From assembly GCA_024516155.1 (NCBI GenBank), contig JAJJXM010000108.1:31316-95315 (forward strand): a DNA stretch of 64,000 nucleotides. Direction: 5' to 3'. This document shows, piece by piece, positions 1 through 64,000 of this stretch. Every line of letters starts with the position of its first letter. Positions within the stretch are counted from its first letter, which is position 1. A program made the position numbers and the translations under genes. The notes beneath the pieces were generated by a model, which did not search any database, had not been told where the DNA came from, and was given only the letters and a program-made list of their open reading frames with translations. The stretch comes from Pyronema omphalodes. Lineage: Eukaryota > Ascomycota > Pezizomycetes > Pezizales > Pyronemataceae.

Positions 1-590
1 GGGGATAATTACGTCGAGTCGTCGCGGTAATCCGTCTGTAATACTGTATCCCGCGCCGGTGCGACCTTCCAGCTGGGATCTGTCTGTGTATGCGATGACG
101 TTGGTCGGGTCGGTTCGCAAGGTGTTAAGGAGTTTGTTGTGTTCGACGGCCGCATCGGTCTTGGGAAGGGGTGAAATTGACATTCGGATGGGGTTGCGGC
201 GCCATGGGGTGTGGTTTGGGTGAGCTGTATTCTCGATATCGTTGTCGGGTAGCACCTATTTGCTCACTGATGGTAGCATGCTGACGAGACAGGACGGGGC
301 GTTACCGGGGGACTGCCAGGGGTGGTCGTACTCGTAGGGGTTGCATATGGAAGTGTGGAGGTGTAGGGGCACGGGGAAGGAGGAGGGGCAACGTTTCACA
401 ACGGGGTGGTGAGGGGGGAGGGAGAGAAGGCGGAGGACATATTTCCGGGTGCGGTGTTGCAAGCAGACTGAAAAGGGGGGTATAGCGGCTTCATTGTGGA
501 GGGCGATTATCGGTGTCGAGTGGAATGCGTTTAGGATTCGTTGGAGGGCTGAGTTTTGTTGGGTTTGAATGAGGTTGGCGAGACGTTTTT
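1..590 (-). pseudogene. LINE E: ORF2 fragment (end of RT region and start of RNase H)
   Basis: Minus-strand reading gives the block NSALQRILNAF, a leucine-rich stretch, and near the window edge AYTDRSQLEG, the first RNase H motif of Tad-type ORF2 with Gly changed to Arg. The same region of LINE C reads AYTDGSQLN. A TAG at 256-258 replaces the Trp found at this position in the LINE C copy. The piece runs off the left edge and is cut at about 590 by the 5' end of LINE F. It is most like family 2. It is a dead relic, and the oldest layer visible here. Confidence 0.8.
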
Positions 591-1023
591 GAGGGGAACA
601 ACAGAAACCGCTGACCCCCCCCGGCATTTTCGACAACAACCTCAAAATTTCCCGGCTCTGCCGACGGAAATCGCTTTATCGCACTCAGTTTACCCCGAAT
701 CCCGATTTCCAGGCCCAAATCCAGGTTCACCGTTGATTTTCAGCGGAAAACCGCGATTCTGGGACCTCCGGACCGGTCAACGGGCCTTTCCATCAACGCC
801 GCCCCACCACCCGCCCTCCGATCATCATACCAACCTCATTTTCGGTTTCGGCATACCGAATTCCCCCCCTCCCCAAATTCCCCTTTCGCCAGCAGCACTG
901 GTTGTGGTGGACCCCAAAATTTCCCCCCTCTCGGACCCCCTCTCCTCGCGAAAATTTTCTCTCGCCTAACTAGAGCCTCCCACGTGACGCGTAGCCTTTG
1001 CTTACGGAGATCCCGATTTAGCG
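591..1023 (+). promoter_or_regulatory. LINE F 5' untranslated region / presumed internal promoter
   Basis: About 430 bases precede the ORF1 ATG. They align by eye with the 5' regions of LINE A (15168-15609) and LINE B (58007-58445): the same C-run box at the start, the inverted repeat TTCGGT/ACCGAA (near 840-865) and the sequence AGCGATGGACGC over the start codon. Full-length LINEs of this type need an internal promoter; that this is it is inference. Confidence 0.6.
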
Positions 1024-2209
1024 ATGGACGCTAACTCGCCCCTCCCGCCGACCCCCTCGCTTATGCAGGCGCCAGTCGACACCTGCAGCCCTGCCACCCA
1101 AATTCCGACAACCCCGAGACACCAAATCATTGCCATCGACCCCACCTCTGTGATGTCCACCGACCCCTTCGCCGGAGCAGACGCCCCTCACGCCGGCACA
1201 TCCTCCACCATCGCCCCCTCCCGCAGAAAGCCCACCTCCTCTTCTACCCGCAACACCGCCCGCCTCAGCAGAATCTCCGAATCCGAAATCCACCTCCTCC
1301 GACGCACTGTCGGGGACATGAAACGTGCCGCCATTACTCGCCTCGACCGGACCCCATCGACAGCGACTCCGAGACCGACCTTGACGACGAAGAGGAATAC
1401 GAATCAACACTCCAGCCAAGCGCCGAATTCCTCACCACGATCGCCACCATGATCTCGAAAACCACCAACGACGCCCTTCGCCCTATAGTACAATCCATCG
1501 ACACCATCAACAGGCGACTCGACAAAATCACCAAACCCAACCAACTTTCACCGCAACAGCCCCAGCAACAGCCCCACCCCGGACCGACAACCACTGCCAC
1601 CCAACCCCTGACGATCTCCAGCAGTTGAAGGAGCGATGCCGCATGCTGGAAGCCACCCTCCGACACCACAACATTCCCCTACCGACCTCCACCAACCCCC
1701 GCCGCCACAACCGACCAGCAACAACCAAACCAGCAGCACCCTGGACCAGCGGAAACGCAGCAAACGACCTCCTCTCCTCCGACCACGCCCCTCGACGCAC
1801 CCCAATTGCACACCCAACCCCACGACCACCCCGACCGCGCCCCCAGTCCATCATCAAACCGTGCACCAACCCCCCTGAACTCAACGTGAACACCAGGGTT
1901 AGCGTAGGAATCGCCGTCAACACCGCTTTGGCCGAAACCCGGGCTCCACCTCACATGGGGGTAACTACGATAAGACAAAATGCGAACGGAAACCTCCTGC
2001 TAACCATGTCGGACAACACAACTGAGGAAGAGCTGACGGAGAACTTAGCTACGATACAGGAAGCCACAAAGACAGCCCACACCTCCCTATCCGAACCCCG
2101 CCTGAACCAGCGTTGGTACAAGCTCGCCGTGAACGGCATCCCCACAGACCTATAACCCGACACCCCTGAGGGCGTGCGCCCTCTCCAGGAAGAGATCGAA
2201 CGCAACAAC
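1024..2209 (+). pseudogene. LINE F ORF1 (gag-like), N-terminal two thirds, broken
   Basis: The start MDANSPLPPTPSLMQ matches LINE B ORF1 (MDANSPLPPNPSLMQ). The frame holds to about residue 100, then shifts; the shifted frame still carries ISKTTNDALRPIV, which LINE B has in frame. A second shift precedes the RCRMLEATLRHHN block, and a TAA at 2153-2155 stands where LINE B has Tyr. G1 is inserted after ACAAC (2205-2209), and the gene resumes at 30217 with the zinc-knuckle region. In intact copies the protein is an RNA-binding gag-like protein. This copy is decayed. Confidence 0.85.
2205..2209. repeat. 5-bp target duplication of G1 (ACAAC)
   Basis: ACAAC precedes the LTR here and follows the 3' LTR at 30217-30221. 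Removing G1 joins the two halves of LINE F ORF1 in register (Ile-Glu-Arg-Asn-Asn-Ser-Pro-Val). Confidence 0.9.
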
Positions 2210-2737
2210 TGTCACGGCACACGGCTGACGAGCAGTTGTGTTGTTGCGTCATCATTATGTTGTCGTTGTTGTTGTCGACATCGTGCCGTTGTCTTGCCGT
2301 GTTGTGTTGTGTTGTCGTTGTGTTGTTGTGTGTGCCGTGCCGTTGTGGTTGATAGACTGATTGATGATGGATGACGTACCATGAGCTGGAGAGCTGTGGC
2401 GTCGCAGGTGAATTGATGGAGAACGGAAGCTTCATGTAGCGATGTTGGATGACGGCCCAGCAAGAGTGCTGGCCGCCCCTTTGTACATAAGGAGGCTTGC
2501 CTCCCCGTTGTCGAGTTCTCCATCGAACGTCTTGTGTCTTTCCCTTGTTCTTAATAAAGACTTCTCCTTCCAGTCCCACGTCATTCTTGTCCTTGTCCCT
2601 GTTCCTGTTTCGTGTGCCGTCCGTCTGACGAGGACTTCGGTCCTTGTCTTTCCGTTCCCCGTCCTGGAACCCGCCTAGTCCCCCTTGCCGGTAGTGTTCA
2701 GTGTGTTCTTTGAACGTCCGTTCCTAGTTCCCTGACA
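2210..2737 (+). repeat. G1 LTR, extra copy produced by the 1.7-kb duplication
   Basis: 528 bp, begins TGTCACGGCACACGG and ends CCCTGACA (TG...CA). It contains a poly(A) signal AATAAA at 2553-2558. It is nearly identical to 10477-11004 and slightly more different from the 3' LTR at 29689-30216. This copy is the original left border of G1 in LINE F; the copy at 10477 is the one still joined to the G1 body. Confidence 0.92.
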
Positions 2738-3160
2738 TTACGTTCCATCGAATAATTATTCAACCAACACGCATGAACCCCACCGGTTCTGCTGGGACCT
2801 ACGCCTTAAAACAAGCCCTGGAAACGCACACCCTAAACGAAACCTTCGGGATTTCCGACCGATTCGCTGGCGCAGTGCGAAGAACCATCCGAAGAGCAGA
2901 AAATCACTGCTACCTTGTGGTCCGCTGGGAACTCCAGGACTGCACTTACCAGGAGCACGTCCGCCACACCATCAGACTCAAGCCAATCCTCCGAGCCCGC
3001 CAGAATGCACGTTAAACTTATCGACGAAGGACACTGGCAGCAAATTGTGAACGCTGCCTCCATGACCCAGTTCCCTGACGGCCATGAACCGCTTACTTTC
3101 ACCAAACAACTCGCGCAATCCATCCTAGACGCTCAAGACCACCCCACGGGCTATCTCTTA
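2738..3160 (+). pseudogene. G1 leader and start of gag, severed by LINE D
   Basis: Holds the untranslated leader, a small ORF beginning MNPTGSAGTYALKQ (2773) and the overlapping start MHVKLIDEGHWQQ at about 3004. It is a duplicate of 11005-11427. The reading frame ends at the LINE D tail. Confidence 0.85.
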
Positions 3161-3959
3161 TTTATTTATTTATTCATTCATTAACTCATACACGCATCCA
3201 ACCGTAAGGTTATGGCGGAATCTACAGTAAATACAAAATTAAGAAACCCGGGTGTTAGGCCAAGCTCTCACTGGGTATGCCCCAGAGCTTGTCGTTAGGG
3301 TGTGGGGTTGTAGACCCCCAAGTCTCGTTGTGCTTTTGTTCGTCAAGCGTCGTCTGTTCCAGGAGCCCTGTACGCTCGGAGGCCACCTCGCCGGGTCGTT
3401 CCCCCATTTCCTCCACCCTTCCCCTCCCTTTTTTAACCGTTTTTCCACCTTTATTTCCTCCACAAAGCAAAAACAAACAAGCAAAAGAAAAGAAAAGAAG
3501 ATATAACTCCCCCGGGTCAACGCCCCCCCATCGCACCTCTCTCCCCTGTGCCACTACCCTACTCTACGTCCCTCCCCTCGCCCTTCACCACGCTCCTCCC
3601 TCTCGGCTCGCCGGCCATCCATCGTCCCACTCCGTCCACTTCTCTCCGCGTCACCATCTCGTACTCGCCTCATTCGTGCTCCTCCCGTCCGTCTCCACCG
3701 CGTCTCTCCTCTCCCTCGGCTCCTCGCCTCACTTTCACTCCCGTTTCAAAAAGAAAAAACACAAGACTCCGTTCTCCACAACAACCACGCCTCCGCTCTC
3801 CCAGTCTCCCGTCTCCACTCTCTCCTCCTCATCGTCCGCTTCCTCCCCCTCCCCTTTCCCCCGTCTCTCTCTCCGCTCTCGCCTCCCGCTTCTCCCTCCC
3901 TCCGTCCTCCTCCTACTTCTTTTTATTATTATTTTATGTTATTATTTTTTTTTTTTTTT
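3161..3959 (-). other. LINE D 3' untranslated region with terminal hairpin and AAAT tail
   Basis: Reading on the minus strand: a poly(A) stretch follows the ORF2 stop at once (3944-3960), then a purine-rich stretch, the shared GGAGGAAATAAAGGTGG module (about 3410-3460), a G/C hairpin near 3300, and the terminal hairpin at 3193-3217. That hairpin has outer stem CGC/GCG, an internal loop with CAT on one side, inner stem AACC/GGTT and loop TTAC. AAAT repeats end the element. Such 3' hairpins are recognised by the reverse transcriptase in stringent LINEs; that role is inference here. Confidence 0.75.
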
Positions 3960-6900
3960 TTAATTATTAGAGGTAACCGCGTGCTCGTCCGTCAGGTCCA
4001 GCAGCGTCCCCCAGTCTGTTGTCAGCGTAGCAGATGTGTCCTCCTCAGCGGGGAGTTTACTTAACCTTGCGTGAGCCCACTCCGCAGTTGCTATCTTGGT
4101 CTCTGAGATCATAGCGGACAGTGCTTTGGTTCCGGCGGTGGTATGTAAGATTGTCGGTAGTGTGAGGTGTCGTCGTCGTGGGATTTTCAGTGTACGTCGC
4201 AGTTCGGTCCGTTGGGAAGTGAAGTAGGGGCACGAGAGAATGAGATGTTTGGGGGATTGCGGAGGGTGAAGGGGGCATGAGCACGAGCGGGAGGGGTATT
4301 GGGCGGTGGGGGGATGAGCAAGGCAGTCCAAAAAATAACCGTGTCCGGTTCGCAATCCCAAGATTGCGGTTGATAGTTTGCGTGGTAGGGCCGTGTAGGC
4401 ATGATCGAGGCGTCGACGGTGTGGGGCGTCGTATGTTTTAAGTTTCGGCGCGGAGGAGTACCAGGTCGTCCAGTCATGGATGTATTGATCGTGAATCTGT
4501 CGGCGTATCCAGGACAGGGAGACCGGTAGCGAAGAGGGGGGAGTTAGGGTGGTTGCAGTTTTGGCGAGGAGGTCGGCTTGGTCATTCCCGGGTATATCGG
4601 TATGTCCTGGGACCCAATGTAAGGTGACGGATGTGTCTTTGGAACGGAGGGAGGAGGCGATGTCGTGTATAGCGCGGGCGAGCTCTTGGCCCGGACCACA
4701 TGTTGTGCGGGAGGCGCGGAGGATGGCCGCCTGGTTGTCTGTAAAGACGTGTATCCGGCGGCGTCGGAGGTGGTTGTGGGAGATGATTTTGTGGCACATC
4801 TCGAGGCAGTCGTGAATTGCTCGTAGCTCGGCGTCGAACACTTCCGTGGTCGTGCCCATGGGGATGGATTCGTTGACTTGACGGGGGAAACCTGAGGTGA
4901 TGCAGTATCCGGCGCCTGTTTTTCCTTCGAGTTGGGAGCCGTCTGTATAGGCGATAATGTTGGTTTTGTCGTCACTCAGGTCGCGGATCAGCGAGAGGTG
5001 TTCGACGGCGGCTTCGGGTTTGGGGAGGGAGGATATCTTTATTCGTAGGGGTGAGCTTATCCACGGGGTGGGATTTGGGTGTGCCGTGTCCTCGATTACG
5101 TCGTCTGGTAATATCCACTGACCGACGGAGCGGAGCATGCGAACGAGGCGCGAGGGGGCTTTCTGGGTGGTGTTCCAGGGGTAGTCATATTCGGACGGGT
5201 CACATATGGAGGTGGGGAAGTGGTTGGGCACGGGGAAGGAGGAAGGGCAGCGTCTAACTACGGGGTGGGAAGGGGGGAGGGAGAGGAGGCGGAGAACGTA
5301 TTTGCGGCTGCGGCGTTGAAGGTGAACAGCGACGGGGGGTATGGCGGCTTCGTTGTGTAGGGCCACTATGGGGGTCGATGTGAATGCGTTTAGTATGCGG
5401 CGTAGGGCGGAGTTTTGTTGCGTTTGTAGTGTGCTGGCCAGTCCTTTTTGTCCATTCCACCAGATCTCAGAGCCAAAATCCGACCTAGAGGTTACACACG
5501 CTTGATAAAGTGTACGGGTCGCTGAGGGGGACAGACCTGTTTCGTGACATACCAAACTTCGGAGGGCGTTGAGGGACCTAGCGGCGGCCGTCAGTCTTAT
5601 TTTTACATGTTGGGAGAAGGAAAGTTTGCGATCAAAATGTATGCCAATCCACCGGACCACGTCCTTGCTGCCTCCTTGTGTCCCAGGGGTGACTATGGTG
5701 CCGTTAGGTAAGCGCACGTTTGTTGCTTCGCTGTGTTCATCGATTCGCGACTTATGGAAGTGCAGCATCTCCGATTTGGAATCGTCGAATGCTACCGCGT
5801 TCGTCTGCGCCCAGTTGAATGCGGTGCGAGCGGCTGCTTCCAGGGCGCGCGCATTTTGTTCTCTCGTTCGTCCATGGGCCACCAAGGCAACGTCGTCTAT
5901 ATAGCTAGGGGTCAACAGGGTCGGGTGTTCGGATTGTAAGGCGTCAAAGAGGGGGCGAAGGTATATGAGGAAGAGTATTGGCGACGCGGGGGATCCCTGG
6001 GGAATGCCGGTTTGAATTGGACGCTGTGAATCTGTTCTGCCGTCAAATGATAGGGCGGTTGTGCGGTCACTTAAGAATGAGGAACACCACGATATTACCG
6101 CCTGTGGGCAGCCGAGTGAGTGCATAGTTGCCAGTAATCTGGCGGAGGAGACGTTATCGAAAGCTCCTCGTACATCTAAAAATAGGGCAGACGTCACGAA
6201 GCGATTTCCCGCGTTAACTTCTACCTCATGCGTCAGTGCCATCGCGGCGTCAATTGCCGAGCGCTTTGGGCGCCCGCCAATCTGGTCCTTATGCAGGATG
6301 TCGTGCGACTCCGCCATAAGGCTGAGCCGGGTCGCCACGAGTTTTTCTAACACCTTGCCCAAGCAGTTGAGTAAGGCGATCGGGCGGTATGCCTTTATGG
6401 CGCTATAGTCCGGTTTGTTTGGTTTAGATATCACCACCGTCGTGGCCTCTCGCCAGCTCCGCGGGTGATATCCTTTCGTTCCTAATGTTGAGTACAGGGC
6501 GTTGAAAACTTTGGGGACTGCATCGTACGCCTTCCTAAGGCACGCGAACGTGATGGAGTCCGGGCCGGGGGCTTTCTTGGGGGAGGATGTTGTGATAGCG
6601 GTACGAATGTCTTCGGGGGTGAATGTTTTCCAGGGGAGTTGGGGGTTGGGTCGTGAGGTGCGTGTGGGGGGGGCAGCTGGGGGGGGAGGGAATAACGCTT
6701 GAAAGGCCTCTACCTTACTGTCGAAGTCGACGCATACCTTCTCCATTCCTCCTACCTGTGTCTTGATCGGTGGTGTCAATTGAGCGCGGCGCGGGTTTGT
6801 ATATCGGAAGGCCGCCCATATGTCTGGTCCTTCCACCGCGGCTAAGTATTCCTTCCACATGGAGTCCTTTGCATGTCGGACTTTCCTGTAGTGGGAGTTT

Positions 6901-7961
6901 CGAGACTGTTTGTATTCGGCGAGGTGTTGGGGAAGGCGGGTCTGTTTCCATCTCCTCCTGGCCCGGGTCATGTCTTTACGTGTCAGGCGTACCTCCTCCG
7001 TCCACCATCTCTTCGACCGCGGGGTTGGGGTGAGGGTAGGTGTTGATATCGCGGCGGCGGTTTGGATAGAGTCGCGAAGGAGGGCAGCCCATTCGTCGAG
7101 GTTCTCGGCGGAGGGGTTGGCTCGGAGGTGGGACCACCGGGGGTAGGAAGCTTCGGTGAGGCGTTGCAATTCTTCGGTGAAGGTCTCCCAGTCCGTCTTG
7201 CGCCAGTTTAGTCGTGTAGTGTCGCCTGCGGTGTTGTGGTGGTCTGGGTGTGAGGAGTTGATTTGGAAACGGATCACCTCGTGGTCCGATCCCGTGGCAA
7301 TGCCGTCGTCAATGGCCCAAGAAGAAATTTCCCTTGCCATCGCCGGGGCTGCCAGAGTCAGGTCGAGGACCGAAGAGCCCGATCCGTCTCGATAGTGGTA
7401 AGTAGGAACGTCCGGGACGTTTACCAGTTGCCAGTGATGGTCTTCCATCAGTTCCACCAGCACGTCTGCTCTCGCTGGTCTGCGTGCGTGGGAGTTCCAC
7501 AGAGGGTGATGGGCATTGAGGTCCCCTGTGATCACGCAACGGTGGGGGAGAGTGAGGGGGGTAAGGGAGCGGGGGACGGTATATAATTTTGTTTGGGGGT
7601 CTTTTTCATTATAGATATTTAAGAGGTAAAAGGAGGGAATGAGTGTGGTGCTAACCTCGAGTACCTGGAGGTCAGTATCTCCGCTGACGTCCGGTCTTGG
7701 TGTGACTCGAACATGTGGGTTGAGGCGAGAGATATATGCAGCAGTGCGATTGACTTTGTCGTGGCTGCGGGGGGGAAGTAACAAAAGGAAATCTGGATGT
7801 GTGATTGCGTACCGGGGATCTTTAACGTTAATCTCTTGTACCAGCAATATGTCTATTTTGGATCCTGCTGAGTTCAGCAGTGTTGTTAGTGCGGTCGCGC
7901 TGCGATTGGTGTTATGTGACACGATGCGAAGGGTCGCCGCTGATGAGTCGTATCTATTCAT
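3960..7961 (-). CDS. LINE D ORF2: endonuclease, reverse transcriptase, RNase H (1333 aa)
   Basis: Replication protein of a Tad-type LINE. The N-terminal APE-like endonuclease shows ILLVQE, ITGDLNAHH and GSDHEVIRF. The reverse transcriptase follows with RPIALLNCLGKVLEKL, GIPQGSPASPILF and YIDD at residues 687-690. RNase H begins TDGSQLEG at about 1006 and includes DAELRAIHD, TDNQAAI and HWVPGHTDIPGND. The C-terminus has CSCPLHPPQSPKHLILSC, a Cys/His motif. The enzyme would nick genomic DNA and copy its RNA at the nick. No stop or shift is seen, so it could be active. Its ATG overlaps the end of ORF1 by 8 bases (ATGAATAG), suggesting reinitiation after ORF1. ORF2 is expected to depend on ORF1, whose start is missing in this copy. 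Confidence 0.93.
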   Translation of the reverse strand: MNRYDSSAATLRIVSHNTNRSATALTTLLNSAGSKIDILLVQEINVKDPRYAITHPDFLLLLPPRSHDKVNRTAAYISRLNPHVRVTPRPDVSGDTDLQVLEVSTTLIPSFYLLNIYNEKDPQTKLYTVPRSLTPLTLPHRCVITGDLNAHHPLWNSHARRPARADVLVELMEDHHWQLVNVPDVPTYHYRDGSGSSVLDLTLAAPAMAREISSWAIDDGIATGSDHEVIRFQINSSHPDHHNTAGDTTRLNWRKTDWETFTEELQRLTEASYPRWSHLRANPSAENLDEWAALLRDSIQTAAAISTPTLTPTPRSKRWWTEEVRLTRKDMTRARRRWKQTRLPQHLAEYKQSRNSHYRKVRHAKDSMWKEYLAAVEGPDIWAAFRYTNPRRAQLTPPIKTQVGGMEKVCVDFDSKVEAFQALFPPPPAAPPTRTSRPNPQLPWKTFTPEDIRTAITTSSPKKAPGPDSITFACLRKAYDAVPKVFNALYSTLGTKGYHPRSWREATTVVISKPNKPDYSAIKAYRPIALLNCLGKVLEKLVATRLSLMAESHDILHKDQIGGRPKRSAIDAAMALTHEVEVNAGNRFVTSALFLDVRGAFDNVSSARLLATMHSLGCPQAVISWCSSFLSDRTTALSFDGRTDSQRPIQTGIPQGSPASPILFLIYLRPLFDALQSEHPTLLTPSYIDDVALVAHGRTREQNARALEAAARTAFNWAQTNAVAFDDSKSEMLHFHKSRIDEHSEATNVRLPNGTIVTPGTQGGSKDVVRWIGIHFDRKLSFSQHVKIRLTAAARSLNALRSLVCHETGLSPSATRTLYQACVTSRSDFGSEIWWNGQKGLASTLQTQQNSALRRILNAFTSTPIVALHNEAAIPPVAVHLQRRSRKYVLRLLSLPPSHPVVRRCPSSFPVPNHFPTSICDPSEYDYPWNTTQKAPSRLVRMLRSVGQWILPDDVIEDTAHPNPTPWISSPLRIKISSLPKPEAAVEHLSLIRDLSDDKTNIIAYTDGSQLEGKTGAGYCITSGFPRQVNESIPMGTTTEVFDAELRAIHDCLEMCHKIISHNHLRRRRIHVFTDNQAAILRASRTTCGPGQELARAIHDIASSLRSKDTSVTLHWVPGHTDIPGNDQADLLAKTATTLTPPSSLPVSLSWIRRQIHDQYIHDWTTWYSSAPKLKTYDAPHRRRLDHAYTALPRKLSTAILGLRTGHGYFLDCLAHPPTAQYPSRSCSCPLHPPQSPKHLILSCPYFTSQRTELRRTLKIPRRRHLTLPTILHTTAGTKALSAMISETKIATAEWAHARLSKLPAEEDTSATLTTDWGTLLDLTDEHAVTSNN

Positions 7962-9733
7962 CAGCGGTCATGGTGGTGTCGGCGATGGGGTTTATTTCGG
8001 AGGGGATGGCGTCTAGGGGTGTTGTCTCCGGGCGAGTCTTCTGCCAGGCTTCCCTGACGACGTTCACTTTGACGGGGCAGCGGGTGCTGTATGCGGCGTG
8101 GTGGACGTCTGTGAGTCCAGCGGCGACACAATTGGCACACTTGTAGAGGGTGTGTTGACATTTGCGGCCCTGGATTGTGGGACACTGGCTGCATTGGTGA
8201 TATTCGGTGGGGTGAGGGGCGGCGCATATCGCGCAAGCGGGGCCATTGTCAGCTGGGCAGATTGCATGATGATGTCCGAATTTCTGGCACCTGCGGCATT
8301 GGTCAATGGAACGGGCGGTGAAGAATTCTGTCACCTTGCGTTGTTCGAATAATACTGTCACCTTTGTTCTCTTGAGGAGGTTGTATTCCTCGCTGGACTT
8401 CAGTGCGATCATCACACTGGAGGCGGTCTTACCAACACGCTTGTCCGGGTGAGAGATGTACCTTGGGGGTTGTGTCAGGCGTACTTTGTGGTTCGTCTCG
8501 ATTTCTTGCTGCAATTTTTGCATACCCTCGGCGGTGTCCTCGTAGTAGTCCGTGGGGATTCCGTGGACTGCCAGCTTATACCATTTTTCGTTAAGTCGGG
8601 GGGGCAAGAGGTTCGGGTGGACTGTGCACGCAGCGGCGTGGATAACAGAGAGGTGGGGGGTGAGATCGGTAATGGATGTGTTCGGGGAGGGGGTAAGCAT
8701 GAGGCTTCCTGCCATATTTTTCCTAACCGTCATGATGTTTCCTTCCACCTTCGCCTTGTGTAGGGCTTCGTTGATAGCTAATCCAATGGCGATCTTAGAG
8801 CTATCGGGCAGGGCACGGGGGTCAGGGCAGGGGATCACAATGTCTTGGACGCGGGGGGGGTTCTTGCGTTGGGGGTTGGGTTTGGTGGTCTTAGGGGGGG
8901 TCTTTGATGGGGCATCGGCTTTCTCTTTGAACAACTTGGTGGCCGCGGGTATTGGTCCTTGCCACGGTTCGTTCGCCTGGGGTGGGGGAGGGGGTAGGTG
9001 AGGGGGAGGAGTGAGCTCGTTCTTCCGGAGTTCAGCTTCGGCGTTCAAGCACCTCTGCTTCCAGTACTCGGCTTCGCTGAGGCGGGGGGCATGTTTGGAG
9101 GGTAAATCGAGAGGGGCGTTAACGGGCTGGGTATCGGGGCTGGTGGTCTCAAGGGGGGTGGGGGATGCGGAGACGGGGGTGGGGGACACGGCGGTAGCTG
9201 TTCCTTTCGGTAGGAGGGACGGGGCGAGGAGTTGGACGGCGTCGTAGATGGATTGGAGGAGGGACTGGTTCTTGTTGATTGTCTTGAACGCTTTGTTGAT
9301 TCTGTCGTTCGTTGTCTGGTCGGCGTGACGAAACATGTCCGCGGTGGTAGCAAGATTGTGGTGGAGGACGTCGATGGATTGAGCGAGGTCGGCGTTGCTG
9401 GGAGGTGTGGCGTTAATCGGAGCGGTGTCGGGGTGGAGTCGTTTGACTAGTGCAGGAACGGGGGTGGAGTCTTCGGCGATATGGGTGATAGTATGGGCAG
9501 TGGAGGCGGCGGGGCGTTTTTTCTGTTTTCCGGTGGTTTGTTGGATGGAGTATTTAGGGTCATTGTTGCTCAGTTGATCGGGGGTGTCGGAGTTTTCGGG
9601 GAGGGGTTTTTTGTTGTGGGGTGTTTTGGGTGGGGCGTTGGTGGTGTTGCGAGAAGTTGGCGTTGGGGAGCTGTCTCGGGGAGACGCGTCGTCGTCGCTG
9701 GAATCCTCGCTGACGTCAGAGCACGTGTCCACA
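7954..9733 (-). CDS. LINE D ORF1 (gag-like, zinc knuckles), N-terminally truncated
   Basis: About 592 residues remain. The retained part begins VDTCSDVSEDSSDDDA, has a long Pro/Thr-rich linker, the conserved RLNEKWYKLAVHGIP block, then three Cys/His knuckles: CRRCQKFGHHHAIC, CAICAAPHPTEYHQC and the CQHT..CANC group. It ends TMTADE with TAG inside the ORF2 start. The frame happens to stay open past 9733 into antisense LINE F sequence; those extra residues are not part of the gene. The protein presumably coats the LINE RNA. No genuine start codon survives. Confidence 0.85.
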
Positions 9734-10476
9734 AACGACGCCCTTCGCCCTATAGTACAATCCATCGACACCATCAACAGGCGACTCGACAAAATCACCA
9801 AACCCAACCAACTTTCACCGCAACAGCCCCAGCAACAGCCCCACCCCGGACCGACAACCACTGCCACCCAACCCCTGACGATCTCCAGCAGTTGAAGGAG
9901 CGATGCCGAATGCTGGAAGCCACCCTCCGACACCACAACATTCCCCTACCGACCTCCACCAACCCCCGCCGCCACAACCGACCAGCAACAACCAAACCAG
10001 CAGCACCCTGGACCAGCGGAAACGCAGCAAACGACCTCCTCTCCTCCGACCACGCCCCTCGACGCACCCCAATTGCACACCCAACCCCACGACCACCCCA
10101 ACCGCGCCCCCAGTCCATCATCAAACCGTGCACCAACCCCCCTGAACTCAACGTGAACACCAGGGTTAGCGTAGGAATCGCCGTCAACACCGCTTTGGCC
10201 GAAACCCGGGCTCCACCTCACATGGGGGTAACTACGATAAGACAAAATGCGAACGGAAACCTCCTGCTAACCATGTCGGACAACACAACTGAGGAAGAGC
10301 TGACGGAGAACTTAGCTACGATACAGGAAGCCACAAAGACAGCCCACACCTCCCTATCCGAACCCCGCCTGAACCAGCGTTGGTACAAGCTCGCCGTGAA
10401 CGGCATCCCCACAGACCTATAACCCGACACCCCTGAGGGCGTGCGCCCTCTCCAGGAAGAGATCGAACGCAACAAC
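9734..10476 (+). pseudogene. LINE F ORF1 middle section, second copy
   Basis: Repeats 1467-2209 and carries the same lesions, including the TAA before the ACAAC target. It encodes the RCRMLEATLRHHN block and the NQRWYKLAVNGIP block out of frame with any start codon. The shared lesions show that LINE F had already decayed when the duplication formed. Confidence 0.85.
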
Positions 10477-11004
10477 TGTCACGGCACACGGCTGACGAGC
10501 AGTTGTGTTGTTGCGTCATCATTATGTTGTCGTTGTTGTTGTCGACATCGTGCCGTTGTCTTGCCGTGTTGTGTTGTGTTGTCGTTGTGTTGTTGTGTGT
10601 GCCGTGCCGTTGTGGTTGATAGACTGATTGATGATGGATGACGTACCATGAGCTGGAGAGCTGTGGCGTCGCAGGTGAATTGATGGAGAACGGAAGCTTC
10701 ATGTAGCGATGTTGGATGACGGCCCAGCAAGAGTGCTGGCCGCCCCTTTGTACATAAGGAGGCTTGCCTCCCCGTTGTCGAGTTCTCCATCGAACGTCTT
10801 GTGTCTTTCCCTTGTTCTTAATAAAGACTTCTCCTTCCAGTCCCACGTCATTCTTGTCCTTGTCCCTGTTCCTGTTTCGTGTGCCGTCCGTCTGACGAGG
10901 ACTTCGGTCCTTGTCTTTCCGTTCCCCGTCCTGGAACCCGCCTAGTCCCCCTTGCCGGTAGTGTTCAGTGTATTCTTTGAACGTCCGTTCGTAGTTCCCT
11001 GACA
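10477..11004 (+). repeat. G1 5' LTR
   Basis: TGTCACGG...CTGACA, 528 bp, with a run of TTG/GTT repeats near the start and AATAAA at about 10820. It is joined to the G1 gag leader. Confidence 0.93.
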
Positions 11005-12619
11005 TTACGTTCCATCGAATAATTATTCAACCAACACGCATGAACCCCACCGGTTCTGCTGGGACCTACGCCTTAAAACAAGCCCTGGAAACGCACACCC
11101 TAAACGAAACCTTCGGGATTTCCGACCGATTCGCTGGCGCAGTGCGAAGAACCATCCGAAGAGCAGAAAATCACTGCTACCTTGTGGTCCGCTGGGAACT
11201 CCAGGACTGCACTTACCAGGAGCACGTCCGCCACACCATCAGACTCAAGCCAATCCTCCGAGCCCGCCAGAATGCACGTTAAACTTATCGACGAAGGACA
11301 CTGGCAGCAAATTGTGAACGCTGCCTCCATGACCCAGTTCCCTGACGGCCATGAACCGCTTACTTTCACCAAACAACTCGCGCAATCCATCCTAGACGCT
11401 CAAGACCACCCCACGGGCTATCTCTTAAACGACCTCGCGGAAACCCCCGGCTCCCGTAACAGCACTCGGGTCTCCAGCCCTGTCGCCTCCCGCGCTCCGG
11501 AAGCTCCCACCCCTGCCCCCATTCCCCCTGTCGTTATCCAGACTGGCTCCGTCCAGGTTTATCCAAATGGCCCAGAAACAGTGCCGCGATCCGCCACACC
11601 CCCTACCACAGCCGCAGCCGCAGCCCCCGCCCCCGCTATAATCGCACCAATTCCAAGACCCCCCCCCGCGAGATCCCGAAATCCTCCTAACCCCGGAGGA
11701 ACAAGCAGATACGAATGAAATTCACTACTACGAGAAGGAGCTCACCCGCCAGCGTGAACTCATCAACGCGCTACTCGCCTCCCCTGGCATCCGCGTGACC
11801 GGAGACAAAATCTCGGATCCGCCAACCTTCGACGGGTCCAACAGGGAGGACCTCCGCCGCTTTGTCTCCTTGCTTCGCATCAAGTTGGTGAGCGACGAAC
11901 TACGCTTCCCAACCCCTCACAAACGGATTTCTTATGCCATGGGCCGCCTCCGCGGACGCGCCTTGGATCAGATTCTTCCTTATATCAAGGGAAATGGCAA
12001 CCGCTGGGCCCTCAACGACGTCGAGGACGTCATTAAAATCTTACAGCGTACCTTTGGAGACCCGGACGAGCGCGCAACGGCTCGTTTCAAACTACAAAAT
12101 CTCCGACAAAACAACCGCGAATTTTCGGACTATTATGCAGAGTTCTCCCGCCTAGTCGCAGAGTTAGGCTGGGACGAAGCCGCCACCATGGATGCCCTGC
12201 GTAACGGCCTGTCCCTCGACTTGCACGAAAAGTTGGTTGGCGCCCCGCCCACCACCACGATGCACGAATTTGTTGACCAGTGCGAAAAATTGGACTCCCA
12301 ATTGAGAGCACTTGAGAACCTCCGCAAGCTGCGTACCAACCGCGGCCAAGTTAAACCCACTACCGGCGCCACCCCCGCCACCAGCCGCCCCACCCCCGCT
12401 ACCCAAGCCACCACCGCCTCCTTCAGCAAGCAAACCCCTGCCCAGGGACCCCGTCAGAAACTGTCGGCACAGGAGCGCGTGACCCGCCCGTCAGAAGGAC
12501 GTTGCCTCTACTGCGGTGGCCTCGGCCACATGGCTGCGTCGTGCCCCGCCAAGACGAATATTAAAGTGGCCAGTGTGGAATTATTGGATAATGAAGAAGA
12601 GGTGTCGGGAAAAGAATAA
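11005..12619 (+). pseudogene. G1 gag (capsid and zinc knuckle), one probable frameshift
   Basis: A small leader ORF (11040-11282, MNPTGSAG...) overlaps the ATG at 11271 that opens MHVKLIDEGHWQQ. That frame runs to a TGA at 11716-11718. The capsid frame is different; it is open from before 11700 (PEEQADTNEIHYYEKEL) to the TAA at 12617. The two frames meet at a run of nine Cs near 11660, a likely indel site. The capsid part has FDGSNREDLRRFVSLL and LRNGLSLDLHEKL, typical of Retrotrans_gag, then one CCHC knuckle CLYCGGLGHMAASC. It would form the particle and bind the RNA. Confidence 0.85.
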
Positions 12620-12650
12620 ACCAGCTGCAAGAAGATGGCTCTGCCGCTGG
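12607..12650 (+). promoter_or_regulatory. Probable programmed -1 frameshift signal between G1 gag and pol
   Basis: The last gag codons read TCG GGA AAA GAA TAA, placing the canonical slippery heptamer G GGA AAA at 12607-12613. Slipping back one base enters the frame that reads Arg-Ile-Asn-Gln-Leu-Gln-Glu-Asp and carries the protease. Seven bases later CCAGC (12621-12625) can pair with GCTGG (12646-12650), with further pairing GCA/TGC inside. Slippery site, spacer and stem are those expected of a -1 signal. Confidence 0.7.
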
Positions 12651-13069
12651 TGGGGAAATTATTGCTGATACATTGCTATTATCGGGCGCAAGTTTTACTG
12701 GAAAGTTAGAATGCAAACACCTTGTTCTCTCTTGCTCCTTGTTTTCCAATAACCGCTCCGTGAAAACAGTAGCGCTCGTTGACTGCGGCGCCACTGGTAT
12801 CGCCTTTGTTGACCGCAATTTCGCCCGCCATCACAAACTCCCCTAACCCCCCTATCCACCGCCCGAACGGTCGAAGTTATCGACGGCTGCCCCATATCCG
12901 CAGGAAAAATCACACACCTTGCCCAAGTAGAGTGTACCATCAATGGTCACTCGGAAACCCTTCCCATGTTCGTTACCAAGTTGGGTCACTACCCGGTGGT
13001 GTTGGGCATCCCCTGGTTGAAGAAACACGACGTCACAATAAGCTTCAGTTCTAACACTGTAAGCTTCGA
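12620..13069 (+). pseudogene. G1 aspartic protease region, interrupted by N1
   Basis: In the -1 frame after the slip site the protein reaches TVALVDCGATGIAF, the catalytic Asp turn of a retropepsin, here Asp-Cys-Gly rather than the usual Asp-Thr/Ser-Gly. A short C run at 12840-12843 appears one base short, giving a TAA at 12844. The next frame restores HLAQVECTINGHSETLP and VVLGIPWLKKHDV. N1 is inserted after TGTAAGCTTCGA (13058-13069) and the frame resumes at 15064. Confidence 0.82.
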
Positions 13070-13268
13070 ACACCACACGGCAACGGCGACCCCCCCCCCC
13101 TGCATTCTCAACAACGAGCACCGAAACCCCCGGTTTTCTCATCGGATTCGGATTCGCAGCACTCTGTTACGTTATTCTCTGAATTTTCAGGGAATTCTAC
13201 GTTGTTTTTGTTGACTTTTGTCGCAAAATCAGAGTTGTCACGAGTTTTGGCTTACCCCACCTCACGAA

Positions 13269-14723
13269 ATGTCGCCAAAACAACGACAGAACAACGCCCG
13301 ACGATCGAAACAGTCCGAAAACGCGTACAATGTTCTAGCCGACCTTCCTCATGATGGATCTACTCCTACTCTGGATGGAAGAGATGGAAAAGTTGATGAA
13401 GTTGATGGAAACTTCGCTGGAAAGCCCTTCCAGAGCGTGGTCTTGGCACGATCACCAGTTCCTTCGGCTTCAACATCGCAGCAACAGGCGACAACTGAAC
13501 ACAGCCGGTTTAGTGACTACCGTCGCATGATGGTATCTGCAATTAATAAGGCAGTCGCAGTTGACGACAACTATGTCACCCTAGATCAACTGTTTATAGA
13601 CAACTACGCCGGACTCACTGGAGCCAGCTTCCTGGGGATACAACAGATCCACCAGGACACACAGCGACGCTTCAATACCCTCGATGACACCATACGCAAC
13701 AACAGCGATGAGATGCGCCTCAGATTCGACGTCATGATGACGAAATTCAACATTCTGATCGGCGAAAACACGAAGCTGCGCGCAGCCTACGACTCTACAC
13801 AGGCAGAAACAGCAGCTCTCAAGGCTGCTGTGGACGCCCTGACGAGGAAAATCGACGAACAGCAACAAGTCATTTCGGCACCCCCCTCACCGAACCTCAC
13901 GGCCTCTTCCTCAGCGATGGAAGAGATGACTATGCAACTGTCCGTCGTCCAACATGACATTCAGGATGTCCTGGACGCTGTTCGCAACCCTCCTGGCAAG
14001 AGAAAGCGAAGGGGAAGCGACCAGAACACCGAACCCACCTCACCGACAAACAGAACACCGGTGAACCACAAACCGAGAGCGGCATCACCGGTGCGAAGCC
14101 TGATGCACTCAAAACATGCGACTACCGCCGCCCAGGACAAGCTTGATGCCCTCAAGCCTATGTCCCCCCTACCTCTCCTCGCGATCACGTCAACCGATGC
14201 GACACCGGAACCTCACCTTGACAGTCCATCTGCTCAGGACACACCTCTACCCGACGCCCCAAGCACTGCCCCTGCTGAGACGAACGGATGGAAGACTGTG
14301 GAGGCGAAGGCTGCACAGAGGAAGAAGCAGAAAGCGAAGGAGACGACACCTACGGCAGCGCCACCCAGCAAGACCCCTACAACAAAGAATGGTGGACGGG
14401 GAAAGAACACCCACCAACCCAGAACGACAACACCCTCTGCAAAGAAGACTTGGGCAGAAGTCGTCAAGAGCGGAGGCATCAACGTCCAGATTGTGCTTGG
14501 GAATGGCAATCTTGGACTGACAACACCACCGACAAGAAGGGGAGAGAGGCGAGGGGGAGCAGCGAGGAGGCTGAGGAAGAAGGAAGGAGAAGGGGAGAGA
14601 GGGGAGGAGAAGAGGGGCAGGGCGGGCCCGGGTGTCTCAAAGGGCAAAGAGTCAGGAGACACCGGCGGAGGAGGGGAGAGAGGAGAGGAGAGTGGAGGCA
14701 CGGGTGGCCCGGCGGCTGTTTAA
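13269..14723 (+). CDS. N1 ORF: 484-aa coiled-coil protein of the N element
   Basis: I do not recognise the family. The first ATG gives MSPKQRQNNARRSKQSENAY; a frame without ATG extends 17 codons upstream. Residues about 75-165 form a variable central part. About 165-205 is heptad-like (ENTKLRAAYDSTQAETAALK), probably a coiled coil. GKRKRRGSD near 243 looks like a nuclear localisation signal. A Pro/Thr-rich region and TWAEVVKSGG follow, and the C-terminus is very rich in Arg, Glu and Gly. No CCHC knuckle, RT or nuclease motif is visible. By position and size it could be an ORF1-like RNA chaperone, as in half-LINE elements such as HAL1 of mammals. Function is inference. Confidence 0.85.
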   Translation: MSPKQRQNNARRSKQSENAYNVLADLPHDGSTPTLDGRDGKVDEVDGNFAGKPFQSVVLARSPVPSASTSQQQATTEHSRFSDYRRMMVSAINKAVAVDDNYVTLDQLFIDNYAGLTGASFLGIQQIHQDTQRRFNTLDDTIRNNSDEMRLRFDVMMTKFNILIGENTKLRAAYDSTQAETAALKAAVDALTRKIDEQQQVISAPPSPNLTASSSAMEEMTMQLSVVQHDIQDVLDAVRNPPGKRKRRGSDQNTEPTSPTNRTPVNHKPRAASPVRSLMHSKHATTAAQDKLDALKPMSPLPLLAITSTDATPEPHLDSPSAQDTPLPDAPSTAPAETNGWKTVEAKAAQRKKQKAKETTPTAAPPSKTPTTKNGGRGKNTHQPRTTTPSAKKTWAEVVKSGGINVQIVLGNGNLGLTTPPTRRGERRGGAARRLRKKEGEGERGEEKRGRAGPGVSKGKESGDTGGGGERGEESGGTGGPAAV

Positions 14724-15063
14724 CTTTGCTTTGGTTTTGTTTTTGCTTTGTGGAGGAAATACAGGAGGAAAAATGGTTAAAAATGGGAGGGGAAGGGAGG
14801 AGGAAAGAGAGGAGCCCGGCGAGGCGGCCTCTGTGCAAGCAGGGCACTTGGAACATCAGACGCGCTTGGACAAGAAACCCCGTAGTATACAGTGGGGACA
14901 GACCCCACAACCACAACGATCAAGAGGAGGAGACTGGTAGAGGTGGAGACTGGGTTTTTGCTTTTACATTTCTTTCTTCATCTCTTTTGTATTTATCTGT
15001 CCCTTGTCATAACCTTCGGGTTGCAAACAAGTAATGAGAGAACAAACAAACAAACAAACAAAC
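14724..15063 (+). other. N1 3' region: family 1 tail with hairpins
   Basis: After the stop come the shared GGAGGAAATACAGG module, a hairpin GTGGGG/CCCCAC around ACAGA (near 14892), and the terminal hairpin (near 15003-15031) with outer stem CTTGT/ACAAG, inner stem AACC/GGTT and loop TTCG. AAAC repeats finish it. From the module onwards it matches the LINE A 3' end almost base for base. Confidence 0.85.
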
Positions 15064-15167
15064 TGTAAGCTTCGACTCCCAATACTGCCTGAGGAACTGC
15101 ACCCCGTTGCCTGTAAGCACAACCGGTGTCGAGGTCCTGGACTCGAGGCCCCCTCCCGCTGTCCACG
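15064..15167 (+). pseudogene. G1 pol linker between N1 and LINE A
   Basis: Continues the G1 frame after N1 (VSFDSQYCLRNCTPLP ... VLDSRPPPAVH). It ends with TCCCGCTGTCCACG (15154-15167), the target into which LINE A and later N2 went. The frame resumes at 23961. Confidence 0.85.
15154..15167. repeat. Target duplication TCCCGCTGTCCACG, copy 1 of 3
   Basis: The same 14 bases occur at 15154-15167, 21966-21979 and 23961-23974. They bracket LINE A (copies 1 and 2) and N2 (copies 2 and 3). Collapsing all three restores the G1 pol frame. Confidence 0.95.
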
Positions 15168-15609
15168 TCCATTCCACACCACACAGCAACCGCTGACCCC
15201 CCCCTGCATTTGCGACGACAACAACAATTTCCCCGATTTTCGAATCGGCAATCGATTTCTTACCTCGGAATTACCCCGAATCTCGATTTTCGGAACCCAG
15301 CTACCGTTTACCGTTGAGATTCAGCGGAAAAAACGCGATTCTTGGACCTCCGGGCCGGATTCCGGGCACTTTCATCAACGCCGCTCCACCACCCGCCCCC
15401 CAATCATCAAACCGACCTTATTTTCGGTTTCGGCATACCGAAATCCCCCCCCCCCCCAAATCCCCCCCCCACCAGCAGCACTGGTTGTGGTGATCCCCCA
15501 AATTTTCCCCCCTCCGGACCCCTTTCCTCGCGAGAAATTTTCGTGCTCGCTTAGCAAGAGCCTCCTCACGTGACTCTTCGCCATCGCTTACCTCACCACC
15601 GGTTAAGCG
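15168..15609 (+). promoter_or_regulatory. LINE A 5' untranslated region
   Basis: Begins TCCATTCC, not found in the other copies, then ACACCACACAGCAACCGC, a C run and TGCATTTGCG. The CACAC-GCAAC-GC-GACCCCCC-TGCATT pattern is shared with N elements. An inverted repeat TTCGGT/ACCGAA lies near 15424-15441. The last bases AGCGATGGACGC hold the ORF1 ATG. It presumably contains the internal promoter; no TATA box is evident. Confidence 0.6.
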
Positions 15610-17316
15610 ATGGACGCTAACGCACCCATCCCCGCCACGCCCTCGCGTATGCAGGTACCCGAGAATATTTTTAGCCCCGACGAGCTTTCCCAGATCAACG
15701 CCCCGCACGCGGGCTCCTCCGCCATCGCGACCTCTAAGAAATCAACGACCGCCTCAAAAGTCACCAAACCCCCCGCCAAAAAATCCGCCTCTAGACGTGA
15801 CCTCGACCTCCTCCGCAAAAATGTCACCCGACCGAAAACAAACACCCACGTGAACCTCGATGGGACCCCCATCGAAACAATGCCGACCGCCATGGACACT
15901 GACAGCTGCCCCGACACCGACTCCGAATCCGACTCTGACCTGAACCTCAACGACAGCCAGCACGCAATAACTGCCTCCGACGTCAACCCCAACCCCCAGC
16001 CTCAGCCCGACAACGACCTCCTCTCAGCCATCGCCACCATGATTTCGAAAAACACCAACGACGCGCTCCGACCTATTGTCCATTCCATCGCCACCATCAA
16101 CAAAAGACTCGACAAAATCACAAAACCCAGCCCGCCCCCTCCGACACAGCCCCAACGTCAACCCCACCCCGAACAATCGACCACCGCCAACTCACCCCCC
16201 GACGACCTCCAATACTGGAAAGAACGATGCCGACTCCTGGAAAACGCCCTTCGCCACCACAACATCGCCATACCGACCTCCACCACTACTCGCCGCCACA
16301 ACCCCCCCACGACCACTCACCAGCCGTGGACCTCCGGCACAACCGTCGCTGACCTCTCCTTCCCCGCCCACGCCCCCAAAAGCAACCCCCCCGTAAAACC
16401 GCACCCCCGACGCCAACGCACCCGCCCCCAGGAAATCAACCTGCCCTGCCTCAACCCTGCGGAAATCGACGTCAATACCAAAGCCCAACTGGGAAGGGCG
16501 ATCAACGCTGCACTCACCCAGGCACAGGCGCCGCCCCACATGGCTGTCGCCACGATCAGACAAGCCTCATCAGGAAACCTCATCGTGACCATGACAGACG
16601 GCACCACTGAATCCGAGCTGACCAAGAACCTAGGGACCATTCACACAGCGACGCAACAAGTCAACACCTCCATCGCCGCACCCCGCCTGAACGAGCGGTG
16701 GTATAAGCTCGCAGTCCACGGAATCCCCACGAGCCAATACCCCGACTCCCCCGACGGAATGCGCCTCCTCCAAGAGGAGATCGAACGCAGCAACGGACAT
16801 GTCACCCTGGCGCAACCCCCCCGATATATGACGACCGCGGAGAAACGTGTGGGCAAGGAAGCATCCAGTGTGGTTATTGCGGTACGTACCGCCGAAGAGC
16901 TCGCACTCCTGAAGCGCAAACGAGTCATGGTACTCTTCGAGCCCCGAAGAGTCACCGAGTACCACTCTGCCCGACAGACCGACCAGTGTCGGCGCTGCTT
17001 GCTCTTTGGCCACCACTACACCAAGTGCACTGGACCGCAAGGCCCCACCTGCGGAATCTGCGGCCAGAACCACCCCACAGACGACCACGCCTGCAGCGAC
17101 TGCCCCCAAAGCAAAGGTAAGAGCTGTGAACACACTAGATACCATTGCAAAAACTGCGCGGACGCCAACCTCCCCGACCTCGACCACCCAGGCTTCAGCA
17201 AGCAATGCCCCGTACGCATCCGCATATTCAAAGAAGCCTGGACAGCGTCACAAAACCCCGCCGCCGCCCCACCCAACCCCGCCGACAGAGACACTGAGAT
17301 GAACGCCCATGTCTAG
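15610..17316 (+). CDS. LINE A ORF1: gag-like RNA-binding protein with CCHC knuckles (568 aa)
   Basis: The acidic and Pro/Thr-rich N-terminus starts MDANAPIPATPSRMQ. A short helical stretch (DLQYWKERCRLLENALRHHN, about 200-220) may be a coiled coil. The conserved block RLNERWYKLAVHGIP lies near 360. Knuckles run from residue 460: CRRCLLFGHHYTKC, CGICGQNHPTDDHAC and the CEHTRYHCKNC group. Tad-type ORF1 proteins bind the element RNA and form the particle with ORF2. The stop TAG lies inside ATGTCTAG, where the ATG starts ORF2, an 8-base overlap also seen in LINEs B, C, D and F. Confidence 0.93.
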   Translation: MDANAPIPATPSRMQVPENIFSPDELSQINAPHAGSSAIATSKKSTTASKVTKPPAKKSASRRDLDLLRKNVTRPKTNTHVNLDGTPIETMPTAMDTDSCPDTDSESDSDLNLNDSQHAITASDVNPNPQPQPDNDLLSAIATMISKNTNDALRPIVHSIATINKRLDKITKPSPPPPTQPQRQPHPEQSTTANSPPDDLQYWKERCRLLENALRHHNIAIPTSTTTRRHNPPTTTHQPWTSGTTVADLSFPAHAPKSNPPVKPHPRRQRTRPQEINLPCLNPAEIDVNTKAQLGRAINAALTQAQAPPHMAVATIRQASSGNLIVTMTDGTTESELTKNLGTIHTATQQVNTSIAAPRLNERWYKLAVHGIPTSQYPDSPDGMRLLQEEIERSNGHVTLAQPPRYMTTAEKRVGKEASSVVIAVRTAEELALLKRKRVMVLFEPRRVTEYHSARQTDQCRRCLLFGHHYTKCTGPQGPTCGICGQNHPTDDHACSDCPQSKGKSCEHTRYHCKNCADANLPDLDHPGFSKQCPVRIRIFKEAWTASQNPAAAPPNPADRDTEMNAHV

Positions 17317-20300
17317 CTACAACAGACTGGCAGCAACCATACGGATCGTCTCCCACAACGTGAACCGACAACGAACAGCACTCGATGCGCTGCTGAATAG
17401 CGCACACAACACAGCCGACATAATCCTAATACAAGAAATCCACATAACCGACATAACATACGCCACCACACACCCATCTTTCACACTGGTCTTGCCACCG
17501 CGTGGAGATAGAACCACCAACAGAACAGCCGCCTACGTGACCAGGACAAACCCATACCTCAGGGTTTCTCAGCGCACCGATATATGCGCGGATCCTGACC
17601 TCCAGGTCCTTGAGGTAGGCACCGACTTAATTCCTTCTTTCTTTCTTTTTAATGTATACAACGAAAAACACCCCGAAAGCAATATTTATACCATCCCGAG
17701 AGCCCTCACCCCCCTCCCCCTCCCCCGCAGGTGCATCATCACAGGTGACCTCAACGCTCACCATGCCCTGTGGAACTCCTCCACACGTTCCCCCACCCGC
17801 GCCACCGAAATAGTTGACCTCATCGAACAACGAGACTGGACCCTCGTGTCCGTCCCTGACATTCCCACCCACTACTACAACCAAGGCCGCAGTTCTTCCG
17901 TCCTCGACCTGACCCTAGCATCGCCCCACATGGCAGAGGAAACAATCAACTGGGCAATTGACGACGACAACGCTACGGGATCTGACCATGAGGTCATACG
18001 TTTCGAAGTGCACACAACCCACCCAGACGCTGAAACAACCCCCCCAACAAACCGACTGAACTGGAAAAAGACGGACTGGGAGCTCTTCGCCGAAACCCTC
18101 CGTGCCTCGTGCTTCGCCCTCACACCATCATGGACACAATACCGCAACCACCCTACCACAGACAACCTCGATGCGTGGGCGGAGTCAATACGTGATGCCA
18201 TCCTTAATGCCGCGACTACGTCCACCCCCGTACTACAAGTGACCCCACAATCGAAGAGATGGTGGACCGCAGAAGTCACCGAGACGAGGAAAAAGATGAC
18301 CAAAGCAAGACGTAAGTGGAAACGCAAACGTGACGATAGATCCCACCTAAACTACAAACAACACCGAAACGAATACCACAGGACCATTCGAACGGCGAAA
18401 GATGCAAAGTGGAAGGAATATCTTTCCCAAGCCGAAGGACCCGATGTGTGGCAGGCGTTTAGGTACACCAACCCTCGGCGTGCTCAGCTAACACCAAACC
18501 TCCGCGCAATGATAAACGGCCAAGAAACAATCTGCAGCTCCTTCGACGCAAAGGTAGAGGCCTTCCAAAAGTTGTTTCCCCCGCCGCCGCCACCACCGCC
18601 TCCGTCCATCCTCCCCCCGCGCCGCGAGTTGCAGTGGACAACCTTTACACCGACAGAGGTAGAAACAGCGATATTCTCCTCCTCGCCGAAGAAGGCGCCC
18701 GGACCCGATGGGCTCACATTCGCCTGCCTACGCCAAGCATACCTCGCCATCCCCGAACACATGAACAACCTCTACGCCACATTAGGGACGGTAGGCTACC
18801 ATCCGCGATGCTGGCGCCAGGCCACCACAGTCATTATCGCCAAACCCAACAAGCCGGATTACAGCAATCCAAAGGCATACCGCCCAATTGCGCTCCTAAA
18901 CTGCCTTGGGAAGACCCTCGAAAAACTAATGGCCACTCGCCTAGGCACGATGGCAGACTCTCACGACTTACTACATAGAGACCAAATAGGTGGACGCCCG
19001 CAGAGATCAGCAATTGACGCGGCGATGGCGCTGGTGCACGACGTCGAGATTGGGAAATCTCACGGAATGCTAACCTCTGCCCTCTTCCTCGATGTTCGTG
19101 GAGCGTTTGACAACGTCTCTGCTGACCGCCTGCAACAAACATTACGACAGCTTGGGTGCCCGCGACCAGTAGTATCGTGGTGCCAGTCTTTCCTCGCAGA
19201 TCGCACGATCGCTCTAGCGTTCGATGGGCGAACTGACACGCAACGCCCAGTGCAAACAGGCATCCCACAAGGTTCCCCTGCATCCCCCATACTTTTCTTA
19301 TTATACCTCCGCCCACTATTCGACGAACTAGCACAGGTACACCCGTACGCCTGGACACCTAGCTACATTGACGACGTAGCGATCGTCGTCCAGGGACGCA
19401 CCAGAAAAGCGAACGCCCGCGCACTTGAGAACATCACGACAACAGCCTTTCGGTGGGCCGACGCAAACGCCGTTGCATTTGACGATGCCAAGTCAGAGCT
19501 CCTGCATTTCCACTGGGCACGCACCGATAGCATCACTGAGGAGGAAAAAGTTAAGTTACCAAACGGTACAGTTATCACACCGGGAACACAAGGAGGAGAG
19601 AAGGATGTGGTGCGGTGGATAGGCCTGTATTTAGATAGGAAACTTAACTTTAGAAAACATGTAGCTAGACGAGTAACCGCCGCGCAAAGAACTCTGAACG
19701 CACTGTGTAGGTTAGCACGGTACGAAACAGGTCTGTCCCCCGCTGCCACAAGACTAATCTACCAGGCGTGTGTCCAGTCGAGAGCAGACTACGGCGCAGA
19801 GATATGGTGGAAGCAACAAAAAGACCTTGCCCGCACCCTCCAGAATCAACAGAACACCGCCCTCCGCAGGATTCTCAACGCCTTCACCTCTACTCCGATC
19901 CTGGCCCTCCACAATGAATCCGCACTCCCTCCCGTCACAATACGTCTTGACAACCGCCAGCGGAAATACGCCCTGCGCACCCTCACCTTACCCGCTTCGC
20001 ACCCTATCATCACACGCTGCCCCGTCTCGTTTCCCGCCCCGAGTATCAATGATGCCTCCATCAACCCGGACACCGAGTACGACCACCCGTGGCACGTCCC
20101 AGGACAAGCCCCGTCCCGCCTCCTGCATGTCATCAGCACCCTCTCCCCGTGGGTCCAACCAAACGCCGAAATCGAGGACACCTCCCAAAACATCCCCGAC
20201 GACGACCTCGCCCCTACATTAACGATCGACATCTCCTCCTCCCCGAAGGCTGACGCTGCCGACGACCACCTCCTCCTCCTCCACGCCCTTCGCCAACGAT

Positions 20301-21229
20301 CGGATACTATCCTACTGTACACGGACGGCTCTCAACTTGACGGCATAACAGGCGCAGGATACACCATCCCACACGGGCTGCCACGATCTGTCGACTCCAT
20401 AGTGCCCATGGGCGACAGAACAGAAGTCTTCGACGCGGAAGTTATGGCCATCCACGAAGGACTCCGGACATGCCTGACACACATTCGACGCAACGACCTA
20501 TACGACAAACACATCCACGTTTTTACCGACAACCAGGCCGCGATACATCGAGCCTCTCACCTCCGTCGAGGCCCCGGCCAGGAGCTCGCCTGGGCCATCC
20601 ACAACACCGCTCACGACCTTCACGCTTACGGTACCTCAATTACCATCCACTGGGTCCCAGGACACACTAATGTCCCCGGAAACGAAGCCGCCGACGAACT
20701 GGCCAGACAGGCGACAACAGTACCGCCACGCCGACGAATACCGATATCCCTCACTTGGCTGCGCCGCCGCGCTCGAGAGAGGTACACCGAAGACTGGACC
20801 ACCTGGTTCACCTCTTCCCCCCGACCGCGCACGTACACCGCCACACACCGCCGCACAATGGACACTGCGTACACCGAAAACCCCCGCTGGATATCAACTG
20901 CAATCCTGGGTCTTCGCACCGGCCACGGGTACTTCCTCAACTGCTTGGCCCACCCTCCATCCGACGCATACCCCTCCCGCAGCTGCAGCTGCCCAATCCA
21001 TCCACCGCAGACGCCTCGACACCTCCTCCTGAGCTGCCCCGACTTCCAGGCCGCTCGCTCCACACTCAGGAAGGACCTCAAACTCAGACAACACTCCCGG
21101 ATCAACCTAAACACCATTCTGGACACCCCCTCCGGCACCAAGGCTCTTTCCACTTTTATCTCTGCAACCAAGGTTGCTACCTCGACCTGGGCACACTCCC
21201 GGCTAGAGAAGCCTCGCAGAAGGGGATAG
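17309..21229 (+). CDS. LINE A ORF2: endonuclease, reverse transcriptase, RNase H (1306 aa)
   Basis: The APE-like endonuclease spans residues 1 to about 230, with ILIQEI, TGDLNAHH (145-152) and SDHEVIRF (225-232). The reverse transcriptase includes SPKKAPGPDG, RPIALLNCLGKTLEKL, GIPQGSPASPILF and YIDD at 686-689. RNase H starts TDGSQLDG at 1005 and has DAEVMAIHE, TDNQAAIHR and HWVPGHTNVPGNEAADELA. A C-terminal motif CSCPIHPPQTPRHLLLSC starts at 1226. The protein should nick DNA, prime on the nick and copy the RNA. Start chosen for the 8-base overlap with ORF1. No lesion was seen. Confidence 0.95.
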   Translation: MSSYNRLAATIRIVSHNVNRQRTALDALLNSAHNTADIILIQEIHITDITYATTHPSFTLVLPPRGDRTTNRTAAYVTRTNPYLRVSQRTDICADPDLQVLEVGTDLIPSFFLFNVYNEKHPESNIYTIPRALTPLPLPRRCIITGDLNAHHALWNSSTRSPTRATEIVDLIEQRDWTLVSVPDIPTHYYNQGRSSSVLDLTLASPHMAEETINWAIDDDNATGSDHEVIRFEVHTTHPDAETTPPTNRLNWKKTDWELFAETLRASCFALTPSWTQYRNHPTTDNLDAWAESIRDAILNAATTSTPVLQVTPQSKRWWTAEVTETRKKMTKARRKWKRKRDDRSHLNYKQHRNEYHRTIRTAKDAKWKEYLSQAEGPDVWQAFRYTNPRRAQLTPNLRAMINGQETICSSFDAKVEAFQKLFPPPPPPPPPSILPPRRELQWTTFTPTEVETAIFSSSPKKAPGPDGLTFACLRQAYLAIPEHMNNLYATLGTVGYHPRCWRQATTVIIAKPNKPDYSNPKAYRPIALLNCLGKTLEKLMATRLGTMADSHDLLHRDQIGGRPQRSAIDAAMALVHDVEIGKSHGMLTSALFLDVRGAFDNVSADRLQQTLRQLGCPRPVVSWCQSFLADRTIALAFDGRTDTQRPVQTGIPQGSPASPILFLLYLRPLFDELAQVHPYAWTPSYIDDVAIVVQGRTRKANARALENITTTAFRWADANAVAFDDAKSELLHFHWARTDSITEEEKVKLPNGTVITPGTQGGEKDVVRWIGLYLDRKLNFRKHVARRVTAAQRTLNALCRLARYETGLSPAATRLIYQACVQSRADYGAEIWWKQQKDLARTLQNQQNTALRRILNAFTSTPILALHNESALPPVTIRLDNRQRKYALRTLTLPASHPIITRCPVSFPAPSINDASINPDTEYDHPWHVPGQAPSRLLHVISTLSPWVQPNAEIEDTSQNIPDDDLAPTLTIDISSSPKADAADDHLLLLHALRQRSDTILLYTDGSQLDGITGAGYTIPHGLPRSVDSIVPMGDRTEVFDAEVMAIHEGLRTCLTHIRRNDLYDKHIHVFTDNQAAIHRASHLRRGPGQELAWAIHNTAHDLHAYGTSITIHWVPGHTNVPGNEAADELARQATTVPPRRRIPISLTWLRRRARERYTEDWTTWFTSSPRPRTYTATHRRTMDTAYTENPRWISTAILGLRTGHGYFLNCLAHPPSDAYPSRSCSCPIHPPQTPRHLLLSCPDFQAARSTLRKDLKLRQHSRINLNTILDTPSGTKALSTFISATKVATSTWAHSRLEKPRRRG

Positions 21230-21965
21230 ACCCCTACCGCTGACTACACTGACCGCAGTACCTTAGGAACTTTCGCGCGCGCTGATTTTGCAGTGCTTTC
21301 TTACTTAGGATTTTGTTTTGTAAAAAAAACAAAAAAAAAAACAAAGGGGACAAGCAGAAGGGGAAGGTAGAGAAGGGATAGGCGGAGAGAAAGGGAAAGG
21401 GCACGCGGTGACGGGATCGGGCTGGGGTCGTTGCTTGGGTCTGCTTGGGGTTCGGGTGTTTTGAGTCTTGTTTTCTTTTTGTTTTCTTTTGTTTTCTTTT
21501 CTTTGTCTTTCAATTGTTTGTCTTACGGGTTGGAGTTGTTTTATGGTGCGACGGGTGAGAAGGGAACGGAGAGTGGAATGGTGCGAAAGGAGAGAGAGGG
21601 GCACGGGGAAGGAACAGAGGAGGGCGGCGGGAGTTATCTTTTTCTTTTCTTTTGTACGCGGAGGAAACAAAGGCGGTAAAATGGCTAAACATGGGAAGGG
21701 GAAGGGAGGAGGAAAGGGAGGAGCCCGGCGAGGCGGCCTCTGTGCAAGCAGGGCACTTGGAACATCAGACGCGCTTGGACAAGAAACCCCCGAAGTATAC
21801 AGTGGGGACAGACCCCACAACCACAACGATCAAGAGGAGGAGACTGGTAGAGGTGGAGACTGGGTTTTTGCTTTTACATTTCTTTCTTCTTCGCTTTTGT
21901 ATTTATCTGTCCCTTGTCATAACCTTCGGGTTGCAAACAAGTAATGAGAGAACAAACAAACAAAC
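21230..21965 (+). other. LINE A 3' untranslated region, terminal hairpin and AAAC tail
   Basis: An A-rich stretch follows near 21328, then G/A-rich sequence. From about 21655 the shared module GGAGGAAACAAAGGCGG begins and the sequence matches the N1 tail. The hairpin GTGGGG/CCCCAC lies near 21802-21820. The terminal hairpin has CTTGT 21913-21917, CAT, AACC 21921-21924, loop TTCG, GGTT 21929-21932, GCAA, ACAAG 21937-21941. AAAC repeats end the element. This is probably the reverse transcriptase recognition end. Confidence 0.8.
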
Positions 21966-22182
21966 TCCCGCTGTCCACGGAAAGACACCACACGGCAACG
22001 GCGACCCCCCCCCCTGCATTCTCAACAACGAGCACCGAAACCCCCGGTTTTCTCATCGGATTCGGATTCGCAGCACTCTGTTACGTTATTCTCTGAATTT
22101 TCAGGGAATTCTACGTTGTTTTTGTTGACTTTTGTCGCAAAATCAGAGTTTTCACGAGTTTTGGCTTACCCCACCTCACGAA

Positions 22183-23631
22183 ATGTCGCCAAAACAACGA
22201 CAGAACAACGCCCAACGATCGAAACGGTCCGAAAACGCGTACAATGTTCTAGCCGACCTTCCTCATGATGGATCTAAGCCTACTTTTGATGGAAGAGATG
22301 GAATAGTTGATGAAGTTGATGGAAACAGTGCTGGAGAACCCCTCCAGAACGTGGTCTTGGCAGGATCACCAGTTCCTTCGGCTTCAACAGACCAGCAACA
22401 AGACACAACTACCCGATCGCTGTATATCTGGCGCCATGAAATGATCAAGTTCATCCTTGAAGAATATGGAGCACGCGATGAAGCGTGCCTGGACAGATCA
22501 TTGGCAGCGAACCACTCACGGATCAGTGCCCTCACGTTGTTAGGTGTGAACCAGGACAACAGAGAGACTCACCGCCGCTTCGACACAGTCGAAGAGAAGA
22601 TGTGCGACATAAGCGACCACATCAACGACAGGCTTGACGCCGTTCTGGCGAAACTCAACGACCTGCACGGCGAAAATGCGAAGCTGCGCGCAGCATTCGA
22701 CTCTACACAGGGAGAAACAGCAGCTCTCAAGGCTGCTGTGGCCGCCCTGACGAAGAAAATCGACGAACAGCAACAAGTCATTTCGGCTCCCCCCTCACCG
22801 AACCTCACGGCCTCTTCCTCAGCGATGGAAGAGATGACTATGCAGCTCTCCGTCGTCCAACATGACATTCAGGATGTCCTGGACGCTGTTCGCAACCCTC
22901 CTGGCAAGAGAAAGCGAAGGGGAAGCGACCAGAACACCGAACCCACCTCACCGACAAACAGACGACCGGTGAACCACAAACCGAGAACGGCATCACCGGT
23001 GCGAAGCCTGATGCACTCAAAACATGCGACTACCGCCGCCCAGGACAAGCTTGATGCCCTCAAGCCTATGTCCCCCCTACCTCTCCTCGCGATCACGTCA
23101 TCCGATGCGACACCGGAACCTCACCCTGACAGTTCATCTGCTCAGGACACACCTCTACCCGACGCCCCAAGCACTGCCCCTGCTGAGACGAATGGATGGA
23201 AGACTGTGGAGGCGAAGGCTACACAGAGGAAGAAGCAGAAAGCAAAGGAGACGACACCTACGGCAGCGCCACCCAGCAAGACCCCTACAACAAAGAATGG
23301 TGGCCGGGGAAAGAATACCCACCAACCCAGAACGACAACCTCCTCTGCAAAGAAGACTTGGGCAGAAGTCGTCAAGAGCGGAGGCATCAACGTCCAGATT
23401 GTGCTTGGGAATGGCAATCTTGGACTGACAACACCACCGACAAGAAGGGGAGAGAGGCGAGGCGGGGCAGCGAGAAGGCTGAGGAAGAAGGAGGGAGAAG
23501 GGGAGAGAGGGGAGGAGAAGAGGGGCAGGACTGGCCCGGGTGTCTCAAAGGGCAAAGAGTCAGAAGACACCGGCGGAGGAGGGGAGAGAGGAGAGGAGAG
23601 TGGGGGCACGGGTGGCCCGGCGGCTGTTTAA
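22183..23631 (+). CDS. N2 ORF: 482-aa N protein with an exchanged central part
   Basis: Same family as the N1 protein. The first 85 or so residues and everything from about residue 165 onward match N1 closely. Between them N2 reads TTRSLYIWRHEMIKFILEEY and beyond, with little similarity to N1, N3, N4 or N5. The GENAKLRAAFDSTQGETAAL helix, GKRKRRGSD, TWAEVVKSGG and the Arg/Glu/Gly-rich end are retained. The ORF is open. A recombined or fast-evolving central part is the simplest reading. Function unknown. Confidence 0.85.
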   Translation: MSPKQRQNNAQRSKRSENAYNVLADLPHDGSKPTFDGRDGIVDEVDGNSAGEPLQNVVLAGSPVPSASTDQQQDTTTRSLYIWRHEMIKFILEEYGARDEACLDRSLAANHSRISALTLLGVNQDNRETHRRFDTVEEKMCDISDHINDRLDAVLAKLNDLHGENAKLRAAFDSTQGETAALKAAVAALTKKIDEQQQVISAPPSPNLTASSSAMEEMTMQLSVVQHDIQDVLDAVRNPPGKRKRRGSDQNTEPTSPTNRRPVNHKPRTASPVRSLMHSKHATTAAQDKLDALKPMSPLPLLAITSSDATPEPHPDSSSAQDTPLPDAPSTAPAETNGWKTVEAKATQRKKQKAKETTPTAAPPSKTPTTKNGGRGKNTHQPRTTTSSAKKTWAEVVKSGGINVQIVLGNGNLGLTTPPTRRGERRGGAARRLRKKEGEGERGEEKRGRTGPGVSKGKESEDTGGGGERGEESGGTGGPAAV

Positions 23632-23960
23632 CTTTGCTTTGGTTTTGTTTTTGCTTTGTGGAGGAAATAAAGGCGGAAAAATGGTTAAAAAAGGGAGGGG
23701 AAGGGTGGAGGAAATGGGGGAACGACCCGGCGAGGTGGCCTCCGAGCGTACAGGGCTCCTGGAACAGACGACGCTTGACGAACAAAAGCACAGCGAGACT
23801 TGGGGGTCTACAACCCCACACCCTAACGACAAGCTCTGGGGCACGCCCAGTGAGAGCCTGGCCTGACACCCGGGTTTCTTAATTTTGTATTTACTGTAGA
23901 TTCCGCCATAACCTTACGGTTGGATGCGTGTATGAGTTAATAAATAAATAAATAAATAAA
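23632..23960 (+). other. N2 3' region: family 2 tail with hairpins
   Basis: The shared module is followed by the LINE D type end. A hairpin TGGGG/CCCCA lies near 23801-23820. The terminal hairpin is at 23904-23928: outer CGC/GCG, CAT, inner AACC/GGTT, loop TTAC, GGAT. AAAT repeats run to 23960. Confidence 0.85.
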
Positions 23961-26816
23961 TCCCGCTGTCCACGAGCCCGACACAAACCCCATGCCGCAG
24001 TTAGAAGACTCGGTCCCCGACCCCCCGGACGAACCCCCGATAGCGATCTCAAGTTTAACCATCTCCGACTTCAAAGAAATGGTAGAAGACGAAAGCCTGA
24101 CAGTGTTCTCGCTATCGTTCGACGAGATCACCGTCGCCCTACAAGACAAGCCCCCCCTCACGGATGGGGAACTGAAAGACATGATCCCCAAAGAGTATCA
24201 TGACTACCTCGATTTATTCAAGGAGGTCAACGCGAAGGAACTCCCCCCACACCGACCGTACGACCACAAGATACCACTGAAAGAGGGATTCGTCCCCCCC
24301 TTTGGCCCGTTATACTCGCTGTCACGCAACGAGTTGCAGACGCTGAAAGCGTGGCTCGATGAGAATTTGGAGAAAGGATTTATACAACGCTCCCAATCAC
24401 CAGCCGCCTCGCCGATATTATTCGTGAAAAAATCAGACGGATCCCTACGCCTATGCGTCGATTACCGAAGACTGAATGAAGGTACCGAGAAGAACCGGTA
24501 CCCGCTGCCATTGATACAGGAAACGATGATGAATCTTTGCAAAGCTCAATATTTTACGACCCTGGATGTCCGCAGCGCTTATAACCTTATCAGAATGGCA
24601 GAAGGCGAAGAATGGAAGACGGCCTTCCGCACAAGGTACGGCCTATTCGAGTCGAAAGTGATGCCCTTTGGGCTCACCAACGCGCCTGCCGATTTCCAGG
24701 CATTTATAAATGCTGTCCTGAGACCATGCCTAGACCAGTTTTGTACGGCATACTTGGACGATATCCTCGTATTCTCTGAAACAAAGCCCGATCACACCGC
24801 ACACGTCCGGAAGATCTTGGAACGACTCAAACAAGAAAAACTGCACTTGAAGCCAGAGAAGTGTAAGTTTGCTAAGGCAGAAGTACAGTACCTGGGCTAC
24901 AACATCAGCCGCGACGGCGCGCGCATGATGGATTCCAAAGTAGCCACAGTGAGAGATTGGAAGGAACCAACCAATTTGAAACAGGTCCAAGAGTTCCTAG
25001 GCTTCGCGAATTTCTACCGAAGATTTATCAAAGACTACTCAAAAGTGGTCTCCCCTCTGACGGCTCTGACCACAAAGAAAGATGGTAAAGCAATCCCCTT
25101 TACCTGGGGTAAAGATCAGCAAAGCGCCTTCGACCGACTAAAGGACGCATTTACATCAGCACCGATTCTCAAGCACTTCGACTACGAGAAACCGATTGTA
25201 GTAGAAACAGACGCATCCGACTATGTGTCTGCTGGAGTTTTATCACAATACGACGACGATAACGTGTTACACCCCGTCGCGTTTTATTCCAAAAAGCATT
25301 CCCCGGCGGAATGCAACAATGAAATCTATGACAAAGAACTACTGGCAATAGTTCGTTGTTTCGAGGAATGGCGTCCCCACTTGGAGGGCTCCGCCTTCCC
25401 TATAAAAGTATTGACAGACCACAAGAATCTCGAATACTTTATGACGACAAAGCTACTGAACAGACGACAAGCACGCTGGTCCGAATTCCTGTCTCGGTTC
25501 AACTTTGTGATCACCTATCGACCGGGAACGTTGGGAGGAAAACCGGACGCCCTGACAAGACGAGCCGCCGACCTCCCGGGAGAGGGAGACGAACGCATAC
25601 GAGCGAACCAGCAAGCTGTACTAAAGCCACAAAACTTCCAGTTGTGCATGACCCCGCCCATGAAACTTGCACCCTCCGAAGTGGACCTCCTGTTTACAGA
25701 AGGCTACAAGACAGATGCATTCCCCAACCGAGTGTTGGGAATGCTGGAAGACGGTACACAAATCTGTAAGGACATATCACTCGCCGATTGCTCCGTGTTG
25801 GAAAACAGATTGTACTACCGAGACTGCCTCTATGTCCCCGCGCTGGACAAACTACGATTGAAACTACTACAAGATCACCACGACCCCCCCACCATGGGAC
25901 ACCCGGGCCGTGCAAAGACTTTCGAACTCCTCGCCAGGAATTATTACTGGCCTTCGATGAGAAAAGATGTGGATCAATTCGTCCGAAATTGCCACACTTG
26001 TAAAAGAACAAAAGCTACCCGCCACGCACCCTATGGAAGCTTGAAACCCCTACCGGTCCCGCGCCACCCGTGGCAGAATATCTCTGTGGACTTTGTTACT
26101 GGACTACCGACATCAGAAGGGTTCGACGCAATATGTGCGATCGTTTGCCGACTCACGAAACAGCGACACTTGGTGCCCTGTCACTCCACGATAGACGCAG
26201 AAGGCTTCGCGCAACTCTTCCTGGAAAACATATTCAAACTACACGGTCTGCCAGACACAGTAGTGTCCGACCGCGGCCCGCAATTTGTTGCCCACTTTTG
26301 GAAACACCTGGCAAATTGCATGGGTATCGAGATTGCCACGAGCACGGCCTTCCACCCCCAGACCGATGGCCAAACAGAAAGAATCAATGCGGTCACGGAG
26401 CAATATCTCCGCGCGTACGTCTGTTATTTACAAGACGATTGGAAGAAATTTTTACCACTGGCAGAATTTGCTGCAAATAACCAAGTATCGGATACAACGT
26501 CGCTGTCTCCGTTCTACGCTATATACGGCCGACACCCCAAATGCTCTTTCGAATTGGAAATCAGGACAGACAATCCTGAAGAAGTGAAAGCGAACGAGGT
26601 AGCGGAAAGGATGTCACACATCCATGACGTCTTGCGTTCGGAAATGAAATACGCCCAAGCCCGCCACATAGAAGCCGCCGACAATTCCCGACTCCCCGCG
26701 CCGGTCTTCAAACCCAGAGACCTGGTATGGCTGGACGCCCGCAACCTCAGAACCCGCCGCCCCTCAAAGAAACTAGAAAACAAACACCTAGGCCCCTTCA
26801 CCGTGTTACGGCCTAT
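23961..26816 (+). pseudogene. G1 pol: reverse transcriptase, RNase H, integrase (cut by N3)
   Basis: The open frame enters from the linker at 15064-15167. The first ATG after the insertion is 23992 (MPQLEDSVPD). The reverse transcriptase has LCVDYRRLN, FTTLDVRSAYN, VMPFGLTNAPADFQ and YLDD at about residue 254 from that ATG. RNase H shows VETDASDYVSAGVLSQ. The integrase has the H2C2 zinc motif (HPGRAKTFELL ... CHTCKRTKATRH), the core Asp in SVDFVTGLP near residue 700, VVSDRGPQF and TDGQTERIN. The sequence then matches a chromovirus C-terminus until N3 enters at 26817. I see no lesion inside this segment. The frame that continues past 26816 into N3 is accidental. Confidence 0.92.
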
Positions 26817-28817
26817 CGCTGTTGTTGAATCACACCACACGGCAACGGCGACCCCCCCCCCTGCATTCTCAACAACGAGCACCGAAACCCCCGGTTTTCT
26901 CATCGGATTCGGATTCGCAGCACTCTGTTACGTTATTCTCTGAATTTTCAGGGAATTCTACGTTGTTTTTGTTGACTTTTGTCGCAAAATCAGAGTTTTC
27001 ACGAGTTTTGGCTTACCCCACCTCACGAAATGTCGCCAAAACAACGACAGAACAACGCCCGACGATCGAAACGGTCCGAAAACGCGTACAATGTTCTAGC
27101 CGACCTTCCTCATGATGGATCTACTCCTACTCTGGATGGAAGAGATGGAAAAGTTGATGAAGTTGATGGAAACTTCGCTGGAAAGCCCTTCCAGAGCGTG
27201 GTCTTGGCACGATCACCAGTTCCTTCGGCTTCAACATCGCAGCAACAGGCGACAACTGAACACAGCCGGTTTAGTGACTACCGTCGCATGATGGTATCTG
27301 CAATTAATAAGGCAGTCGCAGTTGACGACAACTATGTCACCCTAGATCAACTGTTTATAGACAACTACGCCGGACTCGCTGGAGCCAGCTTCCTGGGGAT
27401 ACAACAGATCCACCAGGACACACAGCGTCGCTTCAATACCCTCGATGACACCATACGCAACAACAGCGATGAGATGCGCCTCAGATTCGACGTCATGATG
27501 ACGAAATTCAACATTCTGATGGGCGAAAACACGAAGCTGCGCGCAGCCTACGACTCTACACAGGCAGAAACAGCAGCTCTCAAGGCTGCTGTGGACGCCC
27601 TGACGAGGGAAATCGACGAACAGCAACAAGTCATTTCGGCGCCCCCCTCACCGAACCTCACGGCCTCTTCCTCAGCGATGGAAGAGATGACTATGCAACT
27701 GTCCGTCGTCCAACATGACATTCAGGATGTCCTGGACGCTGTTCGCAACCCTCCTGGCAAGAGAAAGCGAAGGGGAAGCGACCAGAACACCGAACCCACC
27801 TCACCGACAAACAGAAGACCGGTGAACCACAAACCGAGAGCGGCATCACCTGTGCGAAGCCTGATGCACTCAAAACATGCGACTACCGCCGCCCAGGACA
27901 AGCTTGATGCCCTCAAGCCTATGTCCCCCCTACCTCTCCTCGCGATCACGTCAACCGATGCGACACCGGAACCTCACCCTGACAGTCCATCTGCTCAGGA
28001 CACACCTCTACCCGACGCCCCAAGCACTGCCCCTGCTGAGACGAACGGATGGAAAACTGTGGAGGCGAAGGCTGCACAGAGGAAGAAGCAGAAAGCGAAG
28101 GAGACGACACCTACGGCAGCGCCACCCAGCAACACCCCTACAACAAAGAATGGTGGACGGGGAAAGAACACCCACCAACCCAGAACGACAACACCCTCTG
28201 CAAAGAAGACTTGGGCAGAAGTCGTCAAGAGCGGAGGCATCAACGTCCAGATTGTGCTTGGGAATGGCAATCTTGGACTGACAACACCACCGACAAGAAG
28301 GGGAGAGAGGCGAGGGGGAGCAGCGAGGAGGCTGAGGAAGAAGGAAGGAGAAGGGGAGAGAGGGGAGGAGAAGAGGGGCAGGGCGGGCCCGGGTGTCTCA
28401 AAGGGCAAAGAGTCAGGAGACACCGGCGGAGGAGGGGAGAGAGGAGAGGAGAGTTGGGGCACGGGTGGCCCGGCGGCTGTTTAACTTTGCTTTGGTTTTG
28501 TTTTTGCTTCGTGGAGGAAATACAGGAGGAAAAATGGTTAAGAATGGGAGGGGAAGGGAGGAGGAAAGGGAGGAGCCCGACGAGGCGGCCTCTGTGCAAG
28601 CAGGGCACTTGGAACATCAGACGCGCTTGGACAAGAAACCCCCGTAGTATACAGTGGGGACAGACCCCACAACCACAACGATCAAGAGGAGGAGACTGGT
28701 AGAGGTGGAGACTGGGTTTTTGCTTTTACATTTCTTTCTTCTTCTCTTTTGTATTTATCTGTCCCTTGTCATAACCTTCGGGTTGCAAACAAGTAATGAG
28801 AGAACAAACAAACAAAC
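26817..28817 (+). mobile_element. N3: full-length N element with family 1 tail
   Basis: Preceded by GTGTTACGGCCTAT (26803-26816). The matching copy is at 29327-29340, after the partial unit N3b, so both units share one pair of target repeats. The 5' junction carries about 20 extra bases (CGCTGTTGTTGAATCACACC) before CACACGGCAACGG; GAATCACACC is also present at the 5' end of N5. Confidence 0.9.
27030..28484 (+). CDS. N3 ORF: 484-aa N protein
   Basis: Open from MSPKQRQNNARRSKRSENAY to GGPAAV and nearly identical to N1 and N5; small changes include ALTREIDEQQ where N1 has ALTRKIDEQQ. The domain plan is as in N1: variable central part, coiled coil, GKRKRRGSD, TWAEVVKSGG, charged C-terminus. Function unknown. 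Confidence 0.85.
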   Translation: MSPKQRQNNARRSKRSENAYNVLADLPHDGSTPTLDGRDGKVDEVDGNFAGKPFQSVVLARSPVPSASTSQQQATTEHSRFSDYRRMMVSAINKAVAVDDNYVTLDQLFIDNYAGLAGASFLGIQQIHQDTQRRFNTLDDTIRNNSDEMRLRFDVMMTKFNILMGENTKLRAAYDSTQAETAALKAAVDALTREIDEQQQVISAPPSPNLTASSSAMEEMTMQLSVVQHDIQDVLDAVRNPPGKRKRRGSDQNTEPTSPTNRRPVNHKPRAASPVRSLMHSKHATTAAQDKLDALKPMSPLPLLAITSTDATPEPHPDSPSAQDTPLPDAPSTAPAETNGWKTVEAKAAQRKKQKAKETTPTAAPPSNTPTTKNGGRGKNTHQPRTTTPSAKKTWAEVVKSGGINVQIVLGNGNLGLTTPPTRRGERRGGAARRLRKKEGEGERGEEKRGRAGPGVSKGKESGDTGGGGERGEESWGTGGPAAV

Positions 28818-29326
28818 CCTACCTCTCCTCGCGATCACGTCAACCGATGCGACACCGGAACCTCACCCTGACAGTCCATCTGCTCAGGACACACCTCTAC
28901 CCGACGCCCCAAGCACTGCCCGTGCTGAGACGAACGGATGGAAGACTGTGGAGGCGAAGGCTGCACAGAGGAAGAAGCAGAAAGCGAAGGAGACGACACC
29001 TACGGCAGCGCCACCCAGCAAGACCCCTACAACAAAGAATGGTGGACGGGGAAAGAACACCCACCAACCCAGAACGACAACACCCTCTGCAAAGAAGATT
29101 TGGGCAGAAGTCGTCAAGAGCGGAGGCATCAACGTCCAGATTGTGCTTGGGAATGGCAGTGGGGACAGACCCCACAACCACAACGATCAAGAGGAGGAGA
29201 CTGGTAGAGGTGGAGACTGGGTTTTTGCTTTTACATTTCTTTCTTCTTCTCTTTTGTATTTATCTGTCCCTTGTCATAACCTTCGGGTTGCAAACAAGTA
29301 ATGAGAGAACAAACAAACAAACAAAC
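28818..29326 (+). mobile_element. N3b: truncated and internally deleted N unit joined to the N3 tail
   Basis: Starts directly after the AAAC tail of N3 with CCTACCTCTCCTCGCG, which lies deep inside the N ORF. It runs to GGGAATGGCA, then skips about 385 bases to GTGGGGACAGACC and ends with a complete family 1 tail. There is no target repeat between N3 and N3b. Confidence 0.88.
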
Positions 29327-29677
29327 GTGTTACGGCCTATTGGATCCCACGCCTATGAGTTGGATATACCGGAAACAATGAAACATCACAGGACCTTCCC
29401 CGTGTCCCTACTCAACCCAGCCCCTTCGGACCCCCTCCCTGGCCAGATTATCCCACCGCCCCTACCGGTAGTAGTAGACGGCGAAGAAGAATGGTTCGTG
29501 GATGAAATTCTGGATAGCCGTTGGTCAAGAGGAAACCTGCAGTACCTAGTCAAGTGGACCGGCCATGACTCTCCAACCTGGGAACCGGAAACAAACCTAT
29601 CCGAAACTGAGGCCGCCGAAAAATTTCATCAGTTATACCCAGACAAACCTTCTCCTCTCGTAGGAACTCGAGCCTAA
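29327..29677 (+). pseudogene. G1 pol C-terminus: chromodomain
   Basis: Resumes in the G1 frame after N3/N3b: VLRPIGSHAYELDIPETMK, then VDEILDSRWSRGNLQYLVKW and DSPTWEPETNL, a chromodomain of the chromovirus integrase. It ends LVGTRA and a TAA, 11 bases before the 3' LTR. In chromoviruses this domain directs integration to marked chromatin. Here it is separated from the enzyme core by N3. Confidence 0.9.
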
Positions 29678-29688
29678 CGGGGGAGTAC

Positions 29689-30216
29689 TGTCACGGCACA
29701 CGGCTGACGAGCCGTTGTGTTGTTGCGTCATCATTATGTTGTCGTTGTTGTTGTCGACATCGTGCCGTTGTCTTGCCGTGTTGTGTTGTGTTGTCGTTGT
29801 GTTGTTGTGTGTGCCGTGCCGTTGTGGTTGATAGACTGATTGATGATGGATGATGTACCATGAGCTGGAGAGCTGTGGCGTCGCAGGTGAATTGATGGAG
29901 AACGGAAGCTTCATGTCGCGATGTTGGATGACGGCCCAGCAAGAGTGCTGGCCGCCCCTTTGTACATAAGGAGGCTTGCCTCCCCGTTGTCGAGTTCTCC
30001 ATCGAACGTCTTGTGTCTTTCCCTTGTTCTTAATAAAGACTTCTCCTTCCAGTCCCACGTCATTCTTGTCCTTGTCCCTGTTCCTGTTTCGTGTGCCGTC
30101 CGTCTGACGAGCACTTCGGTCCTTGTCTTTCCGTTCCCCGTCCTGGAACCCGCCTAGTCCCCCTTGCCGGTAGTGTTCAGTGTGTTCTTTGAACGTCCGT
30201 TCCTAGTTCCCTGACA
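29689..30216 (+). repeat. G1 3' LTR
   Basis: 528 bp, TGTCACGG to CTGACA, with AATAAA at 30032-30037. It is followed by ACAAC (30217-30221), the partner of 2205-2209. Confidence 0.94.
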
Positions 30217-30743
30217 ACAACAGCCCTGTGACCCTAATGCAACCTCCCCGCTACATGACCAGTCCAGAGAAACGCGCAGGTAAGAGCGCATCGAGTGTGG
30301 TAATCGCAGTGAAAACACCCGCAGAGCTGGCACTTCCGAGGCGCAGAAAGGTCATTGTGTTCTTTGAACCCCGAAGAATCACCGAATTCCACTCCGCGAG
30401 AAACACCGACCAGTGTCGGCGGTGCCTGCTCTTCGGCCACCACCACTCCAACTGCACAGGAGATCGAGGACCCGTATGCGCCCTCGGCGGCCAGGACCAC
30501 CCCACGGACGCCCACACATGCTCTGAATGCCCCCAGAAAAAAGGTAAAAGCTGCGAACACACCCAATATCAATGTAAGAACTGCGTAGACGAAGGCCTCA
30601 ATGCGCACGACCACCCCGGATTCAGCAAGGAATGCCCAACCCGAGTCCGCATCCTTCGCGAAGCTTGGGCAGCATCACAGCAAACCGCCCCCGCCACCAC
30701 CAACCCCAGCGACAAAGACACCGAGATGGTGGCGCATGTATAA
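30217..30743 (+). pseudogene. LINE F ORF1, zinc-knuckle end
   Basis: Continues ORF1 after G1: PVTLMQPPRYM, SSVVIAVKTPAELAL, CRRCLLFGHHHSNC. The second knuckle reads CALGGQDHPTDAHTC, having lost one Cys relative to LINE A (CGICGQNH). It ends VAHV with TAA inside ATGTATAA, the ORF2 start at 30736, so the 8-base overlap is kept. Confidence 0.85.
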
Positions 30744-33700
30744 TTACAATGCATTGGCAGAAACCGTCCGGATCATCTCTCACAACATGAACCGCCAGTG
30801 AATGGCACTTGACGCACTTTTGAACAGCGCCTGTGATTCAGCAGACATTATTCTGCTACAAGAAATCAACATTACTGACCCTACATACGCCATAACCCAC
30901 CCCTCTTTCACGCTGGTGTTACCACTGCGGAGAGAAAGGGACACCAACAGAACAGCAGCCTACGTGACTAAAACGAACCCATACCTCCGGGTATCCCAGC
31001 GCACCGACGTATGCGCCGACCCTGATCTGCAAGTCCTCGAGGTGGGCACAGACCTTATCCCCGTTTTTTTTTTCTGTTCAATATCTCTAATGAATGACAC
31101 CCTGATACCCATCTATACACCCTCCCCCGCGCCCTTACACCTCTCTCCCTCCCCCGCAGGTGCATAATCACCGGTGATCTCAACGCTCACCATGCCCTCT
31201 GGAACCCCACCACACGTTCCCCAAAGCGAGCCTCCAAGCTCGTAGACCTAATAGAACAGCAGATCTGGGCCCTAATCTCAGTCCCGGATGTCCCTACCCA
31301 CTTCTACAACCAAGGACGGAGCTCCTCCGTGCTCGACTGAACACAGTCGTCGCCCCACATGGCGGACGAAGTCGTTAACTGGGCGGTTGACGACGATATC
31401 GCAACGGGATCCGACCACGAAGTGCTCCTCTTCGAAGTGCAAACAACACACCCGGACTCAGAAGCCACCCTCCCAACGCAGCGACTAAACTGGAAGAAAA
31501 CCGACTGGGACCTCTTTGCGACCACCCTCCACACCTCCTGTGACGACGCCACAGAGCTCTGGGCTCAGTACCACGCCAACCCCACCCCAGAAAACCTCGA
31601 CGAGTGGGCCAACACCCTCAGCGACAACATTGTACAAGCGGCCAAAACCTCCACCCCCGTCCTACAGGTGACCCCCCGATCAAAGAAATGGTGGACCCCG
31701 GAGGTAGCAGCCGCCCGAAGACAAATGACCCTGGCTCGCCGTCACTGGAAACTCACCAGGACCGACGACTACCACACAGCGTACAAGGAACTACGAAAAG
31801 CCTACCATCGCACAATACGACATGCGAAGGACGCAAAATGGAAGCAATACCTGACTCAAGCGGAAGGACCAGACGTGTGGCAAGCGTTCAGGTACACAAA
31901 CCCTCGTCGGGCCCAGCTAACACCCAACCTCCAAACGACAATAAACGGACAGGAAACAGAATGTAGCTCGTTCGAATCCAAAATCGAAGCCTTCCAAAAA
32001 CTGTTCCCTCCACCACCTACGCCCCCCCCCCGTCCTCCGCCGCCCAGGACAAGCTTGATGCCCTCAAGCCTATGTCCCCCCTACCTCTCCTCGCGATCAC
32101 GTCAACCGATGCGACACCGGAACCTCACCCTGACAGTCCATCTGCTCAGGACACACCTCTACCCGACGCCCCAAGCACTGCCCCTGCTGAGACGAACGGA
32201 TGGAAGACTGTGGAGGCGAAGGCTGCACAGAGGAAGAAGCAGAAAGCGAAGGAGACGACACCTACGGCAGCGCCACCCAGCAAGACCCCTACAACAAAGA
32301 ATGGTGGACGGGGAAAGAACACCCACCAACCCAGAACGACAACACCCTCTGCAAAGAAGACTTCGGCAGAAGTCGTCAAGAGCGGAGGCATCAACGTCCA
32401 GATTGTGCTTGGGAATGGCAATCTTGGACTGACAACACCACCGACAAGAAGGGGAGAGAGGCGAGGGGGAGCAGCGAGGAGGCTGAGGAAGAAGGAAGGA
32501 GAAGGGGAGAGAGGGGAGGAGAAGAGGGGCAGGGCGGGCCCGGGTGTCTCAAAGGGCAAAGAGTCAGGAGACACCGGCGGAGGAGGGGAGAGAGGAGAGG
32601 AGAGTGGGGGCACGGGTGGCCCGGCGGCTGTTTAACTTTGCTTTGGTTTTGTTTTTACTTTGTGGAGGAAATACAGGAGGAAAAATGGTTAAAAATGGGA
32701 GGGGAAGGGAGGAGGAAAGGGAGGAGCCCGGCGAGGCGGCCTCTGTGCAAGCAGGGCACTTGGAACATCAGACGCGCTTGGACAAGAAACCCCCGTAGTA
32801 TACAGTGGGGACAGACCCCACAACCACAACGATCAAGAGGAGGAGACTGGTAGAGGTGGAGACTGGGTTTTTGCTTTTACATTTCTTTCTTCTTCTCTTT
32901 TGTATTTATCTGTCCCTTGTCATAACCTTCGGGTTGCAAACAAGTAATGAGAGAACAAACAAACAAACCCCCCCCGTCCTCCCTCAAACCCCGCCGAGAA
33001 CTACAATGGAACACCTTCGCACGGTCTGAAATCAAAACCGCGATCTTCACCTCCTCGCCGAAGAAGGCACCCGGGCCTGACGGAATTACGTTCGCCTGCC
33101 TCAGGCAAGTCTACGTAGCTATCCCCGACCAAATCAACACACTCTACGCCACACTGGGCACGACAGGATACCACCCGCGCTGTTGGCGACAAGCCACAAC
33201 GGTCATCATCCCAGAGGCCAATAAGCCCGACTACAGTAACCCGAAGGCGTACAGATCGATCGCCCTCCTGAATTGCCTAGGTAAAGTCCCCGAGAAGCTG
33301 ATGGCAACACGCTTGGGGGTCATGGCAGACGCCCATGGTCTGTTACACAGGGACCAAATCGGAGGACGCCCTCAACGATCCGCGGTGGACGCAGCGATGG
33401 CATTAGTACACGACGCAGAGATAGGAAAAACTAACGGCATGATAACAACTGCACTCTTTCTAGAAGTCCGTGGGGCATTTAACAATGTCTCTGCCGACAG
33501 GTTGCGACAAACCCTCCGCCAACTCGGCTGCCCGAAACCGGTGATCTCGTGGTGTAAATCCTTCCTCGAGGACCGCACAATCGCCCTCACTTTTGATGGC
33601 CAAACCGACAAACAACGCCCGGTCAAGACCGGAATCCCGCAAGGTTCCCCCGCATCACCCATACTGCTCTTACTTTACCTACGCCGGCTATTCGACCAGC

Positions 33701-34190
33701 CGGAACAGGTACACCCCTACGCATGGACGCCTAGCTACATAGACGACGTAGCTATAGTCGTACAAGGCAGAACGCGCCAAGACAACGCACGCGCACTGGA
33801 AAAGGTCACAGCGACAGCTTTCAGATGGGCCGACACGAACGCGGTAGCTTTCGACGACTCCAAGTCAGAACTGCTCCACTTTCACTGGGCCCGCACCAAT
33901 ACAATCACCGAAGAAGAGAAGGGTAAGCTGCCGAATGGGACAGTGGTCACACCAGGTACGCAGGGAGGGGAGAAGGACGTAGTATGGTGGATTGGCATGT
34001 ACTTAGACAGAAAACTTACCTTTAGACAACATGTAAATAAGAGAGCAACTGCAGCACGAAGAACCCTTCATGCACTGTGTAGGCTCGCATGATACGAGAC
34101 AGGTCTGACCCCTTCCGCAACGAGACTGATATACCAGGCATGTGTCTAGTCCAGAGCGAACTTTGGCGCGGAGATATGGTGGAACAATCA
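30736..34190 (+). pseudogene. LINE F ORF2, broken and truncated
   Basis: Family 1 ORF2 starting MYNYNALAETVRIISHN. Lesions include TGA at 30799-30801 (Arg in LINE A), a T run near 31064-31074 with loss of frame, TGA at 31338-31340, TGA at 34090-34092 and TAG at 34144. Endonuclease (GSDHEV mutated nearby as IATGSDHEVLLF), polymerase (RSIALLNCLGKV, GIPQGSPASPILL, YIDDVAIVV) and linker blocks remain. N6 splits it at 32039-32967. LINE C ends it at 34190, before RNase H. The rest would lie beyond the window, past the 5' end of LINE C. Confidence 0.88.
32039..32967 (+). mobile_element. N6: 5'-truncated N element with family 1 tail
   Basis: 929 bp flanked by CCCCCCCCGTCCTCC (32024-32038 and 32968-32982). 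It starts GCCGCCCAGGACAAGC, inside the N ORF, and keeps the C-terminal half of the coding region (to 32635), the module, hairpins and AAAC tail. 5' truncation is the usual result of incomplete target-primed copying. Confidence 0.9.
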
Positions 34191-34238
34191 GATTTATTTA
34201 TTTATTTATTCATACACGCATCCAACCGTAAGGTTATG
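34191..34238 (-). other. LINE C 3' tail: AAAT repeats and half of the terminal hairpin
   Basis: On the minus strand this is CATAACC-TTAC-GGTTGG and then the AAAT repeats. LINE T sits immediately before CATAACC, so the inner hairpin stem is on this side and the rest of the 3' region starts at 35056. Confidence 0.8.
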
Positions 34239-35055
34239 TTTGTTTGTTTGTTCTCTCATTACTTGTTTGCAACCCGAAGGTTATGACAAGGGACAGATAA
34301 ATACAAAAGAGAAGAAGAAAGAAATGTAAAAGCAAAAACCCTGTCTCCACCTCTACCAGTCTCCTCCTCTTGATCGTTGTGGTTGTGGGGTCTGTCCCCA
34401 CTGTATACTACGGGGGTTTCTTGTCCAAGCGCGTCTGATGTTCCAAGTGCCCTGCTTGCACAGAGGCCGCCTCGCCGGGCTCCTCCCTTTCCTCCTCCCT
34501 TCCCCTTCCCATGTTTAGCCATTTTACCGCCTTTGTTTCCTCCGCGTACAAAAGAAAAAGAAAACTCCCGTCGTCCTCCTCTGCCCCTTCCCCGCGCCCC
34601 TCTCTCTCCTTTCGCAACGCCTCGCACTCCTCCCGCCCTTCGAACATAAGAAAAACATTGTCGCACCCAAACAAAGGAAAGTACAAAAGAAACTCGTCTG
34701 CCCTCTCTCGCCTGCCGTCCCCGTCATCTCCCTTCCCGTGCACCATTCACCATCCGTGCCCTTCTCATCCGCCGTACCATAAAACAACTCCAACCCGTAA
34801 GACAAGCAATTGAAAGACAAAGAAAAGAAAACTCAAAACACCCGAACCCCAAGCAGACCCAAGCAACGACCCCAGCCCGATCCCGTCACCGCGTGCCCGT
34901 TCCCTTTCTCTCCGCCTATCCCTCTTCTACCTTCCCCTTTTTCTTGTCCCTTTTTTTTTTTTTTTTTTTTTTTTACAAAACGGAAATCCTAAGTAAGAAA
35001 GCACTGCAAAATCAGCGCGCGCGAAAGTTCCTAAGGTACTGCGGTCAGTGTAGTC
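34239..35055 (-). mobile_element. LINE T: family 1 LINE reduced to its 3' end
   Basis: The minus-strand sequence matches LINE A from about 21241 to its AAAC tail; it stops at GACTACACTG, just after the ORF2 stop. All coding sequence is missing. It includes the terminal hairpin and the A-rich stretch, here extended (T run at about 34950-34975 on the plus strand). The target repeat is at most two or three bases (ATG), unlike the 12-15 bp of the others. Confidence 0.85.
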
Positions 35056-35501
35056 ATGGCGGTATCTACAAATTAAGTACAATATTGAGAACCTGGGGGT
35101 GATGCAAGGTTCCCACTGGGTAAGCCCCAGAGCTGTCTATGTGGGTGGGAGTGTAGTCTCCCAAGTCTCGTCATGTAGTTTTTCATCTCGCGTCGTCAGA
35201 TCCAAGGAGCCCTGTGCGCTCGGAGGCCACCTCGCCGGGTCGTTCCCCCATTTCCTCCATCCTTCCCCTCCCATTTTTAACCATTTTCCCGCCTTTATTT
35301 CCTCCACAAAGCAAAAACAGAACGAAAGAAAAAGTAACTCCTCCGGGCCACGGCCCCCGCGCCTCCCCTCTCTCCCCTCTCCCCGTCCGAGTCCTCAACT
35401 CCTCTGCTCTCCCTCTCTCATCCCTCTCCGCTGCTCCCTCCCGTCCACGCCTCTTCCCCTTCTCTATCGCCCCGCATCATCGCCTCTCACTCGCCGCTGT
35501 C

Positions 35502-35505
<4 letters not shown>
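35056..35505 (-). other. LINE C 3' untranslated region, distal part
   Basis: Related to the LINE D 3' region but more diverged. It keeps the GGAGGAAATAAAGGCGG module (about 35283-35310) and the purine-rich stretch (C/T-rich on the plus strand). It ends at CCGCTGTCTCCT (35494-35505), the target of N7, and resumes at 37316. Confidence 0.75.
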
Positions 35506-35532
<27 letters not shown>

Positions 35533-37315
35533 TTCATACTCGCATCTAACCGTAAGGTTATGGCGGCTGCTATCTAATTACTATACATTGCTAACTGTCG
35601 AGTGTTACATCGACAGTTACTGGGAACGCCCCAGAGCGGTCTTCATTTGTCAGGTTGTAGCCCCCCTCTCTGTTTCTCGTATTCCATTTCTGTCCTTCTC
35701 GTCGTTCTGTCCGTGAGCCCTGTACGCTCCGCAGACACCCTTCCCGGTGCCTGGTATCCTCCACCCTTCCCCATATACATCCCCCCTTTTTTTTTTTTTT
35801 TTTTTTTTTTTTTATACCTCCCCCATCTCAACTCCTCCACTGATGCCTCCTGACTCATTGCCCACGGAGACACTCAGGCCCTCCCTGCCCCGCTTCCCCT
35901 CGACTCTCTCACTCTCCCCTTCCTTCCTCCTTAGCCTTCTTGCTGCCCCTCCTCGCCTCTCTCCCCTTCTCGTCGGTGGTGTTGTAAGTCCAAGATTGCC
36001 ATTCCCCAGCACAATCTGGACGTTGATGCCTCCGCTCTTGACGACTTCTGCCCAAGTCTTCTTTGCAGAGGGGGTTGTCGTTCTGGGTTGGTGGGTATTC
36101 TTTCCCCGGCCACCATTCTTTGTTGTAGGGGTCTTGCTGGGTGTCGCTGCCGTAGATGTTGTCTCCTTCGCTTTCGTCTTCTTCTTCTGTGTAGCCTTCG
36201 CCTCCACAGTCTTCCATCCATCTGTCTCAGCAGGGGCAGTGCTAGGGGCGTCGGGTAGAGATGTGTCCTGAACAGAGGGACTGTCAGGCTGAGGTTCCGG
36301 TGTCGCTTCAGTCGAAGTGATTGCGAGGAGAGGTAGGGGGGACTTTAACTTGTTGGCATCAAGCTTGTCCTGGGCGGCGGTGGTCGCATGTTTCGAGTGC
36401 ATCAAGCTCTGCTCAGGTGATGCAGCTCTGGGTTTGTGGTTTGCCGGTCGTCGGTGTGTCGGTGAGGTTGGTTCAGTGTTCTGGTCGCTCCCCCTTCGCT
36501 TTCTCTTGCCAGGAGGATTGCGAACGGCGTCCAGAACATCTTGGATGTCATTGTGGACAACTGACAGTTGCATGGTCATCTCTTCCATAGCAGCAGAAGA
36601 GGTCGTGGTGGTCGGTGAGGGGGGCACCGAATTGATGTGCTGGTCCTTGATTTCCCTCATGAGGCCGTTGACAGCAGCCGTTAGATCTGCTACTTGCGCC
36701 TTTGTGGAGGCATATGCTGCCTTGAGTGCAGTATTCTCGCCCATTAGGCGGTCCAGTTTCAGCATGACAAGGTCAAACTTCACATGCAAACCGTTATGTT
36801 GCGTCCTTAGGGCATCGTGCATCATGTCGAAGTCACGATCAAGGCGGTCGTAGGGGTGATTTGTGTCTTCGTAGGACTGGTTAAAGTCCTAGAAGCTCGC
36901 GATCGTTGCTGGCTGCTTCGGTGGTGTAGTTGAGGGAGCTGGTGATCCTGCCAAGACCACGCTCTGGAAGGGCTTTCCAGTGAAGTTTCCATCAACTTCA
37001 TCACCTTTTCGGTCTCTTCCATCAAAAGTAGGATTAGATCCATCGTGAGGAAGGTCCATCAGGGCTGTGTACGCGTTTTCGGACCGTTTAGATCGTCGGG
37101 CGTTGCTGTGTGAATGTTTTGGCGACATTTCGCGAGGTGGGGTAAGCGAGAACTCGTGAAAACTCTGATTTTGCGACAGAAGTCAACAAAAACAACGTAG
37201 AATTCCCTGAAAATTCAGAGAATAACGTAACAGAGTGCTGCGAATCCGAATCCGATGAGAAAACCGGGGGTTTCGGTGCTCGTTGTTGAGAATGCAGGGG
37301 GGGGGGTCGCCGTTG
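35506..37315 (-). mobile_element. N7: divergent N element with a third, poly(A) tail
   Basis: 1810 bp flanked by CCGCTGTCTCCT (35494-35505 and 37316-37327). Its 3' end (left) is a poly(A) tail preceded by a hairpin with outer CGC/GCG, CAT, inner AACC/GGTT and loop TTAC, plus an extra perfect 9-bp stem AACTGTCGA/TCGACAGTT (35593-35618). Its 5' end is CAACGGCGACC. A second A run lies inside (about 35786-35812 on the plus strand as Ts). Confidence 0.88.
35812..37128 (-). pseudogene. N7 ORF: divergent N protein, broken
   Basis: Starts MSPKHSHSNARRSKRSENAY at 37128 and stops at about 36889 after QPATIASF. A shifted frame from 36825 continues MMHDALRTQHNGLHVKFDL, ENTALKAAYASTKAQVADL, GKRKRRGSD and TWAEVVKSGG. 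The central part is different again from N1 and N2. At least one frameshift lies between 36825 and 36900. It is the oldest-looking N copy here. Confidence 0.82.
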
Positions 37316-37534
37316 CCGCTGTCTCCTATCTCCTTTCCCGCGCGCCTTACATCTTTGCCTCCCCTCCCATCTCACGTCCCTCTTGACCTTCCCCAAAGAA
37401 ACAAAAGAAAAACAGGAAAAGTAACCTTCCTCGTCCCCCCGTTGCTCCTCCTGCCCCTTCTCTCTCGCTCCTCGTCCCCTGTGTCTCCTCCCTCTCTCCT
37501 GCCCTTCCTCCCGTCGTCATTCCTATTATTTTAT

Positions 37535-37565
<31 letters not shown>

Positions 37566-37566
37566 A
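37316..37566 (-). other. LINE C 3' untranslated region, proximal part
   Basis: Purine-rich on the minus strand, with a poly(A) run (37539-37565 as Ts) directly after the ORF2 stop, the same layout as in LINE D. Confidence 0.75.
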
Positions 37567-38587
37567 TTAGTTATCGTGGGTTTCCGCGTGCTCGTCCGTT
37601 AGGTCCAGCAGCGTCCCCCAGCCTGTCGTCAGTGTACGAGGGGTGTCCTCCTCTGCGGGGTGAGTACTCAACTTCGCGTGTGCCCATTCGGCGGTCGCCA
37701 CCTTGGTGTCCGAGATCATGGTAGACAGAGCTTTTGTGCCGGCGGTCGTATACAAGATCATGGGGAGAGTCAGTTGGGGTCGTCGGGGGATTCGTAGTGT
37801 ACGTCGTAGTTCAGTCCGCTGTGTGTTGAAGTTCGGGCATGAGAGGAGTAGGTGTTTGGGGGTCTGTGGGGGATGTAGTGGGCAGTGACATGAGCGGGAG
37901 GGGTATTTGGCAGTGGGGGGGTGTGCTAGGCAGTCCAAGAAATATCCATGGCCTGTGCGAAGTCCCAATATAGCCGTCGATATCTTACGCGGGACGGTGG
38001 TGTATGCGTTGTCGAGTCTTTTGCGGTGGGGGGCGTTGTACGTCTTGGGCTTCGGTGACGAAGAGTACCAGTCTACCCAGTCGGTGACATACTGCTCTCG
38101 TACCTGGCGTCTAACCCAGGAGAGGGAGATCGGGGGAGGCGCGGTTGGATTGAGGGAGGTAGCTGTTTTTGCTAGGAGGTCGGCTGTGTCGTTCCCGGGG
38201 ATGTTTGTGTGTCCGGGGACCAAATGTAGAGTAACGGACGATCCGGATCGGCGAAGAGCGGACACCGTCGTGAGGATCGAGAGGGCCAGTTCTTGGCCGG
38301 GGCCGTAGGAGGAGCGGGAGGCGCGAAGGATTGCTGCTTGATTGTCTGTGAAAATGTGTATTTTACGGCGGGTGTGTCTGTTGAGGGTGATGATCCTTTG
38401 GCAGGTGGTGAGGCAGTCGTGTATCGCTCTGAGCTCTGCGTCGAAGACTTCGGTTGTGTCGCCCATTGGGATGAATGCTTCCACCCGGCGAGGTAAGCCG
38501 TCGGTGATGCGGTATCCCGCGCCGGTTCTTCGGTTCAGTTGTGAACCGTCGGTATATGCAATGATGTTGCGGGGGTCTGCGCGGAGG
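37567..38587 (-). pseudogene. LINE C ORF2 C-terminus: RNase H and Cys/His motif
   Basis: Open from the LINE B junction: AYTDGSQLNRRTGAGY, DAELRAIHDCL, TDNQAAILRAS, LVPGHTNIPGNDTADLLA and CHCPLHPPQTPKHLLLSC, ending AETHDN. The usual HWVPGHT reads HLVPGHT here. It joins 58446-61131 once LINE B and its GGTCTGCGCGGAGG repeat are removed. Confidence 0.88.
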
Positions 38588-39425
38588 TTGTTTGTTTGTT
38601 CTCTCATTACTTGTTTGCAACCCGAAGGTTATGACAAGGGACAGATAAATACAGAAGAGAAGAAGAAAGAAATGTAAAAGCAAAAACCCAGTCTCCACCT
38701 CTACCAGTCTCCTCCTCTTGATCGTTGTGGTTGTGGGGTCTGTCCCCACTGTTACTAAGGGGGTTTCTTGTCCAAGCGCGTCTGATGTTCCAAGTGCCCT
38801 GCTTGCACAGAGGCCGCCTCGCCGGGCTCCTCCCTTTCCTCCTCCCTTCCCCCTCCCATGTTTAGCCATTTTACCGCCTTTGTTTCCTCCGCGTACAAAA
38901 GAAAAAGGTAACTCCCGTCGTCCTCCTCTGCCCCTTCCCCGTGCCCCTCTCTCTCCTTTCGCAACGCCTCGCACTCCTCCCGCCCTCCGAACATAAGAAA
39001 AACATCGTCGCACCCAAACAAAGGAAAGTACAAAGGAAACTCATCTGCCCTCTCTCGCCTGCCGTCCCCGTCATCTCCCTTCCTGTGCACCGTTCCACCA
39101 TCCGTTCCCTTCTCACCCGCCGTACCATAAAACAACTCCAACCCGTAAGATAAACAATTGAAAGACAAAGAAAAGAAAACTCAAAACACCCGAACCCCAA
39201 GCAGACCCAAGCAACGACCCCAGCCCGATCCCGTCACCGCGTGCCCGTTCCCTTTCTCTCCGTCTATCCCTCTTCTACCTTCCCCTTTTGCTTGTCCCTT
39301 TTTTTTTTTTTTTCTTCTTTTTTTTTTTTTTTACAAAACAGAAATCCTAAGTAAGAAAGCACTGCAAAATCAGCGCGCGCGAAAGTTCCTAAGGTACTGC
39401 GGTCAGTGTAGTCAGCGGTAGGGGT
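38588..39425 (-). other. LINE B 3' untranslated region, hairpins and AAAC tail
   Basis: Same plan as LINE A: terminal hairpin with CTTGT/ACAAG, AACC/GGTT and loop TTCG (about 38610-38640), the GTGGGG/CCCCAC hairpin near 38730-38750, the shared module, and an A-rich stretch (39300-39332 as Ts). It is about 100 bases longer than the LINE A 3' region, with an internal segment also present in LINE T. Confidence 0.8.
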
Positions 39426-42400
39426 CTATCCCCTTCTGCGAGGCTTCTCTAGCCGGGAGTGTGCCCAGGTCGAGGTAGCAACCTTGGTTGCAGAGATAAA
39501 GGTGGAAAGAGCCTTGGTGCCGGAGGGGGTGTCCAGAATGGTGTTTAGGTTGATCCGGGAGTGTTGTCTGAGTTTGAGGTCCTTCCTGAGTGTGGAGCGT
39601 GCGGCCTGGAAGTCGGGGCAGCTCAGGAGCAGGTGTCGAGGCGTCTGCGGTGGATGGATTGGGCAGCTGCAGCTGCGGGAGGGGTATGCGTCGGATGGAG
39701 GGTGGGCCAAGCAGTTGAGGAAGTACCCGTGGCCGGTGCGAAGACCCAGGATTGCAGTTGATATCCAGCGGGGGTTTTCGGTGTACGCAGTGTCCATTTT
39801 GCGGCGGTGTGTGGCGGCGTACGTGCGCGGTCGGGGGGAAGAGGTAAACCAGGTAGCCCAGTCTTCGGTGTACCTCTCTCGAGCGCGGCGGCGCAGCCAA
39901 GTGAGGGATATCGGTATTTGTCGGCGTGGCGGTACTGTTGTCGCCTGTCGGGCCAGTTCGTCGGCGGCTTCGTTTCCGGGGACGCTAGTGTGTCCTGGGA
40001 CCCAGTGGATGGTAATTGAGGTACCGTAAGTGTGAAGGTCGTGAGCGGTGTTGTGGATGGCCCAGGCGAGCTCCTGGCCGGGGCCTCGACGGAGGTGAGA
40101 GGCTCGACGTATCGCGGCTTGGTTGTCGGTGAAAACGTGGATGTGTTTGTCGTATAGGACGTTGCGTCGAATATGTGTCAGGCATGTCCGGAGTCCTTCG
40201 TGGATGGCCATAACTTCCGCGTCGAAGACTTCTGTTCTGTCGCCCATGGGCACTATGGAGTCGACAGGGCGTGGCAGCCCGTGGGGGATGGTGTATCCTG
40301 CGCCTGTTATACCGTCAAGTTGAGAGCCGTCCGTGTACAGTAGGATAGTATCCGATCGTTGGCGAAGGGCGTGGAGGAGGAGGAGGTGGTCGTCGGCAGC
40401 TTCAGCCTTCGGGGAGGAGGAGATGTCGATCGTTAATGTAGGGGCGAGGTCGTCGTCGGGGATGTTTTGGGAGGTGTCCTCGATTTCGGCGTTTGGTTGG
40501 ACCCACGGGGAGAGGGTGCTGATGACGTGCAGGAGGCGGGACGGGGCTTGTCCTGGGACGTGCCACGGGTGGTCGTACTCGGTGTCTGGGTTGATGGAGG
40601 CATCCTCGACACTCGGGGCGGGAAACGAGACGGGGCAACGTGTGATGATAGGGTGCGAGGCGGGTAAAGTGAGGGTGCGCAGGGCGTATTTCCGCTGGCG
40701 GTTGTCAAGACGTATTGTGACGGGGGGGAGTGCGGATTCATTGTGGAGGGCCAGGATCGGAGTAGAGGTGAAGGCGTTGAGAATCCTGCGGAGGGCGGTG
40801 TTCTGTTGATTCTGGAGGGTGCGGGCAAGGTCTTTTTGTTGGTTCCACCATATCTCTGCGCCGTAGTCTGCTCTCGACTGGACACACGCCTGGTAGATTA
40901 GTCTCGTAGCAGCGGGGGACAGACCTGTTTCGTACCGTGCTAACCTACACAGTGCGTTCAGAGTTCTTTGCGCGGCGGTTACTCGTCTAGCTACATGTTT
41001 TCTAAAGTTAAGTTTCCTATCTATATACAGGCCTATCCACCTGACAACATCCTTCTCTCCTCCTTGTGTTCCCGGTGTGATAACTGTACCGTTTGGTGAC
41101 TTAACTTTTTCCTCCTCAGTGATGCTGTCGGTGCGTGCCCAGTGGAAATGCAGGAGCTCTGACTTGGCATCGTCAAATGCAACGGCGTTTGCGTCGGCCC
41201 ACCGAAAGGCTGTTGTCGTAATGTTCTCAAGTGCGCGGGCGTTCGCTTTTCTGGTGCGTCCCTGGACGACGATCGCTACGTCGTCAATGTAGCTAGGTGT
41301 CCAGGCGTACGGGTGTACCTGCGCTAGTTCGTCGAATAATGGGCGGAGGTATAATAAGAAAAGTATGGGGGATGCAGGGGAACCTTGTGGGATGCCTGTT
41401 TGCACTGGGCGTTGCGTGTCAGTTCGCCCGTCGAACGCTAGAGCGATCGTGCGATCTGCGAGGAAAGACTGGCACCACGATACTACTGGTCGCGGGCACC
41501 CAAGCTGTCGTAATGTTTGTTGGAGGCGGTCAGCAGAGACGTTGTCGAACGCTCCACGAACATCGAGGAAGAGGGCAGAGGTTAGCATTCCGTGAGATTT
41601 CCCAATCTCGACGTCGTGCACCAGCGCCATCGCCGCGTCAATTGCTGATCTCTGCGGGCGTCCACCTACTTGGTCCCTATGTAGTAAGTCGTGAGAGTCT
41701 GCCATCGTGCCTAGGCGAGTGGCCATTAGTTTTTCGAGGGTCTTCCCAAGGCAGTTTAGGAGCGCAATCGGACGGTATGCCTTTGGATTGCTGTAATCCG
41801 GCTTGTTAGGTTTGGCGATAATGACTGTGGTGGCCTGGCGCCAGCATCGCGGATGGTAGCCTACCGTCCCTAATGTGGCGTAGAGGTTGTTCATGTGTTT
41901 GGGGATGGCAAGGTATGCTTGGCGCAGGCAGGCGAATGTGAGCCCATCGGGTCCGGGCGCCTTGGTCGGCGAGGAGGAGAATATCGCTGTTTCTACCTCT
42001 GTCGGTGTAAAGGTTGTCCACTGCAACTCGCGGCGCGGGGGGAGGACGGACGGAGGCGGTGGTGGCGGCGGCGGGGGAAACAACTTTTGGAAGGCCTCTA
42101 CCTTTGCGTCGAAGGAGCTGCAGATTGTTTCTTGGCCGTTTATCATTGCGCGGAGGTTTGGTGTTAGCTGAGCACGCCGAGGGTTGGTGTGCCTAAACGC
42201 CTGCCACACATCGGGTCCTTCGGCTTGGGAAAGATATTCCTTCCACTTTGCATCTTTCGCCGTTCGAATGGTCCTGTGGTATTCGTTTCGGTGTTGCTTG
42301 TAGTTTAGGTGGGATCTATCGTCACGTTTGCGTTTCCACTTACGTCTTGCTTTGGTCATCTTTTTCCTTGCCTCGGTGACTTCTGCGGTCCACCATCTCT

Positions 42401-43346
42401 TCGATTGTGGGGTCACTTGTAGTACGGGGGTGGACGTAGTCGCGGCATTAAGGATGGCATCACGTATTGACTCCGCCCACGCATCGAGGTTGTCTGTGGT
42501 AGGGTGGTTGCGGTATTGTGTCCATGATGGTGTGAGGGCTAAGCACGAGGGACGGAGGGTTTCGGCGAAGAGCTCCCAATCCGTCTTTTTCCAGTTTAGT
42601 CGGTTTCTTGGGGGGGTTGTTTCAGCGTCTGGGTGGGTTGTGTGCACTTCGAAACGTATGACTTCATGGTCAGATCCCGTAGCGTTGTCGTCGTCAATTG
42701 CCCAGTTGATTGTTTCCTCTGCCATGTGGGGCGATGCTAGGGTCAGGTCGAGGACGGAAGAACTGCGGCCTTGGTTGTAGTAGTAGGTGGGAATGTCAGG
42801 GACGGACACGAGGGTCCAGTCTCGTTGTTCGATGAGGTCAACTATTTCGGTGGCGCGGGTGGGGGAACGTGTGGAGGAGTTCCACAGGGCATGGTGAGCG
42901 TTGAGGTCACCTGTGATGATGCACCTGCGGGGGAGGGGGAGGGGGGTGAGGGCTCTCGGGATGGTATAAATATTGCTTTCGGGGTGTTTTTCGTTGTACA
43001 TATTAAGAAGAAAGAAAGAAGGAATTAAGTCGGTGCCTACCTCAAGGACCTGAAGGTCAGGATCCGCGCATATATCGGTGCGCTGAGAAACCCTGAGGTA
43101 TGGGTTTGTCCTGGTCACATAGGCGGCTGTTCTGTTGGTGGTTCTGTCCCCACGCGGTGGCAAGACCAGTGTGAACGATGGGTGTGTGGTGGCGTATGTT
43201 ATGTCGGTAATGTGAATTTCTTGTATTAGGATTATGTCGGCTGTGTTGTCTGCGCTATTCAGCAGCGCATCGAGTGCTGTTCGTTGTCGGTTCACGTTGT
43301 GGGAGACGATCCGTATGGTTGCTGCCAGTCTGTTGTAGCTAGACAT
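39426..43346 (-). CDS. LINE B ORF2: endonuclease, reverse transcriptase, RNase H (1306 aa)
   Basis: Same length as LINE A ORF2 and nearly identical; small changes include SSPTKAPGPDG for SSPKKAPGPDG and DQVGGRPQRS for DQIGGRPQRS. All motifs are present: TGDLNAHH, GSDHEVIRF, GIPQGSPASPILF, YIDD, TDGSQLDG, TDNQAAIRR, HWVPGHTSVPGNEAADELA, CSCPIHPPQTPRHLLLSC. It starts in the ATGTCTAG overlap with ORF1. No lesion is visible. Confidence 0.94.
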   Translation of the reverse strand: MSSYNRLAATIRIVSHNVNRQRTALDALLNSADNTADIILIQEIHITDITYATTHPSFTLVLPPRGDRTTNRTAAYVTRTNPYLRVSQRTDICADPDLQVLEVGTDLIPSFFLLNMYNEKHPESNIYTIPRALTPLPLPRRCIITGDLNAHHALWNSSTRSPTRATEIVDLIEQRDWTLVSVPDIPTYYYNQGRSSSVLDLTLASPHMAEETINWAIDDDNATGSDHEVIRFEVHTTHPDAETTPPRNRLNWKKTDWELFAETLRPSCLALTPSWTQYRNHPTTDNLDAWAESIRDAILNAATTSTPVLQVTPQSKRWWTAEVTEARKKMTKARRKWKRKRDDRSHLNYKQHRNEYHRTIRTAKDAKWKEYLSQAEGPDVWQAFRHTNPRRAQLTPNLRAMINGQETICSSFDAKVEAFQKLFPPPPPPPPPSVLPPRRELQWTTFTPTEVETAIFSSSPTKAPGPDGLTFACLRQAYLAIPKHMNNLYATLGTVGYHPRCWRQATTVIIAKPNKPDYSNPKAYRPIALLNCLGKTLEKLMATRLGTMADSHDLLHRDQVGGRPQRSAIDAAMALVHDVEIGKSHGMLTSALFLDVRGAFDNVSADRLQQTLRQLGCPRPVVSWCQSFLADRTIALAFDGRTDTQRPVQTGIPQGSPASPILFLLYLRPLFDELAQVHPYAWTPSYIDDVAIVVQGRTRKANARALENITTTAFRWADANAVAFDDAKSELLHFHWARTDSITEEEKVKSPNGTVITPGTQGGEKDVVRWIGLYIDRKLNFRKHVARRVTAAQRTLNALCRLARYETGLSPAATRLIYQACVQSRADYGAEIWWNQQKDLARTLQNQQNTALRRILNAFTSTPILALHNESALPPVTIRLDNRQRKYALRTLTLPASHPIITRCPVSFPAPSVEDASINPDTEYDHPWHVPGQAPSRLLHVISTLSPWVQPNAEIEDTSQNIPDDDLAPTLTIDISSSPKAEAADDHLLLLHALRQRSDTILLYTDGSQLDGITGAGYTIPHGLPRPVDSIVPMGDRTEVFDAEVMAIHEGLRTCLTHIRRNVLYDKHIHVFTDNQAAIRRASHLRRGPGQELAWAIHNTAHDLHTYGTSITIHWVPGHTSVPGNEAADELARQATTVPPRRQIPISLTWLRRRARERYTEDWATWFTSSPRPRTYAATHRRKMDTAYTENPRWISTAILGLRTGHGYFLNCLAHPPSDAYPSRSCSCPIHPPQTPRHLLLSCPDFQAARSTLRKDLKLRQHSRINLNTILDTPSGTKALSTFISATKVATSTWAHSRLEKPRRRG

Positions 43347-43532
43347 GGGCTTTCATCTCAGTGTCTCTGTCGGCTGGGTTGGGTGGGGCGGCGGCGGGGT
43401 TTTGTGACGCTGTCCAGGCTTCTTTGAATATGCGGATGCGTACGGGGCATTGCTTGCTGCAGCCTGGGTGGTCGAGGTCGGGGAGGTTGGCGTCCGCGCA
43501 GTTTTTGCAATGGTATCTAGTGTGCTCACAAC
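43339..43532 (-). CDS. LINE B ORF1, C-terminal piece
   Basis: Holds the third knuckle group (CEHTRYHCKNC) to the end (DRDTEMKAHV). It is continuous with 56449-58006 after removing N4 and one copy of TAGTGTGCTCACAAC. As it stands it has no start and is cut off from the rest of the gene. Confidence 0.85.
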
Positions 43533-43734
43533 GTCCCTCCCACACGGCAACGGCGACCCCCCCCCCTGCATTCTCAACAACGAGCACCGACACCCCCGGT
43601 TTTCTCATCGGATTCGGATTCGCAGCACTCTGTTACGTTATTCTCTGAATTTTCAGGGAATTCTACGTTGTTTTTGTTGACTTTTGTCGCAAAATCAGAG
43701 TTTTCACGAGTTTTGGCTTACCCCACCTCACGAA

Positions 43735-44128
43735 ATGTCGCCAAAACAACGACAGAACAACGCCCAACGATCGAAACGGTCCGGAAACGCGTATAATGTT
43801 CTAGCCGACCTTCCTCATGATGGATCTAATCCTACTTTCGATGGAAGAGATGGAAAAGTTGATGAAGTTGATGGAAACTTCGCTGGAAAACCCTTCCAGA
43901 GCGTGGTCTTGGCACGATCACCAGTTCCTTCGGCTTCAACATCGCAGCAGCAGGCGACAACTGAACACAGCCGGTTTAGTGACTACCGTCGCATGATGGT
44001 ATCTGCAATTAATAAGGCAGTCGCAGTTGACGACAACTATGTCACCCTAGATCAACTGTTTATAGACAACTACGCCGGGCTCACTGGAGCCAGCTTCCTG
44101 GGGATACAACAGATCCACCAGGACACAC
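43735..44128 (+). pseudogene. N4 ORF, N-terminal piece
   Basis: MSPKQRQNNAQRSKRSGNAY to the point where G2 enters after GGACACAC. Nearly identical to N1 over this stretch. The frame runs a few codons into the G2 LTR and stops. Confidence 0.85.
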
Positions 44129-45485
44129 TGTCACACCCTATAATGTGTGAGTATAGAATAGGTAACATGTATAACATTTAGAGAACATGGCAAACTCGAC
44201 AGGAGAATGAATAATAAGGTTAGTATCCCGGGCCGGAACCCCCTGAGGAGCTCCAGCTAGCCACGTCACGTGATTCGTGACTTTCCGAAAGGACCTCACG
44301 AGGATCCCGGCCCGAGGCGTCGCTACCTGTTATTCACTGTCAGTTTGGGAGGATCACAGATGGATGGGAACGAGGAACAACTTACCTCATGGGTGTCGAC
44401 TTACCCATGAGAAAACTACAGACGACGCTGATGGAGACAGAAGACGACGGCGAAAGGACACCCCCTTATACTTGAGGTTGTGTTCCACCAAGCACGGCTA
44501 CCAGAGGGCTTGCAAGAGAAGGGAATTCTCAGGACAGTGCAAGGCAGACGAATAGGATCATCCGAGGTCTGAGTTGGGCGGATAGTCGGCCAAGGAACAA
44601 GGCAGAGTCTAGTCAGCCAACAGGAGTGGAGCTCAGGACAAGGGTCAAGATTGCGATAGCATGAGACGACGTCCTGCAGCAAGGAACACCACTCAGGGAA
44701 ACTGTTGGATGGAACTGATATGACGCGACCTTAGGCCAATGACTACCAACTGCAAGATAAGACGGCGTTTGCGTACACACCAGGGTGTGGCTGCGCGCAA
44801 GTGCGCACAGGTGGGGCTGTTATGACATCACACAGGAATGTGACGGGGCAGTGCGCTCCGGTAAGGCATAGTCTGCCTTATGATGTCAGATTCCTTCACT
44901 CGCAATCGAGATTCTCTAGGGAGATCTATGATCAAGACGACTCATGCGATATATGACTCACATGTTATTATCGGAGGAGTCATTGCATTATGCGCTCAAG
45001 TGGAGTAACCCTCCACTAGGCGCTTAACCCCAATACCTGATTGGAAGGTGTGGTAGCACGGCGAGGAATGTCAAGGATTAATCTGAGACGAGGCACATCA
45101 TGCAAGTGAGCAATTAATATAATTGCGCATGCAGCATGATGCGAGCCATCGGCAGATTTGTCAAAGGATTGACTCACGTCTTATCTCCTAAGCTTCGTTT
45201 GGAAGTTGGTTCCCTTGGGAAGTCTGGGCGAACTTGTAGACGAAAGTCTATAAAAGACCCTAAGTCTTCCCACCGTTTCCTCCAGCATCAGCAACTTGAT
45301 CTCTTGTTACGACGTTACTATTCTACACCGATACCTCAGGACGAGACCCTTAAGTTTATTCGGCCTGTGATCGATTAGTTTACTTCCTAGCTTCTTGGGG
45401 AAATCTTTTAGTTGAATATCTTTCAAACAAAGTACGACTGATCGAAAAAGCTTCTGTATTGAAAGCCTCAATACCCAGGTTCACA
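44129..45485 (+). repeat. G2 5' LTR
   Basis: Begins TGTCACACCCTATAATG and ends CCAGGTTCACA, 1357 bp. It holds a TATA-like box at 45249-45256, with the transcribed part presumably starting shortly after. Confidence 0.95.
45249..45256 (+). promoter_or_regulatory. TATA-like box in the G2 5' LTR (TATAAAAG)
   Basis: Good match to a TATA box about 230 bases before the LTR end; the same sequence is at 52785-52792 in the 3' LTR. No start site can be placed from sequence alone. Confidence 0.5.
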
Positions 45486-45606
45486 CTATAAACTTAAGGC
45501 TCAAGCTACTAAGTTTACTTATCGACACGAATACGGAAGACCCTCTTCTAGGGCAAGAAACACCAACACTCCTCCAAAAAACTACAAACGAAAACTTCAA
45601 TCTACA
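45486..45606 (+). other. G2 leader
   Basis: 121 bases between LTR and gag. The first bases CTATAAACTTAAGGCTC should contain the primer site. They do not match the common initiator-Met primer site, and I cannot name the tRNA. Confidence 0.6.
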
Positions 45607-47799
45607 ATGGCCTCACACAGACTCACCGGCGGTGCCACCCACGACGACGGACTTGATGCGCCTATGGCTGATACTGTCAGCATCACCCGTCCTCGCTCCT
45701 GGGAGGAGGTCACCTCTGTGGGACAACCAAGGGTTCATCATGGCACCACTCTTCACCTAGGCGAGGTGCCACAGTGGGTGATTTTAATGATGGAAAGGAT
45801 GAATTCGACTGAGGAGGACATTAAGAGATTGATGGAAGCAGCAGGATCAGGAGCTGCAATGAACGAAGAACTACAACGGATGAAGGGACTCTATCAGGAA
45901 ATGGCCCAGGGGATGCAAAAAGCTTACGACATCCTAGCAAAGAAGGGGAATCTTGACCAAGAGGTCAACCTTCAAACCGTTACCAGACTCGTTCAGGCCA
46001 GCAACGACTTCGCCGGCCAAGTTTGGAGGACAATTGGCGAACTTGCCACGGACACTCAAACCAAAGAGGCAGCCAACCAAGCGGCTGCAGAAAGACTCAA
46101 ACACGGCATTCAGACAACCAATGCCATCCTCGAAGCCTTTGCCCAGAGGCAATTACAAATCAACAAGGAAATCGAGGAATGGGCCTTTCCAAAGAATACA
46201 CAAGACGCCATCCGAGAGCAAGATGATGAACAAAGAGATAGGCGGATTGCGGCTCTTTCCAGAGCTGAAGAGGTGCACCAGCAACGTCTGCTGGATTATG
46301 AAGAGCAGAGAGAAGAGGAAAAGATGGAATTGGTAAACAAGGTTATTGGCCTTGTGATGTCAAAAATCCAGAGAAAGGAGCATTTCGATGCTAAGTCTCT
46401 AACCGAGGCTATGCATGAGGAGATGACTCCCAGACCTCCCTCCCTCGGCAGAGCACCAGAAGTCCCCTTGCCTCCATCAGAGGATGGAACCCCTGCAGAC
46501 AACGGCAGAAATGGTGGTAGGGGCAGTAAACCACCAGGAGGAGGACTCCCACCACCTCCACCGCCACCATCTGATCCTTCGGACGGCGAAGACTCAGATG
46601 ATTCATACATCTGAAAAGCGTTGGAAAGAAAGCGCCAGGAGCGCAAACAAAAGGCTCAACAAAAGAAGCCTGAAGCAAAAAATGCAACGGAAGCATTTTT
46701 GGAATCACTTGTCAACAAATTGCAGCAATCCGGGGTCAACGAACCAAGGAGACCCAAAATGCCTGAAATGAAGGCTCCACAATATTTTTCTGGGAAGGAC
46801 AAGAATTTGTTTAGGGCTTGGTGGATGTCGGTCCAAGATTACATTGCGACATACGCCAAGGCTTTTCCAGATGAGGACGACCAGGTGAAATGGGTTGGGA
46901 GCTTGCTTACTCACAAAGCTCTCAGTGGGCACCAGGAACGGCGAAAGTCCATTCAAAGGCAAGGACTTAAGGATACATGGCAAGCTTTCTCAAGCTCGAT
47001 TGAAACTAGGTTTGAGGATAAGCGGGAAGCCCAGAAGGACGTTAAGAGGATCACGGAACTCCAGTATGAGGGAGACATTGATGATTACATTACAAAGTTA
47101 GAGGATCTCAATATGCGCGTTGGGGCAATTGGGCCAATGTATAGGAATGTAATTTGGGAGGCCATGACACCGGCCATTAAAAAGATGGTATATCAAAGAT
47201 TTGGGGGAATCCCAACAGACGATGAAGCAATGATTGATGCAGTTAAGGAAGCTGCTCATGTTGTGGAAAATTTGGAAGAGGAACTAAAGGGTCACAAGAA
47301 AAAGACTTTGGAAGTGCGGGAGGACCGCCATAAAGACAAAGGAAAGAATAAGGAGATTGTGCGCCCTAAGGAGGTGCAGCACAAGGATAAGTTCAAGGAT
47401 AAGAAAGAGAAAAAGAGTTTTTCTGGGAAAAAGGACAAGAAGTCCATTTTTGCGTCAGGGAGGGAGGCTCTGCAGAATGTTCCTCAGAGCGAAATTGATA
47501 AACATAAGAAGGAAAAGGCTGACTGTTGGAGATGCGGACGATCAGGACATAAAATGTTCGATTGTTACGCAAAGAAGACAGTTGGAGGAACAGAGCTCTC
47601 TGGCGAAGGAAAGGTTGCTTCCTCAGGAAAGAGGAAGAGAGATGACGATGATGAAGGAAATAAAGGGCAGGAGAAGCCCAAGGAAACAAAAAAGACCAAG
47701 ACTGCTGCGGTACGGCAGGATGATGATGATGAAATGATGCAAGATGCTCAGCCCAGGATTTGGGAGATTGAGCAGAATGATGAGGAGTCGGATTTTTAA
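45607..47799 (+). pseudogene. G2 gag with one in-frame TGA
   Basis: MASHRLTGGATHDDGLD to the TGA at 46612-46614, then the same frame continues KALERKRQERKQ to the TAA at 47797-47799. The first part is helical and Gln/Glu-rich with a Gly/Pro stretch before the stop. The second has the capsid region (YFSGKDKNLFRAWW ... ITELQYEGDIDDYI), a Lys-rich linker and a CCHC knuckle CWRCGRSGHKMFDC. A nonsense mutation is most likely; stop readthrough or two genuine ORFs are less likely alternatives. Confidence 0.85.
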
Positions 47800-48122
47800 G
47801 ATCCTCTAGGGTTGCGTCACCTGAGGAGGAGGCATGTATATCTGACGCAGGGAATATTATTTGTTGTGGAACAAAAAGAAAATCCACAGACGACTTGGGG
47901 TCGATCAAGACAAAAAATCGACGAACCGACAATGGAACCTCTTCCAAGGAAACGAAAATGGAAGCCGTGGTCCCACCTTATCACGGAAAAAGGCCAATAA
48001 TCAACATGTTGTTGAATTGGTCAAAGAATAAATTAGAACGGTGCGGGTCCTACTCGATACAGGCTCCACCTCAGCACTACTGGACAAAGGTTTTGTCCAT
48101 ACATACAAAATCCCTACTGTGA
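47784..48122 (+). pseudogene. G2 start of pol (pre-protease region)
   Basis: Open in the frame one base back from gag and overlapping its end. Around the gag stop the sequence GAT TTT TAA would let a Phe tRNA on TTT slip back onto TTT, giving a gag-pol fusion; this is not a canonical heptamer. The frame reads KMEAVVPPYHGKRPIINM and NWSKNKLER. There the protease continues in another frame, consistent with one lost base near 48040. Downstream of that point this frame is noise. Confidence 0.6.
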
Positions 48123-49246
48123 AGAGAGACAAGCCTCTTCAAATCCGCAACTTCAATAACGAGGTAGTTGCTGGAGCTGGAGAATTCTTTACGGTACCTT
48201 TCATGCTGCAACATAAACAACACCTTGCAGCCGAATCCTTCGAAGTCGCCCCTCTTGACAGCGACTGCGATGTCATCTTACCATACTGGTGGATGGCAAA
48301 ACACCAACCTTGCAACATGTGGGGAGAAAGCAATAACATCTCCTTCACAACTCCACGTTGCACCGAACATTGTACTAAGGCTCAGGCCAGTACATTCTCC
48401 CTTAAGGTCGATAGACGAGTACTCGACCACCCTGAGGCCTCAGTTATAGGCCATATATCAGCCATTGCCACTAAAGAGGAATTGTCAGAGGCACTTCAAC
48501 AAGTCCCTGAGAAATTCCGTAAGTGGATCAATATCATGACCAAGGAAGCAGCAGACAAGCTTCCAGAACACAAGTCTTACGACCATGCCATAGACTTAAA
48601 GGAAGGAGAGACTCCTCCTTGGGGACCAGTCTATGCGCTTAATGAAGTCGAACTGGAGACACTCAGAGAATGGCTAAAAGAAATGCTAAGGACAGGCAAG
48701 ATTAGACCATCAAAATCTCCTGCCGCAGCACCCATTCTCTTTGTGCCAAAACCCCATGGGCGAGGTCTACGACTTTGTGTTGACTATAGGGGGATTAATA
48801 AAATAACAATAGCAAATCGCTACCCCCTCCCTCTTATGTCTGAATTACAAGACAGAGTAAGAGGAGCTAGGTTCTTCACGAAAATGGATTTGAAGAACGG
48901 TTATCATTTGATTAGGATCAAAGAAGGCGATGAATGGAAAACAGCCTTCAGATGCAGGTATGGGCTTTATGAGTTTTTGGTTATGCCCTTTGGATTAAGC
49001 AATGCACCGGCCACATTCCAGGATATGATGAATCATATCTTTAGGGACATGTTGGATCAGGGAGTGATTGCTTATATTGATGATGTTCTGATTTACGCGG
49101 AGACGGAGGAGGAACATGATGAATTGGTTAAGGAAGTCTTAAAAAGACTGGAAGAAAATGGGCTGGTAATATCTCCGGAAAAATATGTTTGGGGGACAAA
49201 CAAAGTGGAATTTTTAGGGGTATATTATAAGCGAAAAGGGAATTGA
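48041..49246 (+). pseudogene. G2 pol part 1: protease and reverse transcriptase
   Basis: Begins at the protease turn VRVLLDTGSTSALLD; there is no ATG because the frame enters from upstream. The reverse transcriptase has LCVDYRGINKITIANRYPL, FFTKMDLKNGYHLIRI, VMPFGLSNAPATFQDMM and YIDDVLIYAE. The frame is lost in GGGG at 49217-49220, which looks one base too long. The following frame carries on the expected sequence. Confidence 0.9.
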
Positions 49247-49247
49247 G

Positions 49248-51494
49248 ATGGCAAAGGATAAAGTGGAAACCGTCCTGGTTTGGGAACCTCCTAGATCCTT
49301 GAAAGAGACACAAGGCTTTCTTGGATTTGCAAACTTCTATCGCCGATTCATAAAGGACTTTTCAAGAATTTGTCGTCCTCTTACTGAATCTACCAAGGGC
49401 GATCCAAAGAAGTGGGAATGGACTGTTGCCATGGAATTGGCATTTGATGAGTTGAAGCAGAGGTTTACGAAGGCACCAATATTGGGTCATTTTGATCCTA
49501 AAAAGGTTTGCATTGTTGAAACTGATGCTTCTGAGTTTGCCTTAGGCGCAGTCCTTTCTCAGAAAGGAGAGGACGGAAAGCTGCACCCTATTGCTTTTCA
49601 CTCCAGGAAATTTACTCCGGCAGAAATCAACTACGAAATCCATGACAAGGAGCTTTTAGCTATTGTGGATTCGTTTAAAATATGGAGAAGATACTTGGAG
49701 GGAGCAATGCACACAGTTCAGGTATTCAGCGACCATCAAAATTTGGAGTACTTCACCACAACAAAAGTACTCAATCGTCGCCAAGCAAGGTGGGCTCAAG
49801 AACTTGCTGGTATTGACTTTAAAATTTTTTACAGACCTGGAAGTAAGAATGGGAAGCCAGATGCATTGTCAAGGCGTCCGGAGTTCCGCCCTGAAAAGGG
49901 GGGAGGTGAGGATCAGCCGATTACGACTATCCTTCACAAAGAACATTTTGCATCGATTTCAGCAATCAGCAGTGGAGGAGAAGGAACTTCATTCATGGTT
50001 TCTTCAGCACGGCTCAATTCTATTCCTTCTGTTAAATGGTCTGGCGAATTTTTGAAGATGGTTAAAGAAGCTGGAGAACTGGACGAAAATTATAAAAAAG
50101 CAGCAAACAAAATAAAGGATCCACTAACGATAGAAGATGGCATAATCTATCGGAAAGAGAAGTTATGGGTGCCAAAGGATTTAGTCAACATGGTCCTGGA
50201 ATCGGAGCACAACTCGAAAATTGCAGGACACTTTGGTCAGGATAAGACCATTGAATTAATAAGAAGAAACTTTTGGTGGCCGAAGATGGATGAACAAATA
50301 ATTGAATATGTTCAAAGCTGTTTGGAATGTCAGAAGGACAAGACGGCTAGGCACCTTAAGTATGGGATGTTGCAACCTTTGGAATTAACATATGCCCCAT
50401 GGCAGTCTATTGCTATGGATTTCATCACCGACCTACCAGAATCAAATGGGTGTGATCAACTATGGGTTATAGTTGATCGATTTACTAAAATGGCGCACTT
50501 CATTCCCCTACAGAAAGATGGCAAGACAACTGCAGACCTTGTCAGGATTTTCGCAAAGGAAATTTGGAAGTTGCACGGCTTACCCAAGGACATAGTGTCG
50601 GACAGAGACTCCAGGTTCACAAGCACCACCTGGAAAGCATTTCTTGGAACGTTAGGAATAAAACCAAGAATGTCAACAGCCTTCCACCCACAAACAGATG
50701 GACAAACGGAACGGCTGAACCAAACAATTGAAGCTTACCTCCGCTCTTTTGTTAACCACGAAATGGACGACTGGGCTGATCTCTTACCCATGGCTGAGTT
50801 CGCATACAATAACTCAGTCACAAGCGCAACTGGACTGTCACCCTTTTACGCTAACTATGGGTTCTACCCAAATACGAGCAACCCTTCGGCAACTGCTGTG
50901 CGCAACCCAGCCAGCAAAGCCTACGCCCACTGGATGCATACGATTCATGAAGGAGCCAAGTTAGCCCTTCAAAAGACACAAGAAAGAATGAAACGTTATG
51001 CAGACCAGAAACGACAGGAGGCACCAGAATACCAAGTAGGAGACTTGGTTATGTTAGATGGACGCAACATACGAACCAGACGCCCATCAAGGAAGTTAGA
51101 CCATAAACTACATGGTCCCTTCCAAGTCGAAAAGGTCATCTCCCCATCAGCAGTACGACTCACGCTCCCACGAAAATGGAAGATACACAACGTCTTCCAT
51201 ACCTCTTTACTTGAGCCCTTTAGAGCAGGAACTCGGGCTCCACCAGATACAAATAAAATTTTACGGGAGGCAGATGATGTGGAGGGAAGCGAGGAATACG
51301 ATATCGATGAAGTCATGAGCAGCTATAAGTCTGGGAATCGAGTATTGTACCTTGTTAAATGGCTAGGTTGGCCCAACAAAAAAGACTGGACGGCAGAAGC
51401 ATTCGACAACTTTTCAGTAGGAGGTCAGGAGAAGTTACGAGAGTTTCATCTCAAGTACCCTGATTCTCCGAGGGACTACCGACTCAAGGATTAA
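49248..51494 (+). pseudogene. G2 pol part 2: RNase H, integrase, chromodomain
   Basis: FLGFANFYRRFIKDFSRI, RNase H IVETDASEFALGAVLSQ, the zinc-binding HFGQDKTIELI ... CLECQKDKTARH, the integrase core Asp in SIAMDFITDLP, DIVSDRDSRF and TDGQTERLNQ, the KLHGPFQVEKV and NVFHTSLLEPF blocks, and a chromodomain VLYLVKWLGW. It ends at a TAA at 51492. Complete in itself but out of frame with the polymerase. Confidence 0.9.
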
Positions 51495-51664
51495 GGCTTA
51501 ATGTTTTTCCCACGGGGTTTTCATTAGGTCGAGTTGGTAGTAGGATGTAGGGGCTGGAGGACTACATCCATATATGATCACTTAATCACTTGGCTGCGGC
51601 GAGGTGCGATCACAGAATGATGAACTACTTGCTTCGGGACGAAGCTTGAACAGGGGGGAGGTGG
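51495..51664 (+). other. G2 3' untranslated region and polypurine tract
   Basis: No ORF. AGGGGGGAGGTGG at 51652-51664 abuts the 3' LTR and is a good plus-strand primer. Confidence 0.8.
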
Positions 51665-53021
51665 TGTCACACCCTATAATGTGTGAGTATAGAATAGGTA
51701 ACATGTATAACATTTAGAGAACATGGCAAACTCGACAGGAGAATGAATAATAAGGTTAGTATCCCGGGCCGGAACCCCCTGAGGAGCTCCAGCTAGCCAC
51801 GTCACGTGATTCGTGACTTTCCGAAAGGACCTCACGAGGATCCCGGCCCGAGGCGTCGCTACCTGTTATTCACTGTCAGTTTGGGAGGATCACAGATGGA
51901 TGGGAACGAGGAACAACTTACCTCATGGGTGTCGACTTACCCATGAGAAAACTACAGACGACGCTGATGGAGACAGAAGACGACGGCGAAAGGACACCCC
52001 CTTATACTTGAGGTTGTGTTCCACCAAGCACGGCTACCAGAGGGCTTGCAAGAGAAGGGAATTCTCAGGACAGTGCAAGGCAGACGAATAGGATCATCCG
52101 AGGTCTGAGTTGGGCGGATAGTCGGCCAAGGAACAAGGCAGAGTCTAGTCAGCCAACAGGAGTGGAGCTCAGGACAAGGGTCAAGATTGCGATAGCATGA
52201 GACGACGTCCTGCAGCAAGGAACACCACTCAGGGAAACTGTTGGATGGAACTGATATGACGCGACCTTAGGCCAATGACTACCAACTGCAAGATAAGACG
52301 GCGTTTGCGTACACACCAGGGTGTGGCTGCGCGCAAGTGCGCACAGGTGGGGCTGTTATGACATCACACAGGAATGTGACGGGGCAGTGCGCTCCGGTAA
52401 GGCATAGTCTGCCTTATGATGTCAGATTCCTTCACTCGCAATCGAGATTCTCTAGGGAGATCTATGATCAAGACGACTCATGCGATATATGACTCACATG
52501 TTATTATCGGAGGAGTCATTGCATTATGCGCTCAAGTGGAGTAACCCTCCACTAGGCGCTTAACCCCAATACCTGATTGGAAGGTGTGGTAGCACGGCGA
52601 GGAATGTCAAGGATTAATCTGAGACGAGGCACATCATGCAAGTGAGCAATTAATATAATTGCGCATGCAGCATGATGCGAGCCATCGGCAGATTTGTCAA
52701 AGGATTGACTCACGTCTTATCTCCTAAGCTTCGTTTGGAAGTTGGTTCCCTTGGGAAGTCTGGGCGAACTTGTAGACGAAAGTCTATAAAAGACCCTAAG
52801 TCTTCCCACCGTTTCCTCCAGCATCAGCAACTTGATCTCTTGTTACGACGTTACTATTCTACACCGATACCTCAGGACGAGACCCTTAAGTTTATTCGGC
52901 CTGTGATCGATTAGTTTACTTCCTAGCTTCTTGGGGAAATCTTTTAGTTGAATATCTTTCAAACAAAGTACGACTGATCGAAAAAGCCTCTGTATTGAAA
53001 GCCTCAATACCCAGGTTCACA
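51665..53021 (+). repeat. G2 3' LTR
   Basis: 1357 bp, same ends and length as the 5' LTR; one difference found (52988). Followed by CACAC (53022-53026) and the continuation of N4. Confidence 0.95.
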
Positions 53022-53947
53022 CACACAGCGACGCTTCAATACCCTCGATGACACCATACGCAACAACAGCGATGAGATGCGCCTCAGATTCGACGTCATG
53101 ATGACGAAATTCAACATTCTGTTCGGCGAAAACACGAAGCTGCGCGCAGCCTACGACCCTACACAGGCAGAAACAGCAGCTCTCAAGGCTGCTGTGGACG
53201 CCCTGACGAGGAAAATCGACGAACAGCAACAAGTCATTTCGGCGCCCCCCTCACCGAACCTCACGGCCTCTTCCTCAGCGATGGAAGAGATGACTATGCC
53301 ACTGTCCGTCGTCCAACATGACATTCAGGATGTCCTGGACGCTGTTCGCAACCCTCCTGGCAAGAGAAAGCGAAGGGGAAGCGACCAGAACACCGAACCC
53401 ACCTCACCGACAAACAGAAGACCGGTGAACCACAAACCGAGAGCGGCATCACCGGTGCGAAGCCTGATGCACTCAAAACATGCGACCACCGCCGCCCAGG
53501 ACAAGCTTGATGCCCTCAAGCCTATGTCCCCCCTACCTCTCCTCGCGATCACGTCAACCGATGCGACACCGGAACCTCACCCTGACAGTCCATCTGCTCA
53601 GGACACACCTCTACCCGACGCCCCAAGCACTGCCCCTGCTGAGACGAACGGATGGAAGACTGTGGAGGCGAAGGCTGCACAGAGGAAGAAGCAGAAAGCG
53701 AAGGAGACGACACCTACGGCAGCGCCACCCAGCAAGACCCCTACAACAAAGAATGGTGGACGGGGAAAGAACACCCACCAACCCAGAACGACAACACCCT
53801 CTGCAAAGAAGACTTGGGCAGAAGTCGTCAAGAGCGGAGGCATCAACGTCCAGATTGTGCTTGGGAATGGCAATCTTGGACTGACAACACCACCGACAAG
53901 AAGGGGAGAGAGGCGAGGGGGAGCAGCGAGGAGGCTGAGGAAGAAGG
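53022..53947 (+). pseudogene. N4 ORF, middle piece
   Basis: Continues N4 after G2: RRFNTLDDTIRNNSDEMR, ENTKLRAAYDPTQAETAAL, GKRKRRGSD, TWAEVVKSGG, up to AARRLRKK, where N5 enters after GCTGAGGAAGAAGG (53934-53947). Confidence 0.87.
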
Positions 53948-55945
53948 TTTGTTTGTTTGTTTGTTTGTTCTCTCATTACTTGTTTGCAACCCGAAGGTTA
54001 TGACAAGGGACAGATAAATACAAAAGAGAAGAAGAAAGAAATGTAAAAGCAAAAACCCAGTCTCCACCTCTACCAGTCTCCTCCTCTTGATCGTTGTGGT
54101 TGTGGGGTCTGTCCCCACTGTATACTACGGGGGTTTCTTGTCCAAGCGCGTCTGATGTTCCAAGTGCCCTGCTTGCACAGAGGCCGCCTCGCCGGGCTCC
54201 TCCCTTTCCTCCTCCCTTCCCCTCCCATTCTTAACCATTTTTCCTCCTGTATTTCCTCCACGAAGCAAAAACAAAACCAAAGCAAAGTTAAACAGCCGCC
54301 GGGCCACCCGTGCCCCCACTCTCCTCTCCTCTCTCCCCTCCTCCGCCGGTGTCTCCTGACTCTTTGCCCTTTGAGACACCCGGGCCCGCCCTGCCCCTCT
54401 TCTCCTCCCCTCTCTCCCCTTCTCCTTCCTTCTTCCTCAGCCTCCTCGCTGCTCCCCCTCGCCTCTCTCCCCTTCTTGTCGGTGGTGTTGTCAGTCCAAG
54501 ATTGCCATTCCCAAGCACAATCTGGACGTTGATGCCTCCGCTCTTGACGACTTCTGCCCAAGTCTTCTTTGCAGAGGGTGTTGTCGTTCTGGGTTGGTGG
54601 GTGTTCTTTCCCCGTCCACCATTCTTTGTTGTAGGGGTGTTGCTGGGTGGCGCTGCCGTAGGTGTCGTCTCCTTCGCTTTCTGCTTCTTCCTCTGTGCAG
54701 CCTTCGCCTCCACAGTCTTCCATCCGTTCGTCTCAGCAGGGGCAGTGCTTGGGGCGTCGGGTAGAGGTGTGTCCTGAGCAGATGGACTGTCAGGGTGAGG
54801 TTCCGGTGTCGCATCGGTTGACGTGATCGCGAGGAGAGGTAGGGGGGACATAGGCTTGAGGGCATCAAGCTTGTCCTGGGCGGCGGTAGTCGCATGTTTT
54901 GAGTGCATCAGGCTTCGCACAGGTGATGCCGCTCTCGGTTTGTGGTTCACCGGTCTTCTGTTTGTCGGTGAGGTGGGTTCGGTGTTCTGGTCGCTTCCCC
55001 TTCGCTTTCTCTTGCCAGGAGGGTTGCGAACAGCGTCCAGGACATCCTGAATGTCATGTTGGACGACGGACAGTTGCATAGTCATCTCTTCCATCGCTGA
55101 GGAAGAGGCCGTGAGGTTCGGTGAGGGGGGCGCCGAAATGACTTGTTGCTGTTCGTCGATTTTCCTCGTCAGGGCGTCCACAGCAGCCTTGAGAGCTGCT
55201 GTTTCTGCCTGTGTAGAGTCGTAGGCTGCGCGCAGCTTCGTGTTTTCGCCCATCAGAATGTTGAATTTCGTCATCATGACGTCGAATCTGAGGCGCATCT
55301 CATCGCTGTTGTTGCGTATGGTGTCATCGAGGGTATTGAAGCGACGCTGTGTGTCCTGGTGGATCTGTTGTATCCCCAGGAAGCTGGCTCCAGCGAGTCC
55401 GGCGTAGTTGTCTATAAACAGTTGATCTAGGGTGACATAGTTGTCGTCAACTGCGACTGCCTTATTAATTGCAGATACCATCATGCGACGGTAGTCACTA
55501 AACCGGCTGTGTTCAGTTGTCGCCTGTTGCTGCGATGTTGAAGCCGAAGGAACTGGTGATCGTGCCAAGACCACGCTCTGGAAGGGCTTTCCAGCGAAGT
55601 TTCCATCAACTTCATCAACTTTTCCATCTCTTCCATCCAGAGTAGGAGTAGATCCATCATGAGGAAGGTCGGCTAGAACATTGTACGCGTTTTCGGACCG
55701 TTTCGATCGTCGGGCGTTGTTCTGTCGTTGTTTTGGCGACATTTCGTGAGGTGGGGTAAGCCAAAACTCGTGAAAACTCTGATTTTGCGACAAAAGTCAA
55801 CAAAAACAACGTAGAATTCCCTGAAAATTCAGAGAATAGCGTAACAGAGTGCTGCGAATCCGAATCCGATGAGAAAACCGGGGGTTTCGGTGCTCGTTGT
55901 TGAGAATGCACGGGGGGGGGTCGCCGTTGCCGTGTGGTGTGATTC
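53948..55945 (-). mobile_element. N5: full-length N element with family 1 tail, inverted inside N4
   Basis: 1998 bp flanked by GCTGAGGAAGAAGG (53934-53947 and 55946-55959). Its 5' end at 55945 reads GAATCACACCACACGGC, the same extended start as in N3. Being antisense to its host N4, it creates a long inverted repeat. Confidence 0.93.
54288..55742 (-). CDS. N5 ORF: 484-aa N protein
   Basis: Open, MSPKQRQNNARRSKRSENAY to GGPAAV, nearly identical to N3 including the Leu-Ala-Gly-Ala stretch (YAGLAGASF) where N1 has YAGLTGASF. All features listed for N1 are present. Its 3' untranslated region (53948-54287) carries the family 1 hairpins and AAAC tail. Confidence 0.86.
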   Translation of the reverse strand: MSPKQRQNNARRSKRSENAYNVLADLPHDGSTPTLDGRDGKVDEVDGNFAGKPFQSVVLARSPVPSASTSQQQATTEHSRFSDYRRMMVSAINKAVAVDDNYVTLDQLFIDNYAGLAGASFLGIQQIHQDTQRRFNTLDDTIRNNSDEMRLRFDVMMTKFNILMGENTKLRAAYDSTQAETAALKAAVDALTRKIDEQQQVISAPPSPNLTASSSAMEEMTMQLSVVQHDIQDVLDAVRNPPGKRKRRGSDQNTEPTSPTNRRPVNHKPRAASPVRSLMHSKHATTAAQDKLDALKPMSPLPLLAITSTDATPEPHPDSPSAQDTPLPDAPSTAPAETNGWKTVEAKAAQRKKQKAKETTPTAAPPSNTPTTKNGGRGKNTHQPRTTTPSAKKTWAEVVKSGGINVQIVLGNGNLGLTTPPTRRGERRGGAARRLRKKEGEGERGEEKRGRAGPGVSKGKESGDTGGGGERGEESGGTGGPAAV

Positions 55946-55959
55946 GCTGAGGAAGAAGG

Positions 55960-56433
55960 AAGGAGAAGGGGAGAGAGGGGAGGAGAAGAGGGGCAGGGCG
56001 GGCCCGGGTGTCTCAAAGGGCAAAGAGTCAGGAGACACCGGCGGAGGAGGGGAGAGAGGAGAGGAGAGTGGGGGCACGGGTGGCCCGGCGGCTGTTTAAC
56101 TTTGCTTTGGTTTTGTTTTTACTTTGTGGAGGAAATACAGGAGGAAAAATGGTTAAAAATGGGAGGGGAAGGGAGGAGGAAAGGGAGGAGCCCGGCGAGG
56201 CGGCCTCTGTGCAAGCAGGGCACTTGGAACATCAGACGCGCTTGGACAAGAAACCCCCGTAGTATACAGTGGGGACAGACCCCACAACCACAACGATCAA
56301 GAGGAGGAGACTGGTAGAGGTGGAGACTGGGTTTTTGCTTTTACATTTCTTTCTTCTTCTCTTTTGTATTTATCTGTCCCTTGTCATAACCTTTGGGTTG
56401 CAAACAAGTAATGAGAGAACAAACAAACAAACA
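55960..56433 (+). pseudogene. N4 ORF, C-terminal piece, and N4 3' tail
   Basis: Charged Gly/Glu/Arg end of the N protein to the TAA at 56097-56099, then the module, GTGGGG/CCCCAC hairpin, terminal hairpin (loop TTTG here instead of TTCG: AACC-TTTG-GGTT) and AAAC tail to 56433. Confidence 0.85.
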
Positions 56434-56448
56434 TAGTGTGCTCACAAC

Positions 56449-58006
56449 TCTTACCTTTGCCTTGGGGGCAGTCGTTGCAGGTGTGGTCGTCCGTGGGGTG
56501 GTTCTGGCCGCAGATGCCGCAGGTGGCGCCTTGCGGTCCAGTGCAGTTGGTGTAGTGGTGGCCAAAGAGCAAGCAGCGCCGACACTGGTCGGTCCGTCGG
56601 GCAGAGTGGTACTCGGTGACTCTTCGGGGCTCGAAGAGTACCATGACTCGTTTGCGCTTCAGGAGTGCGAGCTCTTCGGCGGTACGTACCGCAATAACCA
56701 CACTGGACGCTTCCTTGCCCACACGCTTCTCCGCGGTCGTCATATATCGGGGGGGTTGCGCCAGGGTGACAGGTCCGTTGCTGCGTTCGATCTCCTCCTG
56801 GAGGAAGCGCATTCCGTCGGGGGTGTCTGGGTATAGGTCTGTGGGGATGCCGTGAACTGCGAGTTTGTACCAACGTTCGTTCAGGCGGGGTTCGGATAGG
56901 GAGGTGTGGACTGTCTGCGTGGCTGTCTGTATCGTAACTAAGTTCTCTATCAGCTCTGCCTCAGTTGTGTTGTCTGACATGGTTAGCATAATGTTCCCTT
57001 TCGAGGTTTGTCTTATCGTAGTTACCCCCATGTGGGGTGGAGCCCGGGACTTAGCCAACGCGGTGTTGATGGCGATTCCTATGTCAACCCTGGTTTTCAC
57101 GTTGAGGTCAGAGGGGTTGGTGCACGGTACGATGATGGACTGGGGGCGCGGTCGGGTTGGTCGTTGGGTTGGGCGTGTAGTCGGGGTTCGTCGAGGCGCA
57201 TGGTCGGAGGAGACGAGGTCGCTTGCTGCGTTTCCGCTGGTCCAGGGTGCTGCTGGTTTGCTCGTTGCTGGTGGGTTCTGACGGCGGGGGGTGGTGGTGG
57301 TCGGTAGGGGGATGTTATGGTGTCGGAGGGTGGCTTCCAGCATTCGGCAGCGCTCCTTCAACTGTTGGAGTTCGTCGGGAGGTTGGGGGGCAGTGGTTGT
57401 CGGTCCGGGGTGGGGTTGTTGCTGGGGTTGTTGCGGCGAAAGTTGGTTGGGTTTGGTGATTTTGTCGATTCGTCTGTTGATGGTGTCGATGGATTGTACT
57501 ATGGGGCGAAGGGCGTCGTTGGTGGTTTTCGAGATCATGGTGGCGATGGTGGCGAGGAATTCGTCGCTTGGCTGGAGTGTTGATTCGTATTCCTCTTCGT
57601 CGTCAAGGTCGGTGTCGGAGTCGATGTCAATGGGGTCTGGTAGGGTGGGGGTATCGTCGAGGTTGCGTATATCGGGGTTGTTATCGAGGTGAGCAATGGC
57701 GGCGCGTTTCATGTCCCCGGCAGTGCGTCGGAGGATGTGGATGTCGGATTTGGAGACTCTGCTGAGGCGGGCGGTGTTGCGGGTGGAAGAGGAGGTAGTC
57801 TTTCTGCGGGAGGGGGCGATGGTGGATGATGTGCCTGCGTGAGCGGCGTCTGCGCGGGCGAGGGGGTCGGTGGACATCGCAGAGGTGGGGTCGATGGTTA
57901 TGATTTGGTGTCTTGGGGTTGTCGGGATTTGGGTGGCAGGGCTGCAGGTGTTAACTGGTACCTGCATAAGCGAGGGGTTCGGCGGGAGGGGCGAATTAGC
58001 GTCCAT
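56449..58006 (-). CDS. LINE B ORF1, N-terminal piece
   Basis: Starts MDANSPLPPNPSLMQ at 58006. An acidic stretch IDIDSDTDLDDEEEYE, the RCRMLEATLRHHN helix, RLNERWYKLAVHGIP, the knuckles CRRCLLFGHHYTNC and CGICGQNHPTDDHTC follow, up to the N4 insertion. About 520 of 583 residues are here. The N-terminal half resembles LINE F more than LINE A, while the part from about IERSNGPVTLAQPPRYM on is almost that of LINE A, so ORF1 itself may be a mosaic. Confidence 0.88.
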
Positions 58007-58445
58007 CGCTAAATCGGGATCTCCGTAAGCGAAGGCTACGGGTCACTTGAGAGGCTCTGGTTAAGCGAGAGAAAATTTTCGCGAAGAGAGGGGGTCCGAA
58101 AGGGGGGAAATTTTGGGGTCCACCACAACCAGTGCTGCTGGTGAAAGGGGAATTTGGGGAGGGGGGGAATTCGGTATGCCGAGACCGAATATGAGGTTTG
58201 TATGATGATCGGAGGGCGGGTGGTGGGGCGGCGTTGATGGAAAGGTCCGTTGACCGGTCCGGAGGTCCCAGAATCGCGTTTTTCCGCTGAAACTCAACGG
58301 TAAACGGGAATTCGGGCCTGGAAATCGGGATTCGGGGTAAACTGAGTGCGATAATGCGATTTCCGTCGGCAGAGCCGGGAAATTTCAGGTTGTTGTCGAA
58401 AATGCAGGGGGGGGTCAGCGGTTGCTGTGTGGTGTGTCCCATTGT
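58007..58445 (-). promoter_or_regulatory. LINE B 5' untranslated region
   Basis: Same plan as in LINEs A and F: CACACCACACAGCAACCGC, C run, TGCATTTTCG, TTCGGT-like inverted repeat, AGCGATGGACGC at the start. The outermost bases CACAATGGGA are not shared with LINE A. Confidence 0.6.
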
Positions 58446-61131
58446 GGTCTGCGCGGAGGGTCCGGAGCAATGTTACATGTGCTGTGGCCGCTTCTGGCTT
58501 CGGGAGTGAGGTGATGTTGATTTTGAGGCGGGGGCGCTCCCATGGGGTGGGGTTGGGCTGTGATGTGTTTCCGATGGTGTCGTCAGGTAGTACCCACTTG
58601 CTGACGGAGCGGAGCATGGTGACGAGACGGGAGGGGGCCGTGCCTGGTGACTGCCATTGGTGGTCATACTCGTGTGGGCTGCAGATGGAGGAGTGAAAGT
58701 GATCGGGAACGGGGAAGGAGGAGGGGCAGCGTCTAACTACGGGGTGATTGGGGGGGAGAGAGAGGAGGCGGAGAACGTATTTGCGAGTGCGATGGTGTAG
58801 GCGGACTGAAACCGGGGGGATAGCTGCTTCGTTGTGGAGGGCTAGGATTGGCGTCGAGGTGAATGCGTTCAGAATTCGGCGAAGGGCGGAGTTTTGTTGC
58901 GTTTGTAGTAAGTTTGCGAGGCTTTTTTGCCCCGTCCACCAGATCTCGGAGCCAAAGTCGGACCTAGATAGCACACACGCGATGTAAAGTGTTCTCGTCG
59001 CAGACGGGGACAGACCTGTTTCGTGGCGAACGAGCCTTCGGAGGGCGTTGAGGGACCTGGCGGCGGCCGTCAGTCTTGTTTTCACATGATAAGAGAAGGA
59101 GAGTTTTCTATCAAAAAATATTCCAATCCACCGAACCACGTCCGTCCGTCCTCCTTTCGTTCCTGGGGAGATGATTGTTCCGTTGGGCAAGCGTACGTTG
59201 ACTGCATCGGTGATCGTGTCTGTGCGGGAGCGGTGGAAGTGCAGCAGCTCCGATTTCGAGTCGTCGAATGCTACGGCGTTCGTTTGGGCCCATGCGAAGG
59301 CGGTGCGAGCCGCGGCTTCCAGTTTTCGGGCATTTTCTTCTCTGGTACGTCCGTGTGCGACGAGAGCTACGTCGTCCATGTAGCTCGGGGTCCAGAGCGT
59401 GGGGTGAGTTGTCTGTAGTTTGTCGAATAGTGGGCGTAGGTAGATAAGGAAGAGGATGGGGGACGCCGGGGAACCTTGGGGGATGCCCGTCCTAATGGGT
59501 CGCTGTATGTCGGTTCGTCCGTCGAATGATAGGGCCGTTGTTCTGTTGCTTAGGAAGGTCGAACACCAGAAAACAACTGCGGTCGGGCCTCCCAGTGCAC
59601 GCATTGTCGTGAGGAGGCACGCGGAGGAGACATTGTCGAAGGCTCCTCGCACATCTAAAAATAGCGCGGAGGTCACCATGCGGCGCCCCGCATTCGCTTC
59701 GACCTCGTGCGTTAGGGCCATTGCAGCGTCGATAGCCGAGCGTTTAGGGCGCCCGCCTATCTGGTCTGCATGCAGTATGTGGTGTCACTCCGCCATGAGG
59801 CTGAGCCGAGTCGCCATAAGTTTTTCTAGAATTTTTCCCATGCAGTTCAGCAACGCGATGGGACGATAGGCCTTAACTGCGCTGTAGTCAGGTTTGTTCG
59901 GCTTCGGGATAACCACCGTCGTTGCTTCACGCCAGCACCTTGGGTGGTATCCTTTGTCACCTAGCCTTGCGTACAGCGCATCGAACACCTTGGGGATTGC
60001 GTCATAGGCTCTCCTTAGGCATGCGAACGTTATCATGTCGGGACCGGGGGCTTTCTTGGGGGAGGAGGAGTAGATTGCGTGGCGTATTTCTTCGGGGGTG
60101 AATGTGTGCCCGGGGATAATGGGGTGTGTGTGGGGGGTTTGAGTCTGAGGGGCAGCGGGGGGGGGGGGGGGGTGGGAAGAGAGCCTGAAAGGCGTCAACT
60201 TTGCCTTCGAAATCAACGTGTACCTTGTCTATCCCACCTACCTGGGTCTTTATTGGGGGGGTCAGCTGGGCGCGCCGGGGGTTGGTATATCTGAAGGCGG
60301 CCCAGACATCGGGACCTTCTGCGGCGGCCAGGTATTCTTTCCACAAGGAGTCCTTCGCGTGTCGTACTCTGCGGTAGTGGGTGTTCCGGAGGCGTTTGTA
60401 TTCCGCATGATGGGCTGGGAGGCGTGTAGATTTCCACCTCTTTCTTGCGCTCTGCATGTTCCGTCGAGCCGTGTTTAGTTCCTCCGTCCACCACCTCTTC
60501 GAGCGAGGAGTCGGTGAGAGGGTGGGTGTCGCCTTTTGGGCAGCTGCTTGAATGGAGTCACGAATGAGGGCGGCCCATTCGTCCAGGTTACTTGCGGACG
60601 GGTTTGCGCGGAGGTGTGTCCAGTGCGGGTGACTGGCCTCGGCGAGGGTTTGTAGCTCCCTGGTAAAAGTCTCCCAATCCGTTTTTTGCCAGTTAAGTCG
60701 TGGGGCGGTAGGGGTGGCGGTGTCATGGTCTGGGTGGAGGGACGTTAGTTGAAAGCGGATGACCTCGTGGTCTGAACCTGTGGCTAGGTCGTCGTCGACT
60801 GCCCAGTTTGTGAGTTCCCTTGTCATCGCGGGGGATGTCAGGGTCAGGTCCAGAACCGACGAGCCAGAGCCGTCTTTGTACTGGTGGGTCGGGACGTCGG
60901 GGACGTTCGCCAGATTCCAGTGGGGGGTTTCGATCAGTTCCACAATCTCTTCAGCTCAGGCTCTCCTGCGAGGGTTGGAATCCCACAACGGGTGGTGTGC
61001 ATTGAGGTCTCCCGTGATGACACATCGGCGAGGGAGGACGAGGGGGATGAGGGCTCGGGGTAGGGTGTATAGTTTGGAGAGTGGGTCACGTTCATTATAG
61101 ATGTTAAGTAAAAAGAAGGGGGGGTATTAGG
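58446..61131 (-). pseudogene. LINE C ORF2, middle: endonuclease end and reverse transcriptase
   Basis: Family 2 ORF2 with DLNAHHPLWD, GSDHEVIRF, SPKKAPGPDM, RPIALLNCMGKILEKL, GIPQGSPASPILF and a polymerase box YMDD (YIDD in the others). Lesions: TGA at 60956-60958, frame loss at a run of 16 Gs (60157-60172), TGA at 59785-59787. From 59721 to the LINE B junction it is open. It connects to 37567-38587. Confidence 0.87.
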
Positions 61132-63119
61132 TTTTATTTATTTATTTATTTATTAACTCATACACGCATCCAACCGTAAGGTTATGGCGGAATCTACAGT
61201 AAATACAAAATTAAGAAACCCGGGTGTTAGGCCGAGCTCTCACTGTGTATGCCCCAGAGCTTGTCGTTAGGGTGTGGGGTTGTAGACCCCCAAGTCTCGT
61301 TGTGCTTTTGTTCGTCAAGCGTCGTCTGTTCCAGGAGCCCTGTACGCTCGGAAGCCACCTCGCCGGGTCGTTCCCCCATTTCCTCCACCCTTCCCCTCCC
61401 ATTTTTAACCATTTTTCCGCCTTTATTTCCCCCACAAAGCAAAAACAAAACCAAAGCAAAGTTAAACAGCCGCCGGGCCACCTACGCCCCCACTCTCCTC
61501 CCCTCTCTCAACTCCTCCGCCGGTGTCTCCTGACTCTTTGCCCTTTGAAACACCCGGGCCCGCCCTGCCCCTCTTCTCCTCCCCTCTCTCCCCTTCTCCC
61601 TCCTTCTTTCTCAGCCTTCTCGCTGCCCCGCCTCGCCTCTCTCCCCTTCTTGTCGGTGGTGTTGTAAGTCCAAGATTGCCATTCCCAAGCACAATCTGGA
61701 CGTTGATGCCTCCGCTCTTGACGACTTCTGCCCAAGTCTTCTTTGCGGAGGGGGTTGTCTGTCTGGGTTGGTGGGTATTCTTTCCCCTGCTACCAGTCTT
61801 CGTTGTAGGGGTCTTGCTGGGTGTCGCTGCCGTAGGTCTCGTCTCCTGCGCTTTCATCTTCTTCTTCTGCGTAGCCTTCGCCTCCACAGTCTTCCATCCG
61901 TTCGTCTCAGCAGGGGCAGTGCTTGGGGCGTCGGGTAGAGGTGTCTCCTGAGCAGATGAACTGTCAGGGTGAGGTTCCGGTGTCGCATCGGTTGACGTGA
62001 TCGCGAGGAGAGGTAGGGGGGACATAGGCTTGAGGGCATCAAGCTTGTCCTGGGCGGCGGTAGTCGCATGTTTCGAGTGCATCAGGCTTCGCACCGGTGA
62101 TGCAGCTCTCGGTTTGTGGTTGACCGGTGCTCTGGTCGTTGGTGAGGTGGGTTCGGTGTTCTGGTCGCTTCCCCTTCGCTTTCTCTTGCCAGGAGGGTTG
62201 CGGACAGCGTCCAGGACATCCTGAATGTCATGTTGGACGACGGACAGTTGCATAGTCATCTCTTCCATCGCTGAGGAAGAGGCCGTGAGGTTCGGTGAGG
62301 GGGGCGCCGAAATGACTTGTTGCTGTTCGTCGATTTTCTTCGTCAGGGCGTCCACAGCAGCCTTGAGAGCTGCTGTTTCTGCCTGTGTAGAGTCGTATGC
62401 TGTGCGCAGCGTCGCGTTTTCGAAGAGCAGATCGTTGAATTTCGTCATCATGACGTCGAATCTGCCGTGTATCGCATCGTTGTTGTTGCGCATGGATTCC
62501 TCGAGTGTATTGAAGCGTTGCTGTGTGTCCCGGTGGATCTGTTGTATCCCCAGGAAGCTGGCTCCATTGAGTTCGGCGTAGTTGTCATGGAACAGCTGAT
62601 CCAGGGTGGCATAGGTGTCATCAGCTGCAACTGCCTCATTAATCGCGGATACACACAAGCGGCGGTAGGTACTGAACCGGCTGTGTTCAGTTGTCGCTTG
62701 TAGCTGGTGTGTTGAAGCCGAAGGAACTGGTGATCCTGCCAAGACCACGCTCTGGAAGGGTTTTCCAGCGAAGTTTCCATCAACTTCATCAACTATTCCA
62801 TCTCCTCCATGAAAAGTAGGGTTGGGTCCATCATGAGGAGGGTCGGCTAGAACATTGTACGCGTTTTCGGACCGTTTCGATCGTCGGGCGTTGTTCTGTC
62901 GTTGTTTTGGCGACATTTCGTGAGGTGGGGTAAGCCAAAACTCGTGAAAACTCTGATTTTGCGACAAAAGTCAACAAAAACAAGGTAGAATTCCCTGAAA
63001 ATTCAGAGAATAACGTAACAGAGTGCTGCGAATCCGAATCCGATGAGAAAACCGGGGGTTTCGGTGCTCGTTGTTGAGAATGCAGGGAGGGGGTCGCCGT
63101 TGCCGTGAACCAGAAGTCA
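61132..63119 (-). mobile_element. N8: full-length N element with family 2 tail
   Basis: 1988 bp flanked by GGGGGGTATTAGG (61119-61131 and 63120-63132). 3' end at 61132 with AAAT repeats, the CGC/GCG plus AACC/GGTT hairpin and the LINE D type 3' region (61132-61461). The 5' end carries extra bases TGACTTCTGGTT before CACGGCAACGG. Confidence 0.93.
61462..62916 (-). CDS. N8 ORF: 484-aa N protein
   Basis: MSPKQRQNNARRSKRSENAY to GGPAAV, open. The central part is of the N1 kind but more diverged (YRRLCVSAINEAVAADDTY where N1 has YRRMMVSAINKAVAVDDNY), between flanks that are almost unchanged. Helix ENATLRTAYDSTQAETAAL, GKRKRRGSD and TWAEVVKSGG are kept. Function unknown. Confidence 0.85.
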   Translation of the reverse strand: MSPKQRQNNARRSKRSENAYNVLADPPHDGPNPTFHGGDGIVDEVDGNFAGKPFQSVVLAGSPVPSASTHQLQATTEHSRFSTYRRLCVSAINEAVAADDTYATLDQLFHDNYAELNGASFLGIQQIHRDTQQRFNTLEESMRNNNDAIHGRFDVMMTKFNDLLFENATLRTAYDSTQAETAALKAAVDALTKKIDEQQQVISAPPSPNLTASSSAMEEMTMQLSVVQHDIQDVLDAVRNPPGKRKRRGSDQNTEPTSPTTRAPVNHKPRAASPVRSLMHSKHATTAAQDKLDALKPMSPLPLLAITSTDATPEPHPDSSSAQETPLPDAPSTAPAETNGWKTVEAKATQKKKMKAQETRPTAATPSKTPTTKTGSRGKNTHQPRQTTPSAKKTWAEVVKSGGINVQIVLGNGNLGLTTPPTRRGERRGGAARRLRKKEGEGERGEEKRGRAGPGVSKGKESGDTGGGVERGEESGGVGGPAAV

Positions 63120-63449
63120 GGGGGGTATTAGGGGTGTGCGGACCTCGAGGACTTGTAGGTCTGGGTCTGCGGTGACATCTGGTCGAGGGGTGACGCTGAT
63201 GTGGGGGTTCAAACGAGAGACGTAGGCGGCGGTCCGGTTGACTTTGTGATAGCCGCCGGGGGGAAGCAAAAGAATGAAGTTGGGGTGGGTTATAGCAAAT
63301 TTGGGGGCCTTGACATTTACCTCTTGGACAAGAATGATGTCGGTGGTAGCGCTTGCTGTATTTAGCAGTGTCGTGAGGGCGGTGGTGCTGCGATTCGTGT
63401 TGTGGGACACGATGCAGAGGGTCGCCGCTGATGAATGTTGTCTATTCAT
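63120..63449 (-). pseudogene. LINE C ORF2 N-terminus
   Basis: MNRQHSSAATLCIVSHNTNR, DIILVQEVNVK, RTAAYVSRLNPHISVTPR: start of the endonuclease. It begins in ATGAATAG, overlapping the ORF1 stop by 8 bases. The frame is cut by N8 and resumes at 61131. Confidence 0.87.
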
Positions 63450-64000
63450 CGGCGGTCATGGTGGTATCGGTAATGGGGTCGGTTTCGGCGGGGATGTTGT
63501 CGTAGGTGGTGTCCTCGCGGGTTTTGAGCCATGCCTCTCTCACAATTCCTATTTTCACTGGGCATTTAGTGCTGTATGCTGCGTGTTGGCTGTCAGCATG
63601 TCTAGCGGCTACGCAGTTCGAGCATCTGTAAACGGTGTGGATGCACTTCCTGCCCTTCTGTTTGGGGCATTCTGCGCAGAAGTGGTATTCCGTTGGGTGT
63701 ACGGCGGCGCATATGGCGCAGGTAGGTCCGTTGTCGGCGGCGCACGTTGCGTGGTGGTGGCCAAACTTCTGGCACCTACGACATTGGTCGATGGGCCTGG
63801 CGGAGAAGAACTCGGTGACTTTTGGTGGTTCGAACAAGACGACGACCTTCGTGCGTTTCAATGTGTTGTAGTCGTTGAGAGAGTTGAGGGCGATCATCAC
63901 GCTCGACGCCGACTTACCGGCCCGTTTGTCGAGGTGTGATATGTACCGCGGTGGTTGGGTTAAGCTGACGGAGTGGTTACGTTCGATCTCGACTTGCAGT
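63442..64000 (-). CDS. LINE C ORF1, C-terminal part (runs off the window)
   Basis: Knuckles CRRCQKFGHHHATC and CAICAAVHPTEYHFC and the CIHTVYRCSNC group, ending TMTADE. Close to LINE D ORF1. The frame remains open through the right edge as far as I could follow (YISHLDKRAGKSASSV upstream of the knuckles). Start not in the window. Confidence 0.85.
   Translation of the reverse strand, partial: LQVEIERNHSVSLTQPPRYISHLDKRAGKSASSVMIALNSLNDYNTLKRTKVVVLFEPPKVTEFFSARPIDQCRRCQKFGHHHATCAADNGPTCAICAAVHPTEYHFCAECPKQKGRKCIHTVYRCSNCVAARHADSQHAAYSTKCPVKIGIVREAWLKTREDTTYDNIPAETDPITDTTMTADE

What the first reader, a model, noticed from the sequence alone, without database searches (positions are those of the whole stretch)
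13070..63119. N elements: a half-LINE with an open 484-aa ORF that uses the 3' ends of different autonomous LINEs
N1, N3, N4, N5 and N6 end with the 3' region and AAAC tail of LINE A/B. N2 and N8 have the same body but end with the 3' region and AAAT tail of LINE D/C. N7 has a third, poly(A) end. None encodes an RT or nuclease, yet N1, N3, N5 and N8 keep exactly 484 codons, N4 does so once its two insertions are removed, and N2 has 482. SINEs with swapped LINE tails and ORF1-only HAL1 elements are known separately. A protein-coding parasite that changes its tail between partner LINE families is not something I can match to a described element.
Basis: partly seen in the sequence, partly recalled or inferred. 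Interest (0 to 1): 0.88.

Follow-up and report, generated by a model that had tools for sequence, protein, structure and literature searches.

The report
Coding LINE parasite that swaps tails
In the fungus Pyronema omphalodes, a family of several hundred mobile DNA copies carries one open gene but no recognisable copying enzyme, and related copies end in the tail sequences of three different LINE families, so it likely borrows the copying enzymes of several partners and has likely changed partner more than once.

Summary
The window is Pyronema omphalodes. N elements are about 2 kb and encode one 482-484 aa protein with no RT or nuclease domain and no BLASTP similarity to the ORF1 of LINE A. 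Of 50 testable copies, 34 have target-site duplications of 10 bp or more, against 0.8% of mismatched flank pairs. A 29-base N motif occurs 451 times genome-wide, control 0. Beyond the two tails reported (A, AAAC; D, AAAT) there is a third, E (AAAC, about 76% to A), which also ends a third LINE family (only the last part of its ORF2 was read). Tail type is clustered on a tree of the ORF middle but needs at least 5 changes, and E-tailed copies show two different breakpoints. The ORF is under long-term selection: dN/dS 0.39 between the deepest subfamilies compared, about 1.2 in the wrong frames; within young subfamilies the ratio is not distinguishable from 1. Gag-only LINE-like elements (HAL1, HeT-A) and SINE tail exchange are known separately; the combination is a new variant. 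Which enzyme copies N, and what the protein does, are inferred.

The parts
13070..15063 (+). N1 element, A tail; target-site duplication ACTGTAAGCTTCGA at 13056-13069 and 15062-15075 (its first two letters may be tail)
13269..14723 (+). N1 ORF, 484 aa
14735..15063 (+). A-type tail of N1 (AAAC repeats)
21985..23961 (+). N2 element, D tail, ORF 22183-23631 (482 aa); target-site duplication TCCCGCTGTCCACG at 21966-21979 and 23961-23974
26832..28817 (+). N3 element, A tail, ORF 27030-28484 (484 aa)
32037..32979 (+). 5'-truncated N copy, A tail
35505..37315 (-). N7 copy, broken ORF, D-like tail ending in poly(A); flanking direct repeat GGAGACAGCGG
   Evidence: read by eye
43540..56432 (+). N4 copy in three pieces (43540-44128, 53021-53947, 55946-56432), A tail
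53955..55945 (-). N5 element, A tail, ORF 54288-55742 (484 aa), 14-base target-site duplication
   Evidence: L002
61133..63107 (-). N8 element, D tail, ORF 61462-62916 (484 aa); CCTAATACCCCCC on both sides
   Evidence: duplication read by eye
15175..21965 (+). LINE A: ORF1 15610-17316 (568 aa), ORF2 17309-21229 (endonuclease, RT, RNase H), A tail 21650-21965
3155..9936 (-). LINE D: ORF1 7954-9936, ORF2 3960-7961 (endonuclease, RT, RNase H), D tail 3155-3477; its 5' end was not mapped

Best explanation
N elements are non-autonomous LINE-like retrotransposons that encode their own 482-484 aa protein, carry the 3' ends of three LINE families (A, D and E), and are likely copied by the reverse transcriptases of those LINEs. 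Shown: target-site duplications, the shared tails, the tail changes on the body tree, and selection on the ORF between deep lineages. Inferred: the partner RT recognises the tail (perhaps a small AACC/GGTT hairpin plus AAAC or AAAT repeats); the N protein, predicted to have one long helix (likely a coiled coil) and a disordered remainder with basic stretches, would bind N RNA and help it into the partner's particle; and new tails would arise when reverse transcription started on a LINE 3' end switches to an N template within the purine-rich stretch that the tails share. D is the likely original tail; A and E would be later captures.
For: 34 of 50 testable copies have target-site duplications of 10 bp or more; 0.8% of mismatched pairs do (10 of 60 were not testable). 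N tails match the window's LINE A tail at 95-98% (one cut-short tail, L024, 93%) and the LINE D tail at 97-98% over about 300-320 bp, and the E tail ends a third LINE family. LINE A and D ORF2 are 61% identical, and E is 66-70% to A in the C-terminal part (L013, L040), so these are different families. LINE A 3' ends with the full tail: 11 of the 40 candidates scored (497 seen); LINE D: 40 of 40 scored (862 seen), one short by 4 bases. Tail state needs at least 5 changes on the body tree (70 rows with a state). E tails begin at two different points: L073 and L074 are A-like up to ...CAAGCAGGGCAC, while L065, L071, L072 and L075 are E-like from ...ACACCCGGCGCGG or its variant. Some of the rarer combinations have duplications of their own: L073 14 bp, L066 15 bp and L075 at least 8 bp, and L065 13 bp with one mismatch (read by eye). 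dN/dS 0.39 [0.28-0.51] N1 v P0008-type without the variable block, 1.19 [0.90-1.62] and 1.18 [0.86-1.60] off frame; residues 384-433 between 0 and 0.11 in five pairs. Synonymous divergence falls to 0.33 and 0.17 at the 3' end in that pair but not in N1 v N2, as expected if 3' ends are replaced.
Against: Within young subfamilies dN/dS is 0.58-0.73 with limits that include 1, and off-frame values overlap (0.72-1.15). L009, the clearest D tail inside the A clade, has no target-site duplication, nor do 15 other testable copies (with another anchor one search did give L043 ten bases); L074, an E copy, shows only 5 bases, and L071 and L072 lack a fetched 5' end. The tree is a quick one with 34 of 67 inner branches open, and its block may itself be recombinant. 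The sample is not random: L001-L060 are best hits to three queries, L071-L075 were chosen for their E tail. For LINE E only the last part of ORF2 was read, so its RT is not seen. The 3' hairpin does not fold better than shuffles (z from -1.2 to 0.8), and the D tail's best fold lacks it; the list was made with a pattern that required it. hhalign gives E 0.00012 for N v LINE ORF1, though at 7% identity. No transcript, protein or activity data.
Confidence: 0.7

Rival explanations
1. HAL1-like origin: N is the ORF1 part of a LINE (perhaps extinct or unread here) that lost its ORF2, and the tail is that LINE's own; later tail variety is minor.
For: Short 5' similarity to LINE A (75% over 77 bp); LINE 3' ends; a predicted long helix, as recalled for some ORF1 proteins; hhalign E 0.00012 against LINE ORF1s. 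150 RT hits were scored of 1608 candidates and the ORF1s beside them were not read.
Against: No clear homology to three ORF1s of the window (15610-17316, 7954-9936, 56384-58006): BLASTP against the first finds nothing, hhalign 55% probability over 71 columns at 7% identity. No listed N relative carries a Pfam domain or exceeds 538 aa (120 best shown of 160 and of 444); but candidates over about 850 aa were outside the search. Tails of three LINE families are present.
Confidence: 0.2
2. Tail variety is made by DNA recombination or gene conversion among inserted copies in repeat-rich islands, not during reverse transcription.
For: Copies are dense and nested; L009 lacks a target-site duplication; body blocks are mosaic too.
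Against: L073, L066 and L075 have duplications flanking body and tail together, so these combinations probably moved as units; 3'-biased replacement. This does not say how the first mixed copy arose.
Confidence: 0.3
3. The ORF is not functional: it stays open because copies are young, and N is a long SINE.
For: dN/dS 0.58-0.73 with limits that include 1 inside young subfamilies; open frames are favoured by the search ranking.
Against: dN/dS 0.39 [0.28-0.51] between subfamilies at 57% protein identity, about 1.2 off frame; 444 homologous proteins (120 listed, Pyronema or JGI metagenome, 43-82% identical), with conserved C-terminal positions.
Confidence: 0.08

Closest known systems
HAL1 (half-L1) of mammals
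   Same: Non-autonomous, LINE-like, encodes one protein and no RT (PMC5753468, passages seen).
   Different: HAL1 encodes L1 ORF1p and derives from L1; the N protein is not clearly related to the ORF1s compared, and N carries tails of three LINE families.
HeT-A of Drosophila
   Same: Gag-encoding non-LTR element lacking pol, thought to use the Pol of TART or TAHRE (PMC5537684, passages seen).
   Different: HeT-A adds to chromosome ends; N shows target-site duplications and changes tails.
SINEs with LINE-derived tails
   Same: 3' tail shared with a partner LINE (PMC3747384, passages seen, where CORE-SINEs are listed with L2, L3 and RTE-type tails); exchange of tails with other LINEs is stated in PMC8010984 (passages seen).
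   Different: SINEs start in a Pol III RNA head and, as recalled, encode no protein; N is about 2 kb and encodes a protein under selection.
Tad1-like fungal LINEs (label recalled)
   Same: LINE A and D have an ORF1 with a cysteine-rich C-terminus and an ORF2 with endonuclease, RT and RNase H.
   Different: N has none of these domains. The clade of the LINEs was not tested.

Membership tests
HAL1-type half-LINE | Encodes ORF1 protein homologous to the parent LINE | tested here: inconclusive
   No clear homology to three LINE ORF1s of the window; the ORF1s of other LINE families, E included, were not read
HAL1-type half-LINE | No RT or endonuclease | tested here: met
SINE | 3' tail shared with a partner LINE | tested here: met
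SINE | Pol III-type RNA-derived head | not tested
   no tRNA or Rfam scan was run on N
SINE | No protein coding capacity (recalled) | tested here: not met
   482-484-codon ORF, dN/dS 0.39 between deep subfamilies
Non-LTR retrotransposon moved by target-primed reverse transcription | Variable-length target-site duplications and a 3' repeat tail | tested here: met
   34 of 50 testable copies have 10 bp or more; lengths vary
HeT-A-like Gag-only element | Addition to chromosome ends in head-to-tail arrays | tested here: not met
   Copies have target-site duplications inside contigs and lie in both orientations

The most novel reading that the evidence does not exclude
N is a distinct class of mobile element, a protein-armed LINE parasite: a lineage kept for a long time by selection on its own RNA-packaging protein, not descended from any partner's ORF1, that survives the rise and fall of LINE families by capturing the 3' recognition tail of whichever LINE is active.
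Probability: 0.4. Interest if true: 0.82.

Novelty: new variant of a known kind. Interest (0 to 1): 0.64.

Why it matters
Non-autonomous elements are usually either non-coding and tail-switching (SINEs) or coding and tied to one parent (HAL1, HeT-A). N combines both, with three tail-sharing LINE families in the same genome, so it offers a natural experiment on what a LINE reverse transcriptase recognises, how tails are exchanged, and why a parasite would keep a gene of its own.

Tried and rejected
Fourth tail: L048 and L056 share an unusual end, but they are 99.9% identical over 3.8 kb, flanks included, with an insertion in the D tail, so they count as one locus and no new tail. Overlapping ORF in the frame offset by two bases (14288-15034; 217-228 aa versions elsewhere): in that frame the ratios for codons 267-484 are about 0.9 or more where they can be computed, no sign of coding. 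Known domain or structure for N: only weak, below-cut-off, mostly coiled-coil hits. RNA fold of tails: z-scores unremarkable and the D tail's best fold lacks the hairpin, though by eye the lower stem differs on both sides between A, D and E (pattern-selected). Stop counts alone as evidence of selection: rejected because the search ranks intact copies first. AlphaFold2: one long helix, 118-202, confident from about 131 to 200; mean pLDDT 54.7, pTM 0.33; no fold search was made. Papers: the ten searches (one search returned nothing) listed no coding, tail-changing LINE parasite in fungi; only PMC8010984, PMC3747384, PMC5537684 and PMC5753468 were opened, by passages. Subscription papers are mostly absent from that library.

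Full report
Where it is. The window lies in contig C11 (95,315 bases) of a 60.8 Mb genome. Its N proteins match named Pyronema omphalodes proteins, one of them on a contig of exactly that length, so the organism is Pyronema omphalodes, a Pezizomycete.

Anatomy. N1 spans 13070-15063 with a 14-base target-site duplication. It has a 199-base leader whose start is similar to the 5' end of LINE A (75% over 77 aligned bases, measured on N3), one ORF of 484 codons, and, starting about a dozen bases after the stop, a 3' region 94-96% identical to the 3' end of LINE A with AAAC repeats. N2 has the same plan with 482 codons and the LINE D end with AAAT repeats. LINE A and LINE D are separate families: their ORF2 proteins are 61% identical; both have endonuclease, RT and RNase H domains.

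Copies. The three protein searches scored 88 hits each, from 956, 951 and 915 candidates. For N1, 77 of 88 have no stop inside. The 29-base motif search with up to 3 mismatches gives 237 forward and 214 reverse matches, control 0. I fetched 75 loci: 60 with 1.5 kb on each side, 10 of about 2 kb, and 5 chosen by their E tail.

Tails. Of L001-L060, 29 have the A tail (L024 cut short), 30 the D tail (L048 and L056 cut short, and the same locus in effect) and L054 none because of an insertion. Of L061-L070, 7 have A (L061 and L067 incomplete), L066 has D, L065 has a third type, and L069 is cut by an insertion. A 48-base piece of the third tail, E, occurs 103 times with up to 3 mismatches, control 0. 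E ends copies of a LINE whose ORF2 is 66-70% identical to LINE A in the last part (L013 and L040; L039 holds only short pieces of ORF2). It also ends N copies (L065, L071-L075). L071 and L072 were fetched in the hope of LINEs and proved to be N elements. No RT domain of LINE E was read.

Exchange. On a quick tree of ORF positions 430-1150 with 71 rows (L052-L056 left out as incomplete; L069 without a state), tail type needs at least 5 changes, against a shuffled mean of 26.8; starred branches force 3 for A, 1 for D and 3 for E; 34 of 67 inner branches are open. With midpoint rooting D-tailed bodies are basal and A-tailed bodies form a clade with L009 (D) inside (L065 was still labelled A there). 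In the tail alignment the first 70 bases or so are N-like in all types; L073 and L074 turn from A to E after ...CAAGCAGGGCAC, the other four E copies earlier. L031, L045 and L058 have D tails behind an A-like ORF end. So breakpoints differ, which argues for several events.

Mosaic bodies. The P0008-type (L041-L051) is 61-73% identical to N1 over the first 1150 bases of the ORF outside the variable block (38-40% there), but 87-91% in the next 150 and 93-97% in the last 152. Synonymous divergence in that pair is 0.91, 2.18, 1.12 and 0.62 along codons 1-383 and 0.33 and 0.17 beyond, while N1 v N2 shows no such fall (wide limits). The block at codons 77-143 is 46-48% identical between N1 and N2 types, whose flanks are about 90% identical.

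Protein. Selection: dN/dS 0.39 [0.28-0.51] for N1 v P0008-type without the variable block, 1.19 and 1.18 off frame; 0 to 0.11 for residues 384-433 in five pairs; 0.58-0.73 within young subfamilies with limits that include 1 and overlapping off-frame values. Structure: a helix at 118-202, confident from about 131 to 200, and another at 214-239; most of the rest is low-confidence, as in disorder. Relatives: 160 and then 444 proteins (120 best listed each time), Pyronema or JGI metagenome sources, none listed with a Pfam domain. No clear homology to three LINE ORF1s: BLASTP nothing for LINE A; hhalign 55% probability, E 0.00012, 7% identity over 71 columns.

Movement. 34 of 50 testable copies have duplications of 10 bp or more, against 0.8% of mismatched pairs; 16 testable copies do not, among them L009, L058 and L059 (a different anchor gave ten bases for L043). 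Among later loci, L062, L063, L064 and L068 have 12-18 bp and L070 none. Of the four E copies with a fetched 5' end, L073 has 14 bp (of which AAAC may be tail), L075 at least 8 bp up to the end of the fetched stretch, L065 13 bp with one mismatch by eye, and L074 only 5. L066 (D) has 15 bp by eye and an unusual 5' end.

Reading. The shared 3' ends, repeats and duplications make copying by LINE enzymes the natural inference; which enzyme copies which N is not shown. The gradient and the breakpoints inside a stretch common to the tails fit template switching, but DNA recombination is not excluded and is the better account of L009. The protein's role is inferred from its long helix, basic stretches and long-term selection.

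Place among known things. Gag-only LINE relatives (HAL1, HeT-A) and SINE tail exchange are in print. I found no report of a coding element that does both (searches, open-licence library only). Hence: new variant of a known kind.

Noticed in passing
15154-15167, 21966-21979, 23961-23974: The same target string (TCCCGCTGTCCACG) stands before LINE A, between LINE A and N2, and after N2, so N2 seems to have inserted into the target-site duplication left by LINE A, at the same site.
   Followed up: partly
N protein codons 77-143 (window 13497-13697 in N1): A hypervariable cassette, 46-48% identical in DNA between N1 and N2 types while its flanks are about 90% identical; it looks exchanged as a block.
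   Followed up: partly
44129-51964: A Ty3-like (label recalled) long-terminal-repeat element with identical 300-base terminal pieces lies between the pieces of N4; a second such ORF (23992-26943) runs up against N3. Described only.
   Followed up: no
35790-35813: An internal poly(A) tract in N7 just after the body, followed by a second, D-like stretch that also ends in poly(A).
   Followed up: partly
L048 and L056: Two loci on different contigs are 99.9% identical over 3.8 kb including flanks: a segmental or an assembly duplication.
   Followed up: yes
14288-15034 and equivalents: An ORF of 217-248 aa, in the frame offset by two bases, overlaps the end of the N ORF; no sign of selection on it.
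   Followed up: yes
last 45 bases of tails A, D, E and of N7: All share AACC-loop-GGTT before the terminal repeats, which could pair; the lower stem differs on both sides between tail types. The D tail's best computed fold does not form it.
   Followed up: partly
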